Source: Larus michahellis (Eukaryota; Chordata; Aves; Charadriiformes; Laridae). From it: DNA of 64,000 nt. The stretch's first letter is position 1. Each line of letters starts with the position of its first letter. The stretch is taken from NCBI RefSeq assembly GCF_964199755.1, contig NC_133927.1, forward strand, positions 186,001-250,000. The letters run 5' to 3'. The notes beneath the pieces are model-generated. The model saw only the letters and a program-made list of their open reading frames with translations. It ran no database searches and was not told where the DNA came from. Made by a program: the position numbers and the translations under genes. This document shows, piece by piece, positions 1-64,000 of the stretch.

Positions 1-700
1 CTGTGGCACCTCAGGTGTAGCTCCAGGCCAAGCTCGGACGTCTCTTAAAGGAAACCTGGTACCAAGCATTGAAGACCTTCTGTGTGCAAAGGCTTTGCTT
101 CACGGCAGAGACACGGTCAAGTGGACGGCACCTGGAAGCTTAAAGCTGAAATTGGATGTTGATGGTGAGCAAAGCCTGCTGTCTGCAAGAACAGAGAGAA
201 ACAGGGCTGGGAAGGGCGGCCCTGGCAAGAAAGAGGTTTTTTTTTGTCAGTGGTGTCTCTGCAGCCCTCAAGGGCCTTTGACAAAGGTGAAGGTGATCTC
301 CATGAATGACAAGGTGCTGCTGACAGGTCCCCCATGAGATTTTTTGGCCTGTTCCTTGACTGTATTATGAAGAGGGCGAGTAAATGTTGGGCAAGAGAAA
401 AAACAGCAGTTTGAGAGTGCAACACATGAATGGAGACCCTGGTGTGATGTGTCTTGTGTTCTAAACTGCCTCACATTTACTGCATGCAGAAGGGAGAGAC
501 CTTGCCCCACTGCAGTGGCAATCAGTCACTTGTGTTATGAAAATTTGCAAGTGGCCCGTGCTGACCGAGCAGAGAGGCTAGGACACAAAGCACAGAGGTG
601 CACGCGTAAATATTTAGTCATGTGCATGAGGTGTCCGAGCTCAATTGGGGTACCTCAAATGTGGTTAAACACAGGGTTCTTATGCCATTCAAGCATTCAG
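1..700 (+). repeat. Partial copy of OR-cluster duplication unit (block epsilon)
   Basis: The stretch at about 150-330 resembles 8970-9120 and 37670-37790: a 'gagagaaacagggctgg'-like stretch, then a 'tctctgcagcc' stretch, then 'gtgaaggtgatctccatgaa'. In the other copies this block lies about 3 kb upstream of an OR14-like gene. Here no OR follows in the same orientation, so it is a truncated unit. The short open frames in it show no protein-family signature and I do not call them genes. Confidence 0.5.
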
Positions 701-2240
701 GTACCTTATTATTTGACTAGTGACTAACTAACACACACACGGAGTACCAATTCCTAATCACAGTAAAACTGCACAAAGTAGCTATATCTCTGCAGCTCCA
801 TCAGCCATCAGCCTTCTCGCTGCTTGTCTATTGATCCAGACGTCCCCGGAGTTGGTCTGTTGCTAATTACTTGTCTGTGATGCTGGACACTGGGAGAGTT
901 TCAAAGGTGTGTAAGAGGGATGAGGATACTGGCATTATCTCGGTTCTCCAGGGGTATCTTTTATCTTTCATGGACAGCTGAATGATTCTGAGAAGTCCTT
1001 ATTTTGAGGGCAGGGCTGTTCTTCTGGTCCTTGTGATGAGCTGACCTCCTTTAACTCACTTACCCAAGCATGATAAATCAGTACACAATGGGAGCTAGCT
1101 AGATATATATCTTAAGAAAGTCAATTCATTTTCATATGATAAAGACTGATGGGCATAAGAGTTAGGGAGGTAGAGTTTGATAACCTTGGATCAGAGGATG
1201 TCTGTGGCCAGGTGGGTCCTGCAGAGAGCTTTTTGGTGGTCAAGGATCACCTCTTCGTCATCCAGAATGGTCCATGCCAACATGCAGGAAGTCATGCCAA
1301 GGTGTCAGGAGGCTGGCATGCATGAGAAAGGAGCTCTGAGTAACATCAAGCCTGAAGAGGAAGCACAGAGAAGGTGGAAGCTGGCTGCCTTCCAGCCTCC
1401 AGGGTTCCGTGGTTCTGTGCTGGAGAGGGCCATTTGTTTGTGTGTGTGTGTGCTTGTCTGTGCATGGGGGAACTGGAGGGATGAGGGAATCCCGAGGCCA
1501 GCTTCTAGAGAGATGGAGGGTCTGAGACCAGCTCCTGGAGGGATCCGTGCGGTCTATAGAGGTATCCGTGCGGTATCTATAGAGGTATACATCTAACACT
1601 AACGCTAACTAGCATGCAAACAGCCCCATCCTCATTGCCCTTTCTCCACAGACTGTGGATTGTCTTGGTCTGGAGTCTTCCCAAGGTCCCTTCCAGGATG
1701 AGAGACTGTGCATTTCTTTCCACCATGGGTCTTCCATTCATGATGACGGGGAGAGCGCTCACGTTGCCCATGACCACAGAAGTAAGCAGACATAACTTCG
1801 GTCCACTCCGCTGTGGGTTTTTTGTCCCACTCAAGGCATTGACTCAATGCTGCTCATCGGGTATCTCCAAACCGCTTTCATCATATCCTGAGTTGAACTT
1901 TTGGTTTTCCTTTTTCCTCTTTCCCCTTCCCAAGTTCTTTTCTTTAACCATTGTCGTAGATTCCTCTACAAACAGCCCAGCTTCTCTTTCCCCACAGGCC
2001 CTACATTTGCTTGCTTTGTGCCCTCTCTACGGGGCACAAAGATGTTTCTAACATAGCTGTCGTGACAATTCCTCTGTTGGACAGTACAAAATTAGGAATG
2101 TCTTTAATTCCCTGTAGTGCCCTGCAACTCCTCGTGCTGTTATCTTGTGCTGATGCATCACCACAACCATGGTGAGCTGCCTGCACGCAAACATGAAGAA
2201 CGAACAAAATGGATCTTCAGTCCAGGGGGACCTTGGGAAA
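700..2240. other. No gene recognised; two small simple repeats
   Basis: I see no protein-family signature or interspersed repeat that I can name. A short (GT)n microsatellite lies at about 1435-1452. A duplicated unit of about 22-24 bp containing 'ggtatccgtgcggt' lies at about 1541-1590. The open frames are short and on both strands, as expected by chance. Confidence 0.5.
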
Positions 2241-2244
2241 TTCT

Positions 2245-2500
2245 GGGAGTCAGCCAGAAGAAACTGCTTAAGTTTTACAAAGAGAAGTGGCCAGTCCTGC
2301 ATCAGGGGGAAGAAAAACACCGTATTACAGTGCCAGGTGGGACGTGACAGGATGAGCAGTGACCCTGAGGAGACGGGCCCACGCATTATGAGGGACACCA
2401 CATGAGGCAGTGGCGCATGCTGACCATGAACAAGGCCAGCTGCACACAGGGATGGATTAGGAGGAGAGGGCTACCCAGACAGCTTGACTTTTCATGCCCT
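2245..2500 (+). mobile_element. Old degraded CR1 LINE fragment (ORF2, after the RT core)
   Basis: The stretch 'ttttacaaagagaagtggcc' followed by 'gtcctgcatcagggggaaga' matches the CR1 segment encoding the FNKxKCxVLHLG region just after the RT active site. The intact element has it at about 34919-34960. About 150 bp on, 'catgaacaaggccagctgca' and 'ggattaggaggag' match the following CR1 part ([13 protein letters not shown] in the intact copy). The reading frame is destroyed. Confidence 0.5.
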
Positions 2501-3230
2501 TTCAGTGAGCCGTGGTGTGGCCACACCTGGACGTGTCTGTCCCTCTGTGGGAATTCCTGCTGTAGACAGGTGGGGAGGAACGGGAGAGTGCCCAGAGGAG
2601 GTCTGCACATGGCCTCTGCTTGAGGCCCCACACCCCATCCTTCTGACCTCTGCCATCCCAGCACAACCCCAGGAACATGCTGTCCCTGGAGAAACACCAG
2701 CCTCTCCAGACAGCTCCAGATTCCCCTCCCACAGGATGGGTGGCCTTTATGTCATCTGTGTGAAGGGCTGGGGTACGTCCCTCAGTTAAACCCACGATCT
2801 TACCTGTCACCAGGCACCGACTGGTGACTCCTAAATCCAGTCCAATATCTCTAAAATGTTACAAACGGACAGTCAGCTTTTTATTCCTGGACACATGGAG
2901 GAAGAAGAACTTCAGGGGTGAATTTCCTCAGGCATGTTTGGAGAAAGACCCCAGCATTAAAGCACTGCACCAGGGAGATCTTGCTTTGTTAACAGAGACT
3001 CTGTGAAAGCGGCCAGCTCTGAGCCACTGTGAAATACATTTTTAGAAGGGAACCAGGTGAAACTAAGACGTAAATGTCTCAGGTGTAGTGACACAAGTGA
3101 AACCTTTGTGTAGGAGCATAAAAACCATAAATGACAATATCAACAGCAATGATGAGAAATATAATCATTAAAAACACAAAGCCAATAACAAAACACACAA
3201 AAAAGCAGATGGAATCAAATAGTGCGGGAG

Positions 3231-4193
3231 TCATTTGTGGAGAGAGGTGGAACATTTCTCCCTCTTGAAAAAAATCCATGAAATCAGATACCTAATGGCC
3301 TCCTTGAGCTCCTGGTTCCTCATGCTGTAGATGAGGGGGTTCAGTGCTGGAGGCACCACTGAGTACAGCACAGCCATCACCAGGTCTAGAACATGGGAAG
3401 AGATGGAGGGGGGCTTCAGGTAGGCAAACACGGCAGTGCTGACAAACAGGGAGACCACGGCCAGGTGAGGGAGGCACGTGGAAAAGGCTTTGTGCCGTCC
3501 CTGCTCAGAGGGGATCCTCAGCACGGCCCTGAAGATCTGCACATAGGACAGCACGATGAACACAAAACAACCACATGCTAAACAGGCACTAACCACAACA
3601 AGTCCAACTTACCTGAGGGAGTCTGAGCCTGAGCAGGAGAGCTTGAGGATCTGGGGGATTTCACAGAAGAACTGGTCCAGGGCATTGCCCTGGCAGAGGG
3701 GCAGGGAAAATGTATTGGCCGCATGCAGCACAGCGTAGAGGAAAACAAAGCCCCAGGCAGCTGCTGCCATGTGGACACAAGCTCTGCTGCCCAGGAGGGT
3801 CCCGTAGTGCAGGGGTTTGCAGATGGCAACGTAGCGGTCATAGGCCATAATGGTGAGAAGACAGAACTCTGCTGTGAGAAAGAAGACGAAGAACAAGAGC
3901 TGAGCAGCACATCCTGCATAGGTGATGGCCCTGGTGTCCCAGAGGGAATTGGCCATGGCTTTGGGAAGAGTGGTGGAGATGGAGCCCAGGTCAAGGAGGG
4001 AGAGGTTGAGGAGGAAGAAGTACATGGGGGTGTGGAGGCGGTGGTCACAGGCGATGGTGGTGATGATGAGGCCGTTGGCCAGGAGGGCAGCCAGGTAGAT
4101 GCCCAGGAAGGTCCAGAAGTGCAAGAGCTGCAGCTCCCGCGTGTCTGCAAATGCCAGGAGGAGGAACTGGGTGATGGAGCTGCCATTCGACAT
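3231..4193 (-). pseudogene. OR14-like olfactory receptor, one premature stop (copy 1)
   Basis: Odorant-receptor family (class A GPCR), expected in the ciliary membrane of olfactory neurons. The start is the ATG at 4193 (MSNGSSITQF), which matches the three intact paralogues; the frame is open further upstream but crosses a splice acceptor. Visible motifs are an N-terminal Asn-Gly-Ser glycosylation site, AN in TM1, PMYFFL, MAYDRYVAIC at the TM3 end, KAFSTCLPHL and NPLIYSMRNQE. The only clear defect is a TAA at 3609-3611, codon 195, where intact copy 2 has GAA (Glu) in the second extracellular loop. The frame is otherwise continuous for 320 codons with no frameshift. It probably yields a receptor truncated before TM5, so it is non-functional. 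It could be a polymorphic pseudogene or a sequencing error. Confidence 0.9.
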
Positions 4194-4240
4194 TTTCTTC
4201 CCCAGGGCTTGGAGACCTGTTAATGGAAAGAAAAGCAGTG
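4194..4240 (-). other. Predicted 3' splice acceptor upstream of OR copy 1
   Basis: On the minus strand a pyrimidine-rich stretch 'gcttttctttccattaacag' ends in AG at 4218-4217, 23 nt before the ATG. The intact copies have an acceptor at about the same place. It suggests a non-coding leader exon further upstream, as is common for OR genes. I could not pick the donor or leader exon. Confidence 0.6.
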
Positions 4241-4599
4241 AGAAGTTGGGGAAGATTTCTCTCAAACTAAAGTATTCAATTGGTCTTAGAAACCCACCAA
4301 ATTGTCTGTCTCCTTTCAGGAAGACCTTTTGCAGGTCCTTTTTGTACACTCTGGTTGGTGCTGGCTGACAGTCCACCAGAGAGCTGAGATCTCTGCAGGA
4401 TTCAGTCCTGCCCTACAGCCATGGGTAAAAAGGAACACGGGGTGATCTCAGATTAAATCCACTCCTGGCATCAAAGGGCTTTTCAGCATTGTCACCCGAC
4501 TGCAGGGCAGAGCTCAGGGCACCTTGTTGTTGGGGTTGTTCTGTTGTAGTTTCCCCACCACACCTGAGGAGTGTTTTTAAGGCAGAAATCCCTGGCATT

Positions 4600-6240
4600 T
4601 CTGCTGTGCTGCAAGTGAAACCTTGTGGGTCCTGCCAAGAGAGTCAGTACAGTTCTCCTGCCAAGAGAGTCAGGACAGGGAGACACAGTCAGACACTCAA
4701 GGATTTCTCCTCTTTGGTGGTTGGGCTGCTGGGAAGGACACTCAGGACTTAATACCCAGGATAGTCAGGGGTGGAGGACTCTACTGTGTGGGGAGAGGAG
4801 ACCACGGAATGTCTCCAGGGAAGGCACCTGCACTGCAGGGGATGGCAGGGAGGGCCTGGAATCCCCTCTCCCATGACCTTTCCTGCAGTAGCTCCCTTTC
4901 ACTCTCTGCCCATGTCTCTGCCACCCGAAGCTGTCTCTGCCTGGGGCTGTGTCATTGTCCCCAGGTCTCCTCCCTTTCAGTGCTCAGAGAACCCACCACA
5001 CCTGCTGTGTGCTCAGCTCTGCCCTCAGGGCAAGTGCCTGCAAGCGCTAACAAGCAGCTTAGAAAAGTTCCTGCTAGAACCAGGGTATCATTGCCTTCTC
5101 CAGGACGGAGAAGTAAAATCCTCTCTCTCACAACCCACCCAGCAAAGGAGGAGTGGAAAACTCCAAGCAGGGACCCTCTTTCTTTCAGGTAAATGCCGTC
5201 TCCCTGTACTTCTCCAAAAGGACCCTCTGCAAATGTCCTGGGGGTGATCTGGAGCTGGGAGGAAACACGACCCATGCAGCACCCTCACGACTGCAGAAGG
5301 ACCCTGCCATGACACGACTGGGGTCACTCCTTCCACCCACAGCTTCTCCCCGCAGCGCCGTGGGGAGCTCCCCGGGCAGGCTGAGAGCTGACCCTGGCAG
5401 GCAGCAGAGTCCCTGGCCCAGCACACAGTTCCCTGGGACACGGGGACCCTGCTCTGAAGGACAGCCCTGAGCACCCCTGCACGCACACCCACCTTCACAG
5501 CCCGGCAGCCGTCCCTGGGAGAAGGCAGCCGACATGCCCTGTGCCTTTGGTGATGTGGTAGGGGTGCCCTGCTCTCGAGCACATCCTTCTCAACACCGAC
5601 GGAGCCTTGAGAGCCTTCCTGACAGATCACATTAGCCATGGGCTATGCCAGCTTTAGGAGACTGCTCCAGGGAGCCTCTCTGCATTATACTGCAGCAGAG
5701 ACACAGCATGCCCTGTCCCTCTGACGGTGCAGCAGGGAAGCCCTGCTCCACACGTTGTCCTTCTCCTCGAAACTAGAGAAACTGTGAGAGTGGTACTTGC
5801 AGATCCCGTAGGCTGGGGGTTGTTCCAGCTTCTGGAGATCCCTCCAGCAGCTGCAGATTCAATGCCCTGCAGCCAGAGACTGTGCAAAGGCTGTGAGGAT
5901 TTCTCCCAGTGAGCTCTCAGCACTCTCCCACCCCAGGCTGCCTTTAAGCTCCGCTGGCCTCACACGTCTCCCCTCGTTACCTGCAGGCAGTGCCCTCAGC
6001 CCTGCTGCCCTTTGCAGAGGAGCTGCTCCTGGGCAGAGCCGTCTCTCTGCAGTGCTGCCCGCTTGCCACGAGCTCCCTCCATCCCAGGAGCCCAGCCCAG
6101 CTCAGACGCAGAGGACCAGCCCGAGACGTCACTTTCTCTGCCTCCTCGGGGCTCCCTGGAGGTGTCCCTGTGCCTCCAGGGGAACCTGCTGGGAAAGAGA
6201 CTGAAGTAATACTGTGTGGTCTCTCTTGCACCTCTGGAGA
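4600..6240 (-). repeat. Duplicated upstream tract of OR copy 1 (blocks alpha, beta, gamma)
   Basis: The tract is paralogous, on the OR strand, to 24150-25660 (copy 2), 38830-40300 (copy 3) and 52260-53540 (copy 4). Landmarks are 'gctcagctctgccctcaggg' at about 5010 (alpha), 'agctccccgggcaggctgag' at about 5360 (beta) and 'ggcagtgccctcagccctgc' at about 5985 (gamma). It probably holds the OR leader exon and promoter. The many short frames differ between copies and look non-coding. Confidence 0.7.
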
Positions 6241-6419
6241 GACGCTTCTTTCCAGCCGGGTAATTTCTCCTATCAGAGAGAGCTGCGCACGAGAAAGGTC
6301 TTGTTCCTTCTGGTATGAGACAGGAAACCTGGACAGTGCCAGATCTCCTTTGCCCCCGCTGAGCGAAGGCAGTCGGCTTCGTCAACTGAGGCATCTCCTC
6401 CTTGGTTTGTAGTCCTGGC

Positions 6420-7480
6420 TGTGAAGTGGACTCAGCTCTCACTTAGGGCTGCCACAATCCCACAGGAGGGGGGATTCCTCTTGCCTCTCTTCAGGTGGGC
6501 ACAAAATAGGCACCTGCTGCATGGGAGCTGCTGGTCTCAGCTCCCAGCGTCATTCCTGGAGATGGAGGCCAGCAGTGAGCTCTTCAGACTCAAACACCTA
6601 CTGACATTTCAGGTCTCAGACGTGGTCCAAGATACGTGCCGGTAACTGCAAGATCTAACGGAGCAGTTCATAGAGACAGGGCAGTATCTGCTGCCACCAT
6701 CTTTGAGATTCATGAGGAATTCCTTTGGCCACCAGCACGTGCCCACATTTCGGACAACTGAACTTTTCCCTACTCTTTCAACCCAGGGCAGCCTTCTGAG
6801 GTAGTCAGGGGACCAGATGTACTCATTGCCATTGACCTCATCCATCTTCTCCATCAGCCGTGTATACTAGATCCCCACTGACTGTAACGGCAGATGTCTC
6901 ATGGACATCCCCACATCACCTAACCTAATTCAGGGCAGCTACTCAATGGCCATGGACAGGCCTGTTGTGCCACAGGAGGTGCCAGGGCTCTCCAGCACAA
7001 CTGCAGGTGGCCGGCAGGGACTGCACAGGACCTACGGGAAAGGCATCGCCTTCAGAGTGGGTGCGAGACACACACTCCAGATGCCATGTCTCATAGATTC
7101 AGTTTCTGTTGGCCGGCAACTGAATCCCACGAGGGCAATGAGGCAGGGTCTGACCCACCTCCATCCAGTCGATGCAGAGCAGTTCAGGAACAGGAAGCAC
7201 ATCACACTGGGATCTCCACTCATTTGCCTATTTAAGCAACACAAGGAAGTCTCCAGAATAATGACCCCAGGTCTTATTGGAGACATTAATGGCCCTGACA
7301 CCACTGGAAGGGGAACACAGCAGCATGCATACTGTCCAGCAGGTTTCTGGGTCTCTTGGGACAACATCTTTGCACAGGCGCAAGGTAGGCCAACAAAGGT
7401 GTTGCTGAGTCCAGTCAATTCAGAGGGAATTCTGATCAGGGGTGTGAAAATGTCAGCCTGGGCTGTAGCGACCATGAAAT
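6420..7480 (-). repeat. Duplication-unit blocks delta and epsilon, plus a CR1-associated tail
   Basis: Part of the same duplication unit, continuing upstream of OR copy 1. 6420-6860 (delta) resembles 9650-9900, 23700-23960 and 38350-38650. 6890-7230 (epsilon) resembles 37880-38190. 7260-7400 resembles the reverse complement of 36960-37110. The frame at 6901-7482 (193 aa) has no homologue I recognise and its paralogues do not keep it open, so I do not call it a gene. Confidence 0.55.
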
Positions 7481-7689
7481 AGTGGGGTCTCAGCTGCCAA
7501 GGGGAGTGAGAAAAGACTGAAGCCAGACTACAGATGCTGGGTCTCTAGAGGAGAAATGGGGATGGCTTTAGGTAAGCTAGAGCTTCCCAAGTGTAGAGCC
7601 TTGCAAGGCAAGGGTTCGAGGGGAGGCCGCGGCTTCAGGAACAGTTAAAGAAGAAACAAAGAGAATGAGTGGCCACTGCTGGAATTTAG

Positions 7690-8010
7690 TAACAGCAGGT
7701 GTAGATGAATCTGAGATTCCCTGTGTCCTTCTTGCCTTGGTCTCCTCCAGCAAGCTCTCCCAGGCCTTTGTGCCTTGAGGCAGGACTCTGGAGGGAAAAA
7801 AAACCGTGGTGAATTTGGATAGAGTCAGGAGTTACTTGAGCAAACACAATCCTTACCAGTCTATGGGACTGGAGGGGTGGCATCCGAGGGAGCTGAGAGG
7901 GCAGGACGATGCCACAGTAAAGCCACTCTCCATCATCATTGAAAGCATCTGGAGTTTGCAGGAACTCCCTAACAACTGGCAGCACCCAAACGCTGCAGGC
8001 ACTTTCTGCT
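7690..8010 (+). mobile_element. Degraded CR1-like LINE fragment (RT N-terminal part)
   Basis: Translation from about 7840 gives SMGLEGWHPRELRG, then VKPLSIIIES and LQELPNNW. This parallels the CR1 reverse-transcriptase segment [33 protein letters not shown] seen in the intact element near 34160. A related inverted copy lies at 36240-36410. The frame is broken on both sides. Confidence 0.55.
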
Positions 8011-8089
8011 GTGACCCTGCTTTGCGTAGAATGTTGGTCTATAGAAATCTTGCAAGGTCACTTCCAGCCTGAACGGAAAGTTCCCAGAA

Positions 8090-8750
8090 GAGGCCAATGT
8101 CTGCCACCCTGAGACCTGGAATCTGCACTCTGCTCTTCGTCCTCACTCCCTCGGGAGCTGAGACTCCACTCTTTCTTTGCTACTAGAGCCAAGGCTGACA
8201 AGGATGACACAGGTTTTCTGATCCAGGTGAGCATCGCCTTGCTTGGCCCATCTGGCAGCTGTGCTAAAAAGCTGAGGCAAAGAGCCTCCAGACACCTCAA
8301 GGAGCATTTGCACTGTGCTCTCCTGGGAATGTCAGGGGGTGCTGGGCTGACTTCTGGCTGCCAGGTGCCCACCCAGCTTCACTCCCGCTCCCCCTCCTTC
8401 TCCACTCGCCTTGCTGTCTGCAGGGCTGTTTCTCTCCATGTGTCTCACTCCTCTCTCTTACGGTGACTGCACGCTGCTGTTTAGCCTTGCTTCAATATGC
8501 TATCACAGAGGTGCCACGAGAATTGCTTACTGGCTCAGCTTTGGGCAGTGGCATGTCCCTTTTGGAGCCAGCTGAAAGTGGCTCTCTCTCACAGGGAGTC
8601 ACCTCTTGATCCCTTTTCTCCTAAGCCACCTCTGCAGCCCCCTCACCCCTACCAAAACCTAGCCATGCCAACGCAATACACAGGGTCATTGATGTCCCCG
8701 GTAAGACGTTAAGTCCTTGGTGAGCCCAAGACTTCCTCAGGTTGGTTAAA
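8090..8750. other. No gene; one short stretch similar to a CR1 remnant
   Basis: 'caggtgagcatcgccttgct' at about 8224 resembles 'taggtgagcatcgcccttcc' at about 22727. There the minus strand encodes a CR1 endonuclease remnant (KGDAHLDLVL). The rest of the stretch shows nothing I recognise. Confidence 0.35.
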
Positions 8751-10062
8751 TAAGAGTTGGTCCCCTTCCTCTCCTTCATTATAGGTTCTTTGTGTCAGAG
8801 CAGAGATGTGCTGGACCTCAGTCGTGGCACCAGGGCCAAGCTCAGGCGTGCAACAAAGCCAGCTGTTACCAAGTGCCCAAGTACCGTGCAGGCAAAAGGT
8901 TTGCGTCAGAGCATGCTGGGGGGGATGGCAGATGGCAATGTAAAGGGGAAAGGAGGAGATCAATCCCTGCTCTCCTCAGGACGAGAGAGAAGCAGGGCTG
9001 GACTCTGCAGCCCCAGCAGGAGAGGGCTTTGCTGTCTGCGGGGTCTCTGCAGCCCCAGAGGGCCTGTGGTGCAGGTGAAGCTGATCTCCAGGCAGGACAA
9101 GGGGCTTTTGCAAGTGTCCTTGGCTATGGGTATCCTGAGATCCAGGAACACTGTGCAAATCATTGCTCTGTTCCTTGACTGCATCATCAAAGGGATGACT
9201 GAGGGACGTGGGAGAAGCACTCCCTGCATCTACTGGATTGAGATGGGACAGCACTTGCCTCACTGCAGTTGCTTGAAGGAAAGCACTGAACGCCTCAGAA
9301 GGTCTCTTGGGGTCTCTTACACGGCTGCTCTGAATGGGGATGATGTTCGCGCAAGTCCTGTGCTGTCCCTGCCGGCTGCACGCAGTTGTGCTGGAGAGCC
9401 CTGGCACCTCAGGCAGCTCCACAGGATGGAGTTAACCTTGAAATTGGGCAGCTGCCCTGAATTAGGTTGGGCATTGTAGGGGTGCCAGTGAGAACCCAGC
9501 CCTAACTGCCAATGGAGATCTGGTAAAGACAGCTGGTGGAGAAGAGAGAGAGACGTAGCTCTTCAGATGGCAATGACTCCATTTGCTCAGAGGAATAGCT
9601 CTATAGGCTGCCCTGTACATAGTGAGCAGGAACAGGCTTCATTGTCCTAAAGGTGGCCATCTGCTGTCACTTCAGCTGCCCAAAGCAATGCCCCAAGAGC
9701 CTCCAAAATGATGGCCCCAGACGCTGCCCTGTCCCTCTGAACTGCTCCATCAAAGTTTAGAGATACCTGCACATGTCTCGGGCCACCTCTGGCACTTCGA
9801 ATGTGCACTGTGGTTTGCAGGGGTACAGGAGATTCCTCCCTTTCATTGTCTGGGTGTCCTGTCTCATAGGTGGAAAAGAAGAGGTCGTTCTGGGACCTAA
9901 CTCTGCCTCTGATAGGGGAAATGATACTGCCGGAAAGGAATGTCCCCCCCAACAGCTGAGGGAGGAAACATCAGTCATGACTTCAGCTTGTTTCACAGCA
10001 GGTTCCCCTGGAGCCTCAGGGACATCTTTGATGGAGCCACAGCGAGCCGAGAAAGTGCCACC
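8750..10062 (+). repeat. Duplication unit without its OR (blocks epsilon, delta, gamma)
   Basis: Epsilon (about 8750-9480), delta (about 9640-9860) and gamma (about 9890-10062) occur in the order and orientation expected upstream of an OR. At about 10062 gamma breaks off and continues straight into block eta ('ggtcagaagtcc'), which in copy 2 lies downstream of the receptor (27997). Blocks beta, alpha and the OR14-like gene are missing, which looks like one internal deletion. The right arm has the same junction at about 63970-64000. Confidence 0.6.
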
Positions 10063-10064
10063 TG

Positions 10065-10800
10065 ATTAGGTCAGAAGTCCTTGAGTGCATTGCATGGAGG
10101 AGACTCAAGCATGCACATCATGTGCATGTGGGGAGAGGAACCCGAGTTGAGCACAAGTGCCACCAGCTATTCCCAGAGCGTCCACGAAGGCCTGTGGGAC
10201 ACACTCTGTCTTCGGGTAACTTGACTTTGAGAGGAACGTCCTCTGGGAAACCACCTGGATGCCGCACTGGGATGTGCTTCCGTGAACCAGGGTCCCTATG
10301 TCCATACCTCATGCCATGAGGCATCTCAGATGGGCACCACACCACAGGGCTGAGGTGCCTCCCAGCATCTGGGAGTGGCAGCAGGAGGCCAGAGAGTCCC
10401 TACGCCTCTGCACGTGGAAGGGAAGGGCTCGCGGCTTTGAACACCCCTGTCAGAGCCCTGACAATTCTGCGTGTGACTTCAGGAACAACCCCACCGGCCC
10501 AATGAGAATTCTCTCACCTGCCTTTTCCGGTTCATCGCAAGTGCCTCTGTGTGCTGCCTCACCCTCCCCTGTCCTTATGGCCCATCCCTTGTTTCACACA
10601 GTCTGAAAGCAGCACGTCCACAGAGCATTTCGCCCGCGCAGTCCGAAAGGGTTCTGCAAGCAGGAGTGTCGCTGCCCTCCAGAAGATGGCTTTTCTCACC
10701 CTTCACACAGAACAGAGCACGTCTAGGGACTATGATGCACTCAGAAGCACAGACACCTCCGTGTTTCACCTCTCTGAACTTCCTTCCCAATGTCCTTAGG
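10065..10800 (+). repeat. Block eta of the OR-cluster unit (left arm)
   Basis: Paralogous to 27990-28700. Landmarks are 'gtgcatgtggggagaggaac', 'ctctgggaaaccacctggat' and 'tgccatgaggcatctcagat'. It leads into a decayed OR, as in the other copy. The overlapping frames (for example 10549-11184) stay open in both arms only because the arms are near-identical, so this is not evidence of coding. Confidence 0.6.
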
Positions 10801-10914
10801 CACCTAACAGAGAAACAAATGTTGTCACTCGAAGGCGTACCCACAAGGAGAGAGGGGACAGGAAGACCTAAAATTTTCCATGGAAAAAGGGGATCAGGAC
10901 AATTTGTCATCATC

Positions 10915-11600
10915 AATGGCGTTTCCCCTAATGGGAATGGGGAACGTCCCCAACCTTCAGAAAAATCTCTTCCTCCTCCCTCCCATGACCTGCCCCATAA
11001 TTGCACTTGGGAACAGCCTCAGCATGGGGCTGCTGGTGGAAAACCTGGAAACCTGCTACAGCTCCGCCACCCTGACTGTCCTCCCACTGGGCACAGCACC
11101 ATCTCTGCTCACAGCGCTCTTAGGGCTATTTCCTGCACCTTTGGCAGGTACAGAGTGGCTCCTGCTGGTGGCCACATGCTATGACCAGTACTTGGCTCTG
11201 TGCCACCCCCTGCTCTCTGCAAGACTCCTGAACTGGAAGGGTTGTCGCTAGAAGACAGCTGCACCTTGGCTGGGGGGATTTCTGTCATCTGCAGTAATCA
11301 TTTCCTTCTTGTCCCAGACACATTTGCTGGCCCTGATGTACTAGACCACTTTTGTGATTTTGCCCCAAGGCTGGAGCTCTCCTGCAGTGACACCATGACG
11401 CTCATGCTCTCAGCTTTGGAAACGTGCTGTTTAGATCCAGTCTTCCCCTTCCTGGTCACACCGGCATCTTGTGTGTGCATCAGAGCTTCCATGGCCACCA
11501 AATTAATTCGCATCAGGTGCAGGGATGCTTTACATGTGCCCTTATACAGCCCTGACCATATCAAGAATCCTTCAATACTCCTTCAGGAGTTTGTTTGATT
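10915..11600 (+). pseudogene. Decayed olfactory receptor of a non-OR14 subfamily (left arm)
   Basis: OR landmarks appear in order but split over two frames. The first holds a TM1 stretch with IALGNSLSMG, LETCYSSATL (TM2/loop) and VATCYDQYLALCHPL (the MAYDRY region). The second, from about 11215, holds DHFCDFAPRLELSCSDT (second extracellular loop) and FPFLVTPASCVCI (TM5). The two parts are joined by a frameshift between about 11215 and 11250, and the first frame stops at 11249-11251. Part of TM2 is missing and the sequence decays after TM5, with no recognisable TM6-TM7. The CDFAP and LSCSDT motifs differ from the OR14-like copies (CEIPQ, LSCS), so this is another OR subfamily. The inverted partner at 62441-63126 has the same lesions. 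Confidence 0.75.
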
Positions 11601-11639
11601 TCCCAAGGAGTATCAGTACCTATTAAAAAAAATATAAAC

Positions 11640-12815
11640 ATACATATGTCCAATGCAGCAGTCTGCATCTCTGTTAGAAGCCTTGAAGCAGTGTCCGGGG
11701 GAGCAGGGCTTGAGGTGTGAGCATCCCGTGAGTTGACGGATCCCCTTTCCCAGCAGATGGGGTCAGGGCTTGGCTGTCCTGCTTGGTGACACACATCGAG
11801 GGCTTTCACAACCACATGCCACGTTTGATTTTCCACCTCGAAGCAGCACCTCTGACTTCCTGCTTCACCAGCCTCCAAGGACTCTGGGAAACTCTTGGAG
11901 GTTTGCTGCTGACTTTTACTTGTCTTGAGGCTTGTTCAGTCTTTCAGGATCTGCAGTTCAGGCACTTGGCACCAGAGGGCTCATTAACATGCAAAACGCC
12001 CTAACAAGTCAAGTCTCTGGGCATAGTTTTCCTTAAAGTCTTCAATTCTCATGTGCTTAATTAGAGAAGTTTCAGGAATGTAATCAAAGTGAAATAATAT
12101 GATTACTAAACAACAAGAAGAAAGGGTTTCTTTTTTCTTTTTCCTACTTTATTTTTCTGCTTATACATGAATGGAAATCAGCAGTCTCTACATGATACTG
12201 ATCCTGAGCGTCTGCTAATGCAGCCTGAACAGATATGAAAATCAAGACCCTTTGTGTTCCACAACCTATGGCCAGTCTTCATCCTGCCCCCAACCCAGCA
12301 TTTCTCTCATCAGCCCCCTGGGACTTACAGCAGCCCTGTTCTAAATCTGAGCTTCCTCCACTGAAGCTGCGCGGTTCAGCCCATTGGCACCGGTTCCCAC
12401 CTGGGTTACTTGGAGAACGAGCAGCACACGGACACAGAAGGGTGTTTGTCACTTGCCAACAAATGGAAACAAAGGAATGCATAGTTCAGTAAAAAAATGA
12501 GACATTCCTCAGCAATGTGTAAAGTCCACATTACCCCCACCGAAATCTGCTTCCTACAGTGGCTACCCTTAGACCAACAGAAAACATAATTTTTGTTAAA
12601 TCACAGATCCCAAGACTTCCCAAAAGATTCCCTGTCCTGGACTTTCTTTCTTTGTCCATAATTGTTCTTTGCAGGCAGTGAGGCTTACACTCACGTCACG
12701 AGCTCCCTCGATTCGCAGAGAGAAGCAAAGAGACAAAGTAAATCAAATGGTCTTTTGAACACACAAATCTGCCTAAAGGGGGCCCTGAGCAGCAACAAGC
12801 TTTTGGACAAATCAT
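11640..12815. other. Arm-shared non-coding stretch; part paralogous to 21550-21990
   Basis: 11700-12100 resembles 21550-21990. Both contain 'agagggctcatta' and an AT-rich tail with 'gtcttcaattct'. 12100-12815 is shared only with the right arm (about 61230-61940). No gene is visible. The frame at 12235-12492 is short and its partner in the other arm differs in frame at the 5' end. Confidence 0.5.
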
Positions 12816-12817
12816 GG

Positions 12818-13597
12818 AATAACAGAATGATGGAATGTGTGGGGTTGGAAGGGACCTTTAAAGGTCATCTAGTCCAACCCCCTGCAGTAAGCGGGGACAC
12901 CGACAACTAGATCAGGTTGCTCAGAGGCTCATCAAACCTGGCCTTGAATGTCTCCAGGGATGGGGCCTCCAGCCCGTCTCTGGGCAACCTGTGCCACTGT
13001 CTCACCACCCTCAGTGGAAAGAACTTCTTCCTAAACTCTAATCTAAACCTGCCCTGCTCTAGTTTAAAACCATTGTCCCTCGTCCTAAGGCTACATGCCC
13101 TTGCAAACAGCCTTGCAACAGCTTTCTGACAGGGCCCCTTCAGGTACTGGAAGGCCACTATAAGGTCTCCCCGGAGCCTTCTCTTCTCCAGGCTGAACAA
13201 CCCCAACCTCTCTCAGCCTGTCTTCACAGGAGAGGTGCTCCAGCCCTCTGATCGTCTTCGTGGCCCTCCTCTGCACCCGCTCCAGCAGGTCCATGTCCTC
13301 CTTGTGCTGAGGGCTCCAGAGCTGGACACAGTACTCCAGGTGGGGTCTCACGAGAGCAGAGTAGAGGGGGAGAATCCCCTCTCTGGGTCTGCTGGCCATG
13401 CTTCTTTTGATGCAGCCCAGGACACGATTGGCCTTCTGGGCTGCAAGCACACATTGTTAGCTCATGTCCAGCTTTTCATCCACCAGGACCCCCAAGTCCT
13501 TTTCCACAGGGCTGCTCTCTATCAAGTCATCCCCCAGCCTGTATTGGTAACGAGGGTTGTCCTGACCCAAGTGTAGGACCTTGCACTTGGCCCACCT
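12818..13597 (-). mobile_element. 5'-truncated CR1 LINE (end of ORF2 and 3' tail)
   Basis: Translation gives [36 protein letters not shown], then [14 protein letters not shown] and RFRLEFRKKFFPLRVVRQW, the C-terminal CR1 ORF2 region (compare 35150-35540 in the intact copy). The 3' tail at about 12818-12900 contains 'ggggttggaagggacc' and 'aggtcatctagtccaacccc', typical of CR1. It is frameshifted near 13200. The right-arm copy lacks about 263 bp of it (roughly 13186-13450). Confidence 0.85.
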
Positions 13598-13606
13598 TGA
13601 TTGCCG

Positions 13607-14010
13607 TGTCCAGTTTTGCGCCCCTCACCATAAAAAAGACACTGAGGGGCTGGAGCAGGTCCAGAGAAGAGCAATGAAGCTGGGAGGAGTCTGGAGAACA
13701 AGTCTGATGAGGAGCAGCTGAGGGAGCTGGGGCTGTTTAGCCTGGAGAAAAGGAGGCTGAGGGGAGACCTTCTCGCTCTCTACAACTCCCTGAAAGGAGG
13801 GTGTACAGAGGCGGGGGTCGGTCTCTTCTCCCAAGAAACAAGCAATAGGAGAAGAGGAAATGGCCGCCAGTTGCCCCAGCAGAGGTTTAGACTGGATATT
13901 AGGAACAATCTTTCCCCTGAAAGGTTTTTCAAGCATTGGAACAAGCTGCACAGGGAAGTGGCTGAGGCACCATCCCTGGAGGTAATCAAAAGACGGGTAG
14001 ACAGAGCGAT
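13607..14010 (+). mobile_element. CR1 LINE fragment, opposed to the CR1 at 15945
   Basis: Encodes [13 protein letters not shown], [34 protein letters not shown] and a KRRVDRA end, from the CR1 ORF2 C-terminus. It has a small deletion near 13680 and is truncated at about 14008, where 'cgatggcacctctcgctcc' begins. It is nearly identical to, but in opposite orientation from, the CR1 at 15945-16440. Together they flank the segment that is inverted in the other arm. Confidence 0.85.
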
Positions 14011-14241
14011 GGCACCTCTCGCTCCAGAGGCACCCAGCTGCGGCCACCACAGCCAGTCTCCCAGCAAGCGGCTCTCGAGAGCAGACGCACATTGTTGCAT
14101 CGTCACGTTGCCGCGACACCGCACTGCACATCCTCATGTTGCCACGCCGCTGCCCGGCTGCTGCCCAGCCACCCCGGGGCCCACCTGGAGGCCCATCTGG
14201 ACACGCGTGTGGGCCACTCGCTCTCACTTTGGACAGTCAAA

Positions 14242-14555
14242 ATGTGGCTTGGACTCTAAAAATGACTGGCTGGATCCTAAAAATGCTTGTTTAGAGCTTG
14301 ACAATGGGTCTTTGAATCTTAAAATGGGCTTTGGAACTTCTAAATGAGGCTTTGTACCCTAAAAATGAAGCTTTGGGATCAAAACCATGATAATCTGGTC
14401 CCTAAAAGAGGGGGCTGGACCATAAAAATCAGGGTTTGGACATCCAAAATGCATCTTGGACCCTAAAACTGACTGGCTTAATCCTACAAATGCCTCTTTG
14501 GAGCCTGAAAAAGAGGCTTTGGAACCTACAAATGCGTTTTTGTACTCTTGAAAGG
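14242..14555 (+). repeat. Degenerate minisatellite, period about 20-22 bp
   Basis: About 14 imperfect copies of a unit near 'tttggaccctaaaaatgag' run head to tail. The inner segment's inversion places the second copy in the same orientation in the right arm (59625-59935). No coding function is apparent. Confidence 0.7.
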
Positions 14556-15000
14556 TGACATTACACACCACAACTGAGCGTGGAGTTTCCTCCCCAGCCC
14601 ACAGTGGGGTCGCCAATGTCCCCATGTCTCACTGTGACACGGAGGTGGACAAAATTGATGCTGCCATGGAACCAGCCCAGCAGGCGGCCGCTGTCCCCAC
14701 AGCCCTGGGCATAGGGCACCTGTGGGGACAGGGAGGGGGACGAGAGACCTGGAGGGACAGAGACAGGGCTGGGGACAGTGGTGTGGCCAGGACACCTGTG
14801 GGGACAGCGATGGGGACATGGCACCTACAGGGATGACACTGGGGTCAGGGATAGGGTCAGCTGCAGGTTGTACACCTGCCCCTCCTCTGCGCTCCCACAC
14901 GGGGAAGTCAGGGGGCTGAATGTGGCACGTGTGTCCCCCTCCCCGCAGTGTCCCCACACCCCAAGGTGCTCTCCCCATCTCCTCCCCGAGGAGCTGCATC
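14555..15000. other. GGGGACA-rich tract shared by both arms
   Basis: Repeats of 'ggggaca' and 'cctgtggggacag' dominate 14700-14870. On the minus strand, 'tgtccccacag' followed by GTGCCCTATGCCCAGGGC could be an acceptor with an exon, but I cannot support it. Similarity with the right arm ends at about 14988, after 'ccccatctcctc'. Confidence 0.4.
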
Positions 15001-15118
15001 TGTGTGTGTGGCATCTGTGCTGCTGTTGGCTCTCGGCCTGCTGGAGGAGGTCTTGCTCTTTTTGAAGAGCCTCCAGTCTTTCAATCCGCTGCTTGATCAC
15101 CGTGAGATGCCTGTCAAG
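15000..15118 (-). other. Candidate coiled-coil exon of an unidentified host gene
   Basis: On the minus strand, 'tttctcttgacag' ends at about 15116. An open frame follows, reading HLTVIKQRIERLEALQ and KEQDLLQQAESQQQ, with a heptad-like pattern typical of a coiled coil. Coding sequence bordered by a good acceptor suggests a host-gene exon, not a LINE or LTR. The downstream end is unclear. I do not recognise the gene. The right arm lacks this segment. Confidence 0.35.
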
Positions 15119-15406
15119 AGAAAGGAAGGCAGCTGAGAAGGAGCCGCTCTGTCCATCTGGGCCAGGCTGTTTTCCGCTCAGCCGCTCCCGTCATCCTGCT
15201 CCCAGCTGCTTTGCTCCAGGAGTCCCGGCAGCAGCTTCCAGCTGCCTGCCCAAGGCTCCAAAGACAGACTGTGCCAACGTGTTTGCATCCGGCACCGGCT
15301 CCTTCCACCGCCGGGCTTTGTCTGTTCATTGGGCCATGAGGCTCCAGGACTTCTCTTGGGGACCACGGGCCCCCTTCAAGAGCAAGCGTTACTTGGCCTT
15401 TTCTCA

Positions 15407-15551
15407 CCTCTGCTTCCTCCTCCTCTCTCCACCTGGCAAACTCTTTCTCTCCTCCTGCAGCAGCCACTCTCGCAGGCAAGAAACGTCAATCCTTCCCGGC
15501 AGTTCAGGGGCATCGTCTAATTTGGCCGGGTCTTGCCGGAGCTTTTTCTGA
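15407..15551 (-). pseudogene. Candidate exon of the same unidentified gene, apparently frameshifted
   Basis: The minus strand has acceptor 'ttacctttcag' before about 15551 and donor 'AGAG|gtgagaa' at about 15406, bounding about 145 bp. One frame reads KKLRQDPAKLDDAPELPG and CLREWLLQEE. The coiled-coil-like continuation EKEFARWREEEEAEV lies in another frame, as if two bases had been gained in the GAGGAGAGAAAG stretch. It is about 290 bp upstream, in transcript sense, of the candidate exon at 15000-15118. That fits two exons of one gene, possibly decayed. I recognise no family. Confidence 0.35.
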
Positions 15552-15559
15552 AAGGTAAC

Positions 15560-15945
15560 ACCGGTTTGGGGTTCACTGTTGCCTGGACAAGCGCTCACGC
15601 CCCTGCATGCTGAGGCGTCCCGCAGGCCCAGCCTAGCGACGAGGGCAGGAGAGAAATGCTTCCCTCGGGACCCCGCGTGCTTGCAGGTGACTTTTCTGCC
15701 CATGCCCACCCCGCTCTCTGCGCTAGCTCTGCTGGCGGCCCAGTCGTCCTTTCCCTGCCACACCACGCGTCCCAGCAGCGCAGCCCTCACTTCTGCATTG
15801 GGTGCCTCCCCTCCCCGAGATGCCGCAAGGGAAGCCCCAGCCCTCGGCACCGTGCCGCTGACCGGTGCCCACCAACACCCCGCTGTGTCTGCCTCCTCTC
15901 GCATGAACCATCATTAAACCAAAGGTCTCTCAGCACTCTGTCTAC
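15560..15945. other. Left-arm-only stretch, no gene recognised
   Basis: Part of about 1 kb (15000-15945) absent from the right arm. It is GC-rich with short frames on both strands and no repeat I can name. It may be intron or flank of the candidate gene at 15.0-15.55 kb. Confidence 0.35.
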
Positions 15946-16440
15946 CCGTCTTTTAATTACCTCCAGGGATGGTGCCTCAGCCACTTCCCTGTGCAGCCTG
16001 TTCCAATGCCTGAAAAACCTTTCAGGGGAAAGATTGTTCCTAATATCCAGTCTAAACCTCTGCTGGGGCAACTGGCGGCCGTTTCCTCTTCTCCTGTTGC
16101 TTGTTTCTTGGGAGAAGAGACCGACCCCCACCTCTGTACACCCTCCTTTCAGGGACTTGCAGAGAGCGAGAAGGTCTCCCCTCAGCCTCCTTTTCTCCAG
16201 GCTAAACAGCCCCAGCTCCCTCAGCTGCTCCTCATCAGACTTGTTCTCCAGACTCCTCACCAGCTTCATTGCTCTTCTCTGGACCTGCTCCAGCCCCTCA
16301 GTGTCTTTTTTGTGGTGGGGGGCGCAAAACTGGACACAGCACTCGAGCTGGGGCCTCACCAGTGCCCAGTACAGGGGGACGGTCACTTCTCTAGTCCTGC
16401 TGGCCACACTGTTCCTGATACAGGTCAGAACGCTGTTAGT
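15945..16440 (-). mobile_element. CR1 LINE fragment abutting the T/G-rich VNTR
   Basis: Minus-strand translation gives [82 protein letters not shown] and a [11 protein letters not shown] end. This is the ORF2 C-terminus of the same subfamily as 13607-14010. The 5' end stops at about 16440, where the VNTR starts. The 3' side continues as 'agagacctttggtttaatga', like a CR1 3' UTR. Confidence 0.85.
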
Positions 16441-16449
16441 CCCACCTGG

Positions 16450-18390
16450 CCTTGTGCCCCGGGATTCTGGGTTGGTTGGGTTGGAGTTTGGGGTGGATTT
16501 TGGGTTTTTTGATTTGGCTTTTGGATTGGATGCTGAGTTTCCTGGACTGGATTCTTTTTGTTGGATCTTTCCTGTTGGATTTTTGGGGTTGTTTTTTTCA
16601 TTTATTTAAGTTGTTTTTTGGGGTTCACGTTTTGGGGTTGGATTTTGGGTTTGATTATGGGTTGGTTGGTTGGAATTTTGGGTTGGATTGGATTTTTACC
16701 CCTTGGTGGGCGTGTCAGGCAGCCATTGTGACATGAGGGCGGCAGGGCCAGCGCTGAGTGTCTGGCAGTGGTGGCATGGCAACCGCTGATGTGCTGCCCG
16801 CAGTGGTGGGGCTGCCATCGGCAGGGACATGTTCAAGCAGGTCAGGTTCCTCCAACGCCGTCCAAGCTGGCCTTGACCCCTGGGATTTTGGGTTAGTTGG
16901 GTTGGATGTTGGGGTGGATTTTGTTTTGTTGGGTTTGGATCTTGGATTGGATTTTGGATTTTTTTGGGTTGGATGTTTGGGGTTGGATTTTTTTGGGTGG
17001 ATTTGTTTTTATTTCAGTTAGATTTTGGGTTGGATTTTGGTTTTTTGGGTTGGATTTTTGGGGTTGGACTTTTTGGATTGGAATTTTGTGGTTGGTTGGG
17101 TTGAATTTTGGGTTCTTTTTTGGGGGTATTGGGTTGTTTGGAGTTGTGTTTTGGACTTTTTTGGGTTCAATTTTTTGGGTTGGGTTTTGGGGTTGGGTTT
17201 TTTGCGTTTGATTTTTACCCCTGCATGGGTGTGTCAGGCAGCCATTGTGACATGAGGGCGGCAGGGCCAGCGCTGATTGTCTGGCGGTGGTGGCATGGCA
17301 ACCGCTGATGTGCTGCCCGCAGTGGTGGGGCTGCCATGAGAAGGGATGTGTTCAAGCAGGTCAGGTTCTTCCAATGCCGTCCAACTGGGCCTTGACCCCT
17401 GGGATTTTGGGGCGGTTGGGTTGGATTTGGGTTGAGTTGTTTTTTTAGGGTTGGATTTTTTGGGTTGTATTTTTTGCCTGTATTGTTGTTTTTCGAGTTG
17501 GATTTTGGATTTTTGGCATTGGTTTTTTGGAGTTGGTTGGGTTGAATTTTGGGTTGGGTTTTTTGGTGTTGTGGTTTTTTCATGTTGCTTTTTTTGCTTT
17601 TGGGTGTTTTGATTTTGGGTTTGTTCAGGTTGGGTTTTCGATTATTTTGGGTTTGATTTTTTTGGGTTGCATTTTAGGTTTTTTTTTTTTATTTAGTTTT
17701 TGGCCTTGATTTTTCCCTTTTCGCGGGCGTGTCAGGCAGCCATTGTGACATTGCGGCGGCAGGGCCAGCGCTGATTGTCTGGCAGTGGTGGCATGGCAAC
17801 TGCTGATGTGCTGCCCACAGTGGTGGGGCCGCCATCGGCAGGGACATCTTCAAGTAGGTCAGGTTTCTCCAACCCCAACAGACCTGGCCTTGAGCCCTGG
17901 GATTTTGGGTCGGTTGGGTTGGAAGTTGGGGTGGGGGTTTTTTTAATGGTTGGATTTTGGCTTGGATTTTGGAATTTTTGGGCTTTGCTTTTTTTGGCTT
18001 GGATTTTTTGAGGTGGATTTTATGTTTTTTGAGTGATATTTTTGGGTTGGATTTTGGGTTTTTCAGGTTGGATTTTTGGGGTTTGGTTTTTGGGGTTGGA
18101 TTTTTTGGATTGGATTTTTTGGGTTGGTTGGGTTGAATTTTGGGTTGGGTTTTTTTGATTGGGTTTTTTGGGATTGGGTTTTCGGGGGTTCGGTTTATGT
18201 TTTTTTGATTAGATTTTGGTTTTGGGGACTGGATTTTTGGGGTTGGGCTTTTTGAACCCTGGGATTTCTAGTTGTTTGGAGTGGATTTTGGGGTGTTTTG
18301 GGTTGGTATTTTTTTGTGTTGGGGGTTTTTGTTGTTGGGTTTTTCTTTTTGGGCTAGATTTGTTGGGGTTGGATTTTTGGACTAGGCTGT
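16450..18390 (+). repeat. Composite VNTR: TTGGGTTGGATTTT tract with three GC-rich blocks
   Basis: A strongly strand-asymmetric tract is built from variants of 'ttgggttggattttggg' on the plus strand. GC-rich blocks of about 190 bp containing 'gtgtcaggcagccattgtga' interrupt it at about 16700-16890, 17218-17405 and 17715-17905. The 'gtgtcaggc' landmarks are 519 and 498 bp apart, so the higher-order period is about 500 bp. The long Gly/Trp/Phe- or Pro/Lys/Asn-rich open frames on both strands are artefacts of the repeat. G-runs separated by T make G-quadruplex formation plausible. The right arm has only one GC block. Confidence 0.85.
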
Positions 18391-18419
18391 CCCCAGGGCC
18401 CTCCATCCCCCATGCGTTT

Positions 18420-20060
18420 AAACTTGGCTGTCTGATACCAACCAAATCCCTTTGATTTGGCTGAAAATAAAAGTATTCCAGTGCTTGACAAACCTTTCAG
18501 TGAAGAAATGTTTTTCCTACTATCCAATCTAAACCTTCCCTGGTACAACTCCTGGCCATTTCCTCTTGTCATGTAACTCGTTACTTGGGAGAAGACACCA
18601 GCAGCCACCTCGCCACTTCCAAGCCTGTAGTGTTGCATTGGGTTTTTGTGACCCAAGTGTAGGACCTGGCACTTGGCTTTGTTGAACCTCAGGCCACTGG
18701 CCTCTGCCCATCGATCCAGCCTGTCCAGATCCCTCTGCAAAACCTTTCTACCCTCAAGCAGGTCGACACTGCCAACCAACTTGGTGTTGTCTGCAAACTT
18801 ATTGAGGGTGCACTCGATCCCCTCATCCAGATCATTGATAAAGACCTTAAAAGGAACTGGCCCCAATTGTAGGCCCTGGGGAAAACCACTTGTGACCAGC
18901 TGCCACCTGCATTAAACTTTGTTCACCACCACTTTGGCCACTCTTTGGCTCAGCCATCCAGCCAGGTTTTCACCTGGCATAGAGTACTCCCGTCCAAGCC
19001 ACAGGCAGCCAGTTTCTCAGGGAGAATGCTTTGGGAAATGCTGTCAAAGGCTTTTCTAAAGTCCAGGTAAAGAACATCCACAGCCTTTCCCTCATCCACT
19101 GAGTGGGTCACCTTCTCATAGAAGGAGATCAGGTTTGTCAAGCAGGACCTGACTTTCATGAACCCATGCTGACGGGGCCTGATCACCTGGTTGTCCTCAT
19201 GTGCCACATGATGGCACTCAGGATGATCTGTTCCATGATCTTCCCCAGCACCGAGGTCAGACTGACAGGGCGGTAGTTCCCAGGATCCTCCTTCTGGCCG
19301 TTTATGTTGATGGGCGTCACCTTTACTAACCTCCACTTAACTGGCACCTCCCCGCTTTGCCAGGACTGCTGATAAATGATGGAAAGCGGCTTGGTGAGCA
19401 TCTCCGACAGCTCCCTCAGTACCTGTGGGTGGAACCCATCTGGCCCCATAGATTTGTGTATGTCTAAGTGCTGTAGCAGGTCCCTCACTATTCCCTTTGG
19501 ATTATGGGGGCTTCATGCTGCTCCCCATCCCTGTCTTCCCGCTCAGGGGCTGAGTACCCAGAGAACTGCTGGTCTTACTAGTAAAGACGGAGGCAAAGAA
19601 GGTATTAAGTACCTCAGCCTTTTCCTCATCCTTTGTCACTATGTTTTCCGCCATATCCAATAAAGGATGGGGATTCTCCTTAGCTCTCTTTGTGTTTCTA
19701 ATGTAATCACAGAAACATGTTTTAGTGTCTGTTATGACATTAGCCAGGTAAAGACCTAGTTGGGCATTGGCCTTTCTAATTTTTTCCCTGCATAACCTCA
19801 CAACATCCTTGTAGTTCTCCTGAGTTGCGTGCCCCTTCTTCAAAATGTCATAATCTCCTTTTTTCCCCTGAGTTTGAGACAAAGCTCTCTGTTTGACCAG
19901 GCCAGTCTTCTTTGTCAGCTTGGTTTTAGGCACGTGGGGATGGCCTGATCCTGCGCCTTTTAAAATTCCTTCTTGAAAAACGTCCTGCCTTCCTGGACTT
20001 CTTTTGCCCTTCAGGACTGCCTCCCAGGGGACTCTGTCAACCAGGCCTCTCAAAAGGGCA
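18420..20060 (-). mobile_element. CR1 LINE ORF2 fragment, several frameshifts
   Basis: In element order on the minus strand: [136 protein letters not shown] and KFADNTKL. The RT motif C is FADN, not FADD, so it is catalytically dead as well as frameshifted. The inverted partner lies at 56239-57860. It differs from the intact element at 32600 and belongs to another or older CR1 subfamily. Confidence 0.9.
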
Positions 20061-20800
20061 AACTAAGATAACCAGGTCCAAAGCCCAGAGAGTTATTGCC
20101 ATTAGGGACATTCATTAGGGACATTCATGGGGACATTCGGGCACAGGCTGGAAGGAAAACAGAAGATAGGAGAGGAGAATCATCTGAGAGCAAGAAGACA
20201 TCCTTTGATGTACAGAGAACAAACTTGCTAAGTGAGTCAGAGTAGGACTGCACTATAAAATGTATGCCAGTTATTGCATTCGAGCTCTTTACCCAAGAGC
20301 CTCTTTACAGTCGATGGAGAAAAAAATTGGTGTTTCTCAGTCGTTCTTACTCTAGTCTATTTAAATATATCTTTTAGGATGGGCTAAAAGGAATTCTACT
20401 GAAAGATAAAACACCTCAGCAAAGTAGCTTTAACCTTTGTCTCCTAACCTTAGGAGAGAAACAGAGAAAGCAGCGTGGAGATGGTGAGAAATGAGGAGAG
20501 ATGTGGGAAGTAAAGGTAAGCAGGACAGCCAGAGAAAAGGGGAAGGTTTGGTTTTCAGGGAAAACCAGAGCCAAAGAGGGCAAAGAGGAAAAGCCTGTGT
20601 TAAAACTATCCTCTTTTCAGGACTGTCTTTCCATCCATGCTTGAACTTTGCCAGGTAGAACAGAAAGCTTTGTAAACAGACTCCTCCTCAGTCACTGACC
20701 ACTTTCTGGCTGAAAACCAGTTTTGGTAAATCATTCTGGCTGTGAGGGGGAAAAATAAATGATGATTTCAAAAGCAACACAAAAGAGGGGAAGAACCAAA
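20060..20800. other. Inner end of left arm, AT-rich, no gene
   Basis: A TATAAAA-like box at about 20255 and flanking AT-rich sequence look faintly LTR-like, but I find no termini. Against the right arm there are two compensating indels: about 166 bp extra on the right near 55990-56170 and about 168 bp extra on the left between 20141 and 20691. Similarity to the right arm stops near 20800. Confidence 0.4.
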
Positions 20801-22290
20801 AGTGATGGCAGGGAGGAAGGCCCCTCCTGTGCAAACCAGGGATGAGAACAGCTGTTTCCAGCTTGTGTGCATGCCTCAGCCTGGCAAATGGGGAATGCCC
20901 ACGGCTTGGGGTAGCCGTGCCCAAGGAGCTGACCTTGCTTGCCCAGGGAGAGAGCAGTGTAGGGGCAGCAGTGAGGGACTTAAAGGCAGAAAGAAGGAAG
21001 GAAATATCAGGGGGTGTCATGCAACAGTGAGCTAAGTTGAGTTTTGATCCTGAGGCAGATGAAGAAGGGGGATGTGCTGTTTGGTGCTGGGATGTGGAGC
21101 TACATACGGGATTCCAGGAACTCTGGGGCTTGGAAATCTTGCGCAATAAGTGAGCATTAGCAAGGCTTTGGAAGAAACGGGATGGGTTGTGGGGAGCTCA
21201 CAGGCACTGGCAAATCCTCAGAAACCCACAGCTTGGTGTTGGAAGCAAGGGAGCAGACCCAGGCACAGGAGAGTGTAGCTGTGTTTTGGGGATGGCCAAG
21301 GGCCTTGGTGGGGCTTTGACACCCCAAGAGAACGGAGACCCTTGTCTGCTCAGCTGTGGCTTCTGTCTCATCCACTGAGCTCAATGAGAGGACACCAAGT
21401 CCTTACAGCTCCAGCGCCTTGTTGCCTCCTCACCCACCCTCCCCAGAGCCTGGGAGGTTCCTACTGCTGACCTGCACCTGGCATCTCATCACTCCCACAT
21501 CACCTTGCCCCCAGCAAGAGCCCAGAGCACCCTAAGAAACAAAGGAGCCCCCTCTGCAGGAGAGAGGGGACTGACCTTGGCCAGCCTGCTTGGTGAAGAA
21601 CATCAAGGCCTTTCACAGTGATTTCCACATTTAAGTTTTCTCCTCTACCAAGTGCCTCCAACTTTATGCTTCACCAGACCACAGAGACAAGAACTTTGTC
21701 TGCTCCTTCCCTCCATGGTCTCTGCAGTGAGGGACTTCAGCAGGGTCTGATAACACCCTCAGAAACCTGGAGGTTAGCTGCTTTTACTTCTCGAGAGGCT
21801 TGCTGAGTCTTTCAGGATCTGCAGTTCAGGAACTCGGCACCAGAGGGCTCATTATCACACAAAACACACGAAGGAGCCACGTCTGGGCACAAATTTTGTT
21901 TAGTCTTCAATTCTTTGGCTCTTTAGAGACATTTCAGGAGTGCAGTCAAAGTGAAAGGATGTCCAAGCAAAGAGAACAAGTTATTTAAATGCTTGGTTTT
22001 GAAGAGTCGTTTCTGCATTAATCCCAACACATTTGGGTAACAGAAATGTCTTCGGGAAGAGTCTGCCCCATCTAGACCCATGTGGATGGACTGGCACAGC
22101 CACCCCCAGCAGGGGGAATCCCCATCTCCTAGGCTGAGGCACGCAGTCAACATGCAAACCTCTGCAGTGCCCACTTGTTACAGGCCTCCAGGCAGAGTGT
22201 GACTCATTCCACATGACCCTCTGAGCCTCTGTCAGCTCATTGTGCTTCCTCCACCCATCCCTGCAACTCTCAAGCCTCTGGGAGCTTTGG
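20801..22290. repeat. Spacer sequence with paralogue of the arm flank and a short inverted duplication
   Basis: 21550-21990 is paralogous to 11700-12100 in the arm, sharing 'agagggctcatta' and the following AT-rich part. 20830-20960 resembles the reverse complement of 22060-22190, with 'aggctgaggca' and 'ggggaatcccca'-like landmarks. I see no gene. Confidence 0.4.
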
Positions 22291-22870
22291 CTTTGGCATC
22301 CTCCCGACATCCTGGGGCCAGGTTTCTAAATGCCTCCTCTGCAGCTTCCCCGCCTTCCACCTCCTGTGTGCTGCCTTTTTGCCCTGCAGCCCAGTCCGTT
22401 TATACCAGCAGCCTCCTGAGACGAGTGTTTCTCTTCATGGTATTCCAAGACATCATTCCTGTGCTTGGAGGAGGCCGTCCTGTAATGCCTATATGATTTC
22501 CTGAGCTCCTTCACCCTTCAAAACTCCTTGCCATGACACCGCTTGCATCAGTCCCCCGAGTACATCAAAGTCTTCTCCTCTGGAGCCACCCACGTGTGTT
22601 CCTCTGCTGGCCTTCCTCACTCCTCTTTGGCCTCTGGGACCCCGCTATTTCCTGGTCACTCCAGCAAGGCTGACACTAATTATCACATCCCTGACCAGCT
22701 CTTCCTTGTTGGCCAGGACCAGGTCTAGGTGAGCATCGCCCTTCCTGGCCCACCAGGCAGCTCTGCTAAGAAGTCGTCTCAAGATGCTCCAGGCTGCTGG
22801 CACCTTGTTTCTCTGCCTGGCCAGTGAATGCCTGGGCAATTACTGTTCCCCATAGGAATCTCCTCATTTA
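22290..22870 (-). mobile_element. Degraded CR1-like LINE fragment (endonuclease end)
   Basis: The minus strand at about 22645-22750 reads ARKGDAHLDLVLANKEELVRDV. This matches the CR1 segment [18 protein letters not shown] between the GDFN and SDH endonuclease motifs in the intact copy (about 33380-33430). Surrounding frames are broken. The match 5' of about 22514 is weak. Confidence 0.5.
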
Positions 22871-23049
22871 CCTGGAGACTTCTTCGTGTTCCTGTTTAAG
22901 ACTTGTTCTACCAAGGCCTGGGAGACCTCACTGGTGGTAACTGAGGCAGAGAGGACATTGAATATCTCGGATCTACCTACTCCTACTCCTACTAAATTCA
23001 GCACTGGTCCTACATTATTCCCTTTAATTCGTTTAACTGTTCCTGAATT

Positions 23050-25660
23050 ACCTAAAGCTCATCTCGGTGCCCTGGAATTCCTATTTGAGATTCAGTTGAG
23101 TTTCGATATGCACCACTGCTGGATCTGGAGGATGCTGCCCTTGAGGACAAGATGTATCCAGGCACACTGTGAAATCTATTGGTCTTTTCATTGATTGTAT
23201 CATCAGGGCAGTGAGTAAAGATCCCCGTGTGACGTCCTCCATGTCCATGCAATGCCTGCAGCTGTTGTGTGGAGAAGGGACAGACCTCGCCTCTCTGATG
23301 ACTGATGACTCAATGCATCAGTCAACGGCACAAAAGCACCAAATAGAACGCTCTAGCATGCCATGTGGGGCATCTGTGATGCATCCGCACTGAAAGGGAA
23401 TTGGTTTCCTGTAGGTCCTGTGTGGTCCATGCCAGCCCTGGCACCTCATGTAGCTCTGTGGGCCTGGATTTGAACATTATATTGAGTTGCTGCCCTGAAT
23501 TCTGTTAGGCAAAGTGGGGCTGAACATGGCATAAATGCCATTAGAGTCACTGGAGATCTGGAAAATTGAGCTGATGGAGCAGAGAGAGACCAAGCTCTCC
23601 CTGTGTCCCAGGACTGCGGTCGTTCATATGAATACCCCTAAAGACTGCCATGAACATACAAGTAGGAGAAGATTCTTTTGGCCTTTATTTGGGCCTCAGC
23701 TGTCATTTCACTTGGCCAAAGGAATTTCCCACAAGGCTCATTCAGGGTCCCTGAGACATTGCCCTGTCTCTATGAACAGCTCCAGCAGAGCTTGCAGTTA
23801 TCAGCACACACCTTTGACCATCCCTGACACCTTCAATGTCACCAGGCATTGTGTCCTGCTCTCCATCTCCATTGATGAGCACAGGAGCTGAGACAAGGAG
23901 CTCACGTGCATGTGCGTATTTTATGCACACCTGAACACCTACGGCAAGAGGAATCCCACCTCCTGTGGGTTGTGGCAGGCATGGAAGGCAGTTGTGTCTC
24001 CTTCAAATACCAGGAATTGAAACGCAGGATGAGGTGAAGCACAGATTCAGCTGAATCCCTTCCCTCAGCAGGGGTAAGGGAGATGACTGCCTGTCACTGT
24101 CTGGGAACACTTTCTAATAATAAGAGCAAAAAAGGTGATATTTTGATGTAACTTTGAGAGGAGAATTAAAAGTTCTGGAAAGAAGTGTCTCTGCCCAGCT
24201 GAGGGAGGGAACATCAGTGGTGACTTCATCCTGTTTCCCAGCAGGTTCCCCTGGAGCCCCAGGGACACCTGGAGGGAGCCCCGAGGGGGCAGAGAAAGGG
24301 CTGCCTTGGGCTGGTCCTCTGCTGCTGAGCTGGGCTGGGCTCCTGGCATGGAGGGAGCTGATGGCAAGCGGGCAGCGCTGCAGAGAGACAGCTCTGCCCA
24401 GGAGCAGCTCCTCTGCCAAGCGCAGCAGGGCTGAGGGCACTGCCTGCAGGCACCCGAGAGGAGCCAGGCACAGAGAGGATAAAGGCAGCTGGGAGTGGGA
24501 GGAGAGTTCTGAGCTCGTTCTCGGGGAAATCTTCACCCCTGTTGACACAGTCAGTCTCTGGCTGTGGGGCAATGCAGGGGGGTCTCCTGGAGGGATGTTC
24601 TAGGGCTGGCTGAGAGGAGCTGTCAGGATGGCTCTCCTGGCTTCTCTGGTGTGGAGAAGGAGGCCGTGCTTCCGAGCAGGGATGCCCTGCTGCACCATGG
24701 CAGCGACAAGGAAGGAGGGCTGCCTTCTGCGAGGGACTGTGGCAGGGTTTTGAAGACAGGTGGGTGTGCAGGCAGGGGTGCCCAGGGCTGTCCTTGAGAG
24801 CAGGGTCCCTGCAGCCCAGGGCTCTGTGTGCCGGGGCAGGGACTCTGCTGCTTGCCAGGGTCAGCTCTCAGCCTGCCCAAGGAGTTCCCCCCCGAGCGTC
24901 TGTGGGGAGAAGCTGTGGGGAAAAGGAGAGACTCCCCTCAGGGCAGGGTCCTTTGGCTCTTTTTCGAGTGTGTGCTGTGTGGGTCAGGGCTGCCCACAGC
25001 TGCAGATCTCCCCCAGAGCACTGGCAGAGGCAGCATTTCCAGAGGAAAGACAAGGCAGGGGCTGCCTGGAAGATGAAGACATTGCAGGGTCTGTGCTCTC
25101 AGCTGTCTCCTGAGGGAAAGGAGCTGTCACTGTTCCACTGAGGGATCAGCAGATCTGCCAGAAAGCTCACAAAGTGCCTTCAGCCCCTCCTCTCCCTACA
25201 CACAGCACCAGCAGCACCTTTGCTTCCAGCATCAGGCTTTCTCTCATCTCCTCCTGAGGAGCCACAAAGAGGGAGATGGCCCTGGGCAGTGCCCTGCTGC
25301 CAGGAGGGGTCTGCAGGGCAGAGCTGAGCCCCCAGCGGGTGGGATGGGCTGTGGGAGCAGGGACAGGGAGGAGACGTGGGCACAGAGCAGCAGCTCCTGG
25401 CAGGGGCAGCTCCAGGCAGCAGAGACATGGGCAAGGGCTGGGGGAAACTGCCAACACGCACTGGGGAGGGGGCGTTCAGGCATCTCTCTGTTGGTCCTTC
25501 ACTGGAGACGTCTTCTGGGTGTTCTCTGCTGGGCAATGAGCTGACTCTCCCCTCAGAACACCTCGTCTCCGGGACCCCAGACTCTCTGCTTTGCCTGTCC
25601 TGCTGGGCTTGCCAGCTGCCCCCAGAAAGGCAGAGCTCTCCTGTGGGATCCTAGGGAGGG
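23050..25660 (+). repeat. Duplicated upstream tract of OR copy 2 (epsilon to alpha)
   Basis: Blocks occur in order: epsilon (about 23050-23560), delta (23690-23960), gamma (24150-24500), beta (24600-24910) and alpha (25200-25660). They match copies 1, 3 and 4 (for example 'ggcagcgctgcagagagaca' in gamma and 'gctgccaggaggggtctgca' in alpha). The tract probably contains the leader exon and promoter of the OR at 26179. None of its frames shows a protein family. Confidence 0.7.
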
Positions 25661-26146
25661 CTGAGCCTTTCCCTGGGGGTCGGGCACTGTCCTCGCAGAG
25701 TCCTTTGATTGTCTCTGTGAGGGGTTGTGTCCTGCTGTCTCCATCACAGCTCTAACTCTGGTTTGGGAAAGAGAAGAATTTGTATATTTGTCCATTCAGT
25801 GTTCTGCTGTTCCCATGTGAGTTCAGTTATTTGTTTGGGTTTGTTTTTTAAGAGGAATTTGTGTCTGAAGTCATCTTCAAGGCAGCACAAACAGAAGCAC
25901 AGGGCAGACAGAAAAAAGACTGATGGACACTGCAGCTCTCCTGGCTCTGCACTAAACAACAGAGATTAGAGCCCTGTGTCCTGTCCTGTCTTAAGACTCC
26001 ACATTTTCAGTCATAAACATGAGGATTTCTTCCCCTAAAAAGAACAGTTACCAGACGTGATGGTAGAAAATCAAAAACACACAGAAAAGGAGACTGTCTT
26101 TGCTATAAGGCATCTGTCCTAATTTTTTTTCTGTTTTTTTCCTCCT
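25661..26146. other. Non-coding stretch just upstream of OR copy 2
   Basis: Most likely the 3' part of the intron between leader exon and OR coding exon, since an acceptor lies at its end. It ends in a long T-rich tract (26120-26148). I see no repeat or gene. Confidence 0.4.
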
Positions 26147-26178
26147 TTGGACAAGGCCCCCATGCCAAGAAAGAGCAA
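26110..26178 (+). other. Predicted acceptor, leader and out-of-frame ATG of OR copy 2
   Basis: A polypyrimidine stretch of T-runs ends in 'ggacaag', with AG at 26154-26155. A 23-nt leader then runs to the ATG at 26179. An upstream ATG at 26162, out of frame with the receptor, opens a frame of about 210 codons overlapping the coding region. Copies 3 and 4 have an equivalent upstream ATG; copy 1 does not. Confidence 0.55.
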
Positions 26179-27192
26179 ATGTCCAACAGCAGCTCCATCA
26201 CCCAGTTCCTCCTCCTGGCATTCGCAGACACACGGGAGCTGCAGCTCTTGCACTTCGGGCTCTTCCTGGGCATCTACCTGGCTGCCCTCCTGGCCAACGG
26301 CCTCATCATCACCACCATCACCTGTGACCACCACCTCCACACCCCCATGTACTTCTTCCTCCTCAACCTCTCTGTTCTGGACCTGGGCTCCATCTCCACC
26401 ACTGTTCCCAAATCCATGGCCAGTTCCCTGTGGGACACCAGGGCCATCTCCTACTGGGGATGTGCTGCACAGGTTTTTTCTTTCTTATTCAGTGCTGCAG
26501 CAGAGTTTTCCCTTCTCACCGTCATGGCCTATGACCGCTACGTTGCCATCTGCAAACCCCTGCACTACGGGACCCTCCTGGGCAGCAGAGCTTGTGTCCA
26601 CATGGCAGCAGCTGCCTGGGGCAGTGGGTTTCTCTATGCTCTCCTGCACACGGCCAATACATTTTCCCTGCCCCTCTGCCAGGGCAATGCCCTGGACCAG
26701 TTCTTCTGTGAAATCCCCCAGATCCTCAAGCTCTCCTGCTCACACTCAGACTCCCTCAGGGAAGTTGGACTTGTTGTGGTTAGTGTCTGTTTAGGCTTTG
26801 GTTGTTTTGTGTTCATCGTGCTGTCCTATGTGCAGATCTTCTGGGCCGTGCTGAGGATCCCCTCTGAGCAGGGACGGCACAAAGCCTTTTCCATGTGCCT
26901 CCCTCACCTGGCCGTGGTCTCCCTGCTTGTCAGCACTGCCGTGTTTGCCTACGTGAAGCCCCCCTCCATCTCCTCCCCATCGCTGGATGTGGTGGTGGCT
27001 GTGCTGTACTCCGTGGTGCCTCCAGCCGTGAACCCCCTCATCTACAGCATGAGGAACCAGGAGCTCAAGGATGCCCTCTGGAAATTAATGACCAGGTTAT
27101 TTTCTGCAGCAATAAACTGTCTCCTGCAAATCACTCATAATGTAATTCATTATACGCCAAGCCCGTCTTCTATAGCTTTGGTTAGGGGTTAG
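26179..27192 (+). CDS. OR14-like olfactory receptor, intact, long C-tail (copy 2)
   Basis: Seven-TM odorant receptor, 337 aa, expected to couple to the olfactory G protein in neuronal cilia. Landmarks are the N-glycosylation site NSS at 3-5, TM1 with AN at 39-40, PMYFFL at 56-61, the conserved Cys 95, MAYDRYVAIC at 116-125, FCEIPQILKLSC at 176-187, KAFSMCLPHL at 235-244 and NPLIYSMRNQE at 285-295. The start is the first in-frame ATG after the acceptor and is shared by all copies. The C-tail is about 30 residues longer than in the other intact copies (305 and 310 aa), as if the ancestral stop were lost. Trp 222 replaces the Arg seen in the others, and Met 239 replaces Thr in the TM6 motif. OR14 assignment rests on overall resemblance to bird OR14-like proteins. 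The ligand is unknown. Confidence 0.93.
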   Translation: MSNSSSITQFLLLAFADTRELQLLHFGLFLGIYLAALLANGLIITTITCDHHLHTPMYFFLLNLSVLDLGSISTTVPKSMASSLWDTRAISYWGCAAQVFSFLFSAAAEFSLLTVMAYDRYVAICKPLHYGTLLGSRACVHMAAAAWGSGFLYALLHTANTFSLPLCQGNALDQFFCEIPQILKLSCSHSDSLREVGLVVVSVCLGFGCFVFIVLSYVQIFWAVLRIPSEQGRHKAFSMCLPHLAVVSLLVSTAVFAYVKPPSISSPSLDVVVAVLYSVVPPAVNPLIYSMRNQELKDALWKLMTRLFSAAINCLLQITHNVIHYTPSPSSIALVRG

Positions 27193-27650
27193 GTAACTGT
27201 GTGTTAGGTTTGGTTGAGGGTTTTGGCTTTTCTTGCCTTTTTTTTTTTTTAAATTATATACTTTGGTCCTCAAATAAATGTCATTATTTGAGATTTTTTT
27301 TTTTTACTACCTATCTATCCAAATTTCTGAGACTCACAGAGTCATGCCCAAAATCCTTCTTCTCAGGCCTTTTCTGGAGCTGCAGGGGTAGAGCCTGAGC
27401 GCCGAGGAGGAGGGGAAAGAATCCCAGTACTTGCAGAGCACCAGCACTTGTTCTTTGCAGGGCTGCTCTATTTTCACTTCCACACTCGCCTTCTGAGCCC
27501 CTGTGTTGATCTAAGGCCTGAGTGCTCTGGCAGCTTGGTCATGGTGCTGCTGTGTAGCAGCTCTGTGATCACAGGCAAGGAGAAGCAATGGGCACCTCTG
27601 AGAAAAAGCTCGTCTGCATAACAGAGTTTCCACCATGAAAGGGGATCTGC
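27193..27650. other. 3' flank of OR copy 2, poly-T runs
   Basis: Contains T-runs at about 27236-27250 and 27293-27305, and 'aaataaatg' at about 27273 that could act as a polyadenylation signal. I see nothing else. Confidence 0.4.
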
Positions 27651-28700
27651 TCAGGGCAGCGCAGGAAGGATCAGGTCTTCTTCCACAGTTGCTGTCAAGA
27701 GCGTTCCTTCAAACGTGCCCTGGTGAGGGATGCCCAGTAAAGAGGTAAAGAGTGTGCGTGTGCAGGGTGAGGGCACACACAACAGTGTCCTTGCACAGCC
27801 ACACCTCCAGGGACAGAACTGAAGGACCAGCAGAGCGGGGTCTGGTCTGTGCCTTTGTTTGCTGGACACCCCGGGGAAGCTGTCCCAGGGCAATCGTCAC
27901 AGAACAGACACCTGAAACCACCATTTGCAGAACTGGACGCCTGCGCAAACCCAGAGAGGATGTTTGTCTGCCTGTGGAGAGACACCGAATAACGAGGTCA
28001 GAAGTCCCTGTTTGCATGGTTCAGAGGAGATTTCGGCATGCACACCGTGTGCATGTGGGGACATGAACCCGAGAGAGCACAAACACCAGCAGCTGTTCTT
28101 AGAAATGCCCGAAAGTGCTGTGGGACAGGCAGTGTCCCTTCATTGGAGAGTAACGTCCCCTGGGAAACCCCCTGAATGCAGCACTGGGATGGGCTTCCTT
28201 GACCCCAGGTCCCTGTGTCCATTCCTCACGCCGTGGGGCATCTCAGAGAGGTGCCGAGCAGGGAGACACAGCGCGGGGCTGAGGTGCTGCCGGCCTCTGG
28301 GAGTGGCAACAGGAGGCCATGGAGTCTGCTGCAGGGCCTCTGCCCGTGCCAGGGAAGGACTCGTGTCTCTGAGCAGCCCTGCCAGCGCCCTGACAGTGCC
28401 GTGTGTGTCTCCAGGAACAGCCTGTGTGCTACCTCACCCTCCCCTCTCTTCATGGCCTGTCCCTTTGATTACACGGTGTGACAGAAGCACCTCTGTGGAG
28501 CATCTCCCCTGTGCAGTCCGAAAGGGTTCTGCAGGCGTGAGCGGCATTGCCCTCTACGAGATGGCATTTCTCACCTCTCACAGAGCACAGAGCACGTCTA
28601 GGGAGTAGGAATGCAGTGAGAGGCACACACCCTCCATGTTTCACCTCTCTGAACGTCCTTCACAATTTTTTTAAGCACCTGACAGAGAAGCAAATGTCTT
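27650..28700 (+). repeat. Block eta downstream of OR copy 2
   Basis: Paralogous to 10065-10800 (from 27997 on) and, for 27720-28080, to the reverse complement of 49930-50330. It places the order OR14-like gene, eta, decayed OR in the ancestral unit. Confidence 0.6.
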
Positions 28701-28739
28701 CAGAAATAGGTGGGCTGGGCTGTTTGCACCAATGCTGAA

Positions 28740-29045
28740 ACTCTCCTGACGTGAAACCATTACATTCATCATGGACTTTGTTTTCATAACCTGCTTTTTA
28801 GACCCCTTCTTCCCCTGCCTGCACTTGGGGGCAGCTCTCCTGCCCAGCATGGGCAGGCAGAAGGCCTTCTCCACCGGCTCCTCTGCCCTCCCTGGAGCCA
28901 CTCCTTTCTGCGGCACCCCCACCACTGTCAGTGGGATGCCCAGAACAGCCCTCCTGAGAGAGTTTAACAAAGCCCTGTTTCAACACGCACCTCACCCCTG
29001 CTCGATCCTCTCATCTACAGCCTGAGGAGAAGGAAGGATGGGGGT
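28740..29045 (+). pseudogene. Remnant of a non-OR14 olfactory receptor (TM5-TM7)
   Basis: About 100 codons remain. CFLDPFFPCL aligns with CCLDPVFPFL in the TM5 region of the arm pseudogene at about 11430. GRQKAFSTGSSALPG is the OR third-loop/TM6 signature (GRQKAFSTCSSHL). After a frameshift near 28998, DPLIYSLRRRKDG is the TM7 signature. Everything before TM5 is missing. Its place after block eta matches the arm pseudogene, so they are paralogues decayed at opposite ends. Confidence 0.7.
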
Positions 29046-29289
29046 TGGGAGGAACTGACAGAAACAGCTTAGGAAAGCTGTCGGCTGCAGAGAGATCCCG
29101 TTGGAGTCGTGGGCTTGTAGGAAGAAATCACTTCTGGTTTTCTTCTGAAGTGGCCCCCAAGGATCTGGACAGCGAGTATTGTGTCCTGGGCACTCCTCTG
29201 GCAGCGTGTCATAGTAAGAAGGCTTTTGGTGTCAGGGAGATGGGGAAGGCTGGCCAGTGCCATTGTGAGACCTCTCTCCAACACCTTGG

Positions 29290-29836
29290 AAAGGCCAGAG
29301 CCATCTGAGAGCCTTGGAAAAAGCAGAAATGAAACCAGTTTTCAAAAAAGCAGGAAGGAGGATTGGGACAATGACAGACTGGCCAGCCTCACCAGGGAAG
29401 GGGATATGACAAGTCCTCCTGCAGCCATCTGCAGGCGTTTGAAGGACAAGAAAGGGATGGCAGAAGACATGTGGGAGGGAAAAGAAGGGGATGTTGTGTA
29501 CCCGGACTTTAGCAAGGCCTTTGACATGGTCTTCTGTAGTCTCCGTATAGCCAGGTTGTTGACAGCCGGGCTGAAGAAGTGGACGATGTGGTTGGTGGAA
29601 AGCTGTCTGAGTAATGACAGAGGGACATCATCTGTGGTACAAAGTCCTTCTGGAACCCACTTACTAGTGGCATCCATCAAAGACCAGCCCTTGACAACTA
29701 CTATGGAACATTATTATCTCTCCGTATGATGGCAGACAATGCACTTTCACCTCCTTTGTAGATGATGCCAAGCTGGGGGAGCCCTTGAGGAATCCCACCC
29801 TGTTAGCACTGTTGGTAGCAGGAGAGTTGGGAAGGA
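29290..29836 (+). mobile_element. Old degraded CR1 LINE fragment (RT domain)
   Basis: DVVYPDFSKAFDMVFC at about 29490-29540 is the CR1 RT motif A region, and 'tttgtagatgatgccaagct' at about 29755 encodes a motif-C-like FVDDAKL. Internal deletions remove most of motif B. It ends where the LTR-like sequence begins at 29841. Confidence 0.65.
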
Positions 29837-29840
29837 TGAC

Positions 29841-30690
29841 TGTGGTGGGTTAAACATGGCAGGGCACGGAGGGTCGGAAGGGAGAAGCGCAGAGGGATGG
29901 CACCTTTGGGGAGGAGCGCACAGGAGAGGTGACCCAAAGCTGACTAACAGAGTACTCCATCCCACCGGCATCTTGCTCAGTATAAAAGCTGAGGGATCAC
30001 AGGGCTCAGGCTCTTTTTCCAATGTCAGATGCCAGCTGGAGGAGCGGTGCTAGAGGAGGCTGGGAAGCAAAAGCGTGGTTGTGATGTGACAATTCAGGGC
30101 AGCACTTGACCAGGGGCTGGTCCCAGGGAAATGGCACTGGAGCCCCGGTGGTCTCGCTGTGGCCAGGACAATAATGGCCCCTCCGAGTGGGGTGGGGGCC
30201 TGGGCTGGGGCGCAATGAGATGCCCTGAGCAGGACAGGGACAAAACTGAATGCCCCAAGTGGGGCAGGAGGCAAACTCCCTGCCCTGAGCTGAGGAGGAG
30301 GAACTCAGTGCCCCGAGCAAGAGTGGGGAAAACTAGAGGACGCAGGCGGTGCAGGGGCCCAACTGGCGAGCTCAAGGGGGGCAGGAATAGCAACCAGCTG
30401 CCTCGTTGGGGCAGAAGCAACACTCATTGCCCTCCAGGCAGGTCGTGGGGTAAAATGAGATGCTAAAAAGCCACCCACAAATGGCTATTGGAGCTGCAGG
30501 GTGGGAGAGCTGCTGGGTGGGGGCCTGGCAGCCACCCGAGGTGCACCCAGTGCAGTTGCTCATGGGGGTTCTTTGGTAGCACTAGTTCAGTCAGCCTGTG
30601 GCTGTATCTTGGGGGTAAATAAAATTCATTGGAAACGAACTTGTGCTTTGCTGCAGGAGTCTCACAGACGCAGTCCTGTACCTGGGAAGA
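29841..30690 (+). mobile_element. Putative ERVL-type LTR with internal minisatellite
   Basis: It begins TGTGGTGGGTTAAAC directly after the CR1 remnant. A promoter-like 'cagtataaaagctgaggga' at about 29978 matches the promoter region of the ERVL-type LTR at 48036-49880 (reverse complement of 49165-49183), including the 'tggaataccc'-like stretch beside it. A polyadenylation-like 'taaataaaattc' lies at about 30616. The 3' end is not resolved. No retroviral genes follow, so it looks like a solo LTR. Confidence 0.5.
30170..30460 (+). repeat. Degenerate minisatellite, period about 40 bp
   Basis: Imperfect repeats of 'tgccctgagc/tgccccaagtggggcagg', each followed by an A-rich part such as 'aaactgaatgcccc'. 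It lies between the promoter-like and polyadenylation-like motifs of the putative LTR, where repeat number could vary between copies. Confidence 0.45.
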
Positions 30691-31166
30691 GTGGAAAAGA
30701 AGTCCTCAGCCCCCCGACTGTGCCAGCCAAAGCTGTGAAGGGGCTCGCTGACAGCCCTGGGCAGGTTTTTATTCCTGGGGCTGGTGCGGCTCCAGGCAGA
30801 GGCGGGAGCTCTGTGGGCAGATGAGCAGCCCTTGGCCAGCAGTGCCTGGGGCAGCCCAACAGCTGCCGGCTGGTGGCTGCAGGAGGTGCCTGTGCTGTGG
30901 TTGCTGAGGGGCCACAGTGCGTCCCTGTGCATCTGGGGGTGGCCCCTGTCACAAAGGGGCAGTGATGTGACACCTGGCCGCTGCTTGTGAGCTCACCTGG
31001 CCAGGGCTTGGCATCCTCAAGAGCGCGCCAGCCAAAGCTCCTTGGGCTGAGCTGGCCCTGGGTGGTCCTATCTGGTGCTGAGTCCAGTCCTTGACTTCCC
31101 CAGTGCCTGCCATTGACATCTCCCTGGGAGCCTGAAACGGTTTTGTATGCATTATATCTATTTAAG
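30691..31166. other. No gene recognised between LTR and CR1
   Basis: GC-rich and without a family signature. The 5' end of the CR1 is placed at about 31167 because GC-rich 5' UTR-like sequence begins there, but the exact border is uncertain. Confidence 0.35.
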
Positions 31167-31517
31167 GCGGCTAGCTCGTGCTGAAACCGGCAGCTCGGGG
31201 GCGGGCTGCTGACGCGGCAGGGGCGGAGTCAGCGTCACACGCGGCAGCTCTAAACGGGCGGTCCCGGAGCGCAGTGGCAGGCCACTGCGCACCCAGCACG
31301 CGGGCAGCCTACGTGGGTCACCCAGGGCGGCACCGCAGTGCGAGCGAACGAACAAGGAGCAGCATTTCGTACGGTGGGTCACTGGAAGCCTTGAGTCTAA
31401 GGTAAACAGAAGCTGGGCAACCACAAGCAGAGGAACATCAGCGTGCAAGGGCACCGGCTCAGGGCGCGAGGGAAGCAAACAGCAGAGATCCTCCATCTCC
31501 CGGCACGAGAAAAGAAC

Positions 31518-32594
31518 ATGGCCGCAAAACAGTCAAAAGCTTCTGCGAGGAAAAACATGGGAACTCAGACTGAGCTCCTCTGCAAGCATGTGGCTGTGCA
31601 GGTCTCGGGCTGTAATGAATGCCTGAGTCTGGCACTGCTCCCACAGGGATCCAGAGACACTGTGTGCATACGGTGCGATCAAGTAAATGACCTGCTCAGG
31701 AAGGTGGTTGAACTGAAGGAAGAGGTAGAAAGGTTAAGAAGTATTAGGAACTGTGAAAACGAAATAGATTGGTGGAGCCATACCCTGAGGCAAAGGCAGC
31801 AGGAAGAGGCTCTATCAGAAGTGGATGACCCACTTCCCTCCTGTCACCAGGCAGAAGGAGAGGACTCAAGGGATAAGGGGGAGTGGTGTTAGATCCCTCC
31901 TCGGAGAGGTAAGCGAAACCTCTCACGGCCCCCCTCACCATCCCAACTGCCCTTACGTAATAGGTATGAGGCTCTGGAAATTGAGGACCAGGCGATTGAG
32001 GATGGAGGAGCTGATCCATCCAGTGAAATGCACAGTGCTCGTCACTCACCCCCACGCCTCAGGACGTCCTCAACAAAGAAAGAAAGAAGGGTTATTGTAG
32101 TAGGTGACTCCCTTCTGAGAGGAACAGAGGGTCCTATCTGTAGACCGGACCCATCCCACAGGGAAGTCAGCTGCCTCCCTGGGGCCAGAATTAAGGACAT
32201 ACGGAGGAAACTCCCTTCCCTGGTCCAGTCATCAGATTACTATCCGCTACTGATATTTCAGGTAGGCAGTGACGAAGTAGGTACCAGAAGTCTGAGGGCA
32301 ATGAAGAATGACTTTAGGGCCCTGGGACGGCTGGTTAAGGGATCGGGAGCACAAATAGTGTTCTCCTCTATCCCATCATTTGCAGGGGTAGACGAGGGGA
32401 TAAATAGGAGGAGCCAGCAAATTAACTCCTGGCTCTGCGACTGGTGTGTCCGGCAGGACTTTGGCTTTTTTGAACATGGGCTGATCTACAGGAAACCAGG
32501 CATGCTGGCATCAGGCGGGGGAAGCCTAACCCGAAGGGGAAGAAAGAGACTGGGACAAGAATTAGCAGGGCTTATCCATAAGGCTTTAAACTAG
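31518..32594 (+). pseudogene. CR1 ORF1 protein, interrupted by one in-frame TAG
   Basis: ORF1 of CR1 elements encodes an RNA-associated protein. The ATG at 31518 begins MAAKQSK. A zinc-finger-like Cys pattern (32, 35, 50, 53) is followed by a coiled coil at about 55-80. A TAG at 31890-31892 is codon 125; the same frame then stays open to 32594, and reads RYEALEIEDQ, usual in this protein. The C-terminal half is an SGNH/GDSL-type esterase domain: VVGDSLLRG with the nucleophile Ser at about 198, and VGSDEV in place of the GxND block. The last catalytic block (normally D-x-x-H) reads SGGGSLTRRG, with neither Asp nor His. So the esterase appears inactive in addition to the stop. Confidence 0.8.
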
Positions 32595-32599
32595 GTTTG

Positions 32600-35500
32600 A
32601 TGGGGGATGGGGACGAAACCAGGATCACAAAAGTGGTGCCTGGGAACAACATAGCAGTGCTCATGGGTATAAGTGATAGCAGGGTCTTGCAGCCTGCCTC
32701 AGCGATGGTGGGGGATAGTGAATTGTGTGGCAGCATAGACACAAGGAGTAGTGATAATTTGGTAGCTACAGTAGTGTCCGAGAATGACCAGGTGCAAATC
32801 AGGGCCTGTCCCCCCAAGAAAGTGGCAGGACAATTAACCCAACTGAAGTGCATCTACACTAATGCACGCAGCATGGGGAATAAGCAGGACGAGCTGGAGG
32901 CCATCGTGCAGCAGGGAAACTATGATGTAGTCGCCATCACAGAAACGTGGTGGGATGACTCACATAGCTATAGTGCTGCCATGGATGCCTATAGGCTCTT
33001 CAGGAAGGATAGGCAAGCAAGGAGAGGCGGGGGTGTGGCCCTGTATGTTAAGGAGTGTTATGAATGCTTTGAACTTAATGATGGTGATAATGGGGTTGAG
33101 TGTTTATGGGTAAGAATCAGGGGCTGGGCTAACAAGGCGGATATCGTAGTAGGAGTCTGTTATAGACCGCCCAATCAGGATGAGGAGGCAGATGAAATAT
33201 TCTATAAACGGCTGGGAGAAGTCTCAAGATCGCGAGCTCTTGTCCTTGTGGGGGACTTCAATTTGCCGGACATCTGCTGGGAATACAATACAGCAGGGAG
33301 GGAACAGTCTAGACGGTTCCTGGAATGTACTGGGGATAACTTCCTGACACAGCTAGTGAGAGAGCCAACTAGGGAAGGTGCCCTGCTGGATCTGTTGTTT
33401 GTAAATAGGGAAGGTCTTGTGGGGGATGTGAAGGTTGGAGGCTGTCTCGGGAACAGTGACCATGAAATGATAGAGTTTTCGATTCTGCGAGAAGCAGGGA
33501 GAGGGGTCAGTAGAACTGCTACCTTGGACTTCCGGAGGGCAGACTTTGGGCTTTTCAGGAGCCTGGTTGACAAAGTCCCCTGGGAGGCAGTCCTCCAGGG
33601 CAAAGGAGCCCAGGAAGCCTGGATGATTTTCAAGAAGGAAGTCTTAAAGGCGCAGCAGCAGGCTGTCCCCATGTGCCAGAAGACAAGCCGTCGGGGAAAA
33701 AGACCGGCCTGGCTAAACAGGGAGCTAGTGTTACAACTTAGGGAAAAAAAGAGGATCTATGGCCTCTGGAAGGAAGGGCAGGCCACTCAAGAGGACTACA
33801 AAGAGGTAGTTAAGCTATGTAGGGAAAAAATCAGGAGGGCTAAAGCCCAGCTGGAGCTAAACCTGGCTTCTGTTGTCAAGGACAACAAAAAAAGCTTCTA
33901 TAAATATATTAGCAATAGGAAGAGGACTAAGGATTATCTCTGTCCTCTAGTAGATGGGGCCGGCAACATAGTGACCAAGGATGAGGAAAAGGCTGAGGTA
34001 CTTAATGAAGTCTTTGCCTCAGTCTTCAGCAGTAGGACCAGTTGTTCCCTGAGCACCCAGAGCCCTGAGCTAGAAGACAGGGATGGGGAGCAGAATGAAG
34101 CCCCTCTAATCCAAAGGGAAACGGTGAGGGACCTGCTTCAGCACCTGGAGGTGCACAAATCTATGGGGCCGGATGGGATCCACCCAAGGGTATTGAAAGA
34201 GCTGGCGGAGGTGCTCGCCAGGCCACTTGGTATCATTTATGAGCAGTCCTGGACAACCGGGGAGGTCCCAGCTGACTGGAGGTTAGCAAATGTGACACCC
34301 ATCCACAAGAAGGGCCGGAAGGAGGATCCGGGGAACTACAGGCCAGTCAGTCTGACCTCGGTGCCTGGGAAGGTCATGGAACAGATCCTCCTCAGTGCCA
34401 TTACACGGCACATGCAGGAGAACAGGGTGATCAGGCCCAGTCAGCATGGGTTTGTGAAGGGCAGGTCATGCCTATCAAACCTAATATCCTTCTATGATAA
34501 GGTGACCCACTTAGTGGATGAGGGAAAAGCTGTGGATGTTATCTACTGGGATTTTTGCAAAGCTTTTGACACTGTTTCCCACAGCATTCTCCTGGAGAAA
34601 CTGGCTGCTCATGGCCTGGACAGGTGTACTCTGCGCTGGGTAAAAAACTGGCTGGATGGCCGTGCCCAGAGAGTGGTGGTAAATGGAGTTAAATCCAGTT
34701 GGTGTCCAGTCACAAGTGGTGTCCCCCAGGGTTCGGTGCTGGGGCCGGTTCTCTTTAATATCTTTATCAATGATCTGGATGAAGGGATTGAATGCACCCT
34801 CAGTAAGTTCGCAGATGACACTAAACTGGGCGGGCGTGTTGATCTGCTTGAGGGTAGGTTGGCTCTGCAGAGGGATCTGGACAGGATGGACCGATGGGCT
34901 GAGACCAATGGTATGAGGTTCAACAAGGCCAAATGCCGGGTCCTGCACTTGGGACACAACAACCCCATGCAGCGCTACAGGATTGGGGCAGAGTGGCTTG
35001 AAAGCAGCCCGACAGAAAAGGACCTGGGGGTGTTGGTGGACAGCCGGCTGAATATGAGCCAGCAGTGTGCCCAGGTGGCCAAGAAGGCCAACAGCATCCT
35101 AGCCTGTATCAGGAATAGTGTGGTGAGCCGGACTAGGGAAGTGATCATCCCCCTGTACTCGGCACTGGTGAGGCCCCACCTCGAGTACTGCGTTCAGTTT
35201 TGGGCCCCTCGCTACAAGAGGGACATTGAGGTGTTGGAGCGTGTCCAGAGAAGGGCTACAAAGCTGGTGAGGGGCCTGGAGGACAAACCTTATGAAGAAC
35301 GACTGAGGGAGCTGGGGTTGTTTAGCCTGGAGAAGAGGAGGCTGAGGGGAGACCTTATCACCCTCTACAACTACCTGAAAGGAGGTTGTAGAGAGATGGG
35401 GGCTGACCTCTTCTCCCTGGTGACAAGTGATAGGACGAGGGGAAACGGGTTCAAGTTACGTCAGGGGAGGTTTAGATTAGATATTAGGAGACATTTTTTC

Positions 35501-35611
35501 ACTGAAAGGGTTATTAAACATTGGAATAGGTTGCCCAGGGAGGTGGTGGATTCACCATCTCTGGAGGTGTTTAAAAAAAGAGTAGATGGGGCACTGAGGG
35601 ACATGGTTTAG
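32600..35611 (+). CDS. CR1 ORF2: apurinic-type endonuclease and reverse transcriptase, intact
   Basis: 1003 aa from the ATG at 32600, 5 nt after the ORF1 stop. It nicks target DNA and reverse-transcribes LINE RNA at the nick. The endonuclease domain (about 83-300) has TNARSMGNK (Asn 88), ITETWWD (Glu 115), YRPPN, GDFN (Asp 219) and NSDHEM (Asp 287, His 288). The RT domain (about 500-780) has [19 protein letters not shown], motif A DFCKAFD (Asp 651), motif [11 protein letters not shown] and motif C FADD (737-740). The C-terminal part has the [12 protein letters not shown] and [14 protein letters not shown] stretches found in the truncated CR1 copies here. No catalytic residue is missing. The frame in GTG/TTG terms opens slightly earlier, but the ATG is the sensible start. 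Confidence 0.92.
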
Positions 35612-35710
35612 AAGTGGCTCTTGTCAGGGTAGGCTAAAGGTTGGACTCGATGATCTTAAAGGTCCCTTCCAACCTCAACAATTCTATGATTCTATGATTC
35701 TATGATTCTA

Positions 35711-36235
35711 TTTCATTATTTCCTTTATATTTTATTATTAATATTTCATTAATGTAACTACTTTAATGAACTATTATTTTTATTACAGTAACCATTTTTT
35801 TCTAAACTCATAAATCTTTTATCTCTTTTCTGTGTCTCCTTGGAGTGAGAGGTGGGGGAGAGCATCTGTCATCTCACCATTGGCCAATCTGCCCCAAACC
35901 ACGACAGCCCTCCTGTCCAGCTGGTTTTTACCCATCTATTTATCCATCCATGCAGACCACAGTGTGCTGACATTGAACATTGTGGGGGATGAGGCTGAAA
36001 GCCTTGCTGACTTCCAGGTAGAAGACAATCATTGCTCTTCCTTGCCCAGAAATCCTCTCCTTTCTTCAGAAAACGTAAAAAGGATGGCCAGGAAGAAGCT
36101 ACCTTGGGTAAATCCAGGGTAAATCACCTTCTCTTTCAGACACCCAGAAAGGGGTGTCACAGGGGGGCACAGCCTTCTGTCACCCTGCTCATCCTTTGGG
36201 CCTTTTTGCAAGGTGCATGCAATGTTTGGGTTCTT
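35711..36235. other. AT-rich flank of the CR1, no gene
   Basis: 35700-35830 is very AT-rich, which may reflect the insertion target. No gene or named repeat is visible. Confidence 0.4.
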
Positions 36236-37110
36236 ACAGTAATCAGGGAGTTCCCTCAGACTCCGTGACCTTTCAAAGATGATGGAGAAGGGCTTCACAG
36301 TGACACCGTCCTGCTCGCTCAGGTCCTTGGGAGCCTGCCCCTCCAGCCCCATAGGCTGGTAAGGACTATGTTTGCTCAAGTGACACCTGAATTGATCCAC
36401 ATTCACTGCTGGTTATTTTCTTCCAGACTCCTGCCTTGAGGAGCAAAGGCCTGAGAGACCTTGCTGGGGAAGACTAAGGCAAGGGGGATACAGTATCTCA
36501 TATTTCTCTACACCTGTTCTTACTAAATTCTGCAGTGGCCACAGATAATCTTTGTTTTTTTTCTTGAATTCTTCTGGAAGTACTAAGAGATCCTCTTGAT
36601 GTCCTCGAAGCTCTTGCAAGGGCCAACACTAGGGAAGCTTTGGCTCCTCTAAAGCCATCCCTATTTCTAAATTCCTGCTTCAGTCCTTGCATCCACGTTC
36701 CTTCCTTAGCCAAGCTGCTCTCCTGAAATGTCTGGTTGTTTTTCAGCTTATGGATGTCGACAGTTCTTATGCTTGGAAGATGCTTCTCTGAAAGACCAAC
36801 TGTACCGAGCTCTGCTGCCTTTGAATACTGCTGCCCATGGGCCTACCACTGAAAGTCCCCTGAAGAGGCTAAAATCTTCTCCCGGTATTTCATGGTCCCT
36901 ACAGCCAAAGCTGATACTGGTTTTTGCATCCCTGATCAGCACTTCCTCTTTTGCAAGGACTGGATTGGAGTGAGCATCACCTTTGTTGGTCTGTGCCTGT
37001 GCAAAGAAGTTGTCCAAAGAGACCCCAACACCAGCTGGACAGTATGCATCCTGCCATGCTCACCTGCCAGTGAGTGTCATTAAAGTCTCCAATAGCACTT
37101 GGGGTCATGG
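36236..37110 (-). mobile_element. Degraded CR1-like LINE fragments
   Basis: Two pieces are visible on the minus strand. 36240-36400 reads HSPYQPMGLEGQAPKDLSEQ, then VKPFSIIFERSRSLRELPD, related to 7806-8000 and to the CR1 RT segment SMGPDGIHP. 36790-37017 reads KGDAHSNPVLAKEEVLIRDAK, the endonuclease end. The order is that of CR1 ORF2, with the part between deleted or unrecognisable. 36960-37110 matches the reverse complement of 7260-7400, so this remnant belongs to the duplicated unit. Confidence 0.55.
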
Positions 37111-40100
37111 ATCTGAGGACTTCCACGGCTTGCTTAAGCAAACCTTTCTCCACTTCCTTACCCTGATTGCAGGTGCTTTGTCTCCCACGAGGGTGTCACA
37201 CTAACAGGCCTCTCCTCTGACCCTCACTCACAAGGGCTCACGCAACCTGCTGCGCATCCCGTAGAGGAGCTCCATACAGGCAACAAGCTCCTGCACATGG
37301 AGGGCATCTCCCTCCTCATCTTCCTGGCCCGTCTCTCCTGAAAAGCCCCTATGCACCATGGCAGCACCACTGTGAGCTGTCCCACCACCCCTTGCCACTT
37401 ATTCCACCAACGTACAAACTCTAGGATGGCACATGGGACTCCAGCTCCTCCGGTCCGTGCCCCAGGCTGAGGGCACTGGTGCACATTTGGTCTGCAGCAC
37501 CTGAGCTGGAGCACTGGGGCCAAGCTTGGACTTGTCCCAGGCAAACCCAGTACCAAGTGCCCAAGACCCCACACCTGCTAATGCTGTGCTCGAGACCAGA
37601 GACATACTGGATGCGACGGCAGGCGGCAATGTGAAGGCACTAAACGAGGAAACGCTGCTCCCTACAACACCAGAAAAGCCAGGCTGGGCTCTGTAGCCCT
37701 GGAAGAAGCAGGCTTTGTTGTCTGTAGTGTTGCTGAAGACCTGTGCTGGAGGTGAAGCTGATCTCCAGGATGACAAGGTGCTGCTCAAAATGTCCCTCAT
37801 CAAGGGCCTCAGGAAAGGATTGTTGAAAGAAGAACTGGGAGAGTTTGGGAGCAGCCAAATCATTTGAGACCCCAGTGTGATAGGCTTCCTGTTCATGACC
37901 TTCTCTGCATCAGCGGAATGGAGATGGGTGAGACCGTGCCTCACTGCAGTGGTGGGTTTCAGTCGCTGATCCACGGAAACTGAACGTGCCTGAGATGCCA
38001 CATAGGCTTGCACAAAGGAACCAAATCGGCCTGCAGTGCCCTCTGAGGTGTCCCTCACGCATCTGCTCTGAACACCAATGGCTTTCCCATAGGTCCTGTG
38101 CGGTCCCTGCCAGCCTGTGCTGGAGAGCGCTGGCATCTCACTTAGCACCACAGGCCTGTGTTTGGCCATTGAGAAGCTTCCTGAATTGGGTTAAGCCATG
38201 TAGGGATGTCCCTGAAACAGCTGCCATTACAGTCAGTGGAGAGCTAGGAACTACAGCTGATGGAGAAGAGAAAGAGAGGGCCTTAGGTCCATTTGCTCAG
38301 CTGATGACCTCTGTAGGCTGCTGTAGATATAAGGAAAAGGAAAGGTTTTAGTTGTCTTAAACGTAAACACCTGCTGTCATTTCCATCTGCCAAAGGAATT
38401 CCTCACAAGGCTCCAGGATGGTGCCCCCTGATGCTGCCTTGTCTCTCAGCATTGCTGCATTAGAGCTTGCAGTCACCTGCAAATGTCTTGGACAAGCTCT
38501 GGTGTCACCTCCAATGTCACCAGGTGTTTCCACCTGAACAACACCCTCAATCTCCATGAAGTAGCCTGAGAGCTGAGACAAGGAGCTCCCACACAGCTGC
38601 CTGTATTTGTGCACACCTGAACTGAGGCAAGAAGAATCCCACCTCCTGTGGGTTTGTGGAAGGAACAAGAGGGAGTCCTCCTCTAGCCCAGGACTTCAAA
38701 CCCAGGATGAGATGCCTCAAATGATTCAGCTGCATCACTGCACCCACCAGGGGTAAAGAGCTGTCTGGGTGTCCTGTCTAATGGTGAGACAAGGAAAGGC
38801 TATTCTCATGCCTAACTCTGTCTCTGGTAATAGAAATGACACAGCTGGAAAGAAGCGTCTCTGCCCAGCTGAGGAAGGGAACCTCAGTGCTGACTTCAGC
38901 CTGTTTCCCAGCAGGTTCTCCCGAAGCCCCAGGGACACCTGAAGGGAGGCCAAAGTGGGCAGAGAAAGGGCTGCCTTGGGCTGGTCCTCTGCTGCTGAGC
39001 TGGGCTGGGCTCCTGGGACAGAGGGAGCTCATGGCAAGGGGGCAGCACTCCTTCCACAGCACTGCAGAGAGACAGCTCTGCCCAAAGCGCAGCAGGGCTG
39101 AGGGCACTGCCTGCAGGTGCCAAGGGGAGAGGAGCAAGGCAGAGGTGTTAAAGGCACTCTAGGAGCGGGGGGATAGCTGAGCTCTCACTGCGGGAGGAAT
39201 CTTCACAGCCCTCTATATGGTAAGTCTCTGGCTGCAGGGCACTGAGTTTGGTGTTCTTTGGAGGACATCCTAGACCTGGTTCATCCCGCAGCCTGCAGGA
39301 CCTGGCAGGAGGATTCTCAGAGATTCCCAAGAAGAGGAGGAGGACGTGCTCTGGAGCAGGGCTTCCCTGCTGCACTTCAGCAGGTCGGGGCACGGTGGTT
39401 TCCTTGTCTTTGGGATGACTGCAGGGGTACCAACCTGGGTGTGCAGCCAGAGGAGCCCAGGGCTGTCCTTCCGCAGACGGTCCCTGCACCCCGGGGGATC
39501 ACTGCCAGGGCATTTCCAAGGAAACTTTTCAAGAGGCTGGTCAAAGTGGGGATTACCTGAAAGGGAAGGAGTCTGTGCTTTGAGACGAGTCACCTTGTTT
39601 GGCTGGGTGGACAGTGGGAGATGGGACTTTATTTTCCCACTCTTGCGAAGGCACGGGGTCGCCCACTCCCTTTGAGTTCTCTGAGCCGCCCCTTTGCCCC
39701 TGTGCAGGCAGAGATGCCCTGGAGCAGTTCCCTGCTGCCAGGAGGTGTTTGCAGGGCAGAGCTGAGCACATCGCAGGTGGGATGGAGTTCTCTTTCTGTG
39801 AGCACTGCAAAGGAGGAGACCTGGGCACAGAGAAGTGGTTCCCAGCAGAGACAGCTCCAGGCAGCAGAACCCTTGTCAGAGAGGGAGAGGGAGGAGATCC
39901 CAGAAACGTGAGGGGAGGGGGGATTCGGGCACCCCCCTGCCATCCGCTGCAGTGCAAGCACCTTTCCTGCAGCAGCTCCCAGGTCTCCTCTCCCACACAG
40001 TGCAGCCCCCCACTCTCAGCGTCACAAACACTCGGCCATCACTTTCCTTCCCAACAGCTCAACCAACACAGAGGGAGATGGGGATTCAGCTTCAGCTGAG

Positions 40101-40660
40101 ACACAAGCACTTGGGTCCTGCCATGCAGATGTTTCCATGGAGGAAAAGCAGCCAAATCCCCTCGCGGACTTTGGAGCCAGGCACCAGAGTGTGCCTGACT
40201 GGAAAAGACCTTTTAGGACACCCCATCTTAAAGACGTTTGGCTCTTTCCCTGAGGGGGCCCTGCTGAGCTGCAGGCTGCCCTCCAGAAGGTCACAACTCT
40301 CCCATGGCATCTCTGTGTTTTCTAAGTACCCGACAGAAAAGACACCACAGCGCTAAGGCCAAGGAGATGCCACGGGACGGCTGTAGGTCGGCAGCTGCAA
40401 TGAGGCCTCTGTGTCCCTGGCTGGGAGGGGAGAGATGAGATTCCTCTGCTCTCAGCAGTGTCCTGGTCTTTTGGGGGGAACACCTGGGTGTTACTGTCCT
40501 CCAGCTCAAAAAGGTGCCTGCCCAGGGCAGCTGGGAGCAGGGCTGAGGGACGGGTCAGCTCTCCACACTCTTCACTGAGGGACAGTCCCTTTGCCTGCCA
40601 GCACCCACAGGATTTCACTTGGAGTGCAGCAGGAATGCTCCAAAACTCCTCAGCTCTTGT
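37111..40660 (+). repeat. Duplicated upstream tract of OR copy 3 (epsilon to alpha)
   Basis: The most complete upstream tract: epsilon (37600-38200), delta (38350-38760), gamma (38830-39150), beta (39250-39560) and alpha (39600-40300), all oriented toward the OR at 40998. Landmarks shared with copy 2 include 'gtctctgcccagctgagg' (gamma), 'cctgctgccaggaggtgttt' (alpha) and 'gcagggcagagctgagc'. It is a candidate regulatory region and leader exon. 37111-37600 shows nothing further. Confidence 0.7.
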
Positions 40661-40929
40661 GTGACAACTGGAACAAAGTCCACAAAGCAAATTCCCCTCA
40701 ACTTTGCTCTGCCGTCGGGTGAATTAGGAGTGCCAATGCGGAAAAGCTCTTCGATATCAAAAGTGGATATAGGCTAAGATCACCCCGTCTTCCTACCGAC
40801 CAATTGCTGTAGGCAGGACTGAATCCTGCAGAGCCCCCTGCTCCCAGCGGCACCCTCAGCCAGCACCAACCACAGCTCATGAAAGGGACCTGCCAAAGGT
40901 CTGCTTGAAAGAGGAGAGGAACTTTCAGA

Positions 40930-40997
40930 AGTTTTTCTGAGAAACTGAATAGACTTTGGTCTCTCCTTGAACAGGTCCCCATGTCCAGAGGACAAAA
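40930..40997 (+). other. Predicted acceptor, leader and out-of-frame ATG of OR copy 3
   Basis: 'ggtctctccttgaacag' ends with AG at 40973-40974, leaving a 23-nt leader to the ATG at 40998, the same spacing as copies 1 and 2. An upstream ATG at 40981 is out of frame with the receptor and opens about 204 codons overlapping it. Confidence 0.6.
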
Positions 40998-41930
40998 ATG
41001 TCCAACAGCAGCTCCATCACCCAGTTCCTCCTCCTGGCATTCGCAGACACACGGGAGCTGCAGCTCTTGCACTTCGGGCTCTTCCTGGGCATCTACCTGG
41101 CTGCCCTCCTGGCCAACGGCCTCATCATCACCGCCATCGCCTGTGACCACCGCCTCCACACCCCCATGTACTTCTTCCTCCTCAACCTCTCCCTCCTCGA
41201 CCTGGGATCCATCTCCACCACTGTCCCCAAATCCATGGCCAATTCCCTGTGGGGCACCAGGGACATCTCCTATGCAGGATGTTTGGCCCAGCTCTTATTC
41301 TTTTTCTTTTTCATGTCAGCTGAGTATTTTCTTCTCACAGTCATGTCCTATGACCGCTACGTTGCCATCTGCAAACCCCTGCACTACGGGACCCTCCTGG
41401 GCAGCAGAGCTTGTGTCCCCATGGCAGCAGCTGCCTGGGGCAGTGGGTTTCTCCATGCTCTCCTGCACACGGCCAATACATTTTCCCTACCCCTCTGCCA
41501 GGGCAATGCCCTGGACCAGTTCTTCTGTGAAATCCCCCAGATCCTCAAGCTCTCCTGTTCAAACTGCTACTTCAGGAAAGCTGGGCTTCTTGTAGTTAGT
41601 GTCTGTTTAGGCTTTGGATGTTTTATTTTCATCGTGCTGTCCTATGTGCAGATCTTCAGGGCCGTGCTGAGGATCCCCTCTGATCAGGGACGACGTAAAG
41701 CCTTTTCCACGTGCCTCCCTCACCTGTCTGTGGTCTCCCTGTTTCTCAGCACTGCCGTGTTTGCCTACCTCAAGCCCCCCTCTATCTCCTCCCCAGCTCT
41801 AGACCTGGTGGTGGCAGTCCTGTACTCATTGGTGCCTCCAGTAGTGAACCCCCTCATCTACAGCATGAGGAACCAGGAGCTCAAGGATGCCCTATGGAAA
41901 CTGGCTCAATGGACGTTGTTTCACCATTAA
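40998..41930 (+). CDS. OR14-like olfactory receptor, intact (copy 3)
   Basis: Seven-TM odorant receptor of 310 aa, normal length for the family. Residues 1-45, 118-140 and 154-188 are identical to copies 2 and 4. Motifs are NSS at 3-5, PMYFFL at 56-61, Cys 95, MSYDRYVAIC at 116-125 (Ser instead of Ala after Met), FCEIPQILKLSC, KAFSTCLPHL and NPLIYSMRNQE. It differs from its paralogues mostly in TM3 (LAQLLFFFFFMSAEYFLL) and in the second extracellular loop/TM5 start (CSNCYFRKAG), which is one residue shorter than in copies 1 and 2. Pro 141 replaces the His of the other copies. It is convergent with copy 4. The ligand is unknown. Confidence 0.94.
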   Translation: MSNSSSITQFLLLAFADTRELQLLHFGLFLGIYLAALLANGLIITAIACDHRLHTPMYFFLLNLSLLDLGSISTTVPKSMANSLWGTRDISYAGCLAQLLFFFFFMSAEYFLLTVMSYDRYVAICKPLHYGTLLGSRACVPMAAAAWGSGFLHALLHTANTFSLPLCQGNALDQFFCEIPQILKLSCSNCYFRKAGLLVVSVCLGFGCFIFIVLSYVQIFRAVLRIPSDQGRRKAFSTCLPHLSVVSLFLSTAVFAYLKPPSISSPALDLVVAVLYSLVPPVVNPLIYSMRNQELKDALWKLAQWTLFHH

Positions 41931-42540
41931 TAAATTGTCTCCCCTTCTCCGCATGTTTTCTAGACTTTCTCTTAGGCAATAAGCCTGCTTTTTTCTCTTG
42001 CAGTCATCCTGCTTCTGTATAATTTTCTGGGCTTGTACCACTTGTCTTGAGGTTTGTTCCAGTTGTGTCTGAGCCTTGCACAACACTGTGTCAAAGGTGA
42101 CCTGCCTAATAGCAGCTCTTCAAGAAAAAGGCATCTCCCAGGTGCAGTGCCTGGATGCTAGGTGCTTCCTCCAAAGGTGCTGCCAATAAAATGTCCAACG
42201 AACTGGTCTTTCAAAGAGTCTGTTCTCCCTGTGTTCTCCCTGTGTTTGGGGTTAAGCTCACTGTACTATTGGGTTCCGTGGACCAAATGTTCTGGTTTGA
42301 AAGGCTCTCTTCTTGTCTCCAGTGGTAGTGGAGATGGTGCATGAGCTCCCGATTACCTCCTCAGGCTGCTTCACATGTGTCAGGACTTATGGCACACAGC
42401 AGACTCTATGGAAATGAATTGGGACGTGTGAGGAGAGGATGGGGACTCACCACGTGCCCTGAGCTGGGAGTGAATGAAGACACAGGAGATGAAACATCCA
42501 CAGAGGTGAAGTCCCCCACAAGCAAAACACTAAACTGAGG
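41931..42540. other. 3' flank of OR copy 3
   Basis: 'gccaataaaatg' at about 42181-42192 could serve as a polyadenylation signal for the receptor. No other feature seen. Confidence 0.35.
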
Positions 42541-45500
42541 TATGCACAAACAAGGACTCTGCAATGCCCAGAAAGTCAGTGTGGATCCGGTAGGCGTGGG
42601 AGAGGGAGGCTGGAGAGGTGTGGGAGCTGCCGGAGGACCCTCAGGGCCAAGGAATGTTGTGCTGTCCTGGGGAGCAGGAGGAGGCACCTCCTCATGCTGG
42701 TTTGCTGCACAAGGAAAGGTGACACCATGCCTGGCTCAGTTCCTGGTCCCCGTAAAGGTGCATCAGGATGGGAGGGAGGACAGGAGGCTGTTTCCCACCT
42801 CTCTTCCCCAGCACAGGTGTGTCACCCCCCGTACTCGAGGATTTATAACCTGTAACTCCAACAGCAGCGCAGGGGCCCTGCAGAGGCCACAGGTACCATG
42901 GGCCCTGCAGGCGTACAGCCCCCTCTCCTTCCAGTGCTGCTCTGGGAGCACCCATTTCTCCTGGCTTTTGTGGTTCCGACCCCACGGATAGATTTTCATT
43001 TGGCTTTTTGTCCTGCCAGCTCCAGCTGGAGCTGTTTCTTAGCTCTGTCTGCCTGGGAGGGGGGACGTGAGGCTGTGCCCCCTCGCTCGGTGCTGGCAGG
43101 GGGGGCTGTGCTCTTCCTCCAGGTGCCGCTGCCCTGCCAGGACCCATCATCTCCAGTGACACATGCCACCCTGTATGTCCCATGTGCTGCCGTTGCCCTG
43201 TCCTTGCCTGCAAGGACTGGATCTGCTCTGCTCCCGTATCACTTCTGAGCAAGACTGTCCATCCCAGTGCTGTCTTTTGGGGGAGCTGCATCCAATTCCT
43301 GACAAGGAGGAAGAAAAATCTAGAGGCGGCATTCAAAACGTTTCAGTTTGAATGGGAAAAGACTCCCAGGGCAGGTTCCCTCCCAACCCTGCAACCACCT
43401 GGCTTTGAAACCTGCAAGTTGCAGGGTCTCTGGGTGCAGGTTGGAAGGGTTTTTCAGCTTGGCAGTGAAAAACCCCTCGCCCCCCGCAGTGCCCCAGCTG
43501 CTTCAGCCCTTTGTCCATCCGGAAAGCTTCTACACCCACGGTAGAGACTGGCCCCGACCCCTGCAGCTCGGGAACACTTTTGGGGAAAGGAGTGAAGGTG
43601 ATGGCCGGTGATCCGTCCCCGAGCAGAACCCTGGGTCTCCCGCATCTAGTGGACGTGCACCAACCCGCCTCCACCAGTCACCGCCACGCTCGGCCACGGC
43701 GCTGCTTCTCTGCCAGGGGCTGCCCTTTGGGGCCGCGGGGCTGCAGGACCCTTGCCTGCCCTCTCTTGCCCAAGAAATCAGGTTCCTTTCCATAGCACCA
43801 TGCAAAAGGTCCCTGGGAGGGTCAAGGTCCTGAAGGAAGGTCCCACAGATGGCCCTGCTTCCAGCACCACGTTGGGCTGATCTCAGAGCCATGGCAAACT
43901 GTAAAACCCTTCTCCCCTGTTCGGGGGAAGGACCGCTGTGAACAACTTCTAAAGTCAACACCCTTTAGCAGCATCTCTCTTGTGTTTTTCTTCGTCTCTT
44001 TCCTGAGCTCCTTGTGTCCCGAAGACAGACGGATTCCTCTGCCTGGGCTGGGTCACAAACCTCCTGCCCCAGGGCACGAGCACCCCAGCGCAGCCAAGAG
44101 GCCGCTCTCCCGCAGGGGAGGTGGAAAGGGTCCCTGGCACTTTGTGTCACAGGGAGCTGTCACGAGTGTTTCTCCAGGGTGACCCAGCTGCAGGTCGCTG
44201 GGGGGTTTGGGCCATTCCGGCTGGTGGCTGCACCTCCGTGGATACCTGGATCGCGGGATCCCCCACCTGCCCTTGCTGCAGCTATGACAGGAACGGCGGG
44301 CAGAGCCCGCAGCCGTGCGTCACAGCCCTGCTTCCAGCAGCCGCTGGGCAGGGGAAGAAGATGAACGAAGCGATGCAGGGGAGGAGTCCCACGGAGCTAG
44401 TGGCCATGGACCTGCCTCCGACATCGACAACATTCCTCAAGGAGCTTCTTTGGAGGAGTCTGGGGGTGACACCCGGGACTTCAGTTGTCTCCAGAGGAGG
44501 CCAAAAGTCTTTGGGAGCTGCCTGGGAGTAGTCATGGGGTGCTAGAATACGTGGACCTGCCTTGACCATGGCCACGATTCCTCGGATAGCTGCCTTGGAA
44601 GAGCCTGGGGCTGCACCTGGGCCTTCAGGTTGCTGCAGAGGAGGCCAAGAGAGTCTGGTAGCTGCCTGGCAGGAGTCCTGGCAGCTGCTGGGCACGGACA
44701 TGCCTCCTAGAGCAACAGACCATTCTGGGTAGGTGCCTTAGAGGAGGCCGGGCCTGGGGTGTGACATTGTGCCCTGGGACAGGAGGTTGGGGACCCAGGC
44801 CAAGCAGAGAAATGGATGGTGGCACCGGAGGCGCTGGGGCCTGGGGGAGTCCAACAGGTTTGGTGGGACCGTCTGGGTGACACTGGTGGGCTCACCTGCG
44901 GCCTCGGCTCACCGACGTTGTGTCTTCCTTCAGCACGGCTGTCAGCACCGTGCTGCTGAGGGTTGCCTGCCCACAGCCTGTTGGGAGCAGGAAATCCAGG
45001 CTGTTACCCACTTGTCCTCATCCCGGAGAGTCTCGCCAAGTCTGGCCTGAGCCCCGGACCCAGTACGCAGGACCAGACGGAAGGACTGAACATCATCCCG
45101 TGCCGAGGGGTGGTGGCAGTAGAGCCGAGGTGCCGAAGGGCTGCCTTTCGGAAGGCCTTTGCTCAGCTGGCAGGGTCGGGCACCGAGTGTCTCTCTTGGC
45201 TCCGAGGTGGCTCCCGCCAGCAGCTCTCTGCCTTGTCCAGGAGCCTTAGCTGGGACGGAGTTCCCTTTGTTTGCCAGCAGCGTGGGAAAGCCCTTAGAGT
45301 GGGAGCGACTCCTTGTGCCCCGGAGCCCGCTGTGGCCCCTGCCCTGGGCGTGCCCCCTGCGCCTCACAAGAGGCCATTGTGGCTCCCACAGCCACCCCGG
45401 CCACGGCCACCAGTGTCTGGCTGTGCTGGCCCGGGCAGCGCCGGGGAGAGATGGGCTCTGAGCGGAGCAGCACTGCCCTGCTCAGGGACATCGCTCCCCA

Positions 45501-46690
45501 CCCTCGGAAGGCCTTGCTCTTCCCCTTGCTGAGCACTTCCATGGCACAGCCATCTCCTTGGCCGCGGCACGATGGGCCAGCTGAGCTGCTGCTGGAGAAC
45601 TGGGCGGGGGGACTAAAGGCAGGCGTCTTCATGTACCTTTGGGGAGAAAGAGTACCACTGACCTATGGAAAGTCATCTGGGAGGGATTTGTTTTCCTCCC
45701 GCCTGCCCAGAGGATACCACATCAGTGTCCTCAGACTCCAAGGCACAGAGAAGTCCACAGAAGAGCACGTGCTTCTGCAGCAAGCGCGGAAGCAGCTGGA
45801 GCCAAGAGCACCAGAGCCTGAGGAGGGCAGAGAGCGCGCTGACGTGCGGGCAGGTAGAATGCGGAAAAGGTTTTAATTTCTTATCCAACTCCAAGCCCGT
45901 AGATCCAGATGCACCTTGAGCAGACAATTCATGGTGCAGTTGGGAGCACCACCTCGGGTTGCAGTTCTCTAACCGTTGCCCTTAGAACACCCTGCAACTC
46001 GTGGCTTTGATCATTAATAAGCAGGGCGAATTAGGGTGAGCTTTTCCAGCGGTTAACTGATCTTTATTTGGGTTTCAGTGCACGTCTTGGCACACAAGCC
46101 AGCGCCTCTTTCTTTGGTATCTCCAGATGCTCATCAGACATGGCCTGAGGTTTGGGAACCGTGCCACTGCCGGGGCCCCGCCGAGCCTGCCGCACTGCTG
46201 CCCGGCTGCACAGAGGCTTTTCTCCATTGACGCAGCGTTTGACCCAGAACGAGGGGGTCTGCTGGGCAAGTTTTTGTCTCTTAGTGCCTGACTAACGCAG
46301 CTGGTCTTGTGTTCTCTCTAGCCCTTTTCTGAGGAAGGCCCCTCAGCTCTCCCGTGGGAGACAGGTACAATTCAGACCGAGTGCCCGCATTTCAGATGGG
46401 CTCTTACCTCCAGGGCTCTCCTGGCAGGGGTAGAGAGAGAACGTGCATGTTCTTCACGGTGAGACCTGGTGGTCTGACACCTGCTGAGGGACACCTTCTG
46501 CCAGGCGTCCTTCCAAGGAGGGCAGCAGGGGATGCAGAGCAGGTGGCACCAGTGAAATTGGTGGTGATTTAGGACACTTGACCTATAGCCTAGAGCCCTT
46601 CTCTGCCCTCTGCAGTGTCCCTGGGAATGCTTCCTTCCCCCTGCCCACAGGCATTTCATGACACTAAAGAGCTGCTCCAGTACCTTGATG
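42541..46690. other. GC-rich stretch without a recognisable gene
   Basis: Several open frames occur on both strands (the longest, 42692-43336 minus, 214 aa), but they are Gly/Pro/Arg/Ala-rich and show no family signature, as expected for GC-rich non-coding DNA. A short inverted similarity links about 44030-44080 with 44765-44815 ('cctgggctgggtcacaaacc' against the reverse complement of 'ggttggggacccaggccaag'). Exons of a host gene could be hidden here, but I cannot demonstrate any. Confidence 0.4.
44404..44760 (+). repeat. Tandem repeat, unit about 150-165 bp, just over two copies
   Basis: 'atggacctgcctccgacatc' at about 44407, 'gtggacctgccttgaccatg' at about 44552 and 'cggacatgcctcctagagca' at about 44695 start successive imperfect units. 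Each of the first two carries 'gaggaggccaa' and 'gggagctgcctgg'-like landmarks. Confidence 0.6.
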
Positions 46691-46709
46691 CTGACAGCGG
46701 TTGTTTGGT

Positions 46710-47477
46710 TGTCACGTCCCACTCAGAAGAGAGAGGGGTGTGTGAGGGACTCAGATTCACAAATCCTCAGCAGCGCGGACTGAGGTGAGACAAATCTCAA
46801 GGTCCCTATACAACCATTTATTAGGTCAGTAACCAGGTCTTAACTAGGTCCACAACAGTTGCTTAGGTATGTAACAACTTATGGCAAGCAGTACGGTATG
46901 CCTTGTGTTACTTCTCTGAAAGGAATAAGAAGCTAAAATGAAAGATAAAGAAAGAAGCAACGGAGTAGAGAAGGAGAGATCGAGAGAGAGAGATAAAGAG
47001 ATCACCGGTCCTGGCTCCAGCGTTACTCCAGTCAGCGCGGGTCGCAGAAGTGTCTTGAGGGTCTCTTCAGGGAAAAGTCTGACCAGCCAAAACTCTTCTT
47101 TTCTCCAGGGAAATTCTTCCCCCTTTTATGTTCGCCCACTCCTAGGGGCCGTTTTGTCTCAGGTTCCCTGCCCCCGCCCGCCAGGTGACGCGCAGCATGA
47201 TTTGGGTGGGAGATGAGAGCTACAGTCATATACGTTTAGCATGATCTCGATAATCTTCATTAGCATATGCAGGGGTGTGAACTTTAATAATCATTTCACG
47301 CATAATGAGGCAAAGGTCAACACCGGGCATAGTGTCTTTTGTGGAGAAACAGCTCATCCTTCACGGGAGAGAAAACAGGGCTGTTGTGTTTCTTTAAAAC
47401 TGGTCGTCCAGGCGCCAGTTTTCTTTCTCGAGTCGCACAAGAGATAAGCAGGTGTTGGCCTTATCGGTTCCGTGACA
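46710..47477 (-). mobile_element. Solo LTR, ERV1-like, 768 bp
   Basis: Read on the minus strand it begins TGTCACGGAACCGATAAGG and ends GAGTGGGACGTGACA, so it has TG...CA ends. A TATA-like 'cataaaaggggg' lies at about 47130-47119 and AATAAA at about 46822-46817, about 110 bp before the 3' end, in U3-R-U5 order. No gag, pol or env sequence adjoins it and I see no clear target duplication, so it is likely an old solo LTR. Assignment to ERV1 is tentative. Confidence 0.65.
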
Positions 47478-47589
47478 GAAGGCCTGGTACTGCGAGTGTT
47501 TGAGACATGAAAAGTCTCTTCAGGCTGCTTTGTTTAGGAGAAATGACTAGTCGTCCCTTATATGAATCCATGTTCACCACTCCCCATAA

Positions 47590-48035
47590 CCTTCCGTTCC
47601 TCTACGTGCTTAGAGATGACATCCAGAATGAGCTGTTCCCTCACATCCCTAGGCATGGAGCAGGGACTGACTGGCCTGTACTTTCCCGGGCCTTGTTTCT
47701 TGCCCTTTTTGAAGACTGGCATGACATTGGCTTTCCTCCAGTCCTCAGGCGCCTCTCCTGCTCTCCAGGACCTTTCAAAGGTGATGGAGAGCGGCTTCGC
47801 AATAACATCTGCCAGTTCCCTTCAGCACTCTTGGGTGCATCCCATTAGGGTCCATGGATTTGTGCATGTCGAGTTTCCCAAAATGATCTCTAACGCGATC
47901 CTCCTCTACCAAGGGAAAGTCTTCCTTTGTCCAGGCTCTCTCTCTTACCTCCAGGGTCTGCGATTCCTTAGGGCCAGCCTTAGCAGTAAAGACTGAAACA
48001 AAGGCAGCCTTTAGTAACTCTGCCGTCTTCCCCAG
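47590..48035 (-). mobile_element. Degraded CR1 LINE fragment (before and within RT)
   Basis: The minus strand gives AELLKAAFVSVFTAKAGP, VRDHFGKLDMHKSMDPNGMHP and, after frameshifts, stretches matching DWRKANVMPVFKKGKK and KYRPVSP. This parallels [28 protein letters not shown] and [14 protein letters not shown] in the intact copy. The ERVL-type LTR at 48036 abuts its upstream side. Confidence 0.75.
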
Positions 48036-48225
48036 TGTCATGGTTTGGGCTGGACTGGCCACTAAACCAAATGACAGATGTTCCCTTTTACCTCTCTCCC
48101 TTTCAGAGGAGGGAGAGCATCTCCCTTCAGAGGAGAGGAGAGAAAATGAGAGAGAGAGACGTATGAGTTGAAGAGAAACCAAACCAACATAATACTCTAA
48201 TAATAAGAAAAGCTAATAATAATAT

Positions 48226-48925
48226 TGTGACGGTGAGCTCCCCTCCCCAGGCACAAACCTGACCTTTATCTCCTGTAACCCTGCCCAAGTGGTGGTCACA
48301 ATGGGTGCATGTAGTCATGGTGGCTGCACCGGGTTGAACGTGGTTTTGGTGAGACAGACAACAACACAATAGCCAAGGGCTAACTTGAGCAATACTGGCA
48401 TGGTGGTCAATATGCAAATATGAGTATGGGTCATTCATCTTGGCCCCATAAGTAGGGAACAGACCCCTTTGAGTGGGCTGCACGCCAGGATCTCCCCTTG
48501 AGCAGGGACGCCCGCTCAAGGCTATGTTTACTTCTCGAGATTGAGAGATTCCGTGCCACAACAGATCCTCGGTAAGTGACTGACAGCATGTAACCTTTGA
48601 AATCTTAGCTAAGTGATATAAAGGACTGATTGCGCATTCATAATCCTTTAGGCATAAACCATTGAGGAGTCTGGGACTAAGACGGGATCCAGCCGCCCCT
48701 GGACTCCTCTCTGAGAAGGAGTTTAGAAAGCAAGGGGGTCCTCTCTGAACCTCGTGACTCAACAGGAGGGTCTTCCTGACAGCTCTGTCCTCTGTGCAGT
48801 AAATAACCAAGTGTTATCTTAAAACGCTGTCACATTTACCATCAAACTGTTAAATCCCTGGTTTATGTCAATAAATGCATTGCTGCTTCTCTCTCTGAGT
48901 GAAGTGCATTGCTCCATTCGTGACA
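48226..48925 (+). mobile_element. Solo LTR nested in the ERVL-type LTR, 700 bp
   Basis: It begins TGTGACGGTGAGC and ends CATTCGTGACA, and is flanked by AATAT at 48221-48225 and 48926-48930, a 5-bp target duplication. A TATA-like 'gatataaag' lies at about 48617 and AATAAA at 48870-48875, in sense order. The flanking ERVL-type sequence reads through when the insert and one duplicate are ignored, proving insertion order. There are no internal genes. Confidence 0.8.
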
Positions 48926-49479
48926 AATATTAATAAGAAAATAATGGAATATATACAATATATACAAAACCATGTCAAGCTCCCAGGATGACAATTGTGT
49001 CACCGGCAGGCACTGGGAAAGCCCCAGACTGGAGTCAGTGACGGAAGGGGACTGAACTCAGGGGCTGGATTCAGGAATGCACAGATCGGGAACAAAGGCA
49101 GACCAACAGCCAGAGGAGTCCTCCTGGGACACTGGACATTGAAGAAAGAGCCTGACCCTTTGATCCCTCAGCTTTTACACTGAGCGTGGGGCAGATGGGG
49201 TGGAATACCCCGTTGGTCAGTTTGGGATCCTGTCCCCTCCTCCCCGCAGGTGCCGCCCCTCTACACTTCTCCGCTTCCCCCCCTCCAACGGGGCAAATAA
49301 CACAGTGAGCTGAGCTTGGCTGTTACAGCAATAAGGATGAGCAGGTGTGGATGACGAAGAACCTGCGGACACGGCACCCGGAATGAGCCCTGGAGTTCTC
49401 ATGGCTCTCACTGGCGGCGAACCGCGGGATAAGTAAACAAGCCCTAGCTGCACGGCACCTGGGCCATGGTAAGAGGAAG

Positions 49480-49735
49480 AAAAGGAGAGAGTGCTGACGG
49501 CCGGCCGCGTTGCTGAAGATGAATAGTTTGTCTTTGTTTACACCATGTGTGGTATGTGTGGTATGTGCTGCGTAATCACACGATAAGGATGTAGCAGTGG
49601 GAAATTGCTAGCTCTGAAGCAGAAGGTATTTAAGGAGGCTGTTGCCTAAAATAAAGCGATTTCGTTTGTACACCGAAACGGAGTCCGTGCCTAATGGCCA
49701 CAAGCAGGAGCCCCTCTGCACACCATTCCTTGGTA
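49480..49735 (+). mobile_element. Second short LTR-like insert, borders uncertain
   Basis: 'ggtatttaaggagg' (promoter-like, about 49626) and AATAAA at 49650-49655, followed by 'cgtttgtacaccgaaacgg', give a compact LTR-like layout resembling short alpharetroviral-type LTRs. The ERVL-type terminus resumes by 49880. The limits given are guesses: TG...CA candidates exist at 'tgctgacggcc' and 'aatggccaca', but I see no duplication. Confidence 0.4.
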
Positions 49736-49929
49736 TTAATTATAAACAAGCCCTTACCACTCTGGAAGCGGGCTATGGTCATAACATTATGCCATGAACT
49801 TCAGAGAGTTAGAAGAGGCTTAACTGAAAAGTAAAGTTCCTAAAAAGAAGGTCAGTTCTGTTTTACCTCAAACCAGGACACTGTCTACGTGAACTGACCT
49901 CCAGACGCTGTCTCACGGGCCTTCAAGGC

Positions 49930-50330
49930 ACCTCTAGGAACAGCTGATGGCATTTGTGCTCATTCAGGTTCATCCCACCACCCCCGCACGATGGGCATGC
50001 TTATGCCTCGTCTGTACGATGCAAACACGGAGTTCTGAGCCAGTCACTCCGCGTCCCTACGTGGAAGGAGAAGCAACGTCTCTGAGCAAGGGTGAGCGGC
50101 CAGTGCTGGAAATGGTGGTGGTTCTTGGCTGGTCTGTGACGATTGCCCTGGGGAAGCATCCCCAGGGTGTCCAGTGAACAAAGGCACAGACCAGACCCTG
50201 CTCTGCTGGACCTTCCTGTCCCTCCCAGGAGCCTGGCTGTGCAAGGACACTGCTGTGTGCTCCCACCCTGCACACTCGCTCGCTTTCACTCTTCACTGAT
50301 GTTTTTTCTCCTATGCAAATTACTGGCTGT
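49930..50330 (-). repeat. Block eta fragment downstream of OR copy 4
   Basis: On the minus strand it parallels 27720-28080: the stretch for 'acacaacagtgtccttgcac' corresponds to 'gcaaggacactgctgtgtgc' here, and 'gtgacgattgccctgggga' matches 'cccagggcaatcgtcac'. It lies downstream of the OR at 50977, as eta does for copy 2, then is cut off toward the LTR nest. Confidence 0.6.
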
Positions 50331-50976
50331 GCGCTTGAGAGCCATTTTGGCAAGAGACCTGAGCCTTCAGGCACTGCCCTGAGGAGATCCCCTGGTATGA
50401 TGGAAATGCTCTTTTGGAGGCCAGCTCTGTCACAGAAGTGCTCGTTCCCTGTCCCTGCCTGCAGCTACAGGACCACCACACCGCAAAACTGCTGCCAAGC
50501 TTCAAGAGCACTCAGGCCTTATACCAAGAGACGAGCTAAGAAGGGGAGCGCTGAAGTGGAAAGTGAGCAGCTCTGGGAAGACCAAGCGCTGGTGCTCCTT
50601 GTCAGTGCTCCGGTGCCGGGACTCTTTTCCCCTCCACCTCTGCACACAGGATCTGCCCCTGCAGCTCAAGAGAAGGTCTCAAAGGAAGGATCAAACAATT
50701 CATTGAAGGTCCTTTATTTTCTTAAGACACAGAGAGAGCATGTCTCCTCCTTCACACAGCCTGTGGGTCACACCACACAGAAGGTGAATAGATACATAAT
50801 TAGAAATGGCATAACATAATGACATTTTTTTGGACAATATTATAATTAAAAAAAAAAAAAAAACAAAACAAAAAACCCCCCAGAAACTCACAGAAACTCA
50901 CAACCAAAACCAACCTGCAATGAGTTCCATTAGGAGTGATTTGCAGAAGAAAACAAGCAGCTCAATGCTTCTGAAA
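50331..50976. other. 3' flank of OR copy 4 with an A-rich tract
   Basis: An A-run at about 50847-50865 followed by 'caaaacaaaaaacccccc' and a duplicated 'agaaactcac' lies just beyond the stop codon. In the OR direction this is a T-rich tract, so not a poly(A) tail of a processed copy. No gene is seen. Confidence 0.4.
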
Positions 50977-51894
50977 CTATCCAGATATCAGTTTCCACAC
51001 CGCATCCTTGAGGTCCTTATTCCTCATGCTGTAGATGAGGGGGTTCGTTACTGGAGGCACCACCGAGTACAGAACTGCCATCACCAGATCCAGAGATGGT
51101 GAGGAGATGGAGGGGGGCTTCAGGTAGGCAAACACGGCAGTGCTGACAAGCAGGGAGACCACGGCCAGGTGAGGGAGGCACGTGGAAAAGGCTTTGTGCC
51201 GTCCCTGCTCAGAGGGGATCCTCAGCACAGCCCTGAAGATCTGCACATAGGACAGCACGATGAAAACAAAACAACCAAAGCCAAAACAGACACTAACCAC
51301 AAGAAGCCCAACTTCCCTGAGGTAGGACTGTGAGCAGGAGAGCTTGAGGATCTGGGGGATTTCACAGAAGAACTGGTCCAGGGCATTGCCCTGGCAGAGG
51401 GGCAGGGAAAATGTATTGGCCGTGTGCAGGAGAGCATAGAGAAACCCACTGCCCCAGGCAGCTGCTGCCATGTGGACACAAGCTCTGCTGCCCAGGAGGG
51501 TCCCGTAGTGCAGGGGTTTGCAGATGGCAACGTAGCGGTCATAGGACATGATGGTGAGAAGAAAATACTCTGCTGAAATGAAAAAGACAAAGAGAAAGAC
51601 CTGGGCAACACATCCTGCATAGGAGATGGCCCTGGTGTCCCAGAGGGAATTGGCCATAGGTTTTGGGACAGTGGTGGAGATGGAGCCCAGGTCGAGGAGG
51701 GAGAGGTTGAGGAGGAAGAAGTACATGGGGGTGTGGAGGCGGTGGTCACAGGCGATGGCGGTGATGATGAGGCCGTTGGCCAGGAGGGCAGCCAGGTAGA
51801 TGCCCAGGAAGAGCCCGAAGTGCAAGAGCTGCAGCTCCCGTGTGTCTGCGAATGCCAGGAGGAGGAACTGGGTGATGGAGCTGCTGTTGGACAT
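50977..51894 (-). CDS. OR14-like olfactory receptor, intact (copy 4)
   Basis: Seven-TM odorant receptor of 305 aa from the ATG at 51894. The frame is open 25 codons further upstream, but that crosses the predicted acceptor and the paralogues start at MSNSSS, so I use the shorter start. Motifs are NSS at 3-5, PMYFFL at 56-61, Cys 95, MSYDRYVAIC at 116-125, FCEIPQILKLSC at 176-187, KAFSTCLPHL and NPLIYSMRNKD. The conserved NQE of the tail is NKD here. The TM3 variant is VAQVFLFVFFISAEYFLL and the loop-2 variant is CSQSYLREVG (short form, like copy 3). It ends soon after TM7 with KLISG. It is convergent with copy 3. Confidence 0.94.
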   Translation of the reverse strand: MSNSSSITQFLLLAFADTRELQLLHFGLFLGIYLAALLANGLIITAIACDHRLHTPMYFFLLNLSLLDLGSISTTVPKPMANSLWDTRAISYAGCVAQVFLFVFFISAEYFLLTIMSYDRYVAICKPLHYGTLLGSRACVHMAAAAWGSGFLYALLHTANTFSLPLCQGNALDQFFCEIPQILKLSCSQSYLREVGLLVVSVCFGFGCFVFIVLSYVQIFRAVLRIPSEQGRHKAFSTCLPHLAVVSLLVSTAVFAYLKPPSISSPSLDLVMAVLYSVVPPVTNPLIYSMRNKDLKDAVWKLISG

Positions 51895-51950
51895 TTGGTG
51901 CCTACGGGCATGGCTGACCATTGAAAGAGGAGAAGACATTGACAAGTTAC
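51895..51950 (-). other. Predicted acceptor, leader and out-of-frame ATG of OR copy 4
   Basis: On the minus strand 'cttctcctctttcaatggtcag' ends with AG at 51915-51914, giving a 19-nt leader to the ATG at 51894. An upstream ATG at 51911 is out of frame with the receptor and opens about 229 codons overlapping it, like copies 2 and 3. Confidence 0.6.
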
Positions 51951-51999
51951 AGCTGACTTCTTGAGTCAAGCCTAAGCTATTTCCCCCAACATCCCCTCA

Positions 52000-53540
52000 G
52001 AATTACTTCTCTTTCTCTGAGGGAGCTCCACTCATCTTTTTTGTGAGCTCAGGTTTTTGCTGCTGAGTGAGGGCACTTGCTCTGAAGGGGCAGAAATCCT
52101 CATCTTTCCCATTGCTCTCAGCCTGACCACTGGTGAGCCCTGAGCGACAAATGGGCTCCCTGTGCCCTAATGCAGAGTCAGGAGAGCCGGTCTGCCCATG
52201 AGTGACCTGCTGGTCACCACACAGGTGCCCTCTGCTTACACGTCTCTCTGTTAGAGGATGTTCTCACTAGAAACCTTCTTGAAGAAGAAACGGGAGTTTT
52301 GTGAGCTCAGAAGAGTCCAGTTTCAAAGTCCATTTCTCCAAACTCTTCCCTCTCTCCCTGTGCAGCTGAGCAGAGAGGGATGCAGAGGGGTGGCCTGGCT
52401 CTCTGCTGCCTGGAGTTGTCCCTCCTGGGAGCTGTTTCTCTGTCTCCAAGTCTCCTCCCTGCCAGTGCTCACAGACCCCATCCCACCCGCTCTGTGCTCA
52501 GCTCTGCCCTGCAGGCACCTCCTGGCAGAAGGGCACTGCTCAGAGGCATCTCCCTGTCAGCAGGTCCTAAGGAGTAGTTCAGATAAGCACTGATGCCGCA
52601 AGCAAAGGTGATGCCGGTGCTGTCTGTAGGTAGAGGAGTGGGGGAAGGCACTTACGAGGCTTTTGGCAGATCTGCTGATCCCTCGGTGTAACAGGTCAGG
52701 AGGCTCAGTCTTAACCTTTAGAGCCCCTTTCTCCTTTCCCTTAGAAGCCAGCTGAGATCACAAATCCTGGAAAGATCTTCAGCTCTAGGATAGGCACTGC
52801 CTTGACCATTGCTCTTGAAATGCTGCCTCTGCCAATGTCCTGGTGTGATGTGGAGCTGTGAGCTGCCCTGGCCCATGCAGCACCTTCTCACAAAAGAAGG
52901 ACCCTGCCCTGGCAGAGGTCACTCCTCTTACCCACAGCTTCTCCCCGCAGTGCCATGAGGAGCTCCCCGGGCAGGCTGAGAGCTGACCCTGGCAGGCGGC
53001 AGAGTCCCTGCCCCGGCAAACAGATCCCTGCAGCACAGGGACCCTGCTCTGAGGGACAGCCCTGGGCACCCCTGGCTGCACACCCACCTTCACACCCCTG
53101 CAGCCGCCCCTGTCCCTGTCATGCCCTGTCCCTCTGATGGTGCAGCAGGGAAGCCCTGCTCTGAGCACGTCCTCCTCCTCTGTAGAAGAGAGAGAGCCCA
53201 CAGGCTGTGGGTTATGCCAGCTTTAGGAGATCCCTTCACGAACTGCAGCTGCATTGCCCTGCACCCAGAGACTTACTGTGTCAAGGACTGCAAAGATTTC
53301 TCCTCTCTTGAGCACTCAGCATCCTCCCACTCCTGACTGCCTTTAAACCTTTTTCTGCCTCCCTCCTCTGCCCTCGCTGCCTGCAGGCAGTGCCCTCAGC
53401 CCTGCTGCGCTTGGCAGAGGAGCTGCTCCTGGGCAGAGCTGTCTCTCTGCAGCGCTGCCCGCTTGCCATCAGCTCCCTCCATGCCAGGAGCCCAGCCCAG
53501 CTCAGCAGCAGAGGACCAGCCCGAGGCCTTTTAATGTCAG
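52000..53540 (-). repeat. Duplicated upstream tract of OR copy 4 (alpha, beta, gamma; truncated)
   Basis: Alpha (about 52260-52600), beta (52790-53200) and gamma (53200-53540) match copies 1-3; for example 'ggcagtgccctcagccctgc' at about 53387 and 'agctccccgggcaggctgag' at about 52961. Gamma ends abruptly at about 53528, and delta and epsilon are absent, so this unit was cut at its distal side. Confidence 0.7.
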
Positions 53541-54980
53541 ATTCACAACCCAAAGTTCCCTGGAGCGTCAATGGGTCCCACTGAGGACCATTACTGACAA
53601 AGCCTCCCCAGTGGCTGGTTAGAGCAGTCAACTGGAGGCAGAGACGACAGATAGGCAAAGGGAATGTCCAGGTGGAACACATTCGGAGTAAACCTGGATG
53701 GGTTCCATTCAGCCAAAGGGCCAAGCCATGACCCCCAGCCCTTGGAAAGGGAGATCCTGTCCCTCAAAGGTAACTCAGGGCTCTTCCTGGGGCAGTGAGA
53801 TGTGGGGATGCTCAACGGTAGGACTATGGAACAACAGCTCCCAGGCTCTTGGGTGGGGAAGGGGAGGCAATGAGACACTAATGCTGTCAGGATAAAGTGC
53901 TTCCTCACAGGCATCGGTGGCAGAGACAACAGCCGAGGGCAGAAAGAGCTCATCCCTGTTGGTGCGTTTCAGGCTTTCTTCATCCCTCTATCAGCTCCAC
54001 CACAGGCTGTCCTACAGTGTCCCACACCTGCACCTCTCTCTCTGCAGGCTGTAGACCTCCACCCTGCTACCACACCTTGCTCTCACCTCAGCATCTTCCT
54101 TCCTTTACTGATGTCTCTCTGTCCTCCCTGGCTGTTCCTTGAAACATAAAGCCATGGGCTGATCCTGTCTCCCTCTGGGTGACTTGTTACACCACAGCAC
54201 TGCCCTTGGAGTGACATTTCTTCTTCCTCATGTGCAGTCTGGACCTCCCCAGCTGCACATTGCATCGCTATTTCTTTCTCATGCTGTACCTTACGAGAAA
54301 GGAAAGGCCCATCATCTCTGAAAGCAGCCTTCAAGCACTCTCAGGTTACTGCAATACTGCCTGGAGCCCCCACAGTGCTGGGCCAAGGAACTGCAGGTCC
54401 CTCAGCCACCCCACGCAGGTCACGTGCACGAGGTCCCGAACCCCACCTTGGCAGACCTCCACTCAGCACTCTCTAGTTCATCACTACTTCTCAGAAATGG
54501 GGAGCAACACACTGGGACACAGCCACGTGTGTGGGGCCACACCGGTGCTGAGTTGAGGGGGATGAGAACTCAGGTTCTCTGGGTGGCCCACGCTCCTCCT
54601 AATGCAGCCCCATATGCAGCTGGCCTTGTTCATAGTGTCCCTACTCTACGGGCTCGTAGGGCATCCCTCGTAGTGCCCAGGCCCTTCTCCTCAGAGTCTC
54701 TGCTCAGCCCGTCAGGTCCCAGCCTGTGCTGATGTATGGGCTTATTCTCCCCCTTCCCCCCCGGCACCCACCAAGGCAGGACTGACCACTTCTCCTTGTA
54801 AAACTTCAAGGGACTTCCACTGCCCGAATCCCAGAGTTTCTCAAGGTCCCCGTGGACTGAAGCACCATTTGCTCAGCTTTTAATGTTTGCACGCAGCTGG
54901 CTCATCTTGACTGGGGTGTCTCTCACAAGAGAACAGCATGAGGAGTTGCAGGGCACTACAAATACTCCTTCCTAGAGAAA
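53541..54980. other. Stretch with no recognised gene or repeat
   Basis: It begins where the duplicated OR tract is cut off and ends near a CR1 remnant. Frames are short and without signatures. Nothing further can be supported. Confidence 0.4.
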
Positions 54981-55490
54981 CTATGGGTCTGGTACTGGTC
55001 AAGCCATAGGTCTGGACCCAGAGGGGAAGTTGCCCTTTCTGGGAGGGAGCGGCAGGAACACATGGGGCTCTGCCTGGGGGGAGGTGATGAGTCAACTGAG
55101 AGCTGAAGGGCCAGCACGAGAGGGCAGGACATGGGCACCGCTGTGGTGGGTGGATGTCTGCTATGGATCCCCTGACCAGGAAGAGGAAGCAGATGAGGCC
55201 TTCTTCAGACACCTGGAAGAAACCTCATGTTTGCAGGCCCTGGTCCTCATGGCCGACCTAAACTATCCCAGCATTTGCTGAAGGGGCAAGAGAGTGAGGT
55301 GCAAACCACCCAGGAGGGGTTTGGAGCTCATTGGGGATGTCTTCCTTACAAGGGTGACTGTGATGCCATGAGGTGAAGTGCCCTGTGGGACTTCCTCCTG
55401 ACAAACAGGGAAGAGCTGGTCGGGGCTGTAACAGTCAGGGACGGGAAGGTAAAGGTGAGGCTCCTGAAAGAAGCAAGCCCATAGCTTTTT
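54980..55490 (+). mobile_element. Degraded CR1 LINE fragment (endonuclease domain) at the right-arm border
   Basis: WVDVCYGSPDQEEEADEAFF then ALVLMADLNYPSICW-like sequence matches [18 protein letters not shown] and [16 protein letters not shown] of the intact element. Further on, 'cttcctcctgacaaacaggg' matches the [11 protein letters not shown] part. Frames are broken. Similarity to the left arm begins immediately after it, at about 55494. Confidence 0.7.
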
Positions 55491-56238
55491 CCTTTGGGTT
55501 CTTCCCCTCTTTTGTGTTGCTTTTTAAATCTTCTTTTGTTTTTCCCCCTCACAGCCAGAATGTTTTACCAAAACTGGTTTTCAGCGAGAAAGTGGTCAGT
55601 GACTGACGACCTTTCCCTCCTCCCTGTCTTGCTTACCTTTACTTCCCACGTTTCCTCATTTGTCACTATCTCCATGCCACTTTCTCCACTTTCTGAGGTG
55701 TTTTCTCTTCCAATAGAATTCCTCTTAGCGTATCCTAAATGATGTATTTAAATAAGACTAGAGGAAGAACTAGAGGAAAAAGACTAGCTTGAGAAACACC
55801 AATTGTGGTCTCCATTTACTGTAAAGGGACTCTTGGGTAAAGAGCGCATGTGCAATAACTTACCTACTGTTTCTAGTGAAGTCCTACTCTAACTCCCTTA
55901 ATAACTTTGTTCTTTGTACATCAAAGGATGTCTTCTTGCTCTCAGATGATTCTCCTCTCCATTCTGTTTTCCTTCCAGCCTGTGCCCGAATGTCCCCATG
56001 AACCTCTTTTCTCGTCCTTCTACACTCTTTCACTCTCTCTCATCTTCTTTTAAGCTCCTGAAGCATTGTTTCCTCTACTGACCATCTGACATTACTCACT
56101 GCAGCTTGGATGCAAACTATTGAACCATACCAGTGTCACGGAGTCCCTTCTTTTGGGCTTCCCCTCCCTCCACCATCAGGAGGTGCCTAATGGCAATAAC
56201 TCTCTGGGCTTTGGACCTGCTTATCTTAGTTTGCCCTT

Positions 56239-57860
56239 TTGAGAGGCCTGGTTGACAGAGTCCCCTGGGAGGCAGTCCTGAAGGGCAAAAGAAGTCCAGG
56301 AAGGCAGGACGTTTTTCAAGAAGGAACTTTTAAAGGCGCAGGATCAGGCCATCCCCATGTGCCTAAACACAAGCTGGTGGGGAAGAAGACTGGCCTGGCC
56401 GAACAGAGAGCTTTGTCTCAAACGCAGGGGAAAAAAGGAGATTATGACATTTTGAAGAAGGGGGAGGCAACTCAGGAGGAGTACAAGGATGTTGTGAGGT
56501 TATGCAGGGAAAAAATTAGAAAGGCCAATGCCCAACTAGGTCTTTACCTGGCTAATGTCATAACAGACACTAAAACATGTTTCTATGATTACATTAGAAA
56601 CACAAAGAGAGCTAAGGAGAATCCCCATCCTTTATTGGATATGGCGGAAAACATAGTGACAAAGGATGAGGAAAAGGCTGAGGTACTTAATACCTTCTTT
56701 GCCTCCGTCTTTACTAGTAAGACCAGCAGTTCTCTGGGTACTCAGCCCCTGAGCGGGAAGACAGGGATGGGGAGCAGCATGAAGCCCCCATAATCCAAAG
56801 GGAATAGCGAGGGACCTGCTACAGCACTTAGACATACACAAATCTATGGGGCCAGATGGGTTCCACCCACAGGTACTGAGGGAGCTGTCGGAGATGCTCA
56901 CCAAGCCGCTTTCCATCATTTATCAGCAGTCCTGGCAAAGCGGGGAGGTGCCAGTTAAGTGGAGGTTAGTAAAGGTGACGCCCATCAACATAAACGGCCA
57001 GAAGGAGGATCCTGGGAAGTACAGGCCTGTCAGTCTGACCTCGGTGTGGGGAAGATCATGGAACAGATCATCCTGAGTGCCATCATGTGGCACATGAGGA
57101 CAACCAGGTGATCAGGCCCCGTCAGCATGGGTTCATGAAAGTCAGGTCCTGCTTGACAAACCTGATCTCCTTCTATGAGAAGGTGACCCACTCAGTGGAT
57201 GAGGGAAAGGCTGTGGATGTTCTTTACCTGGACTTTAGAAAAGCCTTTGACAGCATTTCCCAAAGCATTCTCCCTGAGAAACTGGCTGCCCATGGCTTGG
57301 ACGGGAGTACTCTATGCCAGGTGAAAACCTGGCTGGATGGCTGAGCCAAAGAGTGGCCAAAGTGGTGGTGAACAAAGTTTAATGCAGGTGGCAGCTGGTC
57401 ACAAGTGGTTTTCCCCAGGGCCTACAACTGGGGCCAGTTCCTTTTAATGTCTTTATCAATGATCTGGATGAGGGGATCGAGTGCACCCTCAATAAGTTTG
57501 CAGACAACACCAAGTTGGTTGGCAGTGTCGACCTGCTTGAGGGTAGAAAGGCTTTGCAGAGGGATCTGGACAGGCTGGATCGATGGGCAGAGGCCAGTGG
57601 TCTGAGGTTCAACACAGCCAAGTGCCAGGTCCTACACTTGGGTCACAAAAACCCAATGCAGCACTACAGGCTTGGAAGTGGCGAGGTGGCTGTTGGTGTC
57701 TTCTCCCAAGTAATGAGTTACATGACAAGAGGAAATGGCCAGGAGTTGTGCCAGAGAAGATTTAGATTGGATAGTAGGAAAAACATTTCTTCACTGAAAG
57801 GTTTGTCAAGCACTGGAATACTTTTATTTTCAGCCAAATCAAAGGGATTTGGTTGGTATC
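56239..57860 (+). mobile_element. CR1 LINE ORF2 fragment, partner of 18420-20060
   Basis: It reads the same series as the left-arm partner: RGLVDRVPWEAVLKGK, EYKDVVRLCREKIRKANAQL, AEVLNTFFASVF, MGPDGFHPQVLRELSE, RQHGFMKVRSCLTNLISFY, LDFRKAFDSISQSIL and a FADN-type motif C. About ten residue differences occur over the first 184 aa. The lesions are shared, so the copy was dead before the arms duplicated. Confidence 0.9.
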
Positions 57861-57899
57861 AGACAGGCAAGTTTAAACGCATGGGGGATGGAGGGCCCT

Positions 57900-58865
57900 G
57901 GGGACAGCCCAGTCCAAAAATCCAACCCCAAAAAATCTAGCCCAAAAAGAAAAACCCAACAACAAAAACCCCCAACACAAAAAAAAAACAACCCAAAACA
58001 CCCCAAAATCCACTCCAAACAACTAAAAATCCCAGGGTTCAAAAAGCCCAACCCCAAAAATCCAGTCCCCAAAACCAAAATGTAATCAAAAAACCATAAA
58101 CCGAACCCCCAAAAACCCAATCCCAAAAAACCCAAACAAAAAAACCCAACCCAAAATTCAACCCAAACAACCCGAAAAATCCAACCTGAAAAATCCAACC
58201 CGAAAAATCCAACGTGAAAAATCAAACCCCAAAAATCAAACCCCAAAAATCCAACCTGAAAAACCCAAAATGCAACCCAAAATATCACTCAAAAAACATA
58301 AAATCCACCCCAAAAAATCCAAGCCCAAAAATTCCAAGCCAAAAAAGGTAAAGCCCAAAAATTCCAAAATCCAAGCCAAAATCCAACCATTAAAAAAAAC
58401 CCCACTCCAACTTCAAACCCAACCGACCCAAAATCCCAGGGCTCAAGGCCAGCTTGGACGGCGTTGGAGGAACCTGACCTGCTTGAACATGTCCCTGCCG
58501 ATGGCAGCCCCACCACTGCGGGCAGCACATCAGCGGTTGCCATGCCACCACCGCCAGACACTCAGCGCTGGCCCTGCCGCCCTCATGTCACAATGGCTGA
58601 CTGACACGCCCATGCAGGGGTAAAAATCCAATCCAACCCAAAATTCCAACCAACCAACCCATAATTAAACCCAAAATCCAACCCCAAAACGTGAACCCCA
58701 AAAAACAACTTAAATAAATGAAAAAAACAACCCCAAAAATCCAACAGGAAAGATCCAACAAAAAGAATCCAGTCCAGGAAACTCAACATCCAATCCAAAA
58801 GCCAAATCCAAAAACCCCAAATCCACCCCAAACTCCAACCCAACCAACCCAGAATCCCGGGGCAC
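57900..58865 (-). repeat. Composite VNTR, right-arm version with one GC-rich block
   Basis: C/A-rich on the plus strand ('aaaatccaacccaaaattcc'), the reverse complement of 16450-18390. Only one GC-rich block is present (about 58430-58620), against three on the left. Its two sides match the outermost parts of the left tract, so the difference is a loss or gain of two units of about 500 bp. Confidence 0.85.
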
Positions 58866-58879
58866 AAGGCCAGGTTGGA

Positions 58880-59390
58880 CTAACAGCGTTCTGACCTGTA
58901 TCAGGAACAGTGTGGCCAGCAGGACTAGAGAAGTGACCGTCCCCCTGTACTGGGCACTGGTGAGGCCCCAGCTCGAGTGCTGTGTCCAGTTTTGCGCCCC
59001 TCACCACAAAAAAGACACTGAGGGGCTGGAGCAGGTCCAGAGAAGAGCAATGAAGCTGGTGAGGAGTCTGGAGAACAAGTCTGATGAGGAGCAGCTGAGG
59101 GAGCTGGGGCTGTTTAGCCTGGAGAAAAGGAGGCTGAGGGGAGACCTTCTCGCTCTCTGCAACTCCCTGAAAGGAGGGTGTACAGAGGTGGGGGTCGGTC
59201 TCTTCTCCCAAGAAACAAGCAATAGGAGAAGAGGAAACAGCCGCAAGATGCCCCAGCAGAGGTTTAGACTGGATATTAGGAACAATCTTTCCCCTGAAAG
59301 GTTTTTCAGGCATTGGAACAGGCTGCACAGGGAAGTGGCTGAGGCACCATCCCTGGAGGTAATTAAAAGACGGGTAGACAGAGCGATGGC
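58880..59390 (+). mobile_element. Hybrid CR1 fragment at an inversion breakpoint
   Basis: It encodes [17 protein letters not shown] through KRRVDRA, the same ORF2 part as the left CR1s. Its 5' side joins the VNTR, as the left minus-strand CR1 at 16440 does. Its 3' side joins 'cgatggcacctctcgctcc', as the left plus-strand CR1 at 14008 does. It thus combines the flanks of two different left-arm CR1s. Confidence 0.8.
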
Positions 59391-59624
59391 ACCTCTCGCT
59401 CCAGAGGCACCCAGCTGCGGCCACCACAGCCAGTCTCCCAGCAAGTGGCTCTAGAGAGCAGACGCACATTGTTGCATCGTCACGTTGCCGCGACACCGCA
59501 CTGCACATCGTCATGTTGCCACGCCGCTGCCCGGCTGCTGCCCAGCCACCCCGGGGCCCACCTGGAGGCCCATCTGGACACGCGTGTGGGCCACTCGCTC
59601 TCGCTTGGGACAGTCAAGATGTGG

Positions 59625-59935
59625 CTTGGACTCTAAAAATGACTGGCTGGATCCTAAAAATGCTTGTTTAGAGCTTGACAATGGGTCTTTGAATCTTAAA
59701 ATGGGCGTTGGAACTTGTAAATGAGGGTTTGTACCTAAAAATGAGGCTTTGGGTTCAAAAGCATGATAATTTGGTCCCTAAAAGAGGAGTTTGGACCATA
59801 AAAATGAGGGTTTTGACATCCAAGATGCATCTTGGACCCTAAAACTGACTGGCTTAATCTTAAAAATGCCTTTTTGGAGCCTGAAATAGAAGCTTTGGAA
59901 ACAAAAAATGCGTTTTTGTGCTCTTGAAAGGAGAC
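59625..59935 (+). repeat. Degenerate minisatellite, right-arm copy
   Basis: Same units of about 20-22 bp as 14242-14555 and in the same, not inverted, orientation, because the enclosing segment is inverted relative to the rest of the arm. Confidence 0.7.
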
Positions 59936-60384
59936 TTTACAAAACACAACTGAGCCTGGGGGGACTAAACTCATGCTGCCATGGAACCAGCCCAGCAGGC
60001 GGCCGCTGTCCCCACAGCCCTGGGCATAGGGCACCTGTGGGGACAGGGAGGGGGACAAGAGACCTGGAGGGACAGAGACAGGGCTGGGGACAGTGGTGTG
60101 GCCAGGACACCTGTGGGGACAGCGATGGGGACATGGCACCTACAGGGATGACACTGGGGTCAGGGATAGGGTCAGCTGCAGGTTGTACACCTGCCCCTCC
60201 TCTGCGCTCCCACACGGGGAAGTCAGGGGGCTGAATCTGGCACGTGTGTCCCCCTCCCCGCAGTGTCCCCACACCCCAAGGTGCTCTCCCCATCTCCTCA
60301 GTGTCCCCCCCAAACCTGTGAGCAGCAGAAGGGTCCACGTCACCTCCGTGCTGGTGACGACCGCCTGTCTGACGTGGAGGGAGG
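59936..60384. other. GGGGACA-rich tract and rearrangement junction
   Basis: 59940-60298 parallels 14560-14988 in direct orientation, with about 65 bp of 14580-14660 missing. From about 60299 to 60384 the sequence ('gtgtcccccccaaacctgtg' onward) has no counterpart in the left arm. Then a CR1 fragment begins abruptly. Confidence 0.55.
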
Positions 60385-60720
60385 AGGGGAAAGATTGTTC
60401 CTAATATCCAGTCTAAACCTCTGCTGGGGCATCTTGCGGCCGTTTCCTCTTCTCCTGTTGCTTGTTTCTTGGGAGAAGAGACCGACCCCCACCTCTGTAC
60501 ACCCTCCTTTCAGGGAGTTGTAGAGAGCGAGAAGGTCTCCCCTCAGCCTCCTTTTCTCCAGGCTAAACAGCCCCAGCTCCCTCAGCTGCTCCTCATCAGA
60601 CTTGTTCTCCAGACTCCTCACCAGCTTCACTGCTCTTCTCTGGACCTGCTCCAGCCCCTCAATGTCTTCTTTGTGGTGAGGGGCGCAAAACTGGACACGG
60701 CAATCAAGGTGGGCCAAGTG
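60385..60720 (-). mobile_element. CR1 fragment truncated at the inversion/deletion junction
   Basis: The minus strand reads [37 protein letters not shown] and [12 protein letters not shown], then stops at about 60385, within the codons after NNLSP. The left CR1s continue there to KRRVDRA. Its 5' side ('ggcaatcaaggtgggccaag') matches the flank of the left plus-strand CR1 at 13600. Confidence 0.8.
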
Positions 60721-61215
60721 CAAGGTCCTACACTTGGGTCAGGGCAACCCTCGTTACCAATACAGGCTGGGGGATGACTTGATAGAGAGCAGCCCTGTGG
60801 AAAAGGACTTGGGGGTCCTGGTGGATGAAAAGCTGGACATGAGCTAACAATGTGCTCATATAAGGCTCCGGGGAGACTTTATAGCGGCCTTCCAGTACCT
60901 GAAGGGGCCCTGTCAGAAAGCTGTTGCAAGGCTGTTTGCAAGCGCATGTAGCCTTAGGACGAGGGACAATGGTTTTAAACTAGAGCAGGGCAGGTTTAGA
61001 TTAGAGTTTAGGAAGAAGTTCTTTCCACTGAGGGTGGTGAGACAGTGGCACAGGTTGCCCAGAGACGGGCTGGAGGCCCCATCCCTGGAGACATTCAAGG
61101 CCAGGTTTGATGAGCCTCTGAGCAACCTGATCTAGTTGTCGGTGTCCCTGCTTACTGCAGGGGGTTGGACTAGATGACCTTTCAAGGTCCCTTCCAACCC
61201 CACACATTCCATCAT
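60712..61215 (+). mobile_element. CR1 fragment with 263-bp internal deletion, partner of 12818-13597
   Basis: It reads from 'ggtcctacacttgggtcagg' to the CR1 3' tail ('aaggtcccttccaaccccac'). At about 60853-60862 it jumps from the part just before [11 protein letters not shown] to just before GSGETL-like sequence, omitting what the left arm has at about 13186-13450. The change in paired-coordinate sum (74042 to 74304) gives the deletion size. Confidence 0.8.
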
Positions 61216-62440
61216 TCTGTTATTCCATGATTTGTCCAAAAGCTTGTTGCTGCTCAGGGCCCCCTTTAGGCAGATTTGTGTGTTCAAAAGACCATTTGAT
61301 TTACTTTGTCTCTTTGCTTCTCTCTGTGAATCGAGGGAGCTCGTGACGTGAGTGTAAGCCTCACTGCGTGCAAAGAACAATTATGGACAAAGAAAGAAAG
61401 TCCAGGACAGGGAATCTTTTGGGAAGTCTTGGGATCTGTGATTTAACAAAAATTATGTTTTCTGTTGGTCTAAGGGTAGCCACTGTAGGAAGCAGATTTC
61501 GGTGGGGGTAATGTGGACTTTACACATTGCTGAGGAACGTCTCATTTTTTTACTGAACTATGCATTCCTTTGTTTCCATTTGTTGGCAAGTGATAAACAC
61601 CCTTCTGTGTCCGTGTGCTGCTCGTTCTCCAAGTAACCCAGGTGGGAACCGGTGCCAATGGGCTGAACCGCGCAGCTTCAGTGGAGGAAGCTCAGATTTG
61701 AACAGGGCTGCTGTAAGTCCCAGGGGGCTGATGAGAGAAATGCTGGGTTGGGGGCAGGATGAAGACTGGCCATAGGTTGTGGAACACAAAGGGTCTTGAT
61801 TTTCATATCTGTTCAGGCTGCATTAGCAGACGCTCAGGATCAGTATCATGTAGAGACTGCTGATTTCCATTCATGTATAAGCAGAAAAATAAAGTAGGAA
61901 AAAGAAAAAAGAAACCCTTTCTTCTTGTTGTTTAGTAATCATATTATTTCACTTTGATTACATTCCTGAAACTTCTCTAATTAAGCACATGAGAATTGAA
62001 GACTTTAAGGAAAACTATGCCCAGAGACTTGACTTGTTAGGGCGTTTTGCATGTTAATGAGCCCTCTGGTGCCAAGTGCCTGAACTGCAGATCCTGAAAG
62101 ACTGAACAAGCCTCAAGACAAGTAAAAGTCAGCAGCAAACCTCCAAGAGTTTCCCAGAGTCCTTGGAGGCTGGTGAAGCAGGAAGTCAGAGGTGCTGCTT
62201 CGAGGTGGAAAATCAAACGTGGCATGTGGTTGTGAAAGCCCTCGATGTGTGTCACCAAGCAGGACAGCCAAGCCCTGACCCCATCTGCTGGGAAAGGGGA
62301 TCCGTCAACTCACGGGATGCTCACACCTCAAGCCCTGCTCCCCCGGACACTGCTTCAAGGCTTCTAACAGAGATGCAGACTGCTGCATTGGACATATGTA
62401 TGTTTATATTTTTTTTAATAGGTACTGATACTCCTTGGGA
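61216..62440. other. Arm-shared non-coding stretch (partner of 11600-12815)
   Basis: Reverse complement of the left arm with scattered substitutions and one or two single-base indels. No gene seen. Confidence 0.5.
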
Positions 62441-63126
62441 AATCAAACAAACTCCTGAAGGAGTATTGAAGGATTCTTGATATGGTCAGGGCTGTATAAG
62501 GGCACATGTAAAGCATCCCTGCACCTGATGCGAATTAATTCGGTGGCCATGGAAGCTCTGATGCACACACAAGATGCCGGTGTGACCAGGAAGGGGAAGA
62601 CTGGATCTAAACAGCACGTTTCCAAAGCTGAGAGCATGAGCGTCATGGTGTCACTGCAGGAGAGCTCCAGCCTTGGGGCAAAATCACAAAAGTGGTCTAG
62701 TACATCAGGGCCAGCCAATGTATGTGGGACAAGAAGGAAATGATTACTGCAGATGACAGAAATCCCCCCAGCCAAGGTGCAGCTGTCTTCTAGCGACAAC
62801 CCTTCCAGTTCAGGAGTCTTGCAGAGAGCAGGGGGTGGCACAGAGCCAAGTACTGGTCATAGCATGTGGCCACCAGCAGGAGCCACTCTGTACCTGCCAA
62901 AGGTGCAGGAAATAGCCCTAAGAGCGCTGTGAGCAGAGATGGTGCTGTGCCCAGTGGGAGGACAGTCAGGGTGGCGGAGCTGTAGCAGGTTTCCAGGTTT
63001 TCCACCAGCAGCCCCATGCTGAGGCTGTTCCCAACTGCAATTATGGGGCAGGTCATGGGAGGGAGGAGGAAGAGATTTTTCTGAAGGTTGGGGACGTTCC
63101 CCATTCCCATTAGGGGAAACTCCACT
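62441..63126 (-). pseudogene. Decayed olfactory receptor of a non-OR14 subfamily (right arm)
   Basis: Inverted partner of 10915-11600 with the same split frames: VATCYDQYLALCHPL in one and DHFCDFAPRLELSCSDT plus FPFLVTPASCVCI in the other. The frameshift and stop are at the equivalent place (62790-62792). Only a few substitutions separate the copies (for example Asp to His and Phe to Leu near VPDTFAG, read VPHTLAG here). The gene was dead before the arms formed. Confidence 0.75.
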
Positions 63127-63240
63127 GATGATGACAAATTGTCCTAATCCCCTTTTGCCATGGAAAATTTTAGGTCTTCCTGTCCCCTCTCTCCTTGTGG
63201 GTACGCCTTCGAGTGACAACATTTGTTTCTCTGTTAGGTG

Positions 63241-64000
63241 CCTAAGGACATTGGGAAGGAAGTTCAGAGAGGTGAAACACGGAGGTGTCTGTGCTTCTGA
63301 GTGCATCATAGTCCCTAGACGTGCTCTGTTCTGTGTGAAGGGTGAGAAAAGCCATCTTCTGGAGGGCAGTGACACTCCTGCTTGCAGAACCCTTTCGGAC
63401 TGCGCGGGCGAAGTGCTCTGTGGACGTGCTGCTTTCAGACTGTGTGAAACAAGGGATGGGCCATAAGGACAGGGGAGGGTGAGGCAGCACACAGAGGCAC
63501 TTGCGATGAACCGGAAAAGGCAGGTGAGAGAAATCTCATTGGGCCGGTGGGGTTGTTCCTGAAGTCACACGCAGAATTGTCAGGGCTCTGACAGGGGTGT
63601 TCAAAGCCGCGAGCCCTTCCCTTCCACGTGCAGAGGCGTAGGGACTCTCTGGCCTCCTGCTGCCACTCCCAGATGCTGGGAGGCACCTCAGCCCTGTGGT
63701 GTGGTGCCCATCTGAGATGCCTCATGGCACGAGGTATGGACATAGGGACCCTGGTTCACGGAAGCACATCCCAGTGCGGCATCCAGGTGGTTTCCCAGAG
63801 GGCGTTCCTCTCAAAGTCAAGTTACCCGAAGACAGAGTGTGTCCCACGGGCCTTCGTGGACGCTCTGGGAATAGCTGGTGGCACTTGTGCTCAACTCGGG
63901 TTCCTCTCCCCACATGCACATGATGTGCATGCTTGAGTCTCCTCCATGCAATGCACTCAAGGACTTCTGACCTCATCAGGTGGCACTTTCTCGGCTCGCT
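63241..64000 (-). repeat. Block eta, right-arm copy, and truncated block gamma at window end
   Basis: Reverse complement of 10041-10800, including the gamma-eta junction near 63970. The arm continues beyond the window. Confidence 0.6.

Follow-up and report, generated by a model that had tools for sequence, protein, structure and literature searches.

Sex-chromosome palindromes, of which willow is said to provide an example, are long inverted repeats with a spacer. A palindrome undergoing arm-to-arm conversion is characterized by continuous, collinear arms that are each other's nearest relatives, with the spacer occurring in both orientations; segmental-duplication mosaics are built of multi-copy segments (1 kb or longer, 90% identity or higher), with recombinant junctions situated in shared homology and represented by reciprocal types. 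For human olfactory receptor (OR) genes, the OR-rich repeats of the 8p23 and 4p16 clusters are reported to be recombination substrates, with inversion between clusters (PMC8954119), the inverting segment between clusters measuring several megabases (PMC2790694), and interlocus gene conversion is reported between OR2T3 and OR2T34, both in segmental duplications (PMC4467073). Birds are reported to harbor large species-specific sets of very similar group gamma-c ORs, mostly unplaced in older assemblies, for which independent expansion and/or concerted evolution was proposed (PMC2758906); avian OR expansions were likewise attributed to duplication and/or gene conversion (PMC6969042). Among the best-matching titles and abstract beginnings of the open-licence literature, no bird OR array of inverted duplicons and no flank switching of OR exons was found.

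The locus considered here, a 64,000-nucleotide window of the Larus michahellis genome (1.4 Gb; window at NC_133927.1, positions 186,001 to 250,000), is part of a 315-kb contig (C36), and most listed copies of its arm block reside on a second contig of 2.63 Mb (C550). It shares large sets of near-identical ORs with the avian gamma-c (OR14-like) expansions but differs from them in that the physical array is visible, with its duplicon mosaic, mixed strands and switching of exon flanks. The ORs of the window are putatively of the gamma-c type; the name “OR14” comes from the original prediction. As in the human 8p23/4p16 clusters, which are associated with non-allelic recombination and an inversion polymorphism, OR-rich repeats appear to serve as recombination substrates, but the rearrangement took place inside one array and, in the single assembly covered, showed no polymorphism. 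With a probability of about 0.8, the inverted repeat of the window is a single pair, in opposite orientation, out of the dozens of duplicon copies that build a multi-megabase OR array reshuffled by non-allelic exchange, a reading that is based on one assembly and on whole-genome counts taken as the best of longer match lists. Directly observed were numerous copies lying in both orientations, 5' and 3' flanks that are decoupled at OR exons, and a small inversion between inverted CR1-related repeats.

The original prediction described an OR cluster spanned by an inverted repeat, 10041-20800 recurring at about 55494-64000. The recurrence is real, and its length and identity exclude chance as the source of the similarity, but it is not one continuous match, and its inner limit lies at 20425/55688, the final 0.3 kb being 83% identical. 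The gap-free pairing noted there over more than 1 kb (coordinate sum 74041) was recovered as 3140 columns aligning 60862-64000 with inverted 13180-10041 (99.17%, sum 74042). The outer limit behind the arm length of at least 8.5-10.8 kb was that of the window and not of the repeat: the left arm (6412-20425, forward strand) pairs inverted with the right arm (55688-64000, reverse strand) and on to window-equivalent position 67630 (C36:253630). The outer inverted match in C36 joins 6412-13180 with 253630-246862 (98.97%); identity between the arms amounts to 99% across these outer 6.8 kb, with an identical run of 841 bp, and to 83-98% farther inward.

According to the arm alignment and the tiles, the left arm comprises several joined duplicons, i.e., a core, a small flippable module, a minisatellite and a CR1 fragment, and the two arms are interrupted by gaps, an internal inversion and a missing segment. 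No close partner of 13181-13449 is present in the right arm. Then follow, in the left arm, a CR1-related repeat T (13591-14006, forward), an inner segment S (13919-14984, forward), a segment U (15018-15936, forward) and a second T copy (15936-16352, reverse; 96.4% identical to the first). The stretch 13591-14984 matches 58967-60299 in direct orientation, unlike the inverted cores, so S is direct relative to its right-arm counterpart; U has no right-arm match and is also joined to T and the minisatellite at C36:61.6-63.9k and 108.3-110.6k. Comparison with C36:153390-155135 revealed that the right-arm T-S-T module (58967-60713, forward) is flipped relative to both its flanks, which are themselves collinear; the inverted DNA measures 1.1 kb and is enclosed by two oppositely oriented CR1-related repeats of 0.33 kb. 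Hence, the suggestion that inverted repeats flip the intervening DNA is supported in this array, as seen for this 1.1-kb segment. The G/T-rich degenerate minisatellite (TTGGGTTGGATTTT-like; 16462-18385, forward) has its right-arm counterpart at 58098-58689, and its tiles (16.75-18.25 kb) show an arm-to-arm identity of 67-92%. The arms are separate, recent copies with structural differences, as proposed.

Three intact OR genes were confirmed in the 34.7-kb spacer between the arms at 26179-27192 and 40998-41930 (forward) and 50977-51939 (reverse), each with a full-length open frame and Pfam domains 7tm_4 and 7tm_1. A further OR copy outside them (3279-4193, reverse) carries one in-frame stop absent from its direct copy at C36:143341. 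The spacer also harbors a CR1 LINE (31063-35711, forward) with a ATTCTATG tail, an octamer characteristic of CR1; its open ORF2 (32600-35611, forward) encodes endonuclease and reverse transcriptase according to Pfam, and an upstream open frame (32028-32594, forward) gave no Pfam hit. Simple insertion of this element after the duplication may explain why three C36 copies end exactly at 31062, directly before it, but immediately behind these copies no match to the sequence 3' of the element was found. Scanning the window revealed no tRNA, and an Rfam search of the window gave no match at the gathering score.

The outer-arm stretch 10041-10400 (360 bases), contained in the core arm duplicon (9203-13180, forward), was used to count copies: 39 of the best 40 of 134 matches lie on C36 and C550 and were used. 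Among the matches listed, there are at least 39 copies on these two contigs in both orientations (35 on C550 and four on C36, one covering 248 of the 360 bases), and orientation flips in 15 of 37 neighbouring pairs. The blocks of the spacer were mapped in the same manner: the first search gave 234 matches, five of which, on C36/C550, entered the block map; the second retained 38 of the best 40 of 97; the third, from the best 40 of 727, contributed 33 rows to the orientation count and an earlier flank count, the seven dropped there including one at 87% on C550, and 19 (at least 97% identical) to the final flank count; the fourth gave 34 matches, 11 of them used. Another query gave 41 rows, of which 20 were kept and the 21 on C554 left out. 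Blocks of the spacer are found again on C550, where they are not enclosed by inverted arm blocks.

The alternative that the window contains a true palindrome, i.e., a recent inverted duplication with arm-to-arm gene conversion and a spacer free to invert, draws on the near-identity of the outer arms and their long identical run, but it appears very improbable. In the original prediction, each arm was set against the other arm alone; the longest C36 match of the left arm is in fact direct, joining window positions 1-13180 (forward; the OR copy at 3279-4193 included) with C36:140077-153241 at 99.22%. Over 2697 positions, the left arm differs from this copy, 46 kb upstream, at eight sites, which makes it the closest relative, and at 20 from the right arm and 19-32 from the C550 copies; in a tree, the left arm groups with the direct copy (ultrafast bootstrap 80). 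Within the fetched C36 sequence, the right arm was the best match of seven, tied for 15 and beaten for 49 of the 71 left-arm tiles (200 bp), five of which had no right-arm match at all; among 60 right-arm tiles, the left arm was best in four, tied in 26 and beaten in 30. Such a test lowers an arm's wins because one arm competes with several other copies simultaneously, a bias of which the pairwise difference counts are free, and by both measures the arms are not mutual nearest relatives, unlike in sex-chromosome palindromes, which they resemble in being long inverted repeats with a spacer. A palindrome with private arm-to-arm conversion was therefore rejected on these tests. Neither one recent inverted duplication nor mutual gene conversion, the two origins initially offered, is supported, because both predict arms that are closest relatives; seen from the left arm, the distance to the right arm is similar to that of the C550 copies. 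The copy number of the block speaks against a private pair as well, and so do three C550 places with the spacer block G, where the nearest listed arm blocks on both sides have the same orientation; the flanks there are too different to call a whole-spacer inversion from block order. The inverted pair is real, yet there is no discrete palindrome, and the pairing is not special.

An assembly artefact, in which a misjoin of haplotypes or of repeat copies would have occurred in C36, is unlikely, though less so than a palindrome. Assembly is difficult where many copies are about 99% alike, and C36 is separate from C550. On C550 itself, several OR and block positions in the interval from 2.00 to 2.17 Mb recur with an offset of 84,988-84,989 bases, a duplication that may be recent or artefactual. 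At the same time, arms that diverge at about 0.9% of sites and also in structure could be separated by accurate long reads. Visual comparison found no run among the 35 listed C550 blocks, read in either direction, with the order and spacing of the four C36 arm blocks, and so there is no obvious C550 stretch of which C36 would be the allelic copy. The head-to-head haplotype join raised earlier is unlikely as a general cause because the block is listed at least 35 times, in both orientations, on the other contig; a local misjoin in C36 is possible. Autonomous insertion of the arm core as a mobile element would account for the dispersal of so many copies in both orientations, but this is extremely unlikely: all but one of the 40 scored copies are on C36 or C550, the partial 40th is on a contig (C40) for which an OR is likewise listed, and the copies extend unequally into different neighbours (1-13180, 6412-13180, 9203-14984) with no fixed ends.

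The reading of the pair as part of a reshuffled duplicon array is further documented by the flanks of the OR genes. Of 809 OR candidates, 125 were scored; 105 on C36/C550 were used and 20 on other contigs dropped. Among the listed ORs, which span 319 to 2624 kb on C550, the strand switches between neighbours in 45 of 93 cases on C550 and six of 10 on C36. OR gene 26179 joins a class P 5' flank (20829-26178, forward) to a class q 3' flank (27193-31062, forward), i.e., it is of a recombinant type (Pq), and the reciprocal type (Qp) is also present. Both flanks could be classed for 44 of the 105 ORs: 12 Pp, 15 Pq, two Qp and 15 Qq; the rarity of Qp speaks against the preferred reading. This count rests on the nearer q query, and an earlier one likewise gave all four combinations. 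The class P query contributed all of the best 40 of 165 matches and the class q query 32 of 35; of 40 rows from another query, 25 were used and 15 dropped, including eight partial or diverged ones on C36/C550, two of which, at 94-95%, adjoin class P genes.

A site-by-site class switch was seen in five genes (two Qp and three Pq), the two Qp genes being nearly identical in their switch pattern, as are two of the Pq genes; the recombinants may stem from a few events later copied by duplication. Gene 123863 is P upstream, its exon is mostly Q, and downstream it fits neither class. The OR coding exons (about 0.9 kb) are roughly 90-95% alike even where the 5' flanks of the units mostly fail to align. 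Thus, genes 24704 and 212161 are 6% apart at 4-fold sites, though their 5' flanks do not align; genes 13022 and 212161 are 9% apart, though their 5' flanks are 98-99% alike 300-1200 bases upstream, the nearest 300 bases being 90% alike. The four flank combinations would be compatible with crossing over and long conversion tracts alike. The likeness to human OR2T3/OR2T34 is the exchange between OR paralogues; the difference is that the flanks of one exon belong here to different duplicon classes, and the joined region therefore reaches kilobases.

Several copies exist of segments that are 1 kb or longer and at least 90% identical, and the recombinant junctions lie inside shared homology, with reciprocal types included, as in a segmental-duplication mosaic. 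Duplicon ends fall inside OR exons in 14 of 121 cases (6.7 expected, p 0.007) and inside CR1 in 37 (21 expected), an excess inflated because CR1 copies are repeats themselves; since 70 of the 121 ends are in neither, other joints matter more numerically. The arm core carries a signal of mosaicism: incompatibility affects 274 of 561 pairs of informative sites, and compatibility between neighbouring sites exceeds that obtained after permuting their order (p 0.034; 0.016 for 24 non-CpG sites). The array would grow and reshuffle by non-allelic recombination and conversion, with OR coding exons and CR1-related repeats supplying part of the homology; exchanges in the same orientation would duplicate or delete units, and those in opposite orientation would invert them. 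The palindrome of the window would then be a by-product requiring no arm-specific upkeep.

A tentative and rather doubtful extension is that the OR coding exon may be an exchangeable cassette: recombination recurring within it would move receptor coding sequence from one 5' flank (probably comprising the promoter and an upstream exon) to an unrelated one, with orientation being scrambled in the array as well. If true, receptors would be reassigned to other regulatory units across a multi-megabase array. From their sequences, some OR genes look like sites where blocks were cut and rejoined. More generally, it is advisable to set a palindrome found in a single window of a repeat array against the array as a whole before invoking a special mechanism for it. 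For avian gamma-c ORs, the choice between independent expansion and within-species homogenisation was left open in the source reporting them (PMC2758906); an array with differing flank and exon histories lets the two be separated directly, and both seem to occur here.

A large inverted repeat had been claimed in the original prediction to span the olfactory receptor (OR) cluster, its arms arising by a recent inverted duplication or being kept alike by gene conversion. The underlying match is real: in the self-comparison of the window, 60862-64000 aligns with 13180-10041 in inverted orientation over 3140 columns at 99.17% (coordinate sum 74042), followed inward by pieces at 91-98%, the last 0.3 kb at 83%, ending at 20425/55688. 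However, its supposed outer limit is a mere window edge; with the neighbouring sequence of contig C36 added, the inverted match extends to window-equivalent 67630, paired with 6412. Its collinearity is also broken in places: in the left arm, 13181-13449 is without a close partner in the right arm, 13591-14984 lies in direct rather than inverted orientation relative to the latter, and approximately 15018-15936 has no right-arm counterpart. The three intact OR genes expected in the spacer were recovered as three open-frame genes between the arms. Each arm also carries a degenerate G/T-rich minisatellite of the TTGGGTTGGATTTT type (16462-18385 and 58098-58689), the two copies being unlike in length and sequence.

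The notion of a private inverted pair did not hold, since the left arm is closer to a direct copy than to the right arm. Window 1-13180 recurs directly at C36:140077-153241 (99.22%), and in 2697 gap-free columns of the arm core (9203-13180) the left arm shows 8 differences from this copy, 20 from the right arm, 25 from C36:72660, and 19, 20, 23, 25, and 32 from five copies on contig C550 (a sixth C550 copy, L004, aligned but matching in part only, is excluded from this matrix). In the core tree, the left arm and the direct copy form a group with an ultrafast bootstrap of 80; the other nodes received 35-46, except one C550 pair at 99, hence the right arm is only weakly placed. Among 34 informative core sites, 274 of the 561 pairs are incompatible, and shuffling the site order lowers the compatibility of neighbours (p 0.034; p 0.016 for the 24 non-CpG sites), a pattern to be expected from sequence exchange among the copies, the p values being modest. 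An identical 841-bp run common to both arms would fit gene conversion; parts of it are also identical in the direct copy.

The genome searched comprises 1,405,500,149 bases in 616 contigs, including C36 (315,000 bases), in which the window occupies 186001-250000, and C550 (2,629,000 bases). Its size, the type of OR, and the presence of CR1 point to a probable avian source. The best 40 of 134 matches to a 360-base arm piece (10041-10400) fell on C550 (35), C36 (4), and, partially, C40 (1); of the best 125 of 809 matches in the OR protein search, 105 were on C36 or C550. Among the matches listed, strand changes between neighbours in 13/34 arm-piece pairs on C550 and 2/3 on C36, and in 45/93 and 6/10 OR pairs, respectively; therefore, inverted neighbours are usual in the array. 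Closely spaced (7-8 kb) inverted arm-piece pairs occur on C550 at 458982/467270, 2206348/2214632, and 2395138/2402547. At ~2.00-2.17 Mb of the same contig, several OR and block positions recur at a shift of 84,988-84,989 bases, representing either a tandem duplication of very recent origin or one created in assembly. A further OR contig, C554, is possibly a sister array: it carries 5′ flanks resembling class Q (92-97%; see below) and 3′ flanks resembling class p (87%).

The spacer, too, is not private to the window. Its block 44000-45000 has three further C550 places at 99%, a partial fourth at 98%, and a 97% match on C471; 44435-44677 within it is 67-78% like a large tandem satellite-like array on C17 (~512-701 kb). 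At C550:1275-1308 kb, the listed spacer blocks and ORs are arranged as in window 20.5-55.1 kb (B, OR, F, OR, G, OR, H), the closest arm blocks among the matches listed lying ~28 and 43 kb off in the same orientation. Same-orientation arm blocks likewise flank, among the matches listed, the spacer blocks at C550:1105-1165 kb (without H) and at C550:730-800 kb (likewise without H, and with neither F nor the second plus-type OR among those listed, these two being either missing there or present though unlisted). Within 260 kb of C36, further copies (minimum 500 bp and 95%) cover 42,982 of the 64,000 window bases, in overlapping sets of 36,493 direct and 33,393 inverted bases.

A small inversion in the right arm shows most clearly that sequence between inverted repeats of the array is flipped. 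Segment 58967-60713 aligns with C36:153390-155135 in plus orientation (97.6%), and its flanks 58088-59295 (89%) and 60385-61200 (98%) align with that locus in minus orientation; the plus and minus matches overlap at both ends of the segment in inverted 0.33-kb CR1-related repeats. The left arm and C36:69.5-71.6k share the C36:153k orientation of the inner segment relative to the core. In a fifth place, C36:116.5-118.8k, the segment and minisatellite have the right arm's relative orientation, with no core adjoining.

In the 12 OR genes of C36 compared (shorter or split matches excluded), coding exons are 89.6-99.9% alike, and the 5′ flanks, compared over their closest 300 bases, form groups mostly unalignable with each other, except that 75515 aligns with class Q at 81-83% and 226980 aligns with class R at 76%; by eye, likeness persists just ahead of the start codon, over some tens of bases around an acceptor-like CAG. 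The 5′ flanks of genes 13022 and 212161 (window gene 26179) agree at 98-99% between 300 and 1200 bases upstream and at 90% within the first 300, whereas the 4-fold sites of the two genes are only 91% alike; for 24704 and 212161, the 5′ flanks are unalignable, the first 300 bases of 3′ flank are identical, and 4-fold sites are 94% alike. Such contrasts at synonymous sites would not readily be accounted for by selection on the protein. Classes could be assigned to both the 5′ (P/Q) and 3′ (p/q) flanks of 44 of the 105 listed ORs (12 Pp, 15 Pq, 2 Qp, and 15 Qq; association p 0.04), the remaining 61 being without a class on one or both sides, at least in part because these counts rest on the best matches listed. 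Site by site, gene 26179 is P at 169/200 sites over the 400 bases upstream of the start codon and Q at 75/75 sites downstream; within the exon, the first 300 bases are mixed and 27/28 later sites are Q. C36:51567 is Q at 200/200 upstream sites and through most of the exon, changing to P in the last exon part (73/75 downstream), and further C550 genes, two Pq and one Qp, switch correspondingly. All five (three Pq, two Qp) have open frames; the switch pattern is near-identical within the Qp pair and in two of the three Pq genes, so that some of these recombinant genes probably derive from one event by copying. Gene 123863 has a P-type upstream flank and a mostly Q-type exon, with a downstream flank of neither class.

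Self-matches within C36 (minimum 1.5 kb and 95%) have ends that form 121 clusters, enriched in OR exons (14, 6.7 expected by shifting, p 0.007) and CR1 (37, 21.1 expected, p 0.0004, an excess inflated because CR1 copies match one another), the majority (70/121) lying elsewhere. A near-complete CR1 at 31063-35711, with an open ORF2 and an open frame upstream, has a 96% relative at C36:254954-257837; three C36 paralogues of its flank end exactly at 31062.

Local misassembly of C36 is a less likely explanation of the arrangement. As far as the sequences tell, the array is best read as a duplicon mosaic across megabases, in which receptor exons and flanks have separate histories. The arms are an ordinary pair within an unusual array, and it is the array, not the arm pair, that is the noteworthy object.
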